Assembly: GCA_030295235.1 (NCBI GenBank)
Contig: AP026136.1
Span: 1,178,001 to 1,242,000, forward strand
DNA from: Fistulifera solaris
Lineage: Eukaryota > Bacillariophyta > Bacillariophyceae > Naviculales > Stauroneidaceae
Length of the DNA: 64,000 nucleotides
Reading direction: 5' to 3'
Shown: positions 1 to 64,000 of the stretch, piece after piece
Position numbering within the stretch: the stretch's first letter is position 1
How the letters are laid out: each line of letters starts with the position of its first letter
The notes under the pieces: model-generated
Databases searched by the model: none
Told to the model about the DNA's origin: nothing
The model's input: the letters and a program-made list of their open reading frames with translations, nothing else
Made by a program: the position numbers and the translations under genes

Positions 1-228
1 TGGCTTGGCGATCTTCGTGTTCAATGACGTGGAAAAACGATGACATCAATGACGTCATCATCAGCACTTGTAACTCAAACGCTAGTGCGGCTACCGGTAC
101 AGGTAATGTTGGTAAAGTTTGGCTTCTTTACAACATCATTGCAATGCCAAGCATGCCCATGGTTATAAATTACGAATATTATGAAAATTACACAAGTACA
201 AAACACAAAACAAAATGAAGGATTGTCT

Positions 229-2039
229 TTATCGCACGTAAACCGGCATGTCGGCCATTATCTCGGAATAATCTTCACTCTCGGAGTACTCGGAGTCGTA
301 CTCGGAATCATCTTCACTGCCCGATGATGATTCATCCTCGTCACAGTTTTCGGTTGATGGATCGGTTACAGCAGTGCCCATGGAGGAGCGCTTGGATAGT
401 TTTGAGACCAATGGCTGAGGAGACGTCTGGACAACGATGGGTTCCGATGGTGGAGGCTTGATTTGACGTTGAGGAGACAAGGGCGGCATCGTCGCTAAAC
501 CAGCCAACAATTCGTTCATTTCGTCGGCATCCATGATATCATCATCGGAACTGTACTCCGAATCAGAGTCTTCGTCACTATCCGAGTCTTCTTCGGAGCT
601 TTCGCTCAGAAGCTCGTGCATCCTGGTATGATTACTTTGGCTCATTTTCGCCATGGGTACTTCTTGAATCGGCTCGATTTCTAACTCATGCAGTGTTTCG
701 AGCTCTGCCTTGGTGGGTCCTGCCAGTGTGGCCAAGATATCATCCATATCATTCATATCAAAGGAACGCTCGGTGAGATTCAGCATAGTGGCCGTAAACA
801 CTCGTTCGGAGATTTCGCGCTCTGTCTCTTCAACGTCATCTAAGTTTTCGTGGCGCAGCAACAGAGCTTCTTCGGGCTCCATCGTGCCACACACTACCAG
901 CTGGGCAAGTTCAGTTGTCAAAGCATGTTTTGGATTGGCGATTGGACAGGAATTAGCAGGGGATCGAAGAAGTGCCGACTGGGGTCGTACACTGTTCGGC
1001 GATCGTTGCGGCCAAAAGATGTCTTTCTTTTTTCGAAGAACTCGATCCATTCCTTCCAGTGCTCTTTGCGAGCACAAGCGAGCGGAGGGTTCTGCCGGCT
1101 GTCATTCATGAAAATCATGTCAATGTCTTCTCGCAACAATAGTTCGACGGTGTCAAACGCTGGCTGACTGGCCCAGAAAGCGTCGTGGAGTAAATTTCTC
1201 CCCAACATGTCAGCAACCTCAAAGCGGCAGCCATATTTCTTGAACAAGTTCAACATTTCCGTGTCTCCGCGTCTGGCAATCATGTGGATTAGTGATTCTC
1301 CTTCTTTGCTGCAAGGATTCGCGCTGATTCCTGCTTTGAGCATGGCTTCAATCTCGTTCAAACGGCGATTACGGACCAAGTTCACGAGATTAACATCGAA
1401 GCTGGCAATCTGAAAGGCGGTGGGTTTGTTGAAATACCCACAACTACTTGAATCGTGACGGTTTGTAGAGTATCCACGGGAAGTCAACAACCGATCAAGA
1501 TACGTCTGCGGCGACTCGGTCTCGAATATCTACGGGAATGAGTCTCGTGAGTTTCTTTTCGAGTATTGAGGGATGATGAGCTATCGAAAAGGCATTCTTA
1601 CCTGAACAGGAGGCGTCATTACCAGACTTTCTCTTTCGCTACTTTCTTCCTTCATTGCAGTTAAACGACCGATCCTTCGGGTTGCTTTCACTGCCCTGTC
1701 GAGCGATACTTGTTCAGTCTTTCCACCAGCCTGACGGTTCTTGAACCATTTGGTGAAAAAGTTTTTGTTGCTTCCTTTTCTCATTGATTCGTTCGAAGGA
1801 AGCATCAAAGCAGATTCCAGTGTCTCCGAAATCTCTGGCGGAAGAGTCTCAATAGTAAGCGGGTTCATTGCGGAAGCAAGGCTTGCGTTGCTGCTGCTTA
1901 TAGTTGCAAAGAATGGTGTTTTTGCGTCTGATTGAAAAGATAATGGCGAGGCAAACGACGATGATAGCCCGACGCTCGATGTCGAATGAATGTCAATGAT
2001 CAAGACCAAAGCAAATGTGCATGTGGCACACGCTGCCAT
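229..2039 (-). CDS. Ankyrin-repeat protein with acidic C-terminus (paralogue 1)
   Basis: Two exons (1602-2039 and 229-1529) around a 72-nt GT-AG intron (1530-1601, phase 0). The N-terminus opens with a hydrophobic stretch (ATCTFALVLIID), possibly a signal peptide or anchor. Exon 2 carries about three ankyrin repeats (motifs AMLKAGIS, GESLIHMIARRGD, LGRNLLHDAF), then a conserved HW-x2-W segment and a Ser/Asp/Glu-rich tail with the motif FDMNDMDDIL. The neighbour at 2703-4203 shares every part, so the pair is a tandem duplication. The reading frame breaks near the T6 run at 1028-1033: one more T joins the ankyrin part to the acidic tail, and the paralogue supports that junction. Ankyrin repeats imply protein-protein binding; the actual role is unknown. 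The start ATG is the first in frame and not otherwise proven. Confidence 0.72.
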
Positions 2040-2702
2040 TCCGACTTACAAATCCTCCGCCTATGATACTTTTCCATACTGGTAATGTGAAATTGCCGAA
2101 ATGTCCCAACCAGAATTCTCTCTGACGTGTAACACTTTGCCTTCTTCCAAATTGATAAGTTCATACAAAGTGGTGCATGAAACATGAAAATGAAACAGTG
2201 TCTGTTCTTTACTCACGAAGTCTACAGAATGAATGCCTGATAGTCATTTCTTTCCAGACATACCCATTAAATAATTATGTGTACTCCCCTTGACATTCCC
2301 TATTCCTTCGTTCTTTACCGGTGCAATGCCTTCTTTAAGACTAGGTACTGTAGTTTGAATTGTACTGAAACGAACAGGTCTTGCGCACTTTGAGAAAAAT
2401 CTGTTGACGTGGCGCAAACACGATCACCATCTTCCATCTTTCCACCGTCCTTCGTGTCTCCGTCGCCTTTCCACCTCTAGGGTCGAAGGCTCCTCCCTTC
2501 TAGGGTCTCTAGCTAGTCTCCACTTTTCTTCTAAAAAAGAGCAAAGAAGATTGGTCGTTCGAATGTGTCAGGATGTCGAAGCCTGGGGAATAGTTAGGCG
2601 TAGAACTTTGGAAGAGGCAATAAAGCTATGTGCTTTTAAAACAGTGGTCGCAATAAAAATTTTTAATTTATAATGTCCAGCTATGTTGCCCGATTACACG
2701 CT
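2040..2702. other. Intergenic, no gene seen
   Basis: Lies between the 5' end of the first ankyrin gene and the 3' end of the second, both on the minus strand. Only short, family-less reading frames are present. It should hold the promoter of the first gene. Confidence 0.5.
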
Positions 2703-4203
2703 TCATCTGGTCGAGCGAACATGATTTGAAAGCTGAAATAGAAGGTCCTCCATCTCATTCATGTCAAAAGTATCGGTTGTGCAACAAGTATCATCACGGT
2801 TCTGGTTGTCCGAGGCAAAGCTCTTCGTTTCATCGTCGGTACAAGTACTTTGCTCGTCATCGTCCGGTTCCTCGCTACCGGATTCATCGGAATTTCCATT
2901 GTCGTCCTCAAATGAAGCACATCTACTTCTGGGGAGAGCTCTAGCATTTTCTGGGGCGGTTCGTCCAGCAGCCACCATAGCTGCTTGCTGTGGAGACAGA
3001 GCGCCAGACGGATCCAAAAGTGGACATGAATTGGTTTCAGACGAGTCAGTGGCGGACACGTTTGTTGTGTAACTCCCGTAGGCCAAAGCACGTTTTTCTT
3101 GGCTTTCAAAAACGCAATCCACTGCCTCCAATGATCCTTGCGGACGTATGATAGGGGTGCTGCGCCAAGCCCATCCACCATGTTGATTAAATTGACATCG
3201 GCCATCAGGATAAGTTCGATGGTGTCAAAACATGGAACTGCCCAACACTAATGGGATAAAAAAAGAGAAAGTGAGATGATCATTCCCAAGGATATCAGAA
3301 ACAAATCTATTCATTGTACACTTACCACTTCGTGTAAAGGCGTGCGACCCAAAGAGTCTGATATCTGGATACTTGCTCCATAATCAAGAAAAAGCTTTAG
3401 CATCTTGCTGTCTCCTCGTCTGCAAAGGAAATGAATCAATGAATCACCGGCACTACTGCAGGGATTAGGAGATATTCCTGCCTGCAGCATCTTTTCGACT
3501 GCTTGGAAGTCTCCATGCTTGACACGCTCCACCAAGAAAGGGTCGTAACTGCTAATTTGGAGAGGAGTAGGCTGGTTGCTATAACCAGTCTGAAGAGCTT
3601 TGAAATGCTCCGTTGAAAGTCCCCGCGAACGCAGAAAGACATCTAGATAACCTTGTGGTGACAGCCAGTTTGTCTAAGAGGGATAACATATTTTGTTAGC
3701 CCAGACAAGGGTTATAGCATTTGAGACATGTCGCGCTTACCTCTTTGTCTGAGCTCGTCCCGGATGCAGTTGAGTCGAAACTGCGAATCGATTTAGTTGA
3801 ACGAAGGCTGTGATTCGATGCTGATAAGCAGCTGATCCGGCTGTCCTGGCGACGCATCTTCACGTTGATAGTATATTCTTTAGGGGTAATGACATATTCT
3901 TTGGGAGTGATAGTATGTTCTTTCGAAGTAGTTACGCTCTCCTTGCTGAGAGTGCTCGGCGAATGCACTGTTACAGAATCCGGTAAACATTTCGCAGGAA
4001 GTGCTATCTCCTGCTGCGAGACCTTCTGCTTTTGCTTTCCAGTCCCACGGCGTTGAAAGAGCCAGTTTCCAAAGAATACTTTGCTCGCGGATTTATCGGG
4101 GGCGGTTGATGAACCACATTTCCTCGATTGGATGCCAAGAAGACAGCCTGCAAGCCAAGAGGAATGCGGCTGCTCTTTGCTTCATTGAATTGTCCTCTGC
4201 CAT
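2703..4203 (-). CDS. Ankyrin-repeat protein with acidic C-terminus (paralogue 2)
   Basis: Exons inferred from homology to the neighbouring paralogue: first exon ending at 3741, second 3326-3673, third 2703-3247, with GT-AG introns 3674-3740 and 3248-3325. The first exon encodes a segment like the paralogue's (GNWLFQRRGTGK against KWFKNRQAGGK) and four imperfect 7-residue repeats (KEYVITP type). Ankyrin motifs include GDSLIHFLCRRGD and LGRTPLHEV. The tail is acidic and ends near FDMNEMEDLL. One base is missing near 3031-3032; adding one A on the coding strand restores NSCPLLDP, matching the paralogue. The 5' end is uncertain: an ATG at 4203 starts a signal-like peptide (QRAAAFLLACRL), but it joins the rest only after another frame change near 4093. 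Molecular role unknown. Confidence 0.62.
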
Positions 4204-4498
4204 GGTGTTTTGATAGCATCAAAGGCTTTGAGCTGGTTTAAGAGGAGCGAGGAGAGAAAATGCGCCAATCCAATCCTTCAACTATGTCGAGGACTCCTTT
4301 TATCCTCGTTCTTTCTGTCTTGTCGTCTAGTGTTAGGGATAAAACCTTAGGACCAGAGTACGTCACGATTTTCCCCTTTTCGGCTTCGAGCAAAAACGAG
4401 GTCACTCGATCTTCGCCCTGTTCTTGTGACTTGGCAATGGCAAACCCGATTTGATTTGTCACTTTGATAATTATTTCCTCTACTTGATACCAGGTAAA
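4204..4498. promoter_or_regulatory. Divergent intergenic promoter region
   Basis: About 295 nt between the probable start of the second ankyrin gene (minus) and the plastid-protein gene (plus). No specific element is recognised. A minus-strand 91-codon reading frame crosses it but has no family resemblance. Confidence 0.4.
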
Positions 4499-5245
4499 AT
4501 GAAATCGTATCACGCCATTCTCTTTCTAGCTTCCCTTGCGCATTCCGACGCCTTTTCCGCGTCTAAACCAAAGAGAATATCGGTACGTTCATTATATGTG
4601 AACAGTGAGAATCGAAACTGCAACATGGGCTCTCTCTAAGCATTGCTTGTATAATTCAATCACTACAGACTTCTCTTTCAGCTTTCCCCACAGAATTCAT
4701 CGCAGTGAGTCGCTGTGGTTGTGTCGTAGCCATTTAAATCATCCGTCTCCTCATTGATTTTCGTTCTTTATTCTTGCAGGCTCTTTCTTCACCCGAAGTC
4801 CCCGTTGACGTTTTAGCGGTAAGTGTCCTCACTTGATTCGTCACAATATAATTTTGCTTCGAGGTCTTCATTCTCACTTCTGTAAAAGAGCTCGGGCGTT
4901 CAGGCAAAAGTTGTCGCCACTGGAGCCGGCGTTGCCGCTGCTTTGGCAGGATTGTTTGGGTTCCGAAAGAGCGACAGCACGCCTTCTCCTAGCCCAGCCC
5001 CTCCGATGGCCAAGCCAGAACCCATTGACGTTTCTATTCCCTATGATGCCGCTGCGCGTCTCGATTTCACAGCATGGTTAGCTAGCCATCCAGAGGCTGT
5101 GAACGACGATACTACCTTTGCGAAATTCAAACCTCTTTACGAAGCAAAAGCCGTCGCTGACGTGATTGTCAAGAAACAAATGCGGGATTTGCAGTTGGCG
5201 CAAGATGCCGCCGCTGCGGCAGCCAAAGCCCTCGACGAGCTTTGA
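4499..5245 (+). CDS. Small plastid-targeted membrane-anchored protein
   Basis: Four exons inferred from splice signals and phase: 4499-4604, 4682-4704 (23 nt), 4780-4818 and 4889-5245. The N-terminus is a signal peptide (YHAILFLASLAH) followed by DAFSASKPKR, which resembles the diatom bipartite plastid presequence with F after the cleavage site. One Gly/Ala-rich transmembrane helix follows (VVATGAGVAAALAGLFG), then a Pro/Ser linker and a soluble Ala-rich helical C-terminus of about 80 residues ending AKALDEL. No enzymatic motif is visible. I infer a plastid membrane protein of unknown function. The micro-exon choice (acceptor after 4681) preserves frame, but an alternative acceptor inside CCCCACAG also would. 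Confidence 0.6.
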
Positions 5246-5370
5246 GTTGATCTAGACGACAACTAGTCTTTACGTTGAAATATACTGATGCCATCGATAC
5301 CTTATAAACTAGCGGTTACATGTTTGTGTGTGTTAAAACTTGCACCTTATGGCAATTCACTGATTCGTTC

Positions 5371-6321
5371 TTAGCGATAGTTGGCATACAAATCTTGGAA
5401 GTTACCCTGGTTGGCCTTTCCCGCCATTGAGTTGTAGGCTTGTGCCTTCTGATTATCACCGCCTCCATACATTTGTTCTCTCTCAGCTTTCTGTGCTTGC
5501 AAAGCCATTTGTTGAGCGTATTCCTGGAAGGATACATAACCATCACCTAAAACGTTACAGTGTTAGTGCGTTAGTTAGAATAGTAAGGAAAGTATCGAGC
5601 GAGTCGACATTTCACATCACGTACCATCATGATCAAAGTCCTCAAATTTCGGGTAGTCTTTCTCTTGCAGTCCTGGATAGTTTGACAAGTAATCACGCAC
5701 ATACATATTGAATTCAGCTCGACTGATGCGATCGTCGCCGTCGATATCGGGCTGCTTGAATTCGTCATAATCTCGCTGCAAAGCTTCTAATTCGTGTTTC
5801 TCCTCTACTTGTAAAAGAGCTTGTTGAAGCTGCTGCACCGCCGACTGCAACTCTTGATTTTGTTCGGTGAGTTTGTAGACGTCATTGTAGTACTGAGAAT
5901 AAAGCTCTTTTGTTCCTTTTGAAACTTGGTTTTTACTTTTTTAACGGCGCGACTGGAATGATACTTTGCACCCATGAACCATGATGCGCCACAACCAACG
6001 AGAAATTTTCCCCATCCCATACCACTAAAATGAAAAAGATTCAGCGGTACATGCCAATACTGTGAGACGCCTTGAACTTTGAATGTTTTTTTTTTTACAT
6101 GTAAATCAATCAGCTCGACGCGTTTTTCCTTACCCTCCTCCACCGGCAGCTTTGACTTGCTGCCGTTGTGCGTAGTCCGCATACAAATTATCTTGTTGTC
6201 CGTAGTCATCTCCGTACTCTTGGTAATCTTGATAGTCGCCATATTCAGCATAATCCCCACTTTGCCCTTCAATTATCGAAGTAGAAGCGAGTAGAACGAG
6301 AAGTGATGCAAGTAATTTCAT
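5371..6321 (-). CDS. Secreted EF-hand protein with Tyr/Asp/Gln-rich N-terminus
   Basis: Three exons: 6134-6321, 5625-6024 and 5371-5546; introns 6025-6133 and 5547-5624. A clear signal peptide (LLASLLVLLASTSIIEG) leads into a Tyr/Asp/Gln-rich low-complexity segment, a short Gly-rich hydrophobic segment (GMGWGKFLVG), a basic coiled-coil-like helix and two EF-hands. The loops read DIDGDDRISRAE and DHDGDGYVSFQE, both with canonical acidic ligands at positions 1, 3, 5 and 12, so calcium binding is expected. The frame breaks at the T4 run 5908-5911 (one base short); the divergent paralogue at 6692-7305 confirms the intended reading QYYNDVY. It probably acts in the secretory system or outside the cell. 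Partner unknown. Confidence 0.75.
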
Positions 6322-6691
6322 TTTGGAAGTGCAGTCTGGTGATTGATCGATTCAGACGCACTAGTTATACCCAGAGAGACGTGAGCTTGGATAATCTATA
6401 ACAATCACAATAAAGGGAAGACTACAAGTGCATCAACCGATGATGTTTGGTGGTTGAATTGGCGACCTGTTGAAATTGAAGTGTCGTTATTGTTGGAGAG
6501 TTTCACGCACGGTGGCAAAACACGTGGAAGGTGTCCGTCAACCGTTTACTGTTTACTATAGAAATTTGTGCAAATTTGAGAGTCACTCCGTCGTCCGCCG
6601 CCATCATCGGCGGCAACAATAACGCAAAGAAATACACGCTGCGATTCCCCGACAGTTGTCATTATACGTCAAGGCAATATCGTTTCTTACC
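6322..6691. promoter_or_regulatory. Shared promoter between divergent paralogues
   Basis: 370 nt separating the start codons of two related secreted-protein genes transcribed away from each other. The arrangement suggests inverted duplication and possible co-regulation. No defined operator is recognisable. Confidence 0.45.
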
Positions 6692-7305
6692 ATGTTATCG
6701 CGATTCTGTAACCTCTTTTGTTGCGTAGTTCTCCTCCTGTCGGGTGTAAACGTCCTGGCGCAGAGCTCTTATCAAGATTATGATTACGATCAAGGCTACG
6801 ACCAAGGATACGAACAGCAGCAAAGCTACGAGCAAGACACCCTTTACAGCGATTACGCGGCAAGACAGCAAGAAAAGGAGGTTGCCGGGTGAGTGTCGGA
6901 CGCGTAGAAGCGTAGTCTGTCTTTCGAAATGACTTGGTCTCACATTATGCTCATCATCCTTTCCGTTACCGCACCGTGACCTTGTGGCTATAATCTGAAA
7001 ATTGCGTCATCTATTCCTTTCGCCATGTTACCCGTCTTGTCTCAAAACAAAATCTCCATTTTCGTTTCCTTTGATAACTTAGAGCGGCTGGCATGGGATG
7101 GGGCAAAATTGCCATGGGCGGCGCCTTGGGTTGGGTTCTGGGCGGAAAGTTTCATTCACGACGCGTGACCAAAAAACTTAATGCAAAACACAAAGAAGAG
7201 CAAAAGGCGGTCTATCAGCAATACTACAATGATGTGTACACGCTGCAACAACAAAATGCTGAACTAATCAATGCACTGGAACAGTTTGGTGCTCGTGTTC
7301 GGTAA
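6692..7305 (+). CDS. Secreted Tyr/Asp/Gln-rich protein lacking EF-hands (divergent paralogue)
   Basis: Two exons, 6692-6888 and 7083-7305, with a 194-nt GT-AG intron. A signal peptide (FCCVVLLLSGVNVLAQ) precedes a low-complexity stretch with YDYDQGYDQGYE. Exon 2 encodes a Gly-rich hydrophobic segment (GMGWGKIAMGG), a basic stretch and the helix QQYYNDVYTLQQQNAEL, all matching the minus-strand neighbour at 5371-6321. It stops where the neighbour continues into its EF-hands, so this about 139-residue protein is a naturally short form or a truncated duplicate. The frame is intact. Function unknown; an extracellular or secretory location is inferred from the signal peptide. Confidence 0.7.
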
Positions 7306-7569
7306 ACGCTCTATCGACATTCGTCATTTGAGATAAAAAATCGATAGCTTTTTTTTACCGTCAAACTACCATTGCAAGTCATTGAAATACCGAGAGGTCT
7401 ATACTTTCTTTTCTAGACGCTGTTGTAGCTATTTGAAAAATGGAAATGCAATATGAAGATTACGTAGAAATAGTTACACTGCTCGTTAAGTGTCTGGTTG
7501 ACCGAATCACCAAAGATTTCGGCAAAGAACATAAGCAGTAACTAAAAAAACAACAAGAAACAGACGTAA

Positions 7570-8070
7570 TCAAGAAAGGTCCTCAGTAGTCGACAACAGA
7601 ATGGACCCGCCAGTCGACGGGATTGTCGTCGTGCAAACCCGCCCTTTTGGTGGACTAACAATGTAATGACTGTCGTCAATCTCACTCTTCTCTACGCGTT
7701 TACGCTTCCCACCAATTTGCTTCGCCTTTTGGTTGATCTTCTTGCGAAGAGGCTTTTGTTTGATCCCCATGGAGGCCGCCTTTGATGCCTTCTTGGAAGC
7801 AAGTTTCGATATCGACGGAGGTGCGTCATCGTCACACAATCCTTTTTCGCTTTCGTCTTCAGAGGGCAAAGACGAAGCATTTGTGTCAACAGTGGCGTCA
7901 TCTTCATCCTTTTCACCTTTTAGAAACTTGGTTGGGCGCTCTTTCACTTCGAGATCGCTGTCGCTATCTTCACGATAGGTCGTGGCAAATCGACGAGCAG
8001 CGTTGCGACGAGGACGACTGCCAGCAACTTTGCCAGTCTCTTGCCACCCTTTTTTCGATTTACGAGCCAT
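7570..8070 (-). CDS. Small basic, probably nuclear, low-complexity protein
   Basis: Single-exon frame of 166 codons. The protein begins with a Lys/Arg-rich segment (MARKSKKGWQE, RPRRNAARR), has an acidic Ser/Asp/Glu middle and then Lys clusters (KKASKAA, RKKINQKAKQ, GGKRKRVEK) resembling nuclear localisation signals. It could be a chromatin- or nucleolus-associated protein, but I recognise no domain. The intact frame, high charge and first-ATG start support a real gene. It lies convergent to the short Y-rich gene on the left. Confidence 0.55.
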   Translation of the reverse strand: MARKSKKGWQETGKVAGSRPRRNAARRFATTYREDSDSDLEVKERPTKFLKGEKDEDDATVDTNASSLPSEDESEKGLCDDDAPPSISKLASKKASKAASMGIKQKPLRKKINQKAKQIGGKRKRVEKSEIDDSHYIVSPPKGRVCTTTIPSTGGSILLSTTEDLS

Positions 8071-9050
8071 GGTGGGACGAAAAGGAGAAACTCAAGTTGT
8101 TATTACGAAGCTCCAATTGTATGAGAGAATTCTTGCCCTTGGTTGCGATGATTGGTGGCAATCGATGAGCATTGCTTTTTGATCGAACGTGTGCTTTTAT
8201 ATGATAGTCCACATCGTTGTGCCCTTCGCGCATGTTCTACAAACACATCCTTCTATCTTACCGGTACCACATCCTATAAAAAAAGGTTCTATTGCTATAC
8301 TTGGTAGCTGGTAGTGTAGAAAATAGAATTTCGAAATCGGAGGGAGTAATTTCTGATCGATGTCACGAGTCACGGTCACGGGTCACGGGTCATGAATTAA
8401 AGAACAGAAAATGTCCGCCTCCCAAACAAAACCGAAAATTCGTAACATCCTTGAACCAAGTTGCCATTTCGCACTTCTCCATTCTCCACTCTCCACTTGC
8501 CAGCATCCAGCATTGATGGACAAGGATCAAGGATTACTTAAATAGGTACAAAGCTAAGGGCCAAAGCTGACACGTGACATTTAATTAATTGTAGAAAGGA
8601 ATAAGCTTTAAGCTATCGCTAATAGCTAATAGCTACCAGTGACTAGTGCCTGGTGTCAACTCCAAACGTGATCGATTGCGGATTGCGGCGAACATCGATA
8701 GTGCTGTTCTTGTTTCTTAAGCCCGTCAATAACATGGTACGTATTGAATATTGAACTTCAAAGCGTGAGTACCGAACGTGAACCAGGCGGGAAAATCCAT
8801 AAGGATAAACTTGTCCTGGACATTTTCAACCTCGTCACGATCATGTAGGCTGTAGGTTACATACGAAATACGAAAGGACATTCAATACCAGGTAGTATAC
8901 ATCGACGACCGACAACTGAATACCAGGTACACAAGGGAACAAAGTGTGCCATCTATAATCTAAAACGACTTTATTGAAACCAAGAACGATATTCTCGTCA
9001 GTAAAGAATGGGATATTTTCTCCTTCTCGCTTCAAGCCACGCCGTCTTGG
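8071..9050. other. Intergenic, short simple repeats only
   Basis: Nearly 1 kb without a convincing gene. It contains degenerate runs such as repeated gtcacggg units near 8370-8390 and TAGCTAATAGC near 8615-8630. Probably promoter sequence for the flanking divergent genes. Confidence 0.45.
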
Positions 9051-9824
9051 ATGACGACAAAAGACGCAAAACGCATCGACTTCTTCATAATTCTTGACAC
9101 CTCACGCAAACGCAAGGGAACAACAAACGTTGGCTTAACGATCGACAAGGAAAACGAGATAATGGAACTCCCCTACTTAGCATCTGCCATTGAAATGAAC
9201 AACATGGCCATTTCATTGACCGAGCGACATCATTACTCGGAAGCTTTCAAGACATTTAAGCTAGCGTTGCAAGTTCTCCAAGGGAATTTGACGGTATCGG
9301 AAGTCGAACATAAACTTTATCGGGCTCAGTTGTACATGCAAACTGAAAGTGATGAGGAGCTATCGTTCGAGCAAGAGCACATCAAAACAATAGAATGCCT
9401 CGTAAAAATTCGCACCTTTCACGGGCGCGATCTCCTTTGTCGACCAACAGAGATGGCGGAGGAACCTTCATCCTTTCTCTGCACCTTGATTTATCTCCAG
9501 GAATCCGATCTTCCTAAATGTGGTAAATCGGTTGAAGGCTATGCTGCTCTCTTGTCCTGTATACTGCAAAATCAAGCGCAAGTTTGTCACAAACTCTCCC
9601 GAGATGAAGAAGATGAAAGAAAGTCCACTGCGTTACGACACAAATCGATTCAGTTAAACACTCTAGCTAAAGCTTTCTCCGACAAAAGTGTCAAAACTTT
9701 CTCGGACGGGCTTTGGAAGTCGGCAACCAAATCACTTCCTGAGATGCCCCGCAAAAGCACTCCACCGCGACGTCCCTTGCGTAGGGGCGAGTCAGTCCTT
9801 TCTCTTCGAACGAAACACAAATAA
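9051..9824 (+). CDS. Diatom-type hypothetical protein with one TPR-like motif
   Basis: Uninterrupted frame of 257 codons. The clearest element is a TPR-like helix pair around residues 45-75 (NNMAISLTERHHYSEAF then KTFKLALQVL), with the usual A-x3-F-x2-AL spacing. The C-terminus is basic and Pro/Ser-rich (KSTPPRRPLRRGES). Short proteins with a single such motif are frequent in diatom genomes and have no assigned function. The start at 9051 is the first ATG; a later ATG at 9162 (MELPYLASAIEMNN) is an equally plausible start because the conserved motif begins just after it. Confidence 0.5.
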   Translation: MTTKDAKRIDFFIILDTSRKRKGTTNVGLTIDKENEIMELPYLASAIEMNNMAISLTERHHYSEAFKTFKLALQVLQGNLTVSEVEHKLYRAQLYMQTESDEELSFEQEHIKTIECLVKIRTFHGRDLLCRPTEMAEEPSSFLCTLIYLQESDLPKCGKSVEGYAALLSCILQNQAQVCHKLSRDEEDERKSTALRHKSIQLNTLAKAFSDKSVKTFSDGLWKSATKSLPEMPRKSTPPRRPLRRGESVLSLRTKHK

Positions 9825-10511
9825 GCCGATTGAGAAGCCCTGTATCAGCAGTCGGCAGATACGAACAGCTGTTTCCACTTCTTACAAAAATGTAAAGTCC
9901 ATGCTTTGACGCATATCATCTTGCATTTTCCGCTTACTTTTATGTTAGGAAGTTGGAGCATCAATTGGTGGTTGGTTTATTGGTGTATTTCGAGCAATGA
10001 GATACGTATTTCTCCGTACGTATTTATCACGACAAAAAGCTACTTTCGGTCGATTCCTTTTCTAGAAAAAAGATTTGCATCCGTTGACGACTGGCGACTC
10101 TAGCATCGCTCTATAATCGACAAGGACTCGTCTAGGATGCCGTCAACCAGAATAAACGCTTCCATGTTCTGCGGTACGTTTGTGCTGAGTCGCTACTCGT
10201 TTCGACTAAGCCAAAACGTCGACAACACGGAAAGTTATTCGTGACTCAACTGTTTCTTGACTCCTCGACGACTTACCGCCGTACTAAAATTTCAACCGCG
10301 TTGATTTCTATTGAAGAGGAAGACAATGGCAAGGGGAATTTGATTGCTATTGACGCGACAGTAATCGGTAAGTTCTTTCTGACTGACAACTAACCTTCTT
10401 ATTAAATGAAGAGTGAGCAAAAGTTGGTGATTTGTGCGTTGATTCATTTTGAAGGTATTAATTCTGACATTGCCGTCCCTATCTCCTGGTGAACTCTCAG
10501 AACAATACACA
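9825..10511. other. Leader/promoter region of the P1 gene
   Basis: No protein-coding gene seen. A strong donor-like gtaagttc at 10369 with an acceptor-like ttgaag near 10455 suggests an intron in the 5' leader of the P1 mRNA. This is not provable from sequence alone. Confidence 0.3.
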
Positions 10512-10892
10512 ATGTACACAAGCTTAGCAGATCTCTCAGACTCTCAAAAGGAGGAAATGGTTGCCTCTCTGGCGTGCCTTTTGGTTGGTCAGAATGGTAG
10601 CGAGGAGGGCATCACAGCTGATTCGCTGAAAGCCGTGGCCGATGCCTCTGGCAACTCGCTTTCACCAGCGATCGCCACTCTTTATAGTTCGGTCGCCGCG
10701 CAAGTTCCCAACGGCGTAAAATCGTACATGCTTGCCCCTGGAGGTGGTGGCGGAGGCGGAGGCGGCGGTGCTGCCAGTGGTGGTGCTCCTGCTGCTGCAG
10801 CTGCCGCGGCGGCTGAGCCCGAGGAAGAAGAGGCTGAGGCACCAGCTGTTGATATGTTCGGCGGCGGTGGTGGCGGCGGAGGTGATTACTAA
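10512..10892 (+). CDS. RPLP1: 60S acidic ribosomal protein P1
   Basis: 126 residues. The N-terminal helical dimerisation region (SQKEEMVASLACLLVG, then TADSLKAVADASGN) matches P1/P2 stalk proteins. It is followed by a Gly run, an Ala-rich hinge and an acidic segment (EPEEEEAEAPAVD). The usual GFGLFD end is replaced by MFGGGGGGGGDY, the same tail as P0 at 15512-16480. P1 pairs with P2 and binds P0 to form the stalk that recruits translational GTPases. I chose the start at 10512 because it is the only in-frame ATG before the conserved helix. P1 rather than P2 is judged from the N-terminus and is the less certain part. Confidence 0.82.
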   Translation: MYTSLADLSDSQKEEMVASLACLLVGQNGSEEGITADSLKAVADASGNSLSPAIATLYSSVAAQVPNGVKSYMLAPGGGGGGGGGGAASGGAPAAAAAAAAEPEEEEAEAPAVDMFGGGGGGGGDY

Positions 10893-11018
10893 GCCAACTC
10901 TCATTTAACACTTAAATCACTTTTTATTTGGATTATGCGGCTTAAGGCTGGGGGCGAACGAGAAACGAATGCACCTGAGACAATCACCATGAAATCAACA
11001 ATTGACTATGTTAATGAG

Positions 11019-12263
11019 TCAAGCTGTTGTTGCCTGTCGCCGTCTGTGAAGTATATTGATCAGGATATCAGGTTTGTTGACACATAGCTCATCAACTCCC
11101 GTATCGAGTACGGCTTCGTAGCATCGATCATCTTCGTTACCTACATCCAAATAGCGTGTTTTTACATCCTCGGCCATACCTACCGGACCACGAAACCACG
11201 CCATACTGCGCATACCGGCTTGACGAATCGCATTGATTCGTTCGACTGTGCATGTGTCGTACTGGAGATGGATCTCTGTTGCACCGCAATTATTGGCTAT
11301 TTCGATGAAATCGTCGGGAAGATCTCTGTCAAAAAGCGCTGCGGTCGGATACATATCACGTTCAGGTCGCAACTGTCGCAGTTTTCGTATTTGCTCATGA
11401 TCAAAGCAGCTGTAAGCGCATTGGTTTTCCATTCTTAGGCGTTCCACAAGAGCCAGTGTTGGCTCAACTGTCCCATGACCTTTGAGTTCGATCTTCACTT
11501 GCAATGCTGTTCCTTTTAAATCCAACAGGACTTCTTCAAGGGTTGGAATGCGGGCCTTTTCAATAAGGTATCTTTGACATGCGAATTCGGGGTGATTTGG
11601 ATTGAATACAAGTTTCTGTGATTGTTGGTAAGACAAATCGAGAATACTGACACCTTGTTGACCCAAGCAATAGTCCGACAGATCGCCAGGAATCTGATCC
11701 GAACCGCCGCCGTGGAATACAACTACAACAGGATCATCTGACTCTTCGTCACGAAGAGCAAAGACATCCAATTCAACTCCATCGCACCCAAGATCAACGC
11801 ATCTTAGAAAGGCCTCACGAGTGTTTTCCAACGCATCGTATAGCGCCCCACGGTGACCAACAACTCTTTGCTCATTCCTTCTCGAAACAACATTTTCCTG
11901 AACCTGTAACGCGTGTCGCAAGCTATACAACTCTGGAATTGTCGGCGTTACAGTAACGTGTGATGCTACATCTCGTGAGCTTTCTGTATTATCATCATTA
12001 ATAGTGCGCGATCGGTCGCTCGCCGTGACGCTGGTAGCATTCTTCGAATCCGAAATTTGCGGAAGCTTCTCTGCATACAACTGGATAGTGGGGCTGAATG
12101 CTGGTCTAGTCAGAAGAAAGGAAGATGATGGGATGACGCATTGAAAACAGATCAGAATACGAGAAATCGACCAAAAGATCGGAAAGGAAAGAATTCCCTT
12201 CTTGTTTCGTTCAGAGAAAGGCGCATTTTGGCTATAACTTTCCTTTGATCTGATGGGGGCCAT
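11019..12263 (-). CDS. Glycerophosphodiester phosphodiesterase family protein
   Basis: 414 residues, one exon. The GDPD TIM-barrel begins near residue 134 with GHRG (catalytic His and Arg about 137-138) and ENT. The metal-binding pair is in ELD (Glu 164, Asp 166), and the second catalytic His is in VVVFHGGG (about 184). Also present are KIELKG and the late AGMRSMAWFRG segment where the family has a W-containing strand. The enzyme would hydrolyse glycerophosphodiesters to glycerol-3-phosphate and an alcohol. The N-terminal 60 residues hold a hydrophobic segment (SFPIFWSISRILICF), compatible with ER entry or a plastid presequence. The frame is intact and transcription is convergent with P1. Confidence 0.85.
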   Translation of the reverse strand: MAPIRSKESYSQNAPFSERNKKGILSFPIFWSISRILICFQCVIPSSSFLLTRPAFSPTIQLYAEKLPQISDSKNATSVTASDRSRTINDDNTESSRDVASHVTVTPTIPELYSLRHALQVQENVVSRRNEQRVVGHRGALYDALENTREAFLRCVDLGCDGVELDVFALRDEESDDPVVVVFHGGGSDQIPGDLSDYCLGQQGVSILDLSYQQSQKLVFNPNHPEFACQRYLIEKARIPTLEEVLLDLKGTALQVKIELKGHGTVEPTLALVERLRMENQCAYSCFDHEQIRKLRQLRPERDMYPTAALFDRDLPDDFIEIANNCGATEIHLQYDTCTVERINAIRQAGMRSMAWFRGPVGMAEDVKTRYLDVGNEDDRCYEAVLDTGVDELCVNKPDILINILHRRRQATTA

Positions 12264-12922
12264 TGAAATGTTTCGTTTGATTGCAACAGGGATTTAATAA
12301 ATAATTATCTCCTGCATCATCCGCTGCACAATATCTGCTTTCTCCATCGTTCGATATAACGTCAAGGTTCTTTTTTTTTAAATTGCCCGCGAAGCCGCGC
12401 GGCGCCATCATTTGCGGGAAATTTTATCCTGATCTTTAACGGTAGTCGGTATCCGGGAACATGTGACGATATTTCGCCTCGCCTGGATTTCAGTCAGGAA
12501 CAACTTTCAGGTCGTTGCACATGAAGTTGCCTTCCTTGTATAAACAGTGACCAAGCTATGAAACTAATATCGTAACCGCTAGAAGAATTTATATGGCAAG
12601 CAACCTAGAGCATCCTCACATTTATTTCATGGCCGTTTTCGTTGTTTTCCCTATTTGATCGTGATTGATTTCCATTCGTGATGACTCGTCGCCTACACCT
12701 GCAGTTATAGTGACGTCAGGACCACACTTGGGACTTTTCTTATTCGAAATAATGACACTCGCGACTCGCGACTCGTGACGCAACATCAACAAAAATATTT
12801 CAAATGCAGTTTGTGAAACCAAAATAAAATTTAAAATCCAAGATAAAGCATTTTACGAGCCTTTGTTGTCATAATGATCACTCACCTTCGGAATAACACC
12901 CTCTTGCTCAAAGTTATCATCT
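12264..12922. promoter_or_regulatory. Divergent intergenic region
   Basis: About 660 nt between the GDPD gene (minus) and the tubby-like gene (plus). It is AT-rich near the right end, with no recognisable gene. Repeated cgactcg units occur near 12767-12778. Confidence 0.4.
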
Positions 12923-13704
12923 ATGATGAGTGCCATCTCAAAGGATTTGGCGACTGACCTTTCCACGTTCTACGAGCGTTCTCTTCATGACGAATTCCGC
13001 ACGCCCGAGCCGGGGCATTTGAACCAGCGCACCAAGCTTGTGCATGGAACTGTCTACTCCGAGAAGCTTGCTTCGTCTACTCGATTCTCCTATGCTCTTC
13101 AGCCGAAACTGGAGAACGGCAAGGGCGCCAAGAAGCCTGTCGTAGTTCTCACTGCGACGAAAGACAACAAGTCGAAAAGTCCTTTCATCATCAAGAACGC
13201 GGAAACGGAAAAGGAAGTCGGACGTGTTATGTTGCAATTCAAGACGATGAAATACATTTCTTATGCTGTCTTTCGCGGGGATCTTCAGGTGGCATCTATC
13301 GTCTATCATGTGCCGACGATTCGAAACTTTTGAGTCTCGATCCCCCCCGTATGGCTCAAGTCGCGATCCCCGATCCTATCGAGAAGAATCCAACTTGGCT
13401 GGCTGACGTCTGCAAAGATAGTATCCTTCAGAAGGGTTCTCTCAATGCTGTCGCCGATGAATCTCCCGGTCTAGTGTTGCTTCAGAACGCCGTCCCATAT
13501 AAGAAACCGGATGGTAGCTTGGGTTTGAATTTTTACGGTCGTGGGCAGCAAGCTTCGTGCCGCAACATGCAACTCATTGATACCAATGAAACGGTCGTCT
13601 GCCAGGTTGCGAAATGGGATACGTGTGTTCACAACGTTGACTTTGCGTCTCCTTTCTCGAGCTTCTTAGCCTTTGCGTTTGCGCTAGCTCAGCTTGACCT
13701 TTAA
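12923..13704 (+). CDS. Tubby-like protein (tubby C-terminal domain)
   Basis: About 260 residues made almost wholly of a tubby-type barrel. Family landmarks appear in order: a strand segment RFSYALQPKL; a central strand KYISYAVFRGDLQVASIVY; the RNF-x5-PPRM turn equivalent to the family's RGPRKM; then LGLNFYGRGQQAS-x-RNMQLI, corresponding to LNFHGR-x-QASVKNFQL; and the closing hydrophobic helix FLAFAFALAQLDL. Tubby domains bind phosphoinositides at the plasma membrane. The frame breaks at the T4 run 13328-13331; one extra T joins the two halves exactly at the conserved turn, so I treat this as one gene. There is no N-terminal F-box or extension. Confidence 0.8.
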
Positions 13705-13974
13705 TGGATGTCGCGCCAAGCTCATAAAGCAACGAATCATAGACAATAATGACTTCTTTCTATAGAATCGATGACTATTGTTCAGCACTACGCTTCTGTA
13801 TTACCTGAATAGAAAGTTTTAGGAATCGTTTCTGCCTTCTTTCGTTACGAACGAGAGCGTCCAGCACATTCGCGTGATCGCCACTTGTTGCCTGGCGTAT
13901 TTCGAGCGAGAAAAAAATACCAAAAATTTTAAAAATCAGTTTGATCGCTCCTATTCAATACTTGTTATCATTCT

Positions 13975-15029
13975 TTAAACTGATTCATTAATTGCTTCTA
14001 CCGACTGTATTCCTACCATGGAAAAGAGTCCTTTGTTTCGAACGATAGCATCCAACACGTCGCGACCTTCGACCACTTTGCCAAAACAAATGTCACCATC
14101 AATCACTTCCCGTTTTTTCTTCTCCCATGTTAATGTAGAACATGGGACCGCGGCTCGAGAAAGCAACTAGATTTCAGTAAGTAACGAGTCATACAAGCGC
14201 ACTTGCATTTCAAAGGTCAACCACATCACTTACCGGAGTACTTCTCATTCTTGTAGTGCTCTGGGCGTTCCACGAAAGCCACTTTCGTTAAATTCGCTTT
14301 CTGGAACTTGTCATTGTCGGTTGTGCCTATCATAGTCGCGTGAATATCGCCAGATCCAGAGTTGCCGTGTACAAGTGACAGTCCGTCATAAAGTTTAGCT
14401 TCCGCTATACGCACGAAATGACTCGCCGCATGCGGTGCTACCTCCACCGGCGCCAACTGAATTACAAAGAAATTTCCAGACGTCAATGTCACTTTCACTT
14501 TGACTGTGATCTTGGGATGATAGAGCTGTAAATGACGATACGACGCTGTCTGAATCGCTTCTTCTAACTCTTTAACGCGCGTCAGATATTTGTTCTCCAT
14601 CTCTTCCGCCTCTTCATAAGCCTGGGAAGCGAAATCAAGGTTGTCACCTTGCCGACGTAAATCAGCCAATAGTTCTTTCTTTGTGGCCTCGATCTTTTCT
14701 GTATCAGCCGTGATTGTTTTCAGAGTGGCCTTGGCGTCCTCCAACTCTCGATCTAGCGATTGCTGCTCTCTGTGTAAGGAAGCCACTTTCTGGCGAGTTT
14801 GTGTCACTTTTGCGTATAACTTGATCTGATACGCCCACGGAGTAAGTGCAATAAATAGTACGATGGCCAGAGTACGATAAGAGATTGCTAATTGTTGTTT
14901 TTCCCGTGATTGCGGGGAAGAACGACGATAAGTGGATGGAAACGATGGCTTGTCGGCTTCTGTCTTCTTTAAAGGAAGTGTCTCCGGAAGAGACGCGCCT
15001 AGATTTCGATGTCGTAATGTGGTGGACAT
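13975..15029 (-). CDS. Membrane-anchored cyclophilin-like protein, probably inactive
   Basis: Two exons, 14234-15029 and 13975-14166, with a 67-nt phase-1 intron. The N-terminus is cytosolic, followed by one transmembrane helix (TLAIVLFIALTPWAYQI, about residues 52-68), a roughly 100-residue coiled coil and a cyclophilin-like domain (FFVIQLAPVEVAPHAASHFV; SSRGPMFYINM; FGKVVEGRDVLDAI). The catalytic FHR segment reads LVHGN and no Trp/His pair is visible, so isomerase activity is doubtful. Exon 2 needs one base fewer in the T6 run 14113-14118 to keep the domain in frame. Diatoms have several such type II proteins, probably in the Golgi or ER. Confidence 0.68.
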
Positions 15030-15511
15030 GTTGGGCTTGAATCATTCAATGGATACAAAGTGACCAACAATCTTCATTGTTTCAGTTCCGTGTCAACGCG
15101 ATGAAACAGTATCGGTACGAAGCCCGGCTCGCGTATTCTTGAGGTTCAAAACACGTTCTTTATTATCAGCACCGGAGCTGCCGACGTATGAAAGTTTTTC
15201 TGTTTTTTCTGTAAAACAACTCACCGGTACGACAGACACTTTTTCGTTCGTTCGTTCGTTCGTTACTCGTTCCTTCACCGACGTCCTTCCTTCCAGTCCG
15301 TCTACCGTTTACCCCCATTACTAAACTAAAAAATGCCGTCCAAATTCCAAATGCGTTTGCCGATCCCTCATCCCAAGGAGATTTGTTGCCATCGCTGTTC
15401 AAAAGAGGTTCTTTCTACTTCCTACTTTCCAAACTTTCGGTTAAATCGTTGGACTGTTTTAACACCCTTCGCCCGAAGTTTATATTATCGATTTTATTTA
15501 TTTACTGAAAC
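15030..15511. promoter_or_regulatory. Divergent promoter of the P0 gene, with TTCG tract
   Basis: 482 nt between the cyclophilin-like gene and P0. It contains a short microsatellite (ttcg repeated about five times, 15244-15262) and pyrimidine-rich tracts close to the P0 start, as is common upstream of ribosomal-protein genes. No TATA box is obvious. Confidence 0.4.
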
Positions 15512-16480
15512 ATGCCTCTCTCTACCGAACGCAAAGCCGAGTACTTCACCAAACTAAAGGGTCTTTTGAGCGAATTCAACAAGGCTTTCGTTGTCGAAGT
15601 TGATAATGTTGGATCCAACCAGTTGCAGGTTGTGCGTCAGGCACTCCGTGGTCGTGCTGAAGTTCTCATGGGCAAAAACACCATGATGCGAAAGTGCATC
15701 CGTGAATTCATGGAGGAGAACCCTGACAGCCCTATCGGACAACTCGAGGAGGTTTGCCGTGGAAACATTGGTTTCGTTTTCACCAATGGTGATCTTGGTG
15801 CCGTACGTGAGGTCTTAGAATCGCAAGTTCGTCCCGCCCCGGCCCGTGTTGGTTCCGTCGCGCCTTCTAAGGTCGTTGTCCCCAAAGGTCCTACCGGATG
15901 TGATCCTGGTCAAACTGCTTTCTTCCAGACCTTGCAGATTGCCACCAAGATTACCAAGGGTCAGATTGAGATGGTGAACGATACCGACCTCATTGAGGCC
16001 GGTGAGAAGGTTACTGCTTCGCAAGCTGCTTTGTTGCAGAAGCTCGGCATTGAGCCGTTCACTTATGGTTTGGTCTTGAAGAAGGTCTACGATTCCGGTA
16101 GTTTGTTCGATGCCAAGGTGTTGGACATTACTGACGATGTATTGAAGGCCAAGTTTGCCGAGGCTTTGGCGAAAATCGCTTCCATTTCGTTGGCGATTGG
16201 CTACCCTACCAAGGCATCCGTCCCCCACACTATCGTCAACGCCTACAAGGCCATGCTTGCCATTACTTTGCAGTTGGAGAACTACACCTTCGATAAGGCC
16301 GATATGGTCAAGGAGTACCTTAAGGATCCATCGAAGTTCGCTGGCTCTGGTGGCGGTGGTGGTGGCGGCGCTGCTCCGGTTGCTGCTGCAGCTGCCGCGG
16401 CTGAGCCCGAGGAAGAAGAGGCTGAGGCTCCCGCTGTCGACATGTTCGGCGGCGGCGGTGGCGGTGGTGGAGACTATTAA
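15512..16480 (+). CDS. RPLP0: 60S acidic ribosomal protein P0
   Basis: 322 residues, intact, single exon. The N-terminal L10-like domain binds 28S rRNA (VDNVGSNQLQVVRQALRG; LMGKNTMMRKCIREF; GNIGFVFTNGDL). Next comes the insertion domain (GPTGCDPGQTAFFQTLQI, TKITKGQIEM), then the helices that bind P1/P2 (IGYPTKASVPHTIVNAYKAM). The end is a Gly/Ala hinge, an acidic stretch and MFGGGGGGGGDY in place of GFGLFD. This is the scaffold of the ribosomal GTPase-associated stalk; P1 lies 4.6 kb upstream on the same strand. Length is normal for the family. Confidence 0.95.
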   Translation: MPLSTERKAEYFTKLKGLLSEFNKAFVVEVDNVGSNQLQVVRQALRGRAEVLMGKNTMMRKCIREFMEENPDSPIGQLEEVCRGNIGFVFTNGDLGAVREVLESQVRPAPARVGSVAPSKVVVPKGPTGCDPGQTAFFQTLQIATKITKGQIEMVNDTDLIEAGEKVTASQAALLQKLGIEPFTYGLVLKKVYDSGSLFDAKVLDITDDVLKAKFAEALAKIASISLAIGYPTKASVPHTIVNAYKAMLAITLQLENYTFDKADMVKEYLKDPSKFAGSGGGGGGGAAPVAAAAAAAEPEEEEAEAPAVDMFGGGGGGGGDY

Positions 16481-16630
16481 GCGTGTAATGCATTTACTAA
16501 TTTAGTGTGTCGTTACTATCACTTTCAATTTTATCAACTTTATTAATTCGCGTGTCATGACTGCACAGATAAGATAGGATTGATGAGGTCGACACTACTC
16601 AGAAATCTTCTATGGTTCTATGGCGAAATG

Positions 16631-19009
16631 TTATTCTTTAAGTGCTCGTAACTGCTTTGCCTTGGTCCGAGCAGCTCTTTCACGTGCACCAGAGTCAAGA
16701 AGCTTTTTACGAAGACGAACACTGACGGGTGTCACCTCGATCATCTCATCCGGGCTCATGTAAGCAATGAGCTCCTCTACTGACATTCTTTTGGGATTTG
16801 AAAGCTGGATCTTCTCGTCCTTCGCCTGCGTCCGCATGTTTGTTTTTTCCTTAGCTTTGATCGGATTCACTTCTAAGTCACCGGGTCGAGAGTTCTCTCC
16901 AATCACCATGCCCGAGTAAACTTCCTCACCGGGGCCGACGAACAAAATACCTCGAGCTTCCAAAGTGGACAAAGCAAAAGCAGAAGCTTTTCCCGATGCG
17001 TTGCTCACAAGTTTCCCTTTTTCGTGAAGACTGGACTCGGACCCTGTTCGTTCGCGATCCCCGATGAAAATGTGATGGACGATTGCGCTTCCTCGAGTTG
17101 CTGTAGCAAGCTCGGATCGGAAACCACCGAGCATTCCTCGACTTGGCATCTCAAACACCAACTGAGTCTTCCCCTCCTCTTGGTTTGACATGTTCTGCAG
17201 CACCGCTTGACGCTCTTGACCGGTTAGCAAATTGATGACCGCTCCAGCATATTCCGAATCAACATCTACAACAAGCTCTTCGTACGGCTCAAGTGTTTTC
17301 CCAGTGTCATTGCATATCTTTGTGAGGATACGAGGTGGCGATATTAGGAGCTCAAAACCTTCCCGACGCATCTGTTCCACGAGAATACCAAGCTGCAATT
17401 CACCACGTGCATAGACCACCGTTTTATCAACATCGCTCTCATTTTCGGTTATTTTAAGAGTCACATTGTTATCAGCTTCTGACATGAGGCGGTCTCTGAT
17501 TTGTGATGAAGCGATTTTTGATCCTTCTTGGCCAGCCAAGGGCCCATCATTGGCACCAAAGTCCATCGCTAACGTAGGAGGGGCCAGAGGCGGAGTATCG
17601 AGCGGCTCGAGTACGGGATTGACAACCCCCGTCAGGGTGTCTCCCACGCATATCGAGTCCGGAACACCTGTCAACGTAACGTAGTCCCCTGCGCATGCTT
17701 CTTCTTCTAAAGGGACCCTTCGTATACCTTCGTGGACGAAAATTCCTGATATTGTTGACGGAGGACCTGAGCTATTCGACTGGCCATTTCGCGGTAGTAC
17801 AACAACATCATCATTCTTTTGAATAGACCCAGACATGATCCTTCCACTACAGGTACGACCCAGGAAGGAATCGTAGCCCACTGACACAGCTGCAAGGCTA
17901 AACTTATCATTCATCAGTGAATCAGGTTTCAATGACATTTTCTCGTTCCCTTCAGATACCGACTCGTGGATGAAAATGGTAGGTTCCGGGATTTGTTCGA
18001 GTATTAGGTCCAGCAAAGCGCCCATACTTTGTTTATTCGAAAGATCATCATTCCTGCTTACCCACCCTTCTCTGGCAGATGCATAGACCGTGGTATACTC
18101 CAGCTGTTCTTCTGTCGCACCAAGCACGTCAAATAAATCCAGTATCTGTGTCTCTGTTTCATCGAGACGAGAAGTTGTTCGATCGCATTTATTCAGAACC
18201 ACAATTGGCTTGAGCCCTAATGCGAGAGCGCGAGTTAACACATATTTTGTTTGACTCTTGGGCCCTTCAGTAGCATCAACTACAAGAACAAATCCATCCG
18301 CAACGCCTAATATTCGATCAACTTCCGCACTAAAGTCGGAGTGTCCTGGACTATATGTGAAGAGTGAGTTTCTTGGAATAAGAACGAAGTGAAATGCTAT
18401 CGCACAAAGGAACGAACTCACGTGTCCGCCATGTTTATAATCACGTCGCCATATTGAAGACGTGTCACTTTGCTAGTAATTGTGATTCCACGTTCTTTTC
18501 CAAGTCTCCTGAATCCATCTAAACGAATAACAAGAAACGGGAGTTAACGCTTCAAAAAGCAAACACCATCAAATATCACCCAGACAGGTTTTAACTCACC
18601 AACCGATCGACTGCGTCTGGGTTGTCGGCAGCCACCAATAGCTTATCGACTAAACTTGTCTTTCCATGATCAACGTGTGCAATAACTAAAGGATGTATCA
18701 CCAACAAAATCTGAGCATATGATGTCGACGAAAGAAGAGAGACAGACGTGAGCACCTACCTGCAATATTTCGCATTCCGTGTCTTCGAGCTGTTGTATAT
18801 GGTGCAGAAGATGATGTAAACCTTCTTAAAGACTTGTTCCAAGTCGTTCTTAGGAAGTGACCCCGTCCATCTATTGTCTGGGTCGGTGGAAGTCGAGGAA
18901 CGAATCTTCGTAGTGGTTGTTGACGAACGGAGAAGGTAAAATGACGAAAACTGCTCGGTTTTCGAGCCGATGTCGCCCATCGAGGAGACAAAATGAGATT
19001 GCGTATCAT
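16631..19009 (-). CDS. BipA/TypA-family translational GTPase, probably organellar
   Basis: Four exons: 18760-19009, 18600-18685, 18422-18518 and 16631-18350; about 717 residues. The GTPase motifs are complete: AHVDHGKTS (G1), RGITITSK (G2), DTPGHSDF (G3) and NKCD (G4). The BipA signature MDSGDLEKERGITI is in frame only if the T4 run at 18496-18499 gains a base. Then follow the domain II barrel, EF-G-like domains (ELQLGILVEQMRREGFEL; PSRGMLGGFRSE) and the BipA C-terminus (SPDEMIEVTPVSVRLRK). The N-terminus before MRNIAVIAHV is Arg/Ser-rich without a signal peptide, which favours mitochondria. BipA assists 50S assembly and stress translation. Convergent with P0. Confidence 0.85.
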
Positions 19010-19190
19010 ATTCTTTGAAGAGTACGGCCAAGCTTGTGAAGAATGTTTGTCGGCGTTTTGTGTTGATCGAAAAATAGCATAATGTGTTTGACGTGGAAAG
19101 GAGAAAAAAACAATGAGGGGCCGACGGGGAAAGCGCAAGGAGTGACAGACGACCCCCAGGGGTATTATTTGTAAAAAAATATACTAGTAG

Positions 19191-19522
19191 TAGACCTCTG
19201 TCCGTTCTCCGTTTAACAGGGAATTCCCAACTGGGATCCCAGTTCAATTCCCTTCCTCGTTCATTTTCCCAATTCCCTGTTTAACAGGGAATGAGTGGGT
19301 GGACGTCTGACCGGCAATCAGAGACCTTTATTCCTTTGTTTGCGCGGTAAATCAACAGAAAATCTCTAATCTAAAGCGTTAAGGATTAGGGACTGACTAC
19401 CATATTTCGTAAACGGGACTCATTAATTTGTACAGGGAATGCTCCCAGTTCACTCCTTGTTCGATCAAAATCCCTGTTCACTCCCTCCCTGTTGGAGTGA
19501 ACTGGGAACGGACAGAGGTCTA
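19191..19522. mobile_element. MITE, hAT-like (17-bp TIRs, 8-bp target duplication)
   Basis: 332 bp bounded by perfect terminal inverted repeats: tagacctctgtccgttc at 19191-19207 and its reverse complement at 19506-19522. It is flanked by identical 8-bp direct repeats actagtag (19183-19190 and 19523-19530). The interior has no coding capacity but holds further palindromes (AACTGGGATCCCAGTT near 19228; TTCCCTGTTTAACAGGGAA near 19273) and repeats of cccagttcact type near both ends. Size, TIRs and 8-bp duplication fit a non-autonomous hAT element, moved by a transposase encoded elsewhere. It lies between the organellar GTPase start and the 3' end of the cyclin-box gene. Confidence 0.85.
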
Positions 19523-19638
19523 ACTAGTAGTCAAAACGTTTCTTACGGTTGACTGTAAATAGAAACTTTTATAGCGAGGGGCCCATCTTAATGCGCTGTT
19601 CAGCAAATAGCATTCTATTCTAAACACCCAAACAGACA

Positions 19639-22600
19639 TCATACGAGAAACTCGTCGTCATCGAAGCCACCCTTTGAACCGTTATCATCAAGTCGATTGA
19701 CTATGCTTACGTCGGTGATATCAGGGATACTGATAGCCACAAAATCAGGAACATCAGACTGATGGAGAATTGGCATAGACGGTGATTGCCGTAGAGTGGT
19801 GTTGGCATTCCCTTGTGCTGGCGGTAGATTGCCTTGTTCTAAATCAATTCCACCGAATTTTTCAGCCATACGATCCACACTAACAATACGCCTCACGCCC
19901 AGTCGGTTAAAGAAGTTTCTTCCCGAAGACGTGCGCTCGGGTGGTTTCCTACCACGCCGGCGTTCATCCTCTGAGTCAACACGGCCTGTGTGATCTTTCA
20001 CGTCGCTTGACGAACGAAGATGCGAAAAGGGCTGTCCACCAGAAGAAGCGGTCCGCAAAGGAGGTTTCGTCCCACGAGAAGGTCGTTCTCTATTTCGGGG
20101 CGTCCCCGTCGCAGTGCTTGACAAACCCGCCGGCGATGCAATTGTTCCGCGGTCGTCCCTGTTATCTGGAGGATTCAAAAGTTTTACAAAATTTTTACCA
20201 ATAGTATGCTTTATGGCATCCCCGCTGCGGTTAGACGGCCTTGACGAGTATGTACCATCTGAATCGAGCTGACCGCTTGAGAGGGTGCGCTTGCTAAAAG
20301 ACTTGAAACGATCAGTTGGACCCTGTAAATTGTTATTTCTCGGCTCATCGTCCTTTCTGAAAGATTTGTTATCGCTTGCTGTGCCTTGAGATCTGCGCAA
20401 AACTTCACCTTCAACATTCTTCTGCATGCGCATGACTTCGTTTTCTAATTCCATCTGTAGGTCTCGTAATCGTTCTTCCTTTCGCTTACGTTTCACACCG
20501 AGCCTTCGTTCTCGTTCTCGATTCCTCTTTTCTTCGATCTCCAATGCTTCTTGCCACTGTTCCCACATTACTTCGCCCAAGTACTCGCGAGGGCTCAAGG
20601 CAAGCGACTTTAACAGTCTGCGAAAATGAAAGGCGACTTGCAACGGTGTTGCGTGCAAAGAGAAGCGCAGCGCCGCAAAAACACCCCACTCAGCGTCAAG
20701 CAAGTTCTTAATAGAGAGAGACCATTCTTGTGTGAAGAATTCTAATAAAGATGCAAACATATTGTTGCTTCGCTTGTTTGGCTTGACCAATGACACGAGC
20801 TTTGAAGAGAAATCTGTTTTTTCGTTCTTGTCATTTTCATCGCTTGCAGTGGTAATTACGAGACCTACGTTCGGTTCGTTCAGCTTCGCGGCCAATAGTA
20901 AACAAGCCGCAAAAGATAGTCTGCGGTTGGACTTGTCTACACGACAATCTAGACAGAGTCGCTCGAAATACACGCACGCCAAGGCTACCGTTCCAATTTC
21001 TAGGTTTGACATTACAGCAGCCTTCAACGCCTGCTCTTTCACAGACCGAATTTTCGACAATGTCAGTGATGGCGGAATACGTAGAGTAGGTATTTCCTTT
21101 AAGCCAGTCGTACTTTCTCCTACAGATTCTGCCGATGTAACGGATGACTGTCGCCTGCGATTGGGCTTTGCATCAGACGAAATGTCCTCGCTGGTATGAT
21201 TACTATCGGTCGTCATGTCTACAACCACCGATGTTTCGGCTTCAGCAGGATCTTTCAGTAAATACTTTCCTTCTTGTACATTCACATATGCTCCTATGAA
21301 CTTTCTTGCTGCTTTGGGCGGTTCCCATCCGTCAAACTGCTCTCGAAATTGTTTGTTTAGTTCAGCTTTCAACAACTCTGGTTTCACAAACTGTATTGTC
21401 GATGTCACCATAGGACCGATTACATGATCGCCAATCATCACATTGCGATGGCGTCCCAAAACCATTTCTGGGTCGTCCAAAACACCAGGTACATACGGCT
21501 CCACCGAGTCATCGTCATCTGAAATGGAATCGTCGTCGCCCAACGACTTTTCATCGTCATTATTGGTATCGTACCCACTGTGGCTCCCGTTTTCTTTCCA
21601 ATCTCTTGCCGAGTGTTGCGATAAAAACCGATTAAATGCCTTATCATGGTACTGTTGGTTCAGCATTGTATGTCTTGACCGCCGCATCGGCAATAGAGCC
21701 CGATACGATATACCCCGCCAATCTCGTGTCGGCATGACAAACTGCGAACCTCCACCACCCAAACTTTCTAGTTTCTTTCGCATAAAAGCAGCATGTTCAC
21801 GACGAGGCTCATAGCGAATAACCGAAAATACCGATACAGGATAACTGCTATCGGCGGAAAAAAAGAGTCGGCCATCAAGCATGGGTGCGTGACACAAACC
21901 ATGTGCAGTAGCTCGTTCCCACTCTCGGATAGTAGCTTGTCGCGCCACGGCTTTTTGCTTAGTCTGAATAAGCAAGTTGTTTGTAACGGGTATATTGACA
22001 CGAACAGCAATATCACCATCCAATCGCCTCCCAGGCGTGTATGCCGGCTGCATTACAGTCCCCGCCATTGCTTTGTTCGTTGACTTCGCAGCTTTGCCGT
22101 GTTCTTGTTGAGTAAACTCAGCATGATCGGGTCGCTCTAGTTCATCATCATCATCTTGATCGTCGATAATATTGTGACCATTGTTGTTGCTCTGTTTCAA
22201 AGCAGCACTAGCTTCGTTGCTCTCGGTCTCTCGGATATACTTTTCCCACCAAGTTCCGTGCGCTGCATGTGCAATCGTTTTCGTATCATTGCCGTAGTTT
22301 TGTTGTTGTTCCTCTTGAACTTTTCGTTGCTGCAGTGCCCATCCATTCATCACTAATTGTGGCTCGGCGGCCAAGGGTATGCCCAGCAGAAAATCCAGGG
22401 CTGCAATGTCTCTTGTCACAAATCGATTATCGCTGCCGCGGTAAACGCGCTTGTTGGATTCTTTTGATGCCATACTGTTGTTGTTCGCTGTAGATGTCGA
22501 TAATGCGCTGTTTTGATTCCGCAAAAGACCCTGAGATGTGCTGGAAATAGATCCTTTGCTGCTGTTGTGACGCGGCGACACGGGGCGTGAATAACTGCCC

Positions 22601-22812
22601 AAAGAGTACTGACGCCGTTTAGGTGAACCGTCATTATCACTGTTGTTATTCAACGTATCTTGTCGTTTTTTCTGATACAGACTGAAGGATATTCCTTGCT
22701 CGATGTACTCGTCGTGAGAATTTAATCGTCTTCGGGCTGGTTTCGACACTATAAAATGGTCGTTCGAAGGTTCTTTCTTTGCGGAAAGCGACCAATCGCT
22801 GCTGTTGCTCAT
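19639..22812 (-). CDS. CABLES-like cyclin-box protein
   Basis: 1057 residues in one exon, starting from the ATG at 22812 (an upstream TTG extends the frame). Most of the protein is low-complexity Ser/Asn/Arg/Asp. A cyclin-box-like helical region lies near residues 600-740: VALACVYFERLCLDCRVDK, NRRLSFAACLLLAAKLNEP, then LDAEWGVFAALRFSLHATP. This order resembles CABLES1/2, the CDK5- and ABL-binding proteins, where an analogous cyclin fold follows a disordered N-terminus. A charged coiled-coil segment follows (EEKRNRERERRLGVKRKRKE). I infer a CDK-associated regulator; partner and stage are unknown. The intact frame over more than 3 kb contrasts with several neighbours. Confidence 0.65.
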   Translation of the reverse strand: MSNSSDWSLSAKKEPSNDHFIVSKPARRRLNSHDEYIEQGISFSLYQKKRQDTLNNNSDNDGSPKRRQYSLGSYSRPVSPRHNSSKGSISSTSQGLLRNQNSALSTSTANNNSMASKESNKRVYRGSDNRFVTRDIAALDFLLGIPLAAEPQLVMNGWALQQRKVQEEQQQNYGNDTKTIAHAAHGTWWEKYIRETESNEASAALKQSNNNGHNIIDDQDDDDELERPDHAEFTQQEHGKAAKSTNKAMAGTVMQPAYTPGRRLDGDIAVRVNIPVTNNLLIQTKQKAVARQATIREWERATAHGLCHAPMLDGRLFFSADSSYPVSVFSVIRYEPRREHAAFMRKKLESLGGGGSQFVMPTRDWRGISYRALLPMRRSRHTMLNQQYHDKAFNRFLSQHSARDWKENGSHSGYDTNNDDEKSLGDDDSISDDDDSVEPYVPGVLDDPEMVLGRHRNVMIGDHVIGPMVTSTIQFVKPELLKAELNKQFREQFDGWEPPKAARKFIGAYVNVQEGKYLLKDPAEAETSVVVDMTTDSNHTSEDISSDAKPNRRRQSSVTSAESVGESTTGLKEIPTLRIPPSLTLSKIRSVKEQALKAAVMSNLEIGTVALACVYFERLCLDCRVDKSNRRLSFAACLLLAAKLNEPNVGLVITTASDENDKNEKTDFSSKLVSLVKPNKRSNNMFASLLEFFTQEWSLSIKNLLDAEWGVFAALRFSLHATPLQVAFHFRRLLKSLALSPREYLGEVMWEQWQEALEIEEKRNRERERRLGVKRKRKEERLRDLQMELENEVMRMQKNVEGEVLRRSQGTASDNKSFRKDDEPRNNNLQGPTDRFKSFSKRTLSSGQLDSDGTYSSRPSNRSGDAIKHTIGKNFVKLLNPPDNRDDRGTIASPAGLSSTATGTPRNRERPSRGTKPPLRTASSGGQPFSHLRSSSDVKDHTGRVDSEDERRRGRKPPERTSSGRNFFNRLGVRRIVSVDRMAEKFGGIDLEQGNLPPAQGNANTTLRQSPSMPILHQSDVPDFVAISIPDITDVSIVNRLDDNGSKGGFDDDEFLV

Positions 22813-23245
22813 ACTGATGCTTCCTCTCTTTTTTGACAATCTAGAATGAAATTTATATTAGTAACTTTGTTTATGGTTGCGCTTTTAATGTGAAATAGAC
22901 GAATTATGCTGCATGATGGATTTCCTTTTCATTGTTTCGATTGTTGTTTTATTGTTGCGAGTTGCGAATAACATTGTTGATCTTTATCAATCTAATGTCG
23001 CATCGAGTACCGCACCAACATTTTATCGTCCTTCCGTTTGCTCGCGCCGCCAACCCGCCGATGACACGCAGGTAAATTCTTAGCAACAAAACAAACTAGA
23101 AGTACACCAGTACTTTGTATTCATTCATTCTCTGCTTTCTTGTTACAAGTACTATCGTTGTAACGATTGAAATTTAAATCCTTTCAAACTCCCTCTACCT
23201 CAAGTGTCTAAGTCTCTGCTTCATCATTTCTGCACATTTTCCGTC

Positions 23246-23673
23246 ATGGCAAAACATCATCCTGATTTGGTCATGTGTCGAAAGCAACCGGGTGTTGCCA
23301 TAGGTCGCTTGTGTGAAAAGTGTAGGTCCTCGTAACACGAAATCTTGCTTCGTCTTGCCTTGTTTTTTCTCACTCACGCGTTGCCGCGCATGGATCTTTA
23401 TTTATGATTCAAACAGGCGATGGTCTATGTTGCATTTGTAATTCATTCGTCAATCCTCATACACTGGTACATGTCTGTGAGGAATGCAATTACGGAAGTT
23501 TGCAAGGACGGTGTGTTATCTGTGGAAACCCGGGAGTATGCGACGCGTATTATTGTCGAGAATGTGTGCAGCAAGAAAAGGATCGGGATGGTTGTCCTAA
23601 AATTGTTAATCTTGGTTCGACCAAGACGGATTTGTTTTATGAGCGAAAGAAATACGGATTCAAGAAGCGGTGA
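23246..23673 (+). CDS. PHF5A: PHF5A / Rds3-type SF3b splicing factor
   Basis: Two exons, 23246-23321 and 23417-23673, giving exactly 110 residues, the family length. The conserved start [20 protein letters not shown], the Cys pairs (CEKC, CCIC, CEEC, CVIC, C-x2-C) forming the zinc knot, and the end [14 protein letters not shown] are all present. The donor was set after AAGT because only that choice yields LCEKCDGLCCIC as in other PHF5A proteins. It is a core subunit of the U2 snRNP SF3b complex that helps recognise the branch-point adenosine. Identification is essentially certain. Confidence 0.95.
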
Positions 23674-25057
23674 CGAATTACAGAACAGAGCGGCGTTCGT
23701 TCTTTGAAAAATTGGGTTTTATGCCTTGACATTAGAGGTTGGAAAACGACTGTAGCGATTGTTTCTTGAAAGATCAAGGAGTTTTTAGTCGATTGATCAT
23801 TCAAGACGAAAGAGTGAGGATATGCAAATTCCAAACAAATACTTCCTTAAGTTTAGTTACCGCCATCGCTTGACATCTTTGTTTCTGCCATCTTGCTTCT
23901 GCATGTGCTGTGGTTCCTTTTGCGCGCAAAACGTGGATTGTAGGCGGAAAAGTGAGAGCAGGTTTAAAAATGCGGACCGATTCCTGCGGGCAACAGCCGG
24001 CTAGTTGGTACTTCTTAGCAGTTCCCTGCTACACGTACATAGCTCGTTGACTTACTTCGGCTAACTATCCAGTCCAAGTCCGTGGTTTATTTTGTACTCT
24101 GAAGATCATCACGAGTGGTCCGGTCTCATAGAGATGAATGCCTTCGGCTTGCTAAATACCATCATTATTATTGAGGCTCGAGTCAAAAAAATCTGAGTTT
24201 TTAGCTCCAATTCTAGTAACCTGCAACCCGATACATGCTATGATTCTTTGGGTCAATATCTTGTTGTCCTTGCAGTATTTCTTCTATCGCCTACTTATCG
24301 CATCGTTTATCGCTTACGTGAATCCGTGTATGGTATTTTAGCGTTTATTTCTCAACGATCAAACACTAATAACCATGATGAATGTTTCAAAAATGGGCTT
24401 GTATCGAACAACGTTGCAGAACCTCGACACCGTGAAAGGGACTCGGCAGGCATAATGCAGCTTGTACTTGTATTAAGTGGAAGCCGTCACTAAACTAACT
24501 TAACCTCCTTGTGATTTTTGCTTTACGATTCATTGAAGAGTGCGATGATCGCAAACAAAAAATGATGTCGAAACAGGTCGATGTCTCGAATTTCAGAATG
24601 AGGAGAGCGCCTCTTGTGCTTCTGCAATTCCCCCTAACGTTTGCTTGGCTATCTAATTTACCTTATCGAACAAAAAATCAGTGCTTTAGCACAGCCAAAG
24701 ATAAAAGAGTATACCCAATACCTATAGATAGATGCTTGATAGTCTTACTTGCTCTCTGTTGCTTTTTTTCCGCTTTGCACCGCTTTTATTAGCACCGTGT
24801 CGACCTCAGGAAGGAATATACGCCTTAGTGTAATATGAGTGCCGGTCAAGGTTAACTCAAATTTTGCGGGACGAGTGCCAGACGACAGAATAAACTTGCG
24901 GCTGTCGTGAACCCGCCCCGCTTTTCGCACCGTTACCAGGTATCTATCATGCATCCAAAGTCCAAAGTAGCACAGCATGAATGTCATCCTTGCTATTCCA
25001 AGACGCTTTATACCATAAGAAAGAGCCATTCTATTATCAATAATAAGCGCACAAAAA
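23674..25057. other. Intergenic, no convincing gene
   Basis: About 1.4 kb with only short frames lacking any recognisable motif. A 111-codon minus frame at 24745-25080 overlaps the eIF2 gamma first exon and shows no family signal. Probably 3' end of PHF5A plus the eIF2 gamma promoter. Confidence 0.45.
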
Positions 25058-26547
25058 TGACAATCGCTACGCACGATCAATCACACCTTGCAGTGCAGGA
25101 CGCATCGACTGTAGATCCTAGTAAATTGACGGCCTTGTCTCCGGAAGTTGTACGTTGCTCCTCCACTTCTTGACATGAATTGATTTGTTTTTCTCCTATT
25201 GATTTGTACTAACAACAATGCTACTCTTCGATTCATGTTTAGATTTCGCGACAGGCTACGATCAATGTAGGAACTATCGGGCACGTCGCTCACGGAAAAT
25301 CAACTGTCGTCAAAGCGCTCAGCGGAGTTCAAACGGTACGCTTCAAAACAGAATTAGAGAGAAACATTACCATCAAATTAGGTTACGCCAACGCGAAAGT
25401 CTATCAAGGGAAAGCACTCGATGATGTCGATGCAACAGGACCGGTCTATACATCTCGTGGCTCCAGTCATCCCGATGTTTTCACGGAACAGGGTCGCGAG
25501 TATCACCTCCGTCGCCATTTCTCCTTTGTGGACTGCCCCGGTCACGATATTCTCATGGCTACCATGTTGAACGGTGCAGCCGTCATGGATGCCGCCTTGT
25601 TACTCATTGCGGGGAATGAAACCTGTCCTCAACCGCAAACTTCGGAGCACTTGGCTGCCGTGGAAATTATGCGCCTGCAGCATATCCTCATTCTGCAAAA
25701 CAAGGTCGATCTCGTCAAACCCGATGCGGCACAAGCTCAACAGGAGCAAATTAAAAAGTTTGTAGCAGGCACTGTCGCCGATCAAGCTCCCATCCTTCCC
25801 ATCTCGGCCGTCTTGAAATACAATATGGACATTCTTTGCGAATATCTCGTACGAAAGATCCCTTTGCCACTTCGCGACTTTACCAGTCAGCCTCGTCTCA
25901 TTGTGATTCGATCCTTTGATGTCAATCGTCCTGGTCAAGATGTGAGTGAATTGCAAGGTGGTGTCGCCGGGGGATCGATTCTGCAGGGTGTCCTCCGTGT
26001 CGGTGATGTCATTGAAGTCTTGCCCGGCATTGTGCAAAAGAATGCCGAAACGGGTGCCATGGTGTGCACGCCCATTTACAGTCAGATTGTGACGCTTTAT
26101 GCAGAAAAGAATGATCTACAGTTTGCGGTTCCTGGTGGATTGATTGGTGTGGGAACGAAAATTGATCCGACCTTGACGCGCGCGGACCGATTGGTGGGTC
26201 AAGTTTTGGGCAAAAAAGGCGAGTTGCCCGCGGTTTACTCTGAAATTGAAATATCGTACTATTTACTGAGACGGCTGCTCGGTGTCAAGACCAGTGACGG
26301 TGGAAAGCAAGCCAAGGTACAAAAGTTAGCCAAGGGTGAAATCCTTATGGTTAACATTGGCTCGACGGCTACTGGTGGCCGCGTCAACGCCGTCAAGGGC
26401 GATTTGGCCAAGATTTCCTTGACGCAGCCGGTTTGCACGACCGAAGGTGAGAAGATTGCCCTTTCACGTCGTGTCGACAAACACTTTCGGTTGATTGGCT
26501 GGGGTCAAATTCGTAAGGGTGTGCAAGTGGAAGTCAATGCCAGCTAA
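25058..26547 (+). CDS. EIF2S3: Translation initiation factor eIF2 subunit gamma
   Basis: Two exons, 25058-25149 and 25243-26547 (phase-0 intron), about 465 residues. GTPase motifs: GHVAHGKST (G1), [14 protein letters not shown] (switch I), DCPGHD (G3), NKVD (G4), SAVLKYN (G5). Domains II and III contain [23 protein letters not shown] and the C-terminal [11 protein letters not shown]. The trimeric eIF2 carries initiator Met-tRNA to the 40S subunit, with this subunit binding GTP and tRNA. Oddly, the Cys-rich zinc knuckle normally between switch I and DCPGHD is replaced by a Cys-free stretch ([18 protein letters not shown]). The frame is otherwise intact and conserved. Confidence 0.95.
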
Positions 26548-26878
26548 AGTGTGATTTAACAACTAGTTATTCGAATAACTCAAATCATAAGGATTTGTAA
26601 AGGTCTCTTCGCGTTGACGTTAGAAGCGTTGCATCTTTCGTTTTTGTTACGTATTATTGCAATCAACTATTTGATGACGATCATCGCCTTACCAGAAATT
26701 CTGGATTGGATGCGCTTTGTGTGACAAAAAATCTGTCTGTGTACGTTCAGAAACTCTTGATACGTTGGCGTGACAACAACTGCATTTCAGTCACGATCAT
26801 GAGCGTTATATTATTTCCATCATCGATCGTATTATAATATAGCTTTCCTTTCTTACTAGTAACACTAAAACATTTAAC

Positions 26879-27843
26879 ATGGCTGCAACCATCCCCAAGA
26901 TTCGCTTTCTTACGGCTTGGTTTTGTCCTTACGCACATCGTGCGACGTTGGCTTTGGAGCATCATCGGGGGCGTGTAGAGTAGTGAGTGAACTTCCATCG
27001 TTGCAAACGTCTTTCGATGATGATCCGTTATGGTTCTCAAAAGTAATAATTGTTTCATTGCTCAATTTCTTCCATTCACAGTGAATCGGTCGAAGCTCTA
27101 GGATGGCAGAAAAACAACGACGATGAATGGTATTATCACTGGAAATCGGATGAACTGAAACAAATGAATCCATCGGCGCTCGTCCCTACGTTTGTTTTGG
27201 AGGGATACCGTTCTGTCTATGAATCATTGGTGTGCATGGATTATGTGGATGCCATTAGTCAAGCCACGGGAACGTCTCGTTTGGTGCCAGAAGATCCCTA
27301 TTGGGCTGCCCAGTGTCGGATTTGGTCCGATAAAGTCAACCGGGAATGTTGTTCTCCATATTAGTAAGTTTGTTCTTGCCGAGGCGAGCGCTTGCTGCAA
27401 TTCGTTCAACTAACGCTAGAAACAGCGGCGTTCTAGTTCGACAGGACGATACGGAGAGACGTGAACATTTTGAAAATCTGCTAAGTGGCTTGCGACGGTT
27501 CTCTAAGCAATTGGCACAAACGGACGGTCCAGTATTTCTTCCTGGAGGGCAACTCTCTGTTGTCGATTTGACTCTCGTTCCATGGGCCTTTCGCTTCTAC
27601 GTACTGGAACACTACCGTGGTCCCAAATTTGCCATTCCTTCGGAACCCGAACTAGAGCACTATCGCCAGTGGTATGATCACGTCATGAATTTGGACAGCG
27701 TAAAACGCACTTTGCCCGACAAAGACCGTTATCTTGAACATATTTGCAAGTATGCCGACGGAAGTGCACGTAGCAAGGTTGCCAATGCGGTGCGTCGGGG
27801 AGTAGCCGCTCATGACCTTGATGACGAGAAAGATGAATTTTAA
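26879..27843 (+). CDS. Glutathione S-transferase, omega-like
   Basis: Three exons: 26879-26982, 27082-27363 and 27426-27843 (GT-AG introns of 99 and 62 nt), about 267 residues. The thioredoxin-like N-terminal half begins FLTAWFCPYAHRATLAL: the Cys in CPYA matches the active-site Cys of omega-class GSTs rather than the Tyr/Ser of other classes. Then come the glutathione-binding LVPTFV with cis-Pro and the E-S in SVYESLV. The all-helical C-terminal domain contains LSVVDLTLVPWAFR, the GST N-capping/hydrophobic staple region. Expected activities are glutathione-dependent thiol transfer or dehydroascorbate reduction in the cytosol. No targeting signal. Frame intact after splicing. Confidence 0.88.
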
Positions 27844-28347
27844 GTGATACCAGGTACTATTTAATATTGATGAATGATGAAACAAAGCACGCTTTTATAA
27901 TTTAGCAGCACAATTTCTTATTAATATCGAGGTTTCGAAGGTCAAAGCATAGCTTGGGGACTGGATTTAACTGGAAGTACCACTTTATTGAAATTGCAAT
28001 TCGGTCAATCCATGACGGGACTGACTATCCTTTGAGAGTCGTCAGAAAGGGAACGTGCACTAAGCTTTATAAATCCTCTATAAGAAAAGCACGACAATGT
28101 CATAAATGCTAAATACGTACCGTGTTCATTGCAGTCCTACTTGATATTCTACAGTGAACATGTTCCACGTGACATTTTTTCTCTCGTTCTTCTCGAGTTT
28201 GTTAGTGAAGCGGCTTGGAGTTTCGAACAGCAGCGACGAAGACGGCGCGAACAAGGCATGACTCGAAAGGGCACAGTTGAGTTTCAACACACAAACATCA
28301 AGAAGTAATCTTCATTTAGAGGCTTTACAATCGTACAGTGTAAAAGA

Positions 28348-29604
28348 ATGAGAAATCAAAGACGACGATACAATCCTGTTGCTTCGCGAGAAGAAGGTGC
28401 GAATGAAGAGACTGATGATTCGGAAGTGATTGCAGACGAGACGGAAGAAAGCAGTCGTACAAATGGCTCACTTGCGGAAGAGGATGCTTCCATAGCATCC
28501 ATTCCACCACCCCAAGATGATTTCGAGGTGACTATTCTTGATTTCGCGCAAACGAAGTTTTCCGTTCCGGCGTCACCGCAATGGACGATCGCGCAATTGA
28601 TGCAAGCCGGAGCAGTGGTGCACAAAGTCAGCCCGTCTCGTCAACGTTTGATTTTTCGAGGAAAGTTGTTAGCGGACGGAGATAAGACGTTGCAGGATTA
28701 TGGAATTACTGAAACAGGAATGATCGTGCACCTCTTCCCGAAACCGCGTGTTGTGATTACGAATCAGAACAATAATGAAGCAAACGAACCGGCTGTTGCT
28801 TGCGAAGAAACAAACAATGAGGAAAGTGGAGCTCATATACCCACAATTGTCATGGATGCTTCCGAAGCGGAACGTCGCGCCGAAATTCTTGTGCTAGGTT
28901 CACCCGACTTTATTGAGGCTCAGAATAACGTCAAGCTATTCTCTTTCATGTTGTTACTTATCAGTTCCATCGAGCTACTTAATCTCATGGGGGTCGCAAT
29001 GGGCGTGCCGCAAACCGAGCAGCTTCCCGACGGCGGTGAACCAGGCAACTATCTAGACGACTTGTTCCCTCAAGAACCAGTCAATGTTACTGTGACAAAT
29101 CAGTCGATGGAAGAAGAAGCAGCGGCCAATTTGTACAACCATTGGGGGTGGCCGCAAACGGTCGACACGTTCGTCTCCTGTTTGGGGATATACGTCGCAC
29201 TGATTGGCTTGAGAGCATCCACCGAAAATACAGTTCGTTTAGCGCGGCAGTACATGTTGGGTCTCTTTGCTGCTGGTGGTGCGTGGCTTTTGTTTAACTT
29301 CGTTTTTATGGCAACTGTGGAGGAAAAAGTCGAAGAACAGCGAGAGCAAGAACACGCCAAAGACAAAGACTTTACTCCCATGTCTAATAGTGATGTATAC
29401 AGTCAATCACTACAAGTCATGGTGCTCCCGGGTATTGTATGGTTCATGTGCTGGATAAGGGCTTGGCACTTTCACCATCTGTTGCGAGAAGCCGACGACG
29501 AAGCGAATGAGCGGCTGAGGTCGCAGGCACGCGATTTTGACGAAACGAATGTAAATCACGATGAAGAATTAGCACTGAGTAATGGCCAGGCAGTTTTAAC
29601 TTGA
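28348..29604 (+). CDS. Ubiquitin-like domain protein with multiple transmembrane helices
   Basis: 418 residues, one exon. After an acidic Ser/Glu-rich N-terminus, residues about 58-134 form a ubiquitin-like fold (FEVTILDFAQTKFSV; RLIFRGKLLADGDKTLQDYG; GMIVHLFPKP) without a C-terminal GG, so it is a fixed domain rather than a conjugated modifier. Four hydrophobic segments follow (VKLFSFMLLLISSIELL; FVSCLGIYVALIGL; MLGLFAAGGAWLLFNFVF; MVLPGIVWFMCWI). Such proteins resemble ER-membrane UBL proteins linked to protein degradation (TMUB/Dsc3-like), but I see no family-specific motif. Location in the ER or another endomembrane is inferred. Confidence 0.7.
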   Translation: MRNQRRRYNPVASREEGANEETDDSEVIADETEESSRTNGSLAEEDASIASIPPPQDDFEVTILDFAQTKFSVPASPQWTIAQLMQAGAVVHKVSPSRQRLIFRGKLLADGDKTLQDYGITETGMIVHLFPKPRVVITNQNNNEANEPAVACEETNNEESGAHIPTIVMDASEAERRAEILVLGSPDFIEAQNNVKLFSFMLLLISSIELLNLMGVAMGVPQTEQLPDGGEPGNYLDDLFPQEPVNVTVTNQSMEEEAAANLYNHWGWPQTVDTFVSCLGIYVALIGLRASTENTVRLARQYMLGLFAAGGAWLLFNFVFMATVEEKVEEQREQEHAKDKDFTPMSNSDVYSQSLQVMVLPGIVWFMCWIRAWHFHHLLREADDEANERLRSQARDFDETNVNHDEELALSNGQAVLT

Positions 29605-29720
29605 AAAGATAACTTCAATTAGTCAATTATATCTAATGAACATCTACGCATGTCTTATATTCTGGCATCCTGCAGCGAATGATATCTCCGTCGTTGTCTT
29701 TGAGCACACCATTTTCGCCA

Positions 29721-31007
29721 TCAAAAAGACGTGAAGAGAGACCTCCGCCATTTTTTTCTTTTCCTAGGACTTTTGTCCATGGTCAAGGTAAAGGATTGCG
29801 ACTCAAACTCTGGGTCCCACATTTCATAATTCACCCAATACAAATAGAAACGATAGGTTTTGTTAAAACGACGCCGATAGACACGTACTTTGCTATAGAC
29901 CCCACAATTTGTTGCTTCTTCTGCTTCCAAATCTTCTACGCTGACTTGTTCGGAAAAGGAAGCGGCGTACCATCCGATAAGTTCGGACTCGTCTTTACAG
30001 CGACGCAGCTCTTTCAGAAACAGTCTCAAAATCCTGTGCTCCATGGTTGGGTTGGTAAGATGGTTCTCTAGAGCCGGGTAAGATCGACGTGCGTCAGCAA
30101 TTTTTCGAAACAAGAAACAGCGATCTTCGAACGTCAGCTGCGACCAGAGGTATTCTCCCAAGGTAACGACCATGGTAGCACATATGGTAGGAGCAAAATA
30201 CTGCGTATCCGCATGGTATGGTGCGGAACAACCACTAGGAGAGGCAGAGAAAAAGAGTACAGCGCGGAACTTCTTACATGCTGGTCCTGCATGAACCACA
30301 CTTCCCGGTATCGAACAGAGTGTTCCGCATTGTAATATTCCCGGGTAATAGCGACGCAGATTGGGACAAAGAACATTTCCATACTCGTTTAACAGAAACT
30401 GGGCCCTCGACTGCATTAGTGTGCTTACCGCCAGTGGTGCATCTTTCCATAGATGCTCTTTCACATCATCCATGTTTCTTATTTGATGGACAGGCTCATA
30501 AACGGTTGTTCCGGGTGAGTCGGCCGTGATTATGAGGCAAAACTGGAAGTTTGGTTCAACCATGTCCAAATGTGGCAGCTGGGCCTTGACAGGGTCAAAA
30601 TTCACAATCAACGAAAAGTTGTCGAAAATGTAGTCTTTGGACGCTATACGAGGATCCTTCCGTGCTTGGGACACAGCAAAGTTCAGTATATGCGATCGTA
30701 TATTGTCAATTTGATGGTCTCTTCTCATATTTTCCTCAATCCAATCGAATGCTTTGGGACATTTTTCCGAGGCACTGAGATAAATTTCGAAGCGCCCGCC
30801 TTGAATCATTCGAACACCCTCGCCTTCAGACTCATCTAGGCACCACTTTTCCAGTTGAGTACGAGTTTGCGACTGATATAGGAAATCGGCGAGAGTCGGT
30901 AGATAATTTTCGAGCACAGGCGACGACGATGCGTTGTCGGGCGGAATGATGAGCAGAGGACCGCATTCTATCACGCCGGAGCTGTTTTTCGTTGACCTCG
31001 GTCGCAT
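29721..31007 (-). CDS. Putative 2OG-Fe(II)-oxygenase-like protein, uncharacterised
   Basis: 428 residues from the ATG at 31007; the open frame continues 17 codons upstream without another ATG. The central region has the layout of a double-stranded beta-helix oxygenase: LPHLDMVEPNFQFCLIIT provides an HxD pair near residues 146-148, and IPGSVVHAGPACKKFRAVLF a distal His (about 239) and an Arg eight to nine residues later that could bind 2-oxoglutarate. The C-terminus is rich in Arg/Lys and aromatic residues. I do not recognise the family; the assignment rests only on motif spacing. It is convergent with the UBL membrane gene. A splice-like junction just upstream of 31060 leaves the 5' end open. 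Confidence 0.5.
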   Translation of the reverse strand: MRPRSTKNSSGVIECGPLLIIPPDNASSSPVLENYLPTLADFLYQSQTRTQLEKWCLDESEGEGVRMIQGGRFEIYLSASEKCPKAFDWIEENMRRDHQIDNIRSHILNFAVSQARKDPRIASKDYIFDNFSLIVNFDPVKAQLPHLDMVEPNFQFCLIITADSPGTTVYEPVHQIRNMDDVKEHLWKDAPLAVSTLMQSRAQFLLNEYGNVLCPNLRRYYPGILQCGTLCSIPGSVVHAGPACKKFRAVLFFSASPSGCSAPYHADTQYFAPTICATMVVTLGEYLWSQLTFEDRCFLFRKIADARRSYPALENHLTNPTMEHRILRLFLKELRRCKDESELIGWYAASFSEQVSVEDLEAEEATNCGVYSKVRVYRRRFNKTYRFYLYWVNYEMWDPEFESQSFTLTMDKSPRKRKKWRRSLFTSF

Positions 31008-32048
31008 TTCGGAATCGAACAGTCCTGTGTGTGACTTGTTGCAGCAATAATTCGACAAGGTAAGGACTTACTTTAAAGGAAAGTTATCATTCTCTTGTCA
31101 ACTTTAAATCAGAACGATCATGGATCATGGGATGAACCTTTTTTAAAAAAAGGTGTGACAAAACCAGAACGACTTCAATTCCCTACCGGTACTGGTGGGT
31201 CGCTGTCGTAGCGCATAGTTAAAAGCGATATCCGGCGGATACGAGCAGGTTACCGACGTAGATATTAAAGGATATCCATAAAAAATGATCTAAACAAAGG
31301 TGGTTACGGTACCAATCTAAGAAATAGTAGCGTCTGGTGCGAAAAATTTGTTTAATCATTACTGATCTGCAGTCGTAATGCCTCGGATTCGAGAACCAGG
31401 ACTTTCACCTACAGTAAAAAACGCCATGCAACAATTCGGAAGGCTTTTCGGCTTTTCGAAGGTAGACTAGCTACACTGTATTAAACTTCTAATGTACCCT
31501 ACCTAACTAGGAAAAGGAACGAAAGTTAGTAAGTAGTCTGGTGGAAATTTTTGACTCATGACTGAATGCAGTCATGAAAAAGGTCGCTTACACTTCGGAC
31601 CTATATTGTTTTTCTGTCTGCTTATTCATGTACGGGTAGTTTTCATTCCCCAGTTCAAACTCAAACGGCACGGTACTTGTACCAGTACCGGTAACCGAAT
31701 CGCATTTATTTAACAACGTGCAGAAAGGAAAAGGCCCACATTGCAAGTGTGATAAAGAATGGACGCCAATCAGTTCGAAGAATCCCACTTCTGTGTTGCG
31801 TTGATTATGATCGCAAGAAAGGTGCTGATAATTTGCACGTCTCGACGACGACGAAAAAATGATGCCACTAAGTTTCCACATCGTTCTCGTCAACGCGCGT
31901 CACAGTTCATCGGATCTCAAATTTCATTCCATCTTATCAAACGGCAACGCCCTTTCAAATTATAGTTGCACTTTCCTACGAATATCAATCGTTGTGGCTA
32001 TAACATTTAAGGGATAGTTGTTGTCTATTCCTTGCTCGATCTTACAAA
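31008..32048. other. Intergenic with palindromic motif copy
   Basis: About 1 kb with no gene seen. It contains a copy of a dispersed palindrome (catgactgaatgcagtcatg, 31556-31575) and several accggtac-type short palindromes near 31180, 31305 and 31690. Confidence 0.45.
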
Positions 32049-33665
32049 ATGATGCTCGTCAAATTCTTGTCTCTCGTGGGGATGTTATTCGCGCCGCATG
32101 TCGAAGCACACGGTGGTCTAATTTCCCCTCGAAGCCGTAATCGGGTTGCCCGAGAAGATGGTTCCGAGCGTCCTGGGAAGGGCGTGCCGACGCCCGAATA
32201 CTGCTGGCACTGCTTGAATGATAACAACGGTTTGTGCGGCAAAGTTGGCTCGAACGACTACGACAAGTGGGTTGATTCGGTGGGAATCCCGATGCCTTGG
32301 TCGTCGCAGGTTACTTGGAAACAGGGACAAGTCGTTCAGATTGAATTTGAAATCACGGCAAATCACTGGGGTCATGTCGAGTTGCATGCTTGTCCTCGAG
32401 GTCGCCAGTCGACGCAGCGATGCTTAGATGAGTACCCGCTGGAGTTTGTTGCGGATGTAAGTCATGGAATGCCCCAGGATGCTTCCTTTCCGCAACGTGG
32501 TTACCTTACGGGAGGGGAATCCAAGTTTACTATGCAATTTCGCTTGCCGAATGACTTGGAGGGTTCGCAAGTTTTGCTGCAGGTACGTTGCGTGTTTTGA
32601 GCGGAGCGTGTGTGATTGCTTGATATGACTAACATGCTCGTCGCTCTCTATTTTACGACTAGTGGAAGTACATTACTGCCAACTCGTAAGTTAAAGAAGC
32701 TTCTTGCAAGCCGACTTCCGCTTGTATAAGGAACACTAACAACTTTTCCTTCTCAGGTGCAATCCTCCTGGCTACAAGGAGTATTTCAGCGGCATTGTAA
32801 ACCCGAGCAAGTCATTCAATAGTGTACTGCGAACTTGCACTCTCCCTTATCCTACTAAAGGCAACCAAGGACCTCCCGAGCAGTTTTGGAATTGTGCCGA
32901 AGGTTCGTAACGAAGATGATCTCATTTCCCACGTTTGCGTATTCGAGAACTCATCTTACTTACTTCTGCTTCATACATTCGAAAGTCTCTGTTGCTGGTG
33001 CAGCTCCCGCTTCACAGCCGACACCAACCTCTGCCCCATTGATTCTTCCTACGCCCATTAGCATTCCTGTCGCTGTACCTGTTGTGGCACCGATTCCTGT
33101 CCCCGTTCATGCTCCTACGGTGGCACCCGTCAATGCACCAGTTCGCGTCCCGGTGCGGGCGCCTGTGATCGCGCCAGTTCGTAATACTCCCATCTCGGTT
33201 CCTGTTTCGTTTCCAGAGGTCGAACCCGTACCGGTGAATCTGCCCTTGACTACAGATACTGGGTGTTGCTCGTTCAACTTCAAGACGTGCATCACCAATC
33301 GATTCTGGTGCGGGACGACCGAGTTTGACTGTCTTTCGTGCGAATCTGTGGCGAATTGGCTACCCAGGGGAAGTCTCGAGAATACCGGTTGCTTGCCTCG
33401 TTTCACAAATTGCAACAACGGAACGTGCTGTCCGGGTCTGGTGTGCTACGAACGGAGTGCTTGGTATTCGCAGTGTCTCCCTCCTCAAGACATACCATTG
33501 ACGGCAACCGATGTGACGACCGTGTCCGAATCGAAGGAAGATGCCGACGGAAGTTGCTTGTCGAGTTCCCAGAGGTGCAATGTTGGGGTCTGCTGCTCTG
33601 GCTTGACTTGTAAAAAGAAGAAATTCTGGCATCGCAATCCACAATGTGTTCTTTCTGAAAAATAA
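32049..33665 (+). CDS. Candidate lytic polysaccharide monooxygenase (AA15-like) with Cys-rich C-terminus
   Basis: Four exons: 32049-32582, 32663-32685 (23 nt), 32757-32902 and 32986-33665. The signal peptide ends VEA, leaving mature N-terminal His (HGGLISPRSRN), the first ligand of the LPMO histidine brace. The second His lies in ITANHWGHVEL, matching the T-x-NH-x-G pattern of AA15 enzymes. The small exon 2 and exon 3 supply WKYITANSCNPPG and PEQFWNCAEV, with the family's late Cys. After the catalytic part comes a Pro/Val/Ala-rich linker, then two Cys-rich modules (TNCNNGTCCPGLVC; QRCNVGVCCSGLTCKKKK) that could bind cell-wall polymer. Oxidative cleavage of chitin or cellulose is inferred, with copper cofactor. 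Frames join without breaks. Confidence 0.75.
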
Positions 33666-33984
33666 GATATAACTTCAGAAGCTGTTTTTCGATGAATCAT
33701 TTCCGTAGGGACCAAGTCACGGGCAAGGATAGCTAAAGATTACTAGACTCTATTGGTATCTGACTTCATAGCTTCACTCCACGGACAAGAGACTAGCAGC
33801 GTATGTATGCCCTAACGAAAACTTCCATTATGACGCATGATAATGTTCATTGTATAAAGATTTCTACAAAAGTCGTTCTGCACGCTTAGTGGACTCGTGG
33901 CGCATCGTTTCAGATGATTCTTTGAGTCGAAAAGCCGTAGCAAATCGCACAAAAAAATCCTACCTCCAAGTGTAAAAGGAACTA

Positions 33985-34240
33985 GAACGTGACTGCATTT
34001 CAGTCATGAATGACACTTCGAAAATCGAATGTGATTCTATGCTCACTAGCTTCCATTCGTTCTGCACACATGATAAGCTCATAGCACCTGTACTAGGATA
34101 TATTTACCTTTCGCAGCTTTTTTAAATCCAACGTCTTTGTGTCTTGACATCGAAAAGCCGTTGCACCCTGTGCTCATTCGAATCTACTATTGTTCAAAGT
34201 GTAGAATCAACTTTAACGTGACTGAAGTTCAGTCATGAAT
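33985..34240 (+). repeat. Dispersed ~255-bp repeat, copy 1
   Basis: Starts and ends with the palindromic motif gtgactg-N4/5-cagtcatgaat (33989-34011 and 34218-34240) and aligns along its length with 53567-53823. Shared blocks include cttccatYcgttct, tcgcag, tcgaaaagcSgttgca, tgctcatt and ttcaaagtgtagaatcaac. Non-coding. It ends about 100 nt upstream of the HAD nucleotidase gene, so it may be either an old mobile element or a shared promoter module. Confidence 0.7.
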
Positions 34241-34341
34241 CATTGCGAAATACTCCGTAATACTGATGTGCGCAGCAATGAAAACATTAAGCAAGAATCT
34301 GTGTTGTTGCTGTTATGCTATGGTAACGAATCTTTATCAAG

Positions 34342-36087
34342 ATGATATTTTTTTCACTTCTACTCCTCTCATTAAGCTTTCAGGATGTCTTCACTTTTAC
34401 TGCTTTTAGTAGAAAGGGAGTACTTCCAACTCTGCGATCGCAAGTAGATGATCACACAACAACGACAAAGACGACTACGAAAATAAACGAAAATGAAGGC
34501 GGTCGTTACGACAAATTGCTTAAAGAACTCAATTTAGACCTTCCTGCACTCGCCAGACTTCCAAAGAAGCACACAATTACCCCCTTTGATGTCTTTTGCA
34601 ACCGCGAATTGAAATTAGAGGGCATTCAGGCGATCGGATTCGACATGGATTACACGCTAGCACAATACAACGAAACAACATTTGCTGAACTCGCTTTTGA
34701 CGGTGCAAAGCGAAAGCTCGTCGAAAGTCTCGGTTATCCCGAAGAAGTGTTAGATTTCACGTACGATCCGGCACATTGGGTGCGTGGGTTGATCATTGAT
34801 ACACAGCGCGGTAACTTTCTCAAAATCGATCGTCACAAGTACGTGCGAGTTGCACGCCACGGCTTCGAGGTCATTTCCAGTACAACACGAAAGCATCTGT
34901 ACTCGCGGCAATTCAACAAGGTCATGAGTTTTACCGAAAAACAGTTTGTGAATATGGATACCCTGTTTCAATTCGTCGATGCGCACCTCTTCGCTAGTCT
35001 GATTGAGCTGAAAGACAAGGGCGATTACGAGGAACTGGATTACAAAACATACGAAGAAATCTACCGCCAAGTAAGAGAATGTGTCGATTTATGCCATCGC
35101 GATGGAGTCATCAAAGATCAAGTCCATTTGAATCCAGAGCCGTACGTCATTTTCGACAAGGGGATGGTCCCTATGTTACGGCGGTTCCGCCAAGAAGGAA
35201 TTAAGCTGTTTTTGCTGACAAACTCCTTGTGGGAATATACTTCAACCGTAATGAACTATCTTTATCATGGAGAGCGTGTCCCGGACGAACGTCAGAAGGA
35301 TAACGAGTGGATGGAACTATTTGATTTGGTCATTACGGGTGCGTGCAAGCCGGCGTATATGGTTGACTCGCACCTCAATCTATTTCGTGTCGATCCTTCG
35401 ACTGGTACATTGAGAAACACCGACGGTGTGTACGAGATTGAAGCGCTTGGTCCAAATGGGGCAACAAAGTTTCTACAGAAGGGTAAAACGTTCCAGGGTG
35501 GCAATTGGTTGCACTTGCAAGCTATGTTAGAAATTGAAGCCGGAGAAGAGATTTTATACGTTGGGGATCACTTGTATTCCGATGTACTCCGCAGCAAGCG
35601 AACTTTGGGATGGCGCTCGGTCTTCATCATGCCAGAGCTCGAAGACGAAATGAAAACATTTGCGGCGAATGCACCCTTGGCGAGGCAGATCATTGAATTG
35701 CGCAAGCTTCGTGAGGAACTTGGAGTATTGGGCGAAGTCCTGCGTCGTCAAGCAGACAACCCACAGAAGGAGCAAGAATTGAATCATTTGAATGATCAAG
35801 ACGACCTTTTAAAGGAAAAACTGATCGAGATGACGAGCCGCTGGCACGCCGCATTCCATCCTATTTGGGGTGCTATGTTTCATGCGGGATACCAAGATTC
35901 ACGATTTGCTTTTTACGTACAGAACTATGCCTGTGTGTACACAAGTCGCGCAAGCAACTTGGGTCTATGGTCGAAGCAGCGTTCCTTCCGGACGTCTATG
36001 GAGATGTTGTCGCACGATCGCCTTTTGTTCGCTACAGATCATACAGACTTTGCTGAAGTTGATCCCTGGACACACATTGCAGAATAA
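34342..36087 (+). CDS. HAD-superfamily 5'-nucleotidase (cN-II / NT5DC type)
   Basis: 581 residues, one exon, intact. Catalytic motif I is FDMDYTLAQY (D-x-D nucleophile and acid). FLLTNS is motif II, and VGDHLYSDVLRSK is motif IV with acidic magnesium ligands; the late conserved LFDLVITGACKP is also present. HAD-IG nucleotidases remove phosphate from purine nucleotides; the NT5DC branch has less defined substrates. The N-terminus is a signal peptide (FFSLLLLSLSFQDVFTFTAFSRK) whose end resembles a plastid presequence with F after cleavage, so plastid location is possible. The C-terminal third includes a coiled coil and PIWGAMFHAGYQDSRFAFYV, conserved in the family. Confidence 0.88.
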   Translation: MIFFSLLLLSLSFQDVFTFTAFSRKGVLPTLRSQVDDHTTTTKTTTKINENEGGRYDKLLKELNLDLPALARLPKKHTITPFDVFCNRELKLEGIQAIGFDMDYTLAQYNETTFAELAFDGAKRKLVESLGYPEEVLDFTYDPAHWVRGLIIDTQRGNFLKIDRHKYVRVARHGFEVISSTTRKHLYSRQFNKVMSFTEKQFVNMDTLFQFVDAHLFASLIELKDKGDYEELDYKTYEEIYRQVRECVDLCHRDGVIKDQVHLNPEPYVIFDKGMVPMLRRFRQEGIKLFLLTNSLWEYTSTVMNYLYHGERVPDERQKDNEWMELFDLVITGACKPAYMVDSHLNLFRVDPSTGTLRNTDGVYEIEALGPNGATKFLQKGKTFQGGNWLHLQAMLEIEAGEEILYVGDHLYSDVLRSKRTLGWRSVFIMPELEDEMKTFAANAPLARQIIELRKLREELGVLGEVLRRQADNPQKEQELNHLNDQDDLLKEKLIEMTSRWHAAFHPIWGAMFHAGYQDSRFAFYVQNYACVYTSRASNLGLWSKQRSFRTSMEMLSHDRLLFATDHTDFAEVDPWTHIAE

Positions 36088-37390
36088 ACTGCATAACTCT
36101 GAAGTCACCCTATAAACCGTCACTTTGCAGTATTATCATTTCTTCCCATTGAGTTATAACGGGACCATTTAGTGGTTTCTTTCGAAATGGTTATTATACC
36201 GCCGGTACTCCGCACCCCAATTTTGTTGAATAAACAATGTAGCTAGTCGATTAACCCGGAGGGACGATCATTGCTGATATGTGAACACCTTTGTGTGAGA
36301 CCCAGGGATAAAGAAAGAACCAAGTTTCAACACCGGAGTCCATTCGTGATGTATAATAACATCATCCCGCACTGTCGATAAGTGTATGCATTTTGAGCAT
36401 ACGTGATAGTCAACAATGATAGTTCTCAACTACATTACCGATGCACAGCTCGCTCTGATTGCTTGGATCGTTCAAACCTAATTAAAAACTATGGTCCGAA
36501 ATGTAAGTCCATTTTTGCCAAGACTGGAAAATCAGTCAATGGTCACGAGCAATAGCGAAGATATTGTACACCAATTATCGTGTTACTGAGACATATCTCT
36601 GTGTACCTTAATAAAAACCTTTGAACTGCTGTAATGGATCACTATTGGCTTCGCGCTTGATGCATGGCTCACTGCGATGGATGTCAGATCGTCCTAGATA
36701 GTTCACTTAGATTTACTAAGTGGGCCACTGGATTTTCAGTCATGAGTCATTAACCGTTCGCGAACACGGCACTTGGCACTTGGCAAGTGATTTGATTTCT
36801 TCTGTGATTTCCTCTTGGCAGCACGAAGAAGAATAATGACTCCTCGTTCTCTCTGTTCTTTATGACCATACTTTGATAGTTTCTGTAGATGACGTTGTAT
36901 GACTAACTCTAGAGAGAAGAGTCAAGAGTCAACCGTCACCCCTACAATTGGTTTTCTATACCGGTGCGATTTGCGATAATGGCAACATTTTAGGCGTCGT
37001 ATTTTACATTTAGGCAGTCTAAAGTCCGAAAGTTGTGTGGTTTTCGACTTGCGGTTTCCGTTTCTGGCGCTTGTATTCGGCTGAGTGCCGGTTGCGCTTC
37101 TCTCTTATGTATAGTGAAGGCAATTTTTGTCGTTCGTCATCGAACATCGGCTGGCGCGCCACTCCCTCCCTCCACTCCTTCCACGCCACCAAAATAGAGC
37201 AACAACCACCTCCATCCGCCACAGCAATCTTGAAATTTTTATCACCTCAATCGTCACAACGAAACGACCCAAATACTTTCCAGAGAGCGAGTGCCTAATT
37301 GCCTCCTTTCAGTTCTTTTCTTCTTTCTTCCCTTCTCGCTGTTCAGGTCTTCTTCCCTAGCAGCGCAGTATTAGTGAAGGAGCATTGTGA
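36088..37390. other. Intergenic and 5' leader, no gene
   Basis: About 1.3 kb. No convincing coding region. It contains a half-copy of the dispersed palindrome near 36735-36752 (ttttcagtcatgagtcatta) and, near the right end, pyrimidine-rich stretches probably belonging to the AdoMet decarboxylase promoter or leader. Confidence 0.45.
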
Positions 37391-37559
37391 ATGCTTGTAA
37401 GTAGCGCGCAAATGCATTTTCTCGAGTTGATGATAATCCGTCAACGGCTCGCTCACCTTTGTGTTCTCCATTAGCCCGTACCAATTGTGGTTTTCTTCGT
37501 TCCTTTCCTCTTGGCAGTTCCCGGACCTGCCAAGGCTTACCCTAGCTAGCAGCGCGTAA
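37391..37559 (+). promoter_or_regulatory. Upstream ORF and possible leader intron of AdoMet decarboxylase
   Basis: An ATG at 37391 opens a 27-codon frame that stops at 37474 if the leader is unspliced. Two codons in lies a perfect donor (gtaagt, 37397) paired with an acceptor at cctcttggcag (37517). If this 121-nt intron is removed, the same ATG reads a different 15-codon peptide ending at TAA 37557-37559, five bases before the main start. Polyamine-responsive uORFs occur in the AMD1 leaders of plants and mammals, so regulation by polyamine level is an inference worth testing. Confidence 0.45.
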
Positions 37560-37564
37560 TTAAG

Positions 37565-38881
37565 ATGGCTTTTACCGAAGAAACGCACTCGACCTCTTCG
37601 AGTGATAACGAAGTCCCAGCGACTGTGGGTGGCACTGCAACTCATTTTCATCCTGCTGTTCCGGAAGATGACAACAATTCGGGTCAAGAACGTGATTACA
37701 CGGGCATGTTTGAAGGCCCGGAAAAGACTCTCGAAGTTGTCTTTCGTCGCGTCAGTGATGAATACACGGATGCGAGTACGGGTGATTTGACTCCGATGCA
37801 GACGCCTCCTAACACCAAGCTAGGTCTTCGCAACTTGACGCGAGAGCAACTCGATCGCATCTGTGCTCGAGCTCGTTGCACGATCCTTTCTTGCATTTCC
37901 AATCAGTATTTGGATGCCTATGTCTTGAGTGAGTCGTCGCTCTTTGTGTATCCCTATATGTTGGTCCTCAAGACGTGCGGAACAACGACTTTGTTGCGAT
38001 GCATCGCCACTCTCATTGACTTGGGACGCACGTTGGGACTGGAGATTGATTGGGTTGGTTACAGTCGCAAGAACTTCAATTTTCCTGGAGATCAGTCCTT
38101 TCCTCATCAGTCCTTTCATCAGGAGTTGGACTATCTCTACTCGCATCGCAATCTCTGCGAACGCTTGGACGGGTCTGGCTACACGCTAGGACCTGTTACA
38201 GGAGATCATTGGTTTGTCTTTGTGGCAGACCAGACGCTTCGCTCGAAGGCGCTGGACTGCGACACTGACCGCGTGTTGAACATCATGATGTTTGATATCG
38301 ATGAACAGGTTGCAGAGCTCTTTTACTACAACCGTTACCAAGAGTCTGATGATGAGCCCATTGCTGAGAATGATATGAAACGCATTGCTGCCGCGCAGAC
38401 GAAGGCTGCGGGTATTGACAGTCTTTGCCCAGGTGCACTTATCGACAGTGCGGCCTTTGAACCTTGCGGATACTCGATGAACGCTGTTCTTTTCCGTTCC
38501 TACAGCACGATGCATATCACCCCTGAGGCTGGATCGTCTTACGCGTCTTTTGAAACGAACCAAAAGGTCAGTTCTTACAAGAGTCTCATCAGTAATGTGA
38601 TTCGCACGTTCCGCCCGAAGCGTTTTGTAATGACGCTCATGGCGGATGAAGGTGGATTGCAGCAGATCACAGAGAATCCTTTGACCGATAACGCTTCGGC
38701 AGCAAAGATTGTGGTGCCCTTTGAGAAGAGCGGTATGAAGTGCAGCTACAAGCGTGCGAGTACGGCGTCGATTAAGGTCGAGGAAGACTGTTGCTGCTTG
38801 ATGGGAAATTGGGTTCTTGAGGAGCCTTCCAAGCAATCCTCTTCGGCGACTCAGCGAGCTCGTGGTATTTCGATTTCGTGA
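37565..38881 (+). CDS. AMD1: S-adenosylmethionine decarboxylase proenzyme
   Basis: 438 residues, one exon, intact. Family landmarks in order: FEGPEK; the self-processing site YVLSESSLFVYP, where cleavage before the second Ser of ESS yields the pyruvoyl group; LKTCGTTTLL with the catalytic Cys; EPCGYSMNAV; HITPEAGSSYASFETN with the proton-accepting His; and a C-terminal segment. The enzyme makes decarboxylated AdoMet, the aminopropyl donor for spermidine and spermine. In diatoms long-chain polyamines also take part in silica formation, so this gene may feed that pathway (inference). The about 35-residue N-terminal extension before FEGPEK is acidic and Ser/Thr-rich. See the leader entry for likely translational control. 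Confidence 0.95.
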   Translation: MAFTEETHSTSSSDNEVPATVGGTATHFHPAVPEDDNNSGQERDYTGMFEGPEKTLEVVFRRVSDEYTDASTGDLTPMQTPPNTKLGLRNLTREQLDRICARARCTILSCISNQYLDAYVLSESSLFVYPYMLVLKTCGTTTLLRCIATLIDLGRTLGLEIDWVGYSRKNFNFPGDQSFPHQSFHQELDYLYSHRNLCERLDGSGYTLGPVTGDHWFVFVADQTLRSKALDCDTDRVLNIMMFDIDEQVAELFYYNRYQESDDEPIAENDMKRIAAAQTKAAGIDSLCPGALIDSAAFEPCGYSMNAVLFRSYSTMHITPEAGSSYASFETNQKVSSYKSLISNVIRTFRPKRFVMTLMADEGGLQQITENPLTDNASAAKIVVPFEKSGMKCSYKRASTASIKVEEDCCCLMGNWVLEEPSKQSSSATQRARGISIS

Positions 38882-39299
38882 AAGGAAATATGCTTGTCAA
38901 CTTAATGCGAGATAATGAGAAACACGTCCGGGGTTGAGTTTTTGCATTCTCGAGAAACTTAACATAGTAAGAAAATTGTGTCATGTGACTCGTGTCGGAC
39001 TATGGGTTGTGGTTTGTTTCTTTCATTTGTTGTATAACTTTGCTATCTGGTAGTGCGACCAATCGCCGCCTAGTCCGAAAGTCTTCTCCTGCATTCGGTT
39101 TGGCGAATGCGCCACACAGTTTGCAGTGCGAACGGAGTGTAGAAACTGACTGACACCAGTCGTGCATCGTGCATCACTATCACATAAACGTTCTGTCTGC
39201 ACGCGGGTTCGCAAAAAATGCGAACTTGTCAAGAAAATAGACGTTATTCTCCACGAAAAAGTTGTGCATTGTTCATAAAACAGGAAAAGAAGACAAAAA
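38882..39299. other. Intergenic, no gene seen
   Basis: About 420 nt between AdoMet decarboxylase and the disrupted Cys-rich gene, which run in the same direction. No recognisable element. Confidence 0.4.
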
Positions 39300-40788
39300 A
39301 TGATCCGCTTACTAATTTTAATATTCCTTCTGCCAACTATTACAAGTGCAGGAAACCATCCTAGAACCTGTGCAGCCCAACTTGATACGTACCGGACGTG
39401 CCTCGCCGCGAAATGCCAATCATTGCTCCCCATTGTGTGCCGGCGTCCACGTGGTTCTCAGCCCTCAAGTTTTAGCAACGATGACGGTGGCTGGTCAAAC
39501 CGTGGCCTGTGACGCTATGAAGCTGATGAGCTGTTCGTATCAAAGCTGGTGCTGCGAGAATCGAGAGGGACAGAAGACAGCTTGCGTTACAGAGGAACAA
39601 TCGTATTGGCAGTGCATAGAACAAGAAGCTGGATGTGGCGCCATTGATTGCGAAGCAGTGCTGGAACCCTCGGAGCCTGAAGAACCCGAGGAGATGGAGC
39701 CGCCAGTCATTATTCCACCGGATACAGATACTGGAGGGGACGATGAAGAGGAGGCGGAACAACCTCGTCCTTCTAACGATACTCCCTCGAACCTGTGCTG
39801 TCGAACTCAAAACGTATCAGAAATGCGTCGTCTCCAACCCCACCAAGTGCCTCGCAGCGTGCACAAACGTCGATGTCATTCTGAACCCAACCCTTTTGGC
39901 AACTATGGAGAATCCTACTCGGGCATGTTATGCATTGAATCTGAAAAGTTGCAAATTCCAGGGATGGTGTTGCAAGAACAATGAAGGTGTTGCCATGGCC
40001 TGTGAAAATGAACAAAACGCATACTGGCAGTGCATACAACAAGAAGTTGGCTGTGGCTCATTCAATTCGCGACACTGCGTTGAAGCCTGGCACAATTTCA
40101 GAAGTTGCAACCTCGACGAGCGTCACTGCAAGAGCCACCAAACAGCCAAGAACATGCCCTACACAGCTACAAGCATACCAGCAGTGCGTCTTTGCAAATC
40201 CCAAATATTGTTATCCTTCGTGTGCGAAGGTGGACGTGATTATCAATCCGAGCGCTTGTTAGCTCAAATGCAAAGCCCGACGAGAGCCTGCACCGCCATG
40301 AAAACCATGAGCTGCGGCTACCAACTATCAGCTTGCTGCAAGAACTATAGAGGCGTGGAAGTAGCCTGTGGCTCAAAAACGTGCTTACTGGCGCTGTATT
40401 GAACAAAAGGCCGGCTGTGGTGCTATTGATTGCAAGAATCTGAAACTGCCTCGTATTAGCACGAGCTCGACGCCGATGGCGAAAATGATTGAGAAGACGA
40501 AGCTGAGAAAGAAGTCTGCCCACATTTCGCCAAGAAGAGGATTGCAGAACCGAACTTCAAACTATGCAGAAATGCCACATGGCCAAAAATTGCAGTCGGG
40601 ACTGTGGCGAGACGATGGTGAAAGATAACTCCTATGAACCAATCCTGAATCTTTGCTGGATGCAAGGTTGCTGCGAAAGATGCGGAACCGAGCAAACGGG
40701 CTACCGTCAATGTCTTGAGCGTCAAACAGAATGCTCTCTTGATTGCAGGATGAATCTGGACCAGCTCGAAGTAAGCGAAGAATACTGA
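39300..40788 (+). pseudogene. Multi-domain Cys-rich secreted protein gene, frame broken repeatedly
   Basis: Begins with a good signal peptide (IRLLILIFLLPTITSAG) and encodes four successive copies of a Cys-rich domain: RTC-x3-LDTYRTC; RTCAVELKTYQKC; RTCPTQLQAYQQC; TELQTMQKC. Each is followed by the SC-x3-CC and YW-x-CIEQ-x-AGCGAIDC parts; acidic linkers separate some copies. At least six single-base frame changes are needed to follow it, near 39405, 39790, 40068, 40259, 40376 and 40490-40540. Most are in short homopolymers, but the one near 40068 is not. The density far exceeds that of neighbouring genes, so I favour a decaying gene, though sequencing error cannot be excluded. Paralogues at 55.4-59.8 kb are largely intact. 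Confidence 0.62.
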
Positions 40789-41176
40789 AGCGGCTGGCGA
40801 TTCTGCTCCTCTTTTGGAACGGAGCTTCCAGGGAGCTTTCGCTATGTGCTTGGCTGCGTTTGTAGTGTTTCAGTGAGACATGCATACCATTTGAATCAAC
40901 GTAAGATAAATGAATAGATATGACGTACATTTGTTGTTGTAGCGAGTTGTGCTTATCGGCTCTAAACTGCTAAACCTCCTTAACGTCTACTCATTGAAAG
41001 GGACGAAAGACTGTTAAGGAATGTAACCAGTTGATTGATCTTGCTCGCACTTCTTGCTAGTCTATCACCTTCTTTCAGTTGTAACGCTGCTGGTTTTCTG
41101 ATGTATCATTTTTAAAAGAATACCGTCTCTAAGATCACGTTGAAGATGAACTTCCAACGCCGTGTTTACTGACTCC

Positions 41177-41633
41177 TTAACAAGACACGCCGCAATGTAG
41201 CAGTCCTCTCACTTCGTCAATCGTCGCGAACTCTATTTTCACGACATCCGTTGTATCAATAGGTCGAAAAGTCGATAAAGGAAATCCATGTCGTGACGTT
41301 TCGTGCTGAACAAGCGCAGAGCCTTTAATAAATATTTCTGTCACGTCGGCGAATGTACTATTGTTGAACACAAGCGATCTTCTTCAAAGCGATCACGGAA
41401 CTCAAAATCATTTATGTCCCTTTGATAAACTCTTCGACAATTGCTGCGACAGCGGCGGGGTTGCCTAAATCAAGAGAAAGACCTGAAGTCATGACGCTGC
41501 ACTGGTGAAGTCCGACGCAATGAGGACCCTCTTCTTCACTTGTGAATGTGCTTTGATTATTCATTCTCTTTAAAAAATACAAGAAAGGGATAATTGCAAA
41601 CGCCGCTAAAAAACACACTGCATCGCTAAACAA
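41177..41633 (-). CDS. Small hypothetical protein with N-terminal membrane anchor (two frame breaks)
   Basis: Starts with a hydrophobic anchor (AVCFLAAFAIIPFLYFL) followed by a soluble part: GNPAAVAAIVEEFIKG, then NDFEFRDRFEED, then FNNSTFADVTEIFIKGSAL, ending LLHCGVSC. Two single-base gaps, at the C3 run 41418-41420 and the A2 pair 41412-41413 on the far side near 41372-41373, split it; adding one base at each gives a continuous protein of about 150 residues. The segment composition hints at an alpha/beta NTF2-like fold, but no family motif is certain. Function unknown. Confidence 0.4.
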
Positions 41634-42281
41634 CGCTGCGCTTCTTTGTTGTGCTAGTAAGCAAGAACCTATAACACTAGTAAGTCAAAGTTAACTATAG
41701 TTCAAAAGTGTTGACCGTTTTTCGGCACGACTAGATTGAGTCATGATAGCCTTTCTATTGTAATACCACCATTAAAATCGAATGCGAACTAGACTTACTA
41801 CGTTTGTTTTTTTGTTTGTTTGCTTCCTCATTAATTATCGTCAACGCTTTGTCTTCTTTCAGAGGACCCTTTTATCTTTCAATCCTTGTATACAAAGTAG
41901 TGACATCACTCATTTAAGCGATCGCCTCAACAAATATGACGATGGCATCTCTTTCGAGTCGCTATTTGTTAAGGAAGCACAGTGCTGTCTTCACGCGCTA
42001 TAAGTAGTCCATTGTCCATTCTCACTTGACCATTCTCGGATTTACCGCCCCAGGACTGCGACGTGACTGTTTTTACCACAGGGTGATGGTGCCTCGACAG
42101 CTGGATATAATTCTTAGCACGAGATGCGTAAAACTTTTCAACCAAAAAATGATTTAATGCATCTTCAACTTTAAAATGAACAGAAACGTTGAAGCGTTAT
42201 AACTGCTATAATTTATGCATTATAAAGGAATTATGAGCACGAATGGATGGCTTTAGCAAATGAAAAGGGTCTGCGAGGTGT
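41634..42281. other. Intergenic, no gene seen
   Basis: About 650 nt upstream of the small anchored protein and downstream of the globin-like gene. Only short frames, AT-rich. No motif recognised. Confidence 0.4.
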
Positions 42282-42860
42282 TCAGGCGACCCCCTTCGTG
42301 ATTATGCGAATACTTCGTCGCATGAAACTGGGACTCTTGGTCAACTTTTCACGGAAACTTCCGCGGAGACTATTCGGTGATTTGGATAGCTCTCGAGGTG
42401 AAGTGGTGGGTGTTGTGGTTTCTTTGATAACTGCTTTGAAATATATCTTTGTCTTCGTCGGTGCGACTGTAACCGGAACGGTATATTCCGCGCCTTTTTC
42501 AAACATTGGTTTTATTTCATCAAGGAAGTTCATTGCCTTTTCAAGAATTGAGCTCGCTACGCCCTTTCCAGCAAGGGCGCCTTCGAGATGATGCAGCATC
42601 TTGTTGAAATGAACAATACCCAAGCCTTTCTCTTGAAAAAGAATTTGGTGCTGTTTGAAAATACGCTCCAAGTCTTCTTCCGATGGTAAGCCAGCGTAAG
42701 CGGCTTTTAAAATACTGAGTGAATGGATCTTGAGAAACGAGAGACGAGTTCTCGAGAAGAATGGATACAGATCTTCATCATTCATGAAGCGTCGAAACAA
42801 ATCGTCCACTACAGATCGAACAACATCTGTTCCAAGATCGTGTACTGATTTCACGCTCAT
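42282..42860 (-). CDS. Truncated-globin-like protein, proximal His apparently missing
   Basis: 192 residues, single exon. The first 120 residues fit a 2-on-2 truncated globin: VVRSVVDDLFRRFMNDEDLYPFF (helix A-B and CE loop), FLKIHSLSILKAAYAGLP (helix E), and GLGIVHFNKMLHHLEGALAGKGV (FG loop to helix G). In group I globins the heme-ligating His sits four residues before the GI of that loop; here the place reads Glu (FQEKGLGI). The position B10 equivalent is Phe rather than Tyr. Heme binding is therefore doubtful unless another His serves (KQHQ lies nearby). A 70-residue Thr/Ser/Arg-rich basic tail follows, unusual for the family. Confidence 0.65.
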   Translation of the reverse strand: MSVKSVHDLGTDVVRSVVDDLFRRFMNDEDLYPFFSRTRLSFLKIHSLSILKAAYAGLPSEEDLERIFKQHQILFQEKGLGIVHFNKMLHHLEGALAGKGVASSILEKAMNFLDEIKPMFEKGAEYTVPVTVAPTKTKIYFKAVIKETTTPTTSPRELSKSPNSLRGSFREKLTKSPSFMRRSIRIITKGVA

Positions 42861-43872
42861 GTTTAGATCTCTTTGAGTTTATGAAAAGATAGTGAATGTA
42901 ATGGGAAATAGTTCGACTTTGATGCGGTTGAGAATTAACTGGTACGTGGTAATGGTAATGAGAAAAAAGGTCGCCAAGTCAAAAACAGAAAAAATTTGGC
43001 GTATAACCAATAACGATAAAACGCAAGACAACGCGGGAAGATCCAAGATTTATTCGGGCCTTTTGCATCCAATCAAAAGGCAGGTGTCGTCGAAGGCTTC
43101 TGATAAATAGCAAGTGACATTACTCATTGATGCTGTTGTACAAAATCATCTACTGTGTTGGAAATCGGGGCTATTGTTTTGGGTTGTCCGTGTTTCTGTG
43201 ATGCTGCGATAAAGAGAGTACTCCGTATTCTACTTCATTCGTGGTCCATTTCACTTCAATCGTGGCCCTTGTCTAGTATAGCTTGCAATGTGGAGAAGGT
43301 GTCTTGGTGTCTTTCTTGTATGAGAAGCGAAAACCCCAACGCAACCCCACAGCTCACAAACTCACTGCCGCAAGCCCCAACCAAAGCTGCTAAGAAGAAC
43401 GATCACTACAGTGTTGCGAGAACAGAGCTTTGGTTCTATCGAGACTGTTGCTATCTCGATCGGAAGCTATGGCAAGTAGTTTGATGGTAAATACCATAAC
43501 CAACTCGCCGGGGCATTTTGATTTACAAGAGGAGTGAAATTGATACCACTTCATCTAAGCTATTTTACTTTGTAGAATTTGCGCATCGTATGTAGCTAAG
43601 CAAAGGGGATGCGCTTCATGTGCATTGAAAAATGAATCTTTCAGATTTCTATCAGCAATACAGAGCCCGTTTTTGTTAAGCGGCTGGACTTCCTTGATCA
43701 TGCCGTTGTTGCATTCAATCAACATCAACGACACACTCCATAGTGTATTGAAGCGGCGGCACGTACTAGCAACGGACAAGCCTACAAAATTATAGTATGA
43801 CAGTACCCAAAATGCATATAAATGGTAGACTCGTAGCGATTGCACTAGTTCGTGGTAAGTTTGTCTCGGACT
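42861..43872. other. Intergenic, no convincing gene
   Basis: About 1 kb with several short frames on both strands (for example 43155-43484 plus, 43555-43845 minus) that show neither family motifs nor sensible composition. Confidence 0.4.
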
Positions 43873-45143
43873 TTACTGTTTGGTCTTGTCCCCCGTCTCT
43901 TCTAGACCACTGTCTGCACTATCAGTCTGTTGGAACGATTTTGCTTGCGGAATCACTTTCTTTAAGCAGCCGAGGAACGTTGTCATCAATTCTCCATCCT
44001 TAAAGCGAAATAAATACAAGACAGGCTTGGTGCCTTCGTCGGAGAACTCCACGCTGCTGACACGAACAACCTTGTCGGTATGCGGATCAGCCGTCGATTC
44101 GCGACCAATCAGTAGATTGATAAGAACTTTTGTTGGTTTACCTCCTTCTTCCGCTTGTCGTCGTTGAGTGAGACGAGCGAATCGATTGGTCGCATTGGGG
44201 ATCTGTAAAAGTCGGACTGGTCCTACACCCTGTTCGACCCACGTGTGCTGCTCTTTGCTGCCAGTAGTACCTTCATCTTCATGCTTATTCACATCATTAC
44301 CATCATTCTCTTCAGTGCTTCCCTTCTCGGTGTTTGATTTAGTGAACAGTTCCGTGGAGGGCACCGACGGAGCCGACGTTTCTTGTTGTGTTTCCGTGAC
44401 AAGAGCTTTCTTCATCCATCGGTATGATTTGCAGCGAACTTCTAGCTCAAGTTTATATTCTTCTTCTCCGGATTCAAGTACATATTCATCCGGTAAAGTC
44501 ACAACTGGATTCGATGGAGTATTGTTGAGGGATGTGTCCAGCGTGGGAACATTGTCATCATTGTCTTCTGTGGCAGTAAGTGATTTGGCAGTTACCGTCG
44601 CATCGTTGCCTTTAATGGTTCCGAATGTAAACGAGCTGGAGGGTGTTGACGAGCTTAGAGAAGCGAAACCACCGAAGGTGGCAGGCGCAGTTGACGATGT
44701 GTCTTTGGCACTACCAAATCCATTCGCCGAAGCGACCGAACCAAAGCCTTGAAATCCCGATGAGGCACCGAAGATGGAAGGACCGGAGACATCTTTCTCA
44801 TTACTCGAAAGGGAGCCAAAACTGCGGAAACCAGTGGCAGCACCAAATACAGATGTCGAAGTTCCTCCGGACAAAGTCAGTTGAATTGATGCGAAAGGGT
44901 TGCTAGATTTTGATTCTTTTCCGTATCGTCTTCTTTTGCACTTTTCGATTCATCAGCACCGTTTTCTTGAACAGAAGACAAAGCAGGTCGCCTTACGCGA
45001 ACGATACGACGAGCGTTGAGTTGCTCTGCAGATGCTTTAGTGATGCCGAAAGTGACCTCTTGATCGGAATTGTTGTCATTGTCGTTGTCTTGCTCTGTAT
45101 CATCTTTCGTAATCTGTCGATCGGCGGCTCGTTTGGAAGACAT
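43873..45143 (-). CDS. Nup50-like nucleoporin with Ran-binding domain
   Basis: About 423 residues once one base is added to the T4 run at 44917-44920, which joins the N-terminus to SSNPFASIQLT. The N-terminus carries a basic KR segment (MSSKRAADRQ), as in importin-binding Nup50 proteins. The middle has FG-type repeats (SVFGAATGF, SIFGASSGF, FGGFASLS, SFTFGT). The C-terminal 130 residues form a RanBD1 domain: EQGVGPVRLLQI, ATNRFARLTQRRQ, LINLLIGRES, VLYLFRFKDGELM. These proteins sit on the nuclear basket and help importin-driven cargo release with RanGTP. FG repeats are followed by an acidic linker before the RanBD. Confidence 0.82.
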
Positions 45144-45779
45144 TTCATTAAGTTAAATGAGATTAGCTAACAGGAAAGTGAAACAAATGCGAGTTGAAAA
45201 GGTACGCAATGGAAAATAATGAAGAAGATATCCAGATTGATGTAGAATGCAATTGAATGCCAGTATAATAGGTCGCTGCTTCTGTAGTTGCAACGTTGCA
45301 ACCAGGACGACCGCAGTACAGACTGTCGTGTCGGTTTGGCTTTAAATCTCTAGCTACCAGTAGTATGTCGAAAGTTAAAAGCATTTATTAACGATTGAAT
45401 GGCCTTCAGTCACGAACCGCGTCAATGTGACTTAGAGTCCATGTAATTAATTTGTAAACACGTTTCGCTGGTTATAGACCCCAAAATTTTTTTTTCTCTG
45501 GTTATGAACAAATTCTCGTCACCGTCTCCATTCATTCATGTGACCGCAATGATAACCAAGTTAGAGCAGTTGCTGTGATCGTACGTGCTCGGAATAATGA
45601 CTCATTTGATAGTTTGCTTAACATGATAAAGACGCTGAAGTGAATAACATCGGAACTCAAAAACAGGTGAACTGCAGTAGTGAAAAGAACAATAGAAACC
45701 ATCGTTTAGCAAGCTGACTGAAACTAAGTCTAAGCTGGCCATCTTTCGAAACCTTTCATCCCTTATCGTGACTTTAGAA
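45144..45779. other. Intergenic with partial palindrome
   Basis: About 640 nt. A partial copy of the dispersed palindrome lies near 45390-45405 (gaatggccttcagtcacgaa). A T10-rich run is near 45487. No gene. Confidence 0.4.
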
Positions 45780-48155
45780 TTAAGCACGCGTGTTGCCACC
45801 ATTGCTCACGACAGAGGCCACTCTACTAGCATCGAACCCAAATTTTCGCGCCAAATCTTCAAACTGATTTTCCCAATTCCAGTCCAATGTATCCACCGCT
45901 AAATCGGAACAAACCCCTGTATCGCTATCTGTTTCTTCTGGTAAACAGCAGTGGCAACAAGAGCATGTTAAATTCTTATTCGCCTCGCCGCAATTGGCAA
46001 CAACGACCCACTCATTCGCTTCGCGCTCTTCCAAAGTCATTGATTGAAACACTGGCAATGAACAGATAGACTCTAAATCGCCGCTAATTTTTGTTCCGTC
46101 CAAAAGGCCGTTACCAACTCGGTAGCTTCAGCGAACGAAGGAACCGTCCCGTTCAAGTTAGGATTGCGATTCAAAACTAAATACTGTAAATTTGGGGCAC
46201 TCCCGTAGTGATCGGGAATCGCACCGTGAAAATGATTGTTGTCAAGGGAAAGATAGGTCAAGTTACGCAAAGAGGAAATGTCAGGCAGCGTTCCAATGCG
46301 ATTGGTAAACTTCAACGATAGCTCGGTTAAACCGGTCATGTTGCTCAAATCGCTGGGCACTGTACCCCGATCCAGATCTGGGTTCGCCGACAAAAAGAGA
46401 CGTTTTAAGGATGTCATTTGAAACAATTCTGATGGCATGGTGCCGTTGAAATAGTTGTACGACAAGTCCAGATGTTCAAGCGATTTCAAATTGCTGATTC
46501 GCTGCGGTATTTGCCACATCAGATGATTGTCGTACACGGCGAAGAACTTCATTACATCGTTCAACGCAATGTTATCGGGAATGGAGCCTTTCAATTCGTT
46601 TTGGCTCAAATCGATGAGTTGCAAATTGGAATATTTGAATAGATGAGAAGGAAAAACATCAGATGTGAATTTGTTACCGCTCACATCGAGCGTCTGTAGT
46701 TTCGTTGCTTGACGGACGAATGTGTGATCCAGTGTTCCCTCAAACTGATTTTGATCCAAGAAGAGTAGTTCCAGATGTTTCATGTGATTGATAGTCGACA
46801 AGGGATTGTCCCACAGTCCATTCTGATCTAAGAACAGTTCCGTCAAAGACGATGCATGGGCCAGAGAACTTGGTAAAGTCCCTTCCAAGTTATTGCTAGA
46901 CAGAGCAAACGACTCTAAATGAAGATGTGGTTCTGTCTCTGTTCCCCAACAATCCGGAATTTCTCCCACGAGCAAATTTCGATGCAAATCGAGCATTTTC
47001 AAGTTCGACAATTCACACAGTTGTGTAGGGATGTTGCCCGTCAACTTATTCTGGCCTAGCAGCAAATGCTGTAGTTTATGCATTCGACCCATGCATGTAG
47101 GTATCTTCCCATGTAGTCCGTTACTGCGCATTCCCAGACTAACCAACTGATGCAAGTGACAAATTTCGGTGGGGATCGTCCCTTTGAAGGTCTGACCATT
47201 AAATTCAAGGTCCAAAAACTGCAATGTAGTTAGTAATCCTAACTCGGTAGGGATGTGTGTCGCCATCAACGAGTTCCATTCTGTAAAAGTAACAAAAGTA
47301 TTAGCACAGCATGTTGTGTTAGCTTAACGTCATCGAAGTCTGTTCATATATGAAGCACGAGCACACAAGACACGCACCTAAGTCAAGTTCGATGGGGAGA
47401 CCACTGACCGGGTCGCACGTCACTCCTCCGGGTTGGATCATCGTAGGATTATCGAAGGAGATTGTCATAGCACTCCATTCACAGACATCCAACGACGACA
47501 TGAAAGCATGCTGTGCCTTCCAGTGCATCCCTTTCCACGTCGTATACAATAGCACCATGACGTATCGAACCGTATACATGTACACATCCGTCGCATAATG
47601 CTCGTTGGAGTCAGCTACTGGCAAAGGGACTTTACGCGGATCAATATCGGCTAAAAACTGTGCAGCCATAAATTGCATAGAGTTCGGATCATTCAGTTTC
47701 TCTACACTCGATACATTGTGCTCGACGAGAAACGAAATGACTTGTTGTTGTGTTGGTCGGGGACCCGCCGACGATGATGATGATGACGACGACGACGAAT
47801 CACTTGCGGGACGAACCGCTAATCCAATCGCAAAGAGAACCGAAAGAGTCACCAACAAACAAGCGGAAGCCGCAAAACAGCGAAAAACGAATCGTTGGCG
47901 TCTCGAAGAGGCCGCGACGGGGCTCGCCGGCAATTCCTCCATATTCGGCAGACTCGCGCCTTCAAATTGTACTGCTTGCTCCGGATCCTCTAACGATATT
48001 TGCTGCAGTCCGACAATATCCATATTGCCATCTTCATCACCGCCGCTGTGTACAGAGGCAGAAGCTCGTCCGGTGACGACGGGCAAATCCGCTAACGAAA
48101 GACTTCCTGCGGCTTCTGCACTTAAAATAGGGAATTCCCCGGTTTCATTCGTCAT
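45780..48155 (-). CDS. Single-pass membrane protein with extracellular leucine-rich repeats
   Basis: Two exons, 47378-48155 and 45780-47280 (97-nt intron, phase 1), about 759 residues. An acidic cytosolic N-terminus precedes one transmembrane helix (FAASACLLVTLSVLFAIGLAV), a Ser run, a spacer containing VTCDPVSGLPIELDLG, and some 15 plant-type LRRs (L-x2-L-x-L-x2-N-x-L-x-G-x-IP), for example LVSLGMRSNGLHGKIPTCMG. The C-terminus is Cys-rich (LTCSCCHCCLPEE). The frame breaks at the A4 run 46102-46105, where one base restores TAFLDGTKI before the tail. Diatoms have many such proteins with no kinase domain. A receptor or adhesion role is inferred. Confidence 0.82.
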
Positions 48156-48745
48156 GTTTCTATGAATTGAGTTGATGGAAAGCAAACGAAAGTGTATGGT
48201 TGATTCCTTCTCGCGTTGGCAACAACAAGGAGTCCTTTTCGTCGCTCGAAAAAGGAGGAAACGTGGCTTTTATTCGTCGCAACACGATGATGATCTTGTA
48301 CGAATGGACGAAACACGGACGAAACGGAAAAGATCGCGAGAGGGGGCGGAAAAAGCTGCACGTTGAAGCCGTGCCGGCGTGGATTTTCATTAAGTAAAGA
48401 AACTGCTAAAATTTGCTCCGGGTTATTCCGCGGCACATCGCGCACTCTCGCAGTCTCATCAAACACACCCGACACCCGACACGCGAAGGACTACTTTGTA
48501 GAAAGGAAAGCATTATTACCTTTGACGTTATTGTTATCGAGCTCGTAACACAGTAACTTCATTACTCTTGGTGCAATTCATTCGAAATGAATACTCCAAT
48601 TACAATAAGATGCATCGTCGAAACGCAAACAAGAACAAATCATTTTGAAAAGCTGACAATGGAAAACGCACTTTTCCGACGTTCACATTCCCGCGATTAC
48701 CCGCCACGATCAATGAGCTGTTGCAATACGATGTCGACGAAATGA
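48156..48745. other. Intergenic upstream of the LRR gene
   Basis: About 590 nt without a gene. It should include the LRR gene promoter. No motif recognised. Confidence 0.4.
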
Positions 48746-50125
48746 TTGTTTGGGTCCAGTAATATAAATGTGCTACTACTTCTGGTTGATTGCTACCATG
48801 ATCTTTATCCCGATGTATCAATAACCTTCAGCTTTCAAGACGGCTTTGTGTCAACTTGTGAAAAATCATTACAAAACTCTCATGAAAATATTACACACTT
48901 GAAGGTTGAAACTATTCTCGATACAGCGTTCCTAGTTGCCAAATTGAAGGTGGATCCAACGACAAGATTGAAAGCTTGCAAAATTATCGGCATAATAAGA
49001 CTTCATCTTCATGATAGTCTCCATGAAAAACTTGATCTCCTGCTTGCTTTGTTGCCAGCCGAGACACAAATCTTTGCGGAATATGACGTTTTGTCCTGTG
49101 ATTTCCACTTTTTTGCAACCGCGGCCATATCCCATAAAGTTGGTTTTGGGAAATGATATGGTTCAATTTGACAATAACACGTTTCTTGAGGATTTTTAGG
49201 GTCGACCGACAACTTTTGGTTCCCTCGACTTGGGAGGCGCTCCTGTGGAGGATGTTGCCCTCAAACTGTCTCCTTTCATCACTCTCACTTCTTCGAAAGT
49301 CTGAAAGTGAGAACGCTTTCACAAGATCTTATTCTACAGCTTCTTGCCTCACCCGTGGAAGCCTTATCCTTCCGAGTCGACCCTGAAGTCATGAATACAA
49401 TGGACTTCTCAGAAACAAACATTGCCCCGACAAGCATTGCAATTTTCCTGTTAGAGATCAAGCCTTTCCCAACGCGCTTCTTGCAGTCGTTCCTAGGCCG
49501 AGTAGCGGAATTAGGTCATCTAGAGGCCCTCGAGATCAGATATTTTTGATACGGTCAATCTACCCGAAGAAGTAAGGGAGGCGTTACTTCATGCTGTTGA
49601 ATTGAACAAGAAGCTGAAACATTTGAATCTGTTTTTGAACACGGGAGAATGGGACACTGATATCAAAAAACTCTTTGCTGTTCTCGAACACCATAACTCG
49701 ATTTGCACTCAACATGTCAACAGGTACCCGATTCGCCTTGATCCTACGTACAAGTGGGTCAAGCAATTGCTGGTACGAAAAAGAAACTTGCAATCCAAGT
49801 AAATGAAACATGTTTTAATGAATTCATGAAAAACGCTGAACCGTTCCTTCCGAGGATCAAAAGTTCTCAAAACTGAGCCATCTCTTGATCGAACGCCGCT
49901 GTTGAACGCAGCTCTATGCCAAAGTGCCCAACGCATGCAGAGTTTTGGACTGTTGCTGGCGGATCATGTGGGCGTTCTTTGTTGCGTGCTGTTGGACGAT
50001 CCAGGGCCCACGAACAATGTGGATGTTGACATGATAAATGAGGATGAGGACATTGATACAATTCCCAAGAGGGCTTGTCCATATACCTCTTCAAGTTCCG
50101 TGAAACGTATCTCACAAGGACCTTA
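48746..50125 (+). pseudogene. Decayed LRR-like (ribonuclease-inhibitor-like) gene, copy A
   Basis: A chain of short plus-strand frames that together read like one helical, LRR-like protein: KLDLLLALLPAETQIF; FITLTSSK; AIFLLEIKPFPTRFLQSFLG then RVAELGHLEALEI; EALLHAVELNKKLKHLNLFL; DPTYKWVKQLLVRKR; NAALCQSAQRMQSFGLLLAD then HVGVLC. They are interrupted by at least four frame changes and stops. The copy at 51219-52193 matches in order (RVAEVGHFEE; SDHTDALCELV), so the series is a relic of one gene rather than chance. No function should be assumed. Confidence 0.5.
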
Positions 50126-50226
50126 AAGGAAATCATCGTAGATTGTGCATATTGTTTACCATTATCAAAAAGCAACTACTTTCGTACGTACCCCTTTCAG
50201 GTTCGATCAACTCACGGAATATCAGA

Positions 50227-50935
50227 TTAGTGGCCTTCGATTCCAGTAGCAGCTTTATCGACAACCCCTATCGTTTGTTGGTTGACGACTCTTTTGGTTC
50301 CATTTGTTGTTAGGTTAGTTTTTCGTTCCGCACACGAGCAGTCGTCATCATTGTAGACCCACTCACGACAGCAACAACAGCACTTCATTGCGATTCTCTT
50401 CGATAGCAATAGTTTATAAGGTACCAAAAGCTCAATTCTACGGCTTATGTGCACACTAGTACCGCCCAGGCCTTAGCCGATGCCCATTCGCACATAAAAG
50501 CGCCGCTTGTAGTCTTCCCTCATGAGTCGAGCCTCTAGTGCAAATGACACCTCACTCATCACGCCCAGGTTTATTTGGAGCACGGTAACGTGGCGTTGTT
50601 GCAAATCCTACCGCTTGGAATGGGCTGCCTTCGAAAAACTCATAAGCAAAACAACATAGATAAGATCGGAGTGCCACTAACTTTGTCGGAGGACTCGGAG
50701 AAGGCGGCTTTCGTTGCCCGAAATCGACTCGGCAGACTTGCTCTTTCCAATGGAACTACTTGCTAAAGATCCTCTCTATCGATTTCTGGTGCATTCCGAC
50801 AGCACCCATAATGTCATCTTCATTCATCATACCGTCGCTGCTGTTTGCAGACGCTCATCCGGTGACGACGACAGGCAAATCCGCCAAGGGAAGAAATTTC
50901 CTTGTTTTATTCGTCATTTTGCTCTTCCAGTAATT
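50227..50935 (-). pseudogene. Relic of an LRR membrane-protein gene, ends kept, repeats lost
   Basis: On the minus strand, 50935 to about 50780 begins MTNKTRKFLPLADLPVV, echoing the start of the intact LRR gene at 48155 (MTNETGEF and LADLPVV), then hits an in-frame TGA. At 50227-50454 a Cys-cluster segment (MKCCCCCREWVYNDDDCSC) resembles the Cys-rich tails typical of these LRR proteins. Everything between, including all leucine-rich repeats and the membrane helix, is missing or unrecognisable. I read this as a duplicate that suffered an internal deletion. The link between the two ends is inference. Confidence 0.45.
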
Positions 50936-51043
50936 GACTAAAAGCGAGCGAATACGGAGTATGTATAATTGGTGGTTATTCTCTTAGTTTGGCAACTTGC
51001 AACACATAATAAGAAAAGTCCTTTATTCGCTCTAAAATTTTTA

Positions 51044-51218
51044 AGAAAATGTGGGCATGTGGTGTTTTCACGTCCACAGAAAATGTGGTAATGTGGTTTT
51101 TCAAGTTCACAGAAAATGTGGGCGCGTGTTGTTTTTACGTACACAGAAAATGTGGAAATGTGGTTTATGACGTCCATAGAAAATGTGGGGGCGTGGTATT
51201 TTGACGTTCACAGAAAAT
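51044..51218 (+). repeat. 33/34-bp minisatellite
   Basis: Five tandem units with the core agaaaatgtgg start at 51044, 51078, 51111, 51145 and 51178, and a sixth begins at 51212. Each is followed by a variable gcatgtggtttt-like stretch and acgtccac. Alternate spacing of 34 and 33 bp. It sits immediately before the second decayed LRR-like copy. Confidence 0.85.
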
Positions 51219-52193
51219 CTTGGAGTGTGTTGGGCGCAGAAAACGCTGTAAAACGGACCGGGGTGCCGCCCAGTGAATCAGTAATTCTTGAAGGGAATAT
51301 ACCATTCAATGGAGACACTTTAACGCGCTTTCTAGAAACGGGAATGATCCAACATCTAGCATATCCTATCCTGGTTGGCGACGAGCATGCCCCTCTTACT
51401 TTGACGACCCAAGTAGGATCTCTGAGCTTTAGCTTACGTCCCTCATCAACTACGGCAGCTGACTTGCAGTCCATCAACATTGCGACCAAGAAAGTCCGAC
51501 TCATCATTTACGGTTTCAATGACGATGATCAATCGTTAGCGGAAAATGTCATGCTTTCTTTATGGCAGCGAGTGGCCGAGGTAGGTCATTTTGAGGAGCC
51601 GGACGTCGACTTCAGACGGCGCTGTACAAGCACTTATCCGTGCTGTGAAAGCCAACTCTGGTCTGAAGGTTCTCTGTTTGGGGAAACGCGCGGGTTGGCG
51701 ACTTAATGTAGAGGTGCTCTTGGATAGTTAAAAGATCACAAAGCGATCCGTGTCTTGCGTTTGGGGCTCTATCCAGAAGAAGACGAAAACAGCGACTCAT
51801 TTGGCCCCGGCTTTGTCCATCTTCGAAATTTGCTTTTTCATAAAAGGCACATTGTCGTGACGGATGTCAATGGCGATTTTTCTACCGACGGGTCAATTGT
51901 GGATGAGCTTTTATCGCTTCAACAGATTCTATTGGGGCTCAAAAGATCTGTTGGCATATCCACAACTGAATCGATCATCTCTGGTGGAAGCCGCTTTGAC
52001 AGAAGGGACGTCAAAGGATTTCCGACGATCGGCGCTCTTGCTCTCAGATCACACCGATGCGCTGTGTGAACTTGTTCAATCTGCCGGTAACAAGGAGTAT
52101 GAAGATAACAGTTGTCTTGTGCTACGGAAGAAGAGCCATATCATTCACACAAGAGCTATGTATTCCTCGATTCCTCTATTCGATAAATTCTAA
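51219..52193 (+). pseudogene. Decayed LRR-like (ribonuclease-inhibitor-like) gene, copy B
   Basis: The first stretch reads GAENAVKRTGVPPSESVILE, then TLTTQVGSLSFSL, VRLIIYGFNDDDQSLAENV and WQRVAEVGHFEE. After frame changes it continues ALIRAVKANSGLKVLCLGKR, LRLGLYPEEDE, HIVVTDVNGDFSTDGSIVDE and LLLSDHTDALCELVQ. Order and content match copy A at 48746-50125. Several stops and frame changes make it non-functional as it stands. The N-terminal part fuses with the minisatellite in the same frame, so the original start is lost. Confidence 0.5.
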
Positions 52194-53387
52194 ATATGAT
52201 TGCATGACAATAAAGTGCTGTGGTAGTTTCTCTTCTGAAATGCAGCCGTGTCGATACATTGCCCCCGATGTTCTGGCGAAGATAGAATCATGTCAAGCAT
52301 ATCTTTGGAGATAGGAACTTCGATGGCATCTCCCAAGCCATCGCTTTTCCTCCAAGTCGAACGGCCTTCTCCGCGCTCCACAATGTCGTTACCATGATCA
52401 TTCGCAACGGCATCTTGTTCAGGGCTTTCATCCTCGAAAATGGGATTGTCAGGACGGGCAATGCGCTCTATTCCTGGAAAGTAATTCCGCGTCTTGACCA
52501 AGACAATCAAAGCCGCCACAAAGAAGCAAATCAATGAAGCGATGGAAAATCCGTACGTTCTCCCGATCGTGCAAGAGTAGGTTTGACAAAATCCCGTCGT
52601 GACAATAAACAGTGAACTGATTTGCAAAGGACACAACACTGCCAGATTCGCAAAGCACCAAAGATACCGCAGCCGCTGCGTGTGCGACAAACAGCAGTAC
52701 GTGCCGACCCAGATACATAAAATGAACGCCAAAGTTTGCGCTCCGCTTTGTACCCTTCGCAACGAGTACCAAGCCGGTCCCAAAAACTCCATGTAACTGT
52801 TGATCCAGATAAACCCGGCCTCCCCCTGTTTGTGTTGCATTAATATCCTCTTCCAGGACGCATGAACTTCCGTCAACCAGATCTTGGAAGAAGAAGAATC
52901 CCAGACCCGCTATCGTTCGACTAGACGGTAGAGACGGAGGTATTTTGTAAAGAGACGCTAAGAAAGGATCCACATCGGTTGCATTGACGAATACCAGCTG
53001 ACAATCCAAGAGTGTTGCCCACGAAAGTCCCATTCCGACAAACATAAGAAATTGGGCCGCAAATAACAACACCATTGCCGAGTACTGATTCTTCTTTAAA
53101 TTCGGATAAGGACGCGAGATGCTGCAGGCACACGCATCGTAATAATTTCCGGTTCCGAGAGAACATAGACGACAGAGACAACATAGCCAGGATTGATTGT
53201 ATTTGGGCAAGATATTGCTACTGCGCAGAGAGTCATCATCTTCTTTGTGTTGATTGTCAGAATTTGCAGAAGGCTTTGTTATTCGTTCATCTGTTCGAAC
53301 ATGGCGTAATTGAGGAGACGACGAGGATGTCGGTGAGGAGCGAAGAAGTCTCAACATTTTGTTGTGCGAGTCTTTTGCGCTGATCAT
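52190..53387 (-). CDS. Multi-pass membrane protein of unknown family
   Basis: About 398 residues from the ATG at 53387. A Ser/Arg-rich cytosolic N-terminus with a Cys cluster (WLCCLCRLCSLGTGNYYDAC) precedes at least four hydrophobic helices: YSAMVLLFAAQFLMFVGMGL, TLAFILCIWVGTYCCL, YLWCFANLAVLCPLQISSLF and IASLICFFVAALIVLV. The C-terminus is acidic and soluble. The frame breaks at the C5 run 52822-52826; one base fewer gives the continuous TQTGEAGFIWINSYMEF. Similar multi-TM proteins are common in diatoms without assigned function. I see no transporter or receptor signature. Confidence 0.6.
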
Positions 53388-53566
53388 TTGAATACCAGCC
53401 CCTGCAAATCGCTCAAATGCTTGATTTTCTCGTCTATGGACCAATGAGGTGAAGCAAGAAGCAACTTCTGGTATGATTACAAGGTCATCATCATGTCGTT
53501 GTCCATGAAATGATTATTCCGTTTTTTTTTACTCCTATGTTTTCGTGATGCGGATGCGGCTGCAAT

Positions 53567-53823
53567 TAACGTGACTGCATTTCAGTCATGAATCTATTGT
53601 CGAATCATATTTAACTCCATGCACACTATACCTTCCATCCGTTCTCCACGCTCAAAAGCCTAGAGTAGCGCCTGTCTTACGATGCACTTTTTTCGCAGTA
53701 TTTGCACTCCACGCCTCGGATTCTTTACGTCGAAAAGCGGTTGCAGATCATGCTCATTTATAGTTGCTATAATTCAAAGTGTAGAATCAACATTAACGAG
53801 ACTGCATTTTCAGTCATGAGTCA
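53567..53823 (+). repeat. Dispersed ~255-bp repeat, copy 2
   Basis: Bounded by gtgactgcatttcagtcatg (53571-53590) and gactgcattttcagtcatga (53800-53819). Aligns end to end with 33985-34240, by eye roughly two thirds identical, with the 19-bp block ttcaaagtgtagaatcaac unchanged. It ends some 75 nt upstream of the start of the two-domain secreted protein gene, the same relative position as copy 1 to its gene. Confidence 0.7.
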
Positions 53824-53897
53824 TGGACTACAGCAAACCGCACCTTTTGCGAACTATAATGACCACGAGAAACCGTTAACGCGCATCTACTAATGAA

Positions 53898-54899
53898 ATG
53901 GACCGAATAAATCTTATTATTGTGCTTCCCATTATAATTGGTGAGTCCGAAACTGGATATTGCCATCGAAAGTTTCAAAAGATTGAAGTTTTCTCATGTT
54001 TCTCCGATGTTTCTGTTATTTGATGGTTCTCCTCAGCTTGTAGCCTATCGATAATATGGGGCAACTCGTTTATTTTCCCTCAAAATTTGCAAATGTTTTC
54101 TCAACAAGTCAGTCGCACTTCGGCGTCATCAGGCTTTCCTTCAGCAGTTATTTCTAATCTTGGACAGCGAGGTTGTACGCCAAAGATGGGCAACGGCAGC
54201 TGCATCGACGCCAAACGAAATCGGTATAATTACTGTTTCAGCCCAGCGAACACGTATTCCTTGGAAGCGTGTCAATCCATTGCCGAGAATAACAAGGATA
54301 TTGCGGGGATACAATATGTCAGAGGCGAGCATGATGCATATTGTCTTTTGCTCCTTGACGAGTCTGCCTTGTCCGGCAAGCATAATATCGATGCCTCTTG
54401 CCCCGATCAGTTTACGTATCATCGAGAGTCCGATTGGAGTGGGGGCCACGGGCCCGTTGCAGGCATTGATAGTGTCGGTGAATGTTATAGCTGTACTGAT
54501 GATTATTGCACGGAACTGATCGGGCCCGGCGAATGCGTAGACGTCAATCACAACCGTTTCAATTACTGCTTTGCTACCGCATATACGCTGCAGCAATGTC
54601 AGCTGATTGCTGCAAAGAACAAACAACAATTTATCGGTATAGAGTATGGATTGTTTGAAGATACATCGTATTGTTTCCTTCTCATGGAAGCCCTCACCAC
54701 TGAGGGAGTCGATATCGGTCGTTTGTGTCCGCCCGACTTCATTACGGATGAAGCGTCTGGTTCCAATCAAGGTAAGGGTTTGATTCATGATGCAGTCGCT
54801 ATGAAAGGCTATGAATGCTACGCCTGTACGGTTGACATTGGCGCCGTTGTTGGCAATACGGCTGTAATCAACAATAATGAAGATCTTTCGAGTGAATGA
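53898..54899 (+). CDS. Secreted protein with two tandem Cys-containing domains
   Basis: Two exons, 53898-53940 and 54037-54899, joined in phase 1 by a 96-nt intron. Exon 1 supplies a signal-peptide core (MDRINLIIVLPIIIG), which exon 2 extends with ACSLSIIWG. The mature part has two copies of a roughly 110-residue domain: GNGSCIDAKRNRYNYCF to GECYSC, and GPGECVDVNHNRFNYCF to YECYAC, sharing C-x-D-x4-R-x-NYCF, ACQSIAEN/QCQLIAAKN, GIQY/GIEY and YC-x-LL. Layout is faintly PAN/apple-like, with pairs of Cys likely in disulfides. Tail acidic. The duplicated domain is clear; the function is not. Confidence 0.65.
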
Positions 54900-55358
54900 A
54901 GTACGCGTCCATCGGTATTAGTTCACTTGAGATAGTCTTCGATACGGATATCTTGTAAGCTTGAGGCATGATACCTCCTGCACACCACCAGTTTTACTCT
55001 TTGGCTCAACGTAGTCGTCCGTGAGAAAGGGCTCACGGGTCGCGAAGTCTTTGTCAGGCCCTTTCTATTAAAATACCAGCTAGAGCTAACGCAGCACCCG
55101 TCAAAGGTCTTTGCATACCTCGAGCGTTTGCACTCTCATAAAAACATTATAACAGCACCAGTCCTTTTGAATAGCACTGTAAACTAAAGATGCAAAGGTA
55201 CAATATCTTTACCTCATTTGCTAGTTAATATCAAGCTACAAGTGCCACTGGCACATGAAGCAGGATTACAACCAATCATGATGGTCCAAGCGCTGCACCT
55301 TCGATCATCGCGGTTTCACGTCAGAGTTGCAGCAAGTTACATATACAACAAATGTGTT
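54900..55358. other. Intergenic, convergent 3' ends
   Basis: About 460 nt between convergent genes. A hairpin-like pair (gtgagaaagggctcacgggtc, near 55020-55040) is visible. No gene. Confidence 0.35.
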
Positions 55359-55970
55359 TTAGAGCAGTCCGTAGCCGACAAACATGACGGCACCCGTCCA
55401 TATCGACATGGTGGACGCGGTAGGGCTAGCAGAAGATCCTCCGCCAGTGCCTGTGTCGGTGCCTGTACCTCCATTGTCACTTCCGTCGTCAACGGCTTCG
55501 CCGTCACTGCCATCATCTACCACTCCACTATCGCTACCATCATCCACCGTGCCTTCATTGTCGCTCCCATTATCCACAGTACCGCCGTTATCAGTGCAAA
55601 CGAAAGAACAAGATCCATCCTCGGTCGTCTGCGATGCAATACAGCCAAAGTAGGCTTGCGCTTCGGCTTGACAAGCATTACAGCATTGCTGGATCGCGCA
55701 AAAGACGTCATTGAACCAGTTACACAAAAAGTTTGGATCCTCCAACATGTTCAGGATTTGCTCCTCTGTCAAATCCGGATTTTGATCGACATTTTCACAC
55801 CCAGCCTCGCACACATTCTGGTTGCTGAGGGCACACGCCTCGTACGCAGCGAGTTCATCGGGGCAAGAATCATCATTCACAGTGCCATCGCCGCGGACGG
55901 CCGTATTGACGGACGCGAGTAGCACTAGCACAAGAGAAAGAAGAGAGAGAATGGGCTTGTGGAATAGCAT
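55359..55970 (-). CDS. Cys-rich secreted, probably GPI-anchored protein
   Basis: 203 residues, intact. Signal peptide (ILSLLSLVLVLLASVNTAV), then a Cys-rich domain: CPDELAAYEACAL, C-x3-C, LCNWFNDVFCAIQQCCNAC, AYFGC and CSFVC. Next come acidic Gly/Asp/Ser repeats (VDDGSD recurring every 9-10 residues) and a hydrophobic C-terminus (SIWTGAVMFVGYGLL) after small residues, typical of a GPI-attachment signal. It belongs to the same family as 56765-57295 and, more distantly, the large protein at 57968-59846. Probably displayed on the cell surface or in the wall; function unknown. Confidence 0.72.
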   Translation of the reverse strand: MLFHKPILSLLSLVLVLLASVNTAVRGDGTVNDDSCPDELAAYEACALSNQNVCEAGCENVDQNPDLTEEQILNMLEDPNFLCNWFNDVFCAIQQCCNACQAEAQAYFGCIASQTTEDGSCSFVCTDNGGTVDNGSDNEGTVDDGSDSGVVDDGSDGEAVDDGSDNGGTGTDTGTGGGSSASPTASTMSIWTGAVMFVGYGLL

Positions 55971-56764
55971 CTTGTAAGAAAGAATGAAAGAAGCTGAGAT
56001 TGTCTTGCGGGGTTCGAAAGAAAATGATTCGAATCAGATGAATGCGAAGCTGTCATTATTTGTCGTTTGCAACGGATTCGTCGCGAAGACGTATTCGACT
56101 TCCGAGTTCCGTGCTTCCGAGTGCCGTATTGCTGCTTTATGCCCTATACAAACGGTACCTGCGCAAACTCTTTTCAAGAATCAAATTTCAAACCGAAGAC
56201 GATCGATCAATATCGATCGCTGATCGCAATCTCCAGAGGCCAAGCCAGAGGCGTCATGAAGCAGACTACCTGGTATCCTTGGAGCTGCTTCAACGTCCGT
56301 AACGTTAGTTGAAAAAGAATCTTACCAGAAAAGCTATGAGATGCGCTTCCGAAATGTGCGAAGAATGGATTCCTCGTACGGTAGCAGACGGCAAGCGAAA
56401 GTCGTGACATGGGATCGCCTTTACAAAAAAAAAGTCACTCGACACGAGGTTGAAAGCGCTACCTTGCTACGTGGCTGAAGAAAGAAAAGGAAGCTGCTCC
56501 AATTAGGCCTTGGCGACTCGTTTTTGACCACTTTGTACTCCAACCTGTGCCGTCATGAAAGGAAGATGAGCAAAGTACAGTCAGTCCTGGACGGCGGTGT
56601 TAGTCAAATTCGAAGAAATCAAAAAAAAATCGGCATCTTCTCTCTAATCACTAGCAACAAAGAGTACAAGAAGTCATGAACAATATGCATTACAATTACT
56701 GCAGACGACTTTCGCGCTGAACAACAAAAAAAAACCTATCAGATTATGAAACGCCAACCCAGTT
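55971..56764. other. Intergenic, no gene seen
   Basis: About 790 nt between two same-strand paralogues. It contains repeated gatcgatc/atcgatcg units near 56195-56225 and A-rich runs near 56425 and 56620. Should carry the promoter of the 55359-55970 gene. Confidence 0.4.
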
Positions 56765-57295
56765 CTAGCTCAATGTGTAACCGACAAATATAATTGCACT
56801 TGTCCAAATCGTCAATGTCGCCAAGCAAAGGCTACCAGATGAGCTCTGGCCAACACCGGCACCACCATTGCCGTCGTTATTATCAGTAGTGCCTCCATTA
56901 TCTTTCGCGTCATTCCCAGCATCTCCGTTATCATCATCGCAAGAAAAATTACACGTTCCATTTTCAGCAAGTTCCTTTGCCTGACAATCCAGATAAGCCG
57001 TCGCTTCCTTCAAACATATATTGCAGCAGTGGTGGACCGCGCAGTAGGCTTCATTCAACCACTCGCACATGAAACTAGGATCTGTCATCAGCGCGACAAA
57101 CACTTCTTCCGTAAATTCTGGTTCGTGTTCGCACTCGCCCTTGCAAGCGGCCATGTTGTTGATGGCACAAGCCTCGTAGGTAGCCAATTCATCCGGGCAT
57201 GATTCGTCGGTAAAGCCATCACCGTGGACCAACTTGACGGACGTCAACGCGATGAGAGAAAGAAGAGAAAGAGTGATTTTCTCCAAGCGCATCAT
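56765..57295 (-). CDS. Cys-rich secreted, probably GPI-anchored protein (paralogue)
   Basis: 176 residues, intact. It parallels the gene at 55359-55970: signal peptide (ITLSLLSLIALTSVKLVHG), CPDELATYEACAI, MCEWLNEAYCAVHHCCNIC, then AYLDC and CNFSC, an Asp/Asn/Gly-rich linker and a hydrophobic end (LTIWTSAIIFVGYTLS). The identical order and the conserved IWT-x-A-x2-FVGY tail indicate recent tandem duplication. The linker differs most, as expected for an unstructured surface spacer. Function unknown. Confidence 0.72.
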   Translation of the reverse strand: MMRLEKITLSLLSLIALTSVKLVHGDGFTDESCPDELATYEACAINNMAACKGECEHEPEFTEEVFVALMTDPSFMCEWLNEAYCAVHHCCNICLKEATAYLDCQAKELAENGTCNFSCDDDNGDAGNDAKDNGGTTDNNDGNGGAGVGQSSSGSLCLATLTIWTSAIIFVGYTLS

Positions 57296-57967
57296 TTTGA
57301 CAGAGAGGTATCAGGGTGTTGTTTTTCAAATTAAAAAATTGTGGCATTAAAGCGAAATGGATGAACGGAGTGTGAATGATGAATATTGAGAACATTATGT
57401 TGCAAAACTGCTTTCAGCTTCCGTATATGAAACGCAGGTGAAACCGGTGCACGTTTCGACGAATAGTGCTCAGACATTGTTTCGCACTTCCGAGTCTATG
57501 CATTTCTCGCACAGAACATCTAACGTGCAACTCGAATGTCCAACCTCATTGCCCCTCACAAGCATTCGCTTAGGCTTATGGTCTATGTTTCTCAGGTCGA
57601 GTACCTACAAAGGTAGAACTATATCACCTCGCGACATTGAATACTCACTCGGAAGGTAGAATTTAAATAAGGGTGACTCCAACCGAACGAAAGGTGGAAC
57701 ATATTGTGCAAGTTGCTCACCACTTTAGGATGAAACATTGTACGTGACCTTTTCACAAGAGAGCATATCTGTGGCATGTGGCCGTGTCGCTTCGTTGACT
57801 GGAGCGTGAATGCTTTACAAGCCTTAATCAGTGGAGGCACCAGACCAAAGGTGATGCTGAAAAGACAAAAACAGTATATTTTCAACTAAGAAATTCAGTT
57901 CTAGATGTATTATGATCTAATCTATTAGTGGCGGTTGGTATTCGATATCTGCTACCCCAAATAACTC
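57296..57967. other. Intergenic, no gene seen
   Basis: About 670 nt. Short frames on both strands lack any family signal. No repeat recognised. Confidence 0.4.
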
Positions 57968-59846
57968 TTAGAACTTAATGTGCAAAAGAAGAGCGATCGG
58001 TGCAACAAGCCAAGCTGCATTTTTCTGACGGTGAGATGAGCTAGATGCCGTAATCTCTTCCGTGCCCTCAATGGCGTCATAGTTGGTGGCTCTGTCTCCG
58101 TCAATGGGGTCCAAGATAGCTTGACAGTCGATTTCACCGCATCCCGCTTCGCGCTCAATGCATGCCCAGTATGTTGCTTCTTCAACGGAACATTGCTTAC
58201 AGCAACCACGCATAGCACAGGAAGCCAACTTCATTGGATCGCAAGTGAGAGATGGGTCCATCATGTACTTCAAATCTTCCGGTTGAACTCTCACGGCGAC
58301 CTTTCCGCAAGTTGGGAAACAATACAAAGGTTGGTTCGCAATACATTCTTGATAACTGGCCAGTTCATTGGGGCATGTGAGTCCTCCTGAATTTGAACTT
58401 GATGAACCCGATCCACCAACATTAACATTCTGGTTACTGTTCATTCCGCTCGTGTTATTTGAGGTTGTTGACGAGTTAGTGGAATTGTTCACGACAGATG
58501 TGCCTTCGTTGGTGGTGGTATTTTGCGATGAAGACTGGCTGCTAGAGCTGTTGTTGACGACAGGCTTATCGTTAGTTGCTGGGGCGACGCCTTGTCCACT
58601 CGATCCTCCTGCAATAGGCTTTGTGGTATTAAATGTTCCACTCGAACCCCCCTGTAACAGGCGTTGTGGTATTGCTCGACCCATTCGAATCTCCTGTAAC
58701 AGGGTTTGTGATATTATTCGTCCCACTCGACCCTCCTGTAGCAGGCTTTGTGGTATTGGTCACACCCGTTGATTCACTCGTAGTAGGCTTTGTGGTGTTA
58801 GTTTGCCCACTAGAACCTCCAGTGATAGGTTTCGTAGCGTTTTGACAATCACAGTCACCGTCCGACGGTGCGGCATCTCCATTTGAAGTATTGTTCGCCG
58901 TGGTGGTGCCAGATCCTCCCGTGACGGGTGTTGTTCCTTCGTTGCCCTCGACAGGAGGCGTCTGATACCCGGTAGGAATAGAACCAGATCCGGTACTAGT
59001 GGGAGCGGGGACATCTCGGCAATCAATGGCACCACATCCTGTTTCGCGCTCGATACAGAACCAGTATAGAAATTCTTCCAAAGCACAGTCTTCGCAACAG
59101 CTGCGTTGAGCGCACGACGCAATCTCCATCGGAAGGCACAGAACTGAGGGATCTGACACTTCCGTCAAGTCGTCCGCCTTCAGTGTTACGTCGACATTCG
59201 CACAAGACGTTGCACATGACTTGCTTGCCACACATTGCTTAAAAATACCCAACTCTCCAGGACACGTCAGCTCTTCCGAACCCGAAGTGTTTGAACCACT
59301 ACTTCCAGCCGAATTATCCGGGTTCGTTCCTGAGTTAGTGTTGTTCTGTAGAGGCGGCTCTCCACTTTGCCCGTCGCCGTTCTCCCCATTGTTCGTGTTG
59401 CTCCCCTGTCCGTTCGATCCGCCCGTGTTTGAAGTCGATATATTCTCCTCTTCGGTTGGAGTTTCTTCTTCTTGTGGCTCGTCATCAGGAGCCAAGACTG
59501 CTTCGCAGTCAATTTCACCGCATCCTGCTTCGCGCTCAATGCATGCCCAGTATGTTGCTTCTTCAACGGAACATTGCTTACAGCAACCACGCATAGCACA
59601 GGAAGCCAACTTCATTGGATCGCAAGTGAGAGATGGGTCCATCATGTACTTCAAATCTTCCGGTTGAACTCTCACGGCGACCTTTCCGCAAGTTGGGAAA
59701 CAATACAAAGGTTGGTTCGCAATACATTCTTGATAACTGGCCAGTTCATTGGGGCATGTCAGCTGTGCATTGACAAGGGTCGTCCCCTGAAGCATCAAGA
59801 AAGACGCGATGAAGATTAATCGTTGTGTTGATAAGTATTTGTTCAT
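57968..59846 (-). CDS. Large Cys-rich secreted protein with three domains and Thr/Asn-rich linkers
   Basis: About 625 residues once one base is removed from the C6 run 58647-58652. A signal peptide (IFIASFLMLQGTTLVNA) is followed by Cys domain 1 (CPNELASYQECI; SCAMRGCCKQC; YWACIEREAGCGEIDC), an acidic/Asn/Gly linker, domain 2 (CPGELGIFKQCVA; SCAQRSCCEDC; YWFCIERETGCGAIDC) and a long Ser/Thr/Asn/Gly linker with about five 14-15-residue repeats (NTTKP-x-TGGSSG). Then come domain 3, almost identical to domain 1, and a hydrophobic C-terminus (AAWLVAPIALLLHIKF) suggesting a GPI or membrane anchor. Many N-x-T sites imply heavy glycosylation. A cell-wall or adhesion role is plausible but unproven. 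Confidence 0.75.
58125..58378. repeat. 254-bp near-identical direct repeat, copy in domain 3
   Basis: Matches 59506-59759 with about two substitutions by eye over 254 bp. Encodes Cys domain 3 of the large secreted protein. The identity at silent sites points to a recent duplication or gene conversion between domains 1 and 3. Confidence 0.9.
59506..59759. repeat. 254-bp near-identical direct repeat, copy in domain 1
   Basis: Partner of 58125-58378, offset 1381 bp, same orientation. Encodes Cys domain 1, immediately after the signal peptide. Confidence 0.9.
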
Positions 59847-60714
59847 GCTTATTCGTATTTTATGAGCTCGGATGCAAGATTTCTTTTTCTTCCTCTTGCC
59901 ATTTTGTGGCGAGATGCACGATAAAATCAGACTTCTTTCAGAATGTCGGAGTATGTATCTAACGCAAACTCACGATTGAGACAGCGACCACTTCGCTATA
60001 ATCCAAAACGTCATCAAGTTTTTTGCTTGCCAAAATTTCAAACTGTCACAGCGGGTTGCTAACAACTCAAAACCGGTTCTTTTTTCGTGGGAAAGTCCGT
60101 TTGGCGTTGGGCGGCGCACCCAATTTTGTGTGACGTGTTATCCGTTATCCCTACTGCATCCGTTATATATCTCCCTTTCACCCCTCCTGCCTCCTGCGCG
60201 CACTATCTGAAAAAGTGTAGGCTTGAGAAGCTGTGACTCACCTCTGATGCAGTCCCGTCAGCTGTTGTCCACATTCACCTATCATACGTAGTAGAATTTT
60301 TTTTACCAAGTAATTTTTGAGGACCCATTCATGCCAAGCCCCTTCAACGACAACATTGGATTGCATGATGCCGCCGTTTGTCCAAGGCACTATCTGATAA
60401 AGTGTCTGTCTTCTGTCACACCTTCAACACTCCTTATCTCGGCTCTCGTCCAAAACCCGAAACCTTCCGTTCTTTGTCCTTTCGTCGCTCGTCGCACCTT
60501 TTTGCAAAAATTGTTCGTCCGTCGTGACACATCTTTCAAAATTGCTGCGCGGCTGAAAACGATACACCATCAACCATCATGCTGTTGATAACTAGCAACG
60601 TAAAAAAGCATTTGGACTTGAATAGATTACAATACGACTTGTCTTTACTTGTTGAAGCTGATAAGAAACGCATCGTCCCGTTGATTACAAAAGAAAAAGA
60701 AAAAACTTAACTAA
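59847..60714. other. Intergenic, no gene seen
   Basis: About 870 nt between the large Cys-rich gene (minus) and the RPB1 remnant (plus). A pair of near-repeats (gcactatctgaaaaagtgta near 60199 and ggcactatctgataaagtgt near 60385) is visible. No gene. Confidence 0.4.
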
Positions 60715-63199
60715 ATGTCGTCCGCAGCAGCTCGTCAAAAGCCGGTGGTTTTCGGTTATAGCCGTGTTCGCCTGCGTCGTATCGTCGAAATGCAGTTTGG
60801 AATTGTAAAGCCTCTTGAATCGGTGCATTAGGAGTGAGAAAAACTTCGCTGAGACGTACTTTCTTTGAAGTGCAAGACAGCCTGTTTACGGTGGAGCCAA
60901 TGACCCGCGTTTGTGTTCGTTGCATGACAAGGCGGACCCTGGTTATTTCGGTTACATTGAGTTAGCTCGCCCTGTCTATCACTAAGGCTTCATTGATCGA
61001 ACGGTTAAAGTGCTTCGGTGCATCTGTCACAAGTGCAGCCGAATTCGCATTGCCGAAGATGACTTCAAGTACCAGAAGCGTGTGCAGATCAACAGCAAAA
61101 AAAAACGTCGATTAGATGCCTTGGCAGAGCTTTTGCGCTACAAGAAGAAATGTGATCACTGTCAGGCGCCTTTGCCCAGACATAGATTCCGGTAGATGCT
61201 TTGTGAGGCATCGGGGGAGACTCGAAGCAGTACTTGAGTGGCGAGACGGCTGTCAAGATCTTGAAGCAGATTCGCGAACAGGATATCCCCACGTTGGAAT
61301 TGCATCCACAGCACGCGCTACCCGATTGGCTCTTGGTCCAAGTGTTGCCGGTTCCGCCGTTGCGCGATCGTCCCACTATCGTGACAGGTGGGACGGCCTC
61401 GGAAGGCGACTTGACGCATCAGATTGTCAATGTCGTCAAGTCCCATTTGAGTCTGAAGCAGGCTCATGAGAGCGGAGAACCTAACATCCTCAAGGAACAG
61501 TTCGAGTTTGCATTGTAGCAGAATTTGCGGCATTTATGAACAACGAGATCCGTGGGCTTCCGCAAATTACCCAGCGCAGTGGACGCCCCTTGAAAACGAT
61601 TGCGCACCGCTGGAAAGGCAAGGAAGTCCGCATCCGTGATAACTTGATGGGAAAGCGCGTGGATTTCTCTGCCCGTACTGTCATTACTGCTGATCCCAAC
61701 TTGGGTATTCAGCAAGTTGGTGTTCCTCGAAGTGTCGCCATGAATTTGACTGTGCCGGTTAGAGTCATCGCTTTCAATATGCATGAACTCAGTCAGACCG
61801 TCGCGAATGGTCCGACGCAACACCCAGGTGGGAAGCATATCATTCAAAGCGAGTTGCTCTTGTCTCATGGATGGATTGTGGAACGTCAAAGATGTCGTTT
61901 TGTTCAATCGACAGCCTTCATTGCACAAAATGAGTATCATGGGGCACCGCGCCAAGGTGCCGTTTGAACCTGAGTTGTACGTCGCCCTACAATGCCGACT
62001 TTGACGGCGATGAAATGAACTTGCGCGTCACTCAGAGTTTGACGGCACGAGCTTAAGCCGAATTCATTTCAATTCAGTCAAAGCCATGGTTCAAGCCGGT
62101 TCGAAGGGTAGCTTCATCGCTATTTCCCAGATAATTGCTTGTGTAGGAGAGCAAAACGTCGAAGGAAAACGTATTCCTTATGGTTTTAAGAAGCGCAGTC
62201 TACCCCATTTTTCGAAAGACGACATTGGTAGCGAGTCACGTGGTTTTGTCGAGAACTCGTATCTGAGAGGAGTATCTCCTCAATAATTTTTCTTTCATGC
62301 GATGGGTGGACGAGAAGGTCTCATTGACACGGCCTGTAAAACTGCTGAGACAGGTTATATTCAGCGCCGACTTGTGAAAGCTATGGTGACTGTCATGACT
62401 AGGTATGACGGAACACTACGAACATCCTCAGGGCAAATAGTTCAATTTTTATACGGTGAAGACAAAATGGACGCATGGTGGATTGAAAAGCAAAGATTTG
62501 ATTCGTTGACGCTGAATAAGGTCTCTAATGCTCGTTATCGGATGGACACTACCAACACCGATTTCCGTCTTGACGAACAAGGGTTACCTTTTTCTTCAAT
62601 CCGAGTTGCTTGAAGACTGTCGCCGTGAGCCTGAAGTGCAGATATTATTGGACAAGGTGCTTGAAACTATTCGAGATGATCAAGCTACACTTCGCATTAT
62701 CATGAAGTATCGCGAGCCCAATCGTGAATCAGATCCAACATCTTATGCTCCAGGCAACGTGTTGCGTGTGATCAACAATGCCATTCGATAATTTAGATTA
62801 GATCGCAGCAAACCCAGCGACTTGCACCCCAAGCAAGTGATAGAAGCGGTGTCATCGCTACTGGATCGATAAGTAGCTGTAGTCGGTGATGACCCGCTTT
62901 CCGTTGAAGCGCAAGCCAACGCTGTACTGTATTTTGATCCGCAGTCTTCTCGCCTCGAAGCGTGCTATCGGCCAGTTCCGCCCGACTAAAGCCGCGCTCG
63001 AATGGGTTGTGGGAAAAATCGAAACACGCTTCTTTGTGGCAAAAGTGTCTGCAGGCGAAATGGCCGGTGTCTTGGCTGCCCAATCTATTGGTGAGCCTGC
63101 TACCCAGATACGAGCCCCGCGTATTCCTTCCAATACAGTCCTACATCACCTGCTTACTCTCCGACAAGTCCAGCGTACTCCCCAAATCGCGAGGAGTGA
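60715..63199 (+). pseudogene. RNA polymerase II largest subunit (RPB1) pseudogene
   Basis: Colinear RPB1 fragments in shifting frames: RLRRIVEMQFGIVKPLES; GYFGYIELARPVYH then a stop (60983) and VKVLRCICHKCS; DWLLVQVLPVPPLRDRP; QRSGRPLKTI and [35 protein letters not shown]; the catalytic loop [10 protein letters not shown] (61991-62020); [53 protein letters not shown]; and finally CTD heptads YSPTSPA (63134-63175). Two large internal blocks are missing: roughly 240 residues after [10 protein letters not shown], and several hundred between GEPATQ and the CTD. Multiple stops and frame changes exclude function. It documents the species' CTD consensus; an intact copy must exist elsewhere. Confidence 0.88.
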
Positions 63200-63620
63200 C
63201 TGTAAGGGACGAAATAGGTCGAGATTTGTTGTAAGATGGACTTTTTTAGAGCAAAAATTGATAAAAATGAGGGTTCTAACGGGTCTATCTTTGCCAGCTT
63301 TTGTCACTTTAGAACAGCAGATAGATAGAGTCTTGCTCCCCTCGGCCGATTCGGTCCAAATTCAAGGCCTCCTTATTTTCGGTACTAAGAAAGAAATAAG
63401 TCACATTGAACTGAGTAATTCTTCGGATGGATACACTGATATATATTTGATTGCATAGATAAATTCAATCTAGTCGATTTGGGCTGAAAAGGTAGCTGTT
63501 ACAATAATGAGGGGAGCAATTAAATGTCTTAGCGGTAATAAATACTAATTAGACACGGTGCGACATAATGTTGCCATTGAGGCTGAAGGCGTGACTAAAC
63601 GTAATCAATAAATCGTCCTT

Positions 63621-63638
63621 GGTACCGGTACCGGTACC
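63621..63638. repeat. Short palindromic tandem GGTACC x3
   Basis: Three uninterrupted copies of ggtacc. Similar accggtac stretches recur at about 91, 8260, 31180 and 31690, so this is a recurring simple motif of the genome rather than a specific site. Confidence 0.6.
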
Positions 63639-63729
63639 AATAAAGTACGGAATAATTGTCATTGTTGCATTTCGACACAAATGCATTTGGTTGCATCGCA
63701 TTACTTGTAAGTATTTGTGAAATCTCAAC

Positions 63730-64000
63730 ATGAATGCTGCCACCCAAATTCTAGTATCGACATCTTATAAGGATAAATGCAATCAATCAGATATTTCAAG
63801 ACAGGCAAATCGACCCAAAAATCCTTTAGCCGTGACAGCGTTGCAGTTACTCCAGCAAAGACAAGAACAAAACAATACAAATAAAAATTCTTTTCATTGA
63901 TACCGCATTCCGAAGAGCCATGGCTACGACTGAATTTCCCTGGAATCTATGAGTTGACGGGTTCTGCTGGTTCAGGCAAAACTCAATTGGCATTACAATG
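63730..64000 (+). CDS. RAD51/XRCC3-like recombination ATPase (5' part, runs off the window)
   Basis: Starts MNAATQILVSTSYKD and, after a Gln/Asn-rich stretch, reaches IYELTGSAGSGKTQLALQ at the window edge. GSAGSGKT is a Walker A motif, and the context ELTG-x4-GKTQLALQ resembles XRCC3-type RAD51 paralogues (TEL-x-G-x4-GKTQLALQ) more than bacterial RecA. These ATPases act with RAD51 in homologous recombination repair. The frame needs one extra T in the run 63891-63894 to link the N-terminus with SLIPHSEEPWLRL. Only about 90 residues are visible, so the exact paralogue is open. Confidence 0.6.

Follow-up and report, generated by a model that had tools for sequence, protein, structure and literature searches.

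A small family of probably secreted proteins built from a 12-cysteine module in the diatom Fistulifera solaris

Introduction

Adhesion and wall assembly of diatoms are relevant to biofouling, harvesting and carbon export, and to our knowledge few of the surface proteins of these processes are known. Fistulifera solaris is an oil-rich, single-celled, allodiploid diatom, the genes of which occur as homoeologs in two subgenomes. In keeping with the assignment of the DNA analysed here to this species, two out of seven published guide-RNA sites were tested, and for each an exact match was present at two positions. The module described below partly resembles the helix motif of the CHCH proteins, which are imported into the mitochondrial intermembrane space without a secretory signal.

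Among diatom proteins, the frustulins, which occur in F. solaris and in further pennate species, share, as described in the accessible part of PMC4712521, with the proteins studied here the diatom host, a signal peptide and Cys-rich repeats on variable linkers. The Tyr-rich proteins of Amphora coffeaeformis, e.g. AC3362, are also secreted proteins of the diatom surface or wall and candidates for adhesion, according to the accessible part of PMC4220933. Among the PMC papers listed in literature searches, none was recognised as describing this module, and the available sections of PMC7972479 and PMC6156597 contain nothing on it. The genes bearing it form a small family of F. solaris, and their products, with one to six modules each, are probably secreted and surface-anchored.

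Results

The window (the whole stretch of 64,000 nucleotides analysed) contains four module genes, one on the plus strand (39300-40876) and three on the minus strand (55359-55970, 56765-57295 and 57968-59846), carrying 4, 1, 1 and 3 modules, respectively. Thus, the sequence-only reading of this DNA was right in placing four genes with a common Cys module at these positions and in counting one, three or four copies per protein. In the genome the family comprises at least ten gene copies, corresponding to five homoeologous pairs with 22 modules, and includes an extra pair on the contigs C17 and C18. Two of the four window genes, the 4-module and the 3-module gene, are interrupted, so that only the short genes A and B are uninterrupted in the window; both long genes are open in the other subgenome.

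The module is about 90 residues long and contains 12 Cys in 14 of 17 aligned copies. The remaining three, two degenerate last modules and one module cut by a frame break, have 11, and the odd number in the degenerate last module was counted against a model of disulphide-locked beads. All 17 modules contain at least two C-x9-C segments. The half-module pattern C-x9-C-x5-9-C-x3-C was matched nine times in the six-frame translation of the window, compared to a mean of 0.45 and a maximum of 2 in 40 first-order Markov sequences. Conserved side chains are E4 (15/17), Y8 (13/17), E65 (16/17) and Y69 (17/17), and a twofold repeat inside the module has modest support beyond the Cys residues (p 0.015). 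The spacing first given for the motif had to be corrected at two points: in the 3-module gene C-x-EL reads C-x2-EL-x2-Y-x2-C, and SC-x3-CC reads SC-x4-CC. The element E-x-GCG-x-IDC, ascribed to the longer genes, occurs in most of their modules.

Short gene A (203 aa) has a signal-peptide-like start, one module with 12 Cys (55587-55865, minus strand), an Asp/Gly-rich linker and a hydrophobic end; its homoeolog on contig C11 has a frame break. Short gene B (176 aa) combines a signal-peptide-like start, one module, also with 12 Cys (56933-57199, minus strand), and a hydrophobic end, and is open on C11, too.

The 3-module gene has Thr/Asn/Gly/Ser-rich linkers and a hydrophobic end, its modules 1 to 3 lying at 59487-59756, 59001-59264 and 58106-58375 on the minus strand. 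A single frame break near 58647, inside a homopolymer, interrupts it within a linker (58602-58820, minus strand) built of five repeats with a spacing of 42-43 bp. The C11 homoeolog is open and encodes 635 aa from Met. Modules 1 and 3 are 96.7% identical over 270 nt, and module 3 is partially converted with module 1: ten sites grouping the copies by subgenome all precede eight sites grouping them by position.

The 4-module gene is broken in this subgenome. On the plus strand, module 1 (39369-39669) has a frame break at about 39410, module 2 (39794-40066) loses its last Cys to a frame break, module 3 (40155-40442) has breaks at about 40250 and 40371, and the degenerate module 4 (40543-40761) has 11 Cys and a shortened centre. 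Its homoeolog on C11 is an open frame of 820 codons (813 aa from Met) with six modules, against which the window copy shows seven frame-breaking indels of one or two bases each. No stop has arisen by substitution, 46 of the 47 Cys codons compared are kept and dN/dS is 0.16. Introns were rejected as cause of the breaks, as these are differences of 1-2 bases from an open homoeolog. It was also rejected, from the indel rates of C12 against C11, that all breaks are ordinary assembly errors: across eight further C11 frames to which it was aligned (3,427 codons altogether, one frame only partly aligned), C12 has eight frame-breaking indels, versus seven in the approximately 1.45 kb of the 4-module gene. 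For this gene, judged by its sequence, the breaks may nevertheless represent a consensus error, because there is no stop by substitution and dN/dS is as low as 0.16. The C11 gene contains an internal tandem duplication of 870 bp (99.3% identity over 699 nt), which is recent. This 6-module copy, the C17/C18 pair and the conversion tract support the earlier proposal of an expanding family.

Between homoeologs, dN/dS ranged from 0.03 to 0.19 in five of six modules tested; in the sixth it was 0.38, the last residues of that module lying past a frame break, and one linker tested gave 0.26. Going by these ratios, the modules are under purifying selection, and change would therefore proceed via module copying and gene conversion. 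Diversifying selection on the modules was rejected on the low values in five of six, and the sequence diversification which had been suggested for them was not supported.

The hydropathy profiles of seven of the ten copies each show a hydrophobic stretch in the first and last 30-40 residues. By hydropathy, the putative signal peptide and hydrophobic tail previously proposed find some support. In the C11 copy of short B the values of tail and middle hardly differ (1.64 vs 1.62), and in the 3-module protein the start (1.87) scores little above the middle (1.74). The tail of the 3-module protein ends in a Lys-containing stretch, which is unusual for a GPI signal. N-glycosylation sequons number 26 in the open 3-module protein and 0-3 in the other six proteins. 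The hydrophobic starts and ends suggest that the family consists of cell-surface proteins.

None of the whole proteins tested scored above the cut-off of a Pfam or NCBIfam model, and no single module of the 17 had a reported match stronger than E 0.00058. In this respect the earlier statement that the domain was not recognised from a named family stands; it needs qualification, as the commonest weak matches are to CX9C/CHCH models and a 600-residue piece passes CX9C. At E up to 10, weak Pfam matches were to CX9C for 10 of the 17 modules, CHCH for four, COX6B for two and UPF0203 for one. The best whole protein, the full C11 6-module protein, reached 23.8 bits against CX9C, below the gathering score of 26.4. 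The first 600 residues of its frame reached 41.2, over the cut-off, by summing stretches, and passing CX9C therefore depends on the cut. Four out of four Cys-preserving shuffles of this piece lost the pass. At E up to 1 there was no CHCH-group match for the pieces of the window 3-module gene, short B or the C11 3-module protein, and in a genome scan with PF06747 short A was last of ten (E 0.32). Profile searches against the PDB gave no significant match: CHCHD5 (PDB 2lql) ranked first in one (E 0.35), and in another, where its E was 0.46, it ranked second to a prion protein chain (E 0.31). AlphaFold2 models of modules, from alignments of eight rows all taken from the window, consist of helices only (mean pLDDT 79.3 and 73.1), which span both C-x9-C segments; the predicted module structure had no match in the PDB. 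Any relation to the CX9C/CHCH group is distant, and convergence is possible.

Discussion

We narrowly favour the interpretation that these are secreted cell-surface proteins of the F. solaris extracellular matrix, probably held by a GPI or membrane anchor, a function deduced from sequence. On folding in the ER, each module would become a helical bead locked by disulphides, in which two C-x9-C helices are pinned together much like a CHCH hairpin. One to six such beads would be joined by flexible linkers that are either acidic or rich in Asn/Thr, glycosylation being probable for the Asn/Thr-rich ones. Through the putative tail this string would be attached to the plasma membrane or wall coat, serving the mucilage or organic casing as a structural or adhesive component. 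Unequal crossing-over and gene conversion, acting on whole modules, may alter its reach and valency, leaving the bead itself unchanged.

A location in the silica wall, reached through the silica deposition vesicle as for frustulins and not membrane-held, is unlikely. Cys-rich modules, variable linkers, a signal-peptide-like start and the diatom host would all suit it, and 11 frustulins are reported in F. solaris in the accessible part of PMC4712521. However, neither of the frustulin ACR hexapeptide patterns, searched as C-x-GDCD and x-PGC-x-G, occurs in any of the four proteins tested; residues other than Cys can vary in this hexapeptide, as stated in the same part of PMC4712521. In these four proteins there is also no stretch of at least five consecutive Gly, their Trp content is 0.6-1.2%, and a hydrophobic C-terminal tail is absent from the five frustulin features given there. 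Recognition molecules of mating or defence, with modules varying under selection, are quite improbable, although the sequence-only reading had suggested recognition under diversification: the tandem cluster, the different module numbers of homoeologs (4 vs 6) and the interrupted copies would fit, but the purifying selection in five of six modules and the retention of nearly all Cys codons even in the broken copy argue against such variation.

It is very unlikely that the proteins carry ligands such as sterols, lipids or metals in the manner of elicitins, fungal CFEM proteins or plant lipid-transfer proteins. The modules are small, helical by model, Cys-rich and probably secreted, and the plant 8-Cys motif proteins (2S albumin, nsLTP) are likewise small, helical, disulphide-rich and secreted; C-x9-C and a CC pair, present in their motif (C-C-CC-CXC-C-C) as in the module, were counted in favour. 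C-x-C is absent from all 17 modules, however, and the plant motif is therefore not matched. Furthermore, no elicitin, CFEM or LTP family is among the Pfam matches listed, and the elicitin profile PF00964 does not occur among those of the 17 modules; in genome scans this profile was silent in F. solaris, but equally so in the control genomes. Hardly any weight can be given to intracellular CHCH proteins of the mitochondrial intermembrane space: twin C-x9-C and the predominance of the CHCH group among the weak profile matches speak for them, but the hydrophobic N and C termini of all seven proteins examined (by hydropathy), 12 Cys per module instead of four and up to six modules per protein speak against them.

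For the favoured cell-surface function, a defined 12-Cys module in ten gene copies offers a testable target. Display of GFP in F. solaris (PMC4712521, accessible part) and genome editing of this species (PMC13276009, accessible part) have been published. The two subgenomes provide a natural experiment, in which the module number shifts while the module stays constant.

Compared to frustulins, the four module proteins tested lack the hexapeptide motif, poly-Gly and a Trp-rich domain, and a hydrophobic C-terminal tail is present. The Tyr-rich proteins of A. coffeaeformis were chosen by Lys/Tyr-rich composition, according to the part of PMC4220933 available, whereas the unit in F. solaris is a fixed 12-Cys module. 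With the CHCH/twin-CX9C group (PF16860, PF06747, PF02297, PF05254) the module shares two C-x9-C segments with E/Y-type positions. In contrast to that group, its helices are separated by about 50 residues that include additional Cys, it contains 12 Cys and occurs in 1-6 copies per protein, and the proteins add a hydrophobic start of secretory type and a tail. A possible, though rather doubtful, explanation is that a diatom adopted or reinvented the CHCH hairpin of mitochondrial oxidative folding for its secretory route and extended it to a bead with 12 Cys. Several beads would then be combined in surface proteins, and their valency would depend on gene conversion and on the copying of modules.

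Cys-rich modules and family size

Four genes in the window carry a Cys-rich module of about 90 residues, namely a broken four-module gene (39300-40876, + strand) and, on the - strand, short gene A (55359-55970), short gene B (56765-57295) and a three-module gene (57968-59846). These four genes, proposed by a sequence-only reading, are confirmed by nine occurrences of the half-module pattern in the window compared to a mean of 0.45 in 40 Markov sequences. Two spacings of the motif proposed earlier were each wrong by one compared to our alignment (C-x9-C-x5/7-C-x3-C ... C-x7-C-x4-6-CC-x2/3/9-C-x9-C-x6-10-C-x3/4-C). This alignment took in 17 of 22 modules, 14 with 12 Cys and three with 11; the fifth Cys is missing from the degenerate last module, and a frame break removes the last Cys from one window module. 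All 17 exhibit at least two C-x9-C segments and none contains C-x-C. Both C-x9-C segments have Glu and Tyr at the same positions (E4 in 15, Y8 in 13, E65 in 16 and Y69 in all 17 modules), and the non-Cys likeness between them is modest (p 0.015).

The window belongs to contig C12 of a 51.7-Mb genome and aligns to contig C11 with about 77-90% identity. Two 23-nt guide-RNA targets out of seven published for F. solaris (Tables 1 and 2 of PMC13276009) were compared with this genome; each has exact matches at two places, on C7/C8 and C38/C39, whereas the reversed control pattern has none. As that paper also describes the F. solaris genome as allodiploid, we regard the organism as F. solaris or a very close strain. 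Whole-genome searches with four queries gave consistent results and, as lower bounds, at least 10 gene copies with at least 22 modules (20 from one search and two more from another, the weakest at E 0.045): the four window genes, their four C11 homoeologs and a single-module pair on contigs C17 and C18. A frame looking by eye like a leucine-rich-repeat (LRR) protein adjoins this pair, too. The C11 homoeolog of the four-module gene comprises six modules in one frame of 820 codons, with an internal repeat at 870 bp (99.3% identity over 699 nt) spanning most of two modules and the linker between them. The C11 homoeolog of the three-module gene is open, whereas for short gene A it is the C12 copy that is open and the C11 copy that is interrupted.

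Frame breaks, selection and gene conversion

Over about 1.45 kb, seven indels break the frame of the four-module gene relative to its open C11 homoeolog. Consensus errors could account for them, since there is no stop by substitution, dN/dS is 0.16 and 46 of 47 Cys codons are retained; however, C12 carries only eight such indels across a further eight aligned C11 frames that add up to about 10 kb. From this comparison a recent loss of the C12 copy appears likelier. In the three-module gene the only break lies within a homopolymer and fits the background.

Between homoeologs, dN/dS values were 0.09, 0.03 and 0.05 for modules 1-3 of the three-module gene and 0.26 for the linker joining its first two modules, 0.15 for the short B module and 0.35 for the whole of short B, 0.19 for the C17/C18 module, and 0.38 for the short A module (77 codons, a few of them past the C11 frame break). 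Modules 1 and 3 of the C12 three-module gene share 96.7% identity, exceeding the identity to their own orthologous C11 modules (93.7% and 89.3%); on C11 the two are 88.1% identical, without such an excess. Over 270 nt, all 10 sites grouping by subgenome precede all 8 sites grouping by position, another 25 being variable in other ways. We read the pattern as a conversion tract between modules 1 and 3.

Predicted structure and location

AlphaFold2, run on eight window modules, predicted helices at 2-13, 42-55 and 60-77 plus short ones (mean pLDDT 79.3, pTM 0.65), and a likewise helical short A module (mean pLDDT 73.1, pTM 0.62). Foldseek found no significant match to these module models in the PDB. 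Hydrophobic stretches lie near both ends in all seven of the ten family copies examined for hydropathy; in C11 short B the tail does not exceed the middle in hydrophobicity. N-x-S/T sequons number 26 in the open three-module protein, three in the open six-module protein, whose linkers are acidic, and 0-2 in the others examined. From these features we infer that the proteins may be secreted and anchored at the cell surface, as judged by hydropathy, where the modules would act as rigid, disulphide-locked beads joined by flexible linkers, and such strings might form part of an adhesive or structural coat. The suggested role in adhesion draws on analogy with other diatom surface proteins.

Other genes in the window

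The protein at 54024-54899 (homoeolog L039:3024-3953) begins, as judged by eye, with a hydrophobic segment and contains a tandem pair of Cys-rich modules of another type, 38% identical and opening with C-x-D-x4-R-[YF]-x-YC; Pfam gave nothing above cut-off for it. An LRR protein at 46073-48269 (- strand), preceded by a frame with a hydrophobic segment (by eye), differs by a single base from the open copy on C11 and is split as a result. C11 also shows a one-base difference in each of the frames of a 5'-nucleotidase-family protein (34327-36087, + strand), whose start resembles a diatom plastid pre-sequence in its motif, and an S-adenosylmethionine decarboxylase (37550-38881, + strand). The protein at 42282-42878 (- strand) is globin-like (Pfam Bac_globin, 19 bits, cut-off 21). 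The region 60287-63689, without blastn counterpart at the aligned C11 place, contains pieces of a gene like that for the RNA polymerase II largest subunit, with Rpb1 domains 1, 2, 5 and 6 spread over four different frames. As open frames as long as 1335 and 1710 codons that contain a 93% identical stretch lie on contigs C6 and C42, the region appears to be an extra copy, interrupted and probably truncated.

Comparison with known protein families

Frustulins were considered and dropped: PMC4712521 lists hexapeptide motifs, poly-Gly and a Trp-rich domain for those of F. solaris, and none of these occurs in the four family proteins tested.

The earlier impression of a domain not recognised from a named family needs qualifying: none of the whole proteins tested exceeded a Pfam or NCBIfam cut-off, but the first 600 residues of the C11 six-module frame scored 41.2 bits with CX9C (cut-off 26.4). 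Four shuffles of this piece with every Cys fixed gave no CX9C score; the signal is therefore not due to Cys spacing alone. The full six-module protein reached only 23.8 bits. In a Pfam scan of 17 single modules (E up to 10), CX9C was found for 10, CHCH for four, COX6B for two and UPF0203 for one, all four being members of one Pfam clan; five further families matched one or two modules each. Genome-wide, the best two places for CX9C (PF16860) both lie in the C11 six-module gene, under cut-off, and one of 14 control genomes also gave a sub-cut-off signal. With PF06747, short A ranked last among ten places (E 0.32). No CHCH-group match at E up to 1 was obtained for the window three-module pieces, short B or the C11 three-module protein. 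In profile searches against the PDB, CHCHD5 ranked second in one (E 0.46; a prion protein chain preceded it) and top in the other (E 0.35), neither significant. The resemblance to CHCH/CX9C proteins may reflect descent or, alternatively, convergence.
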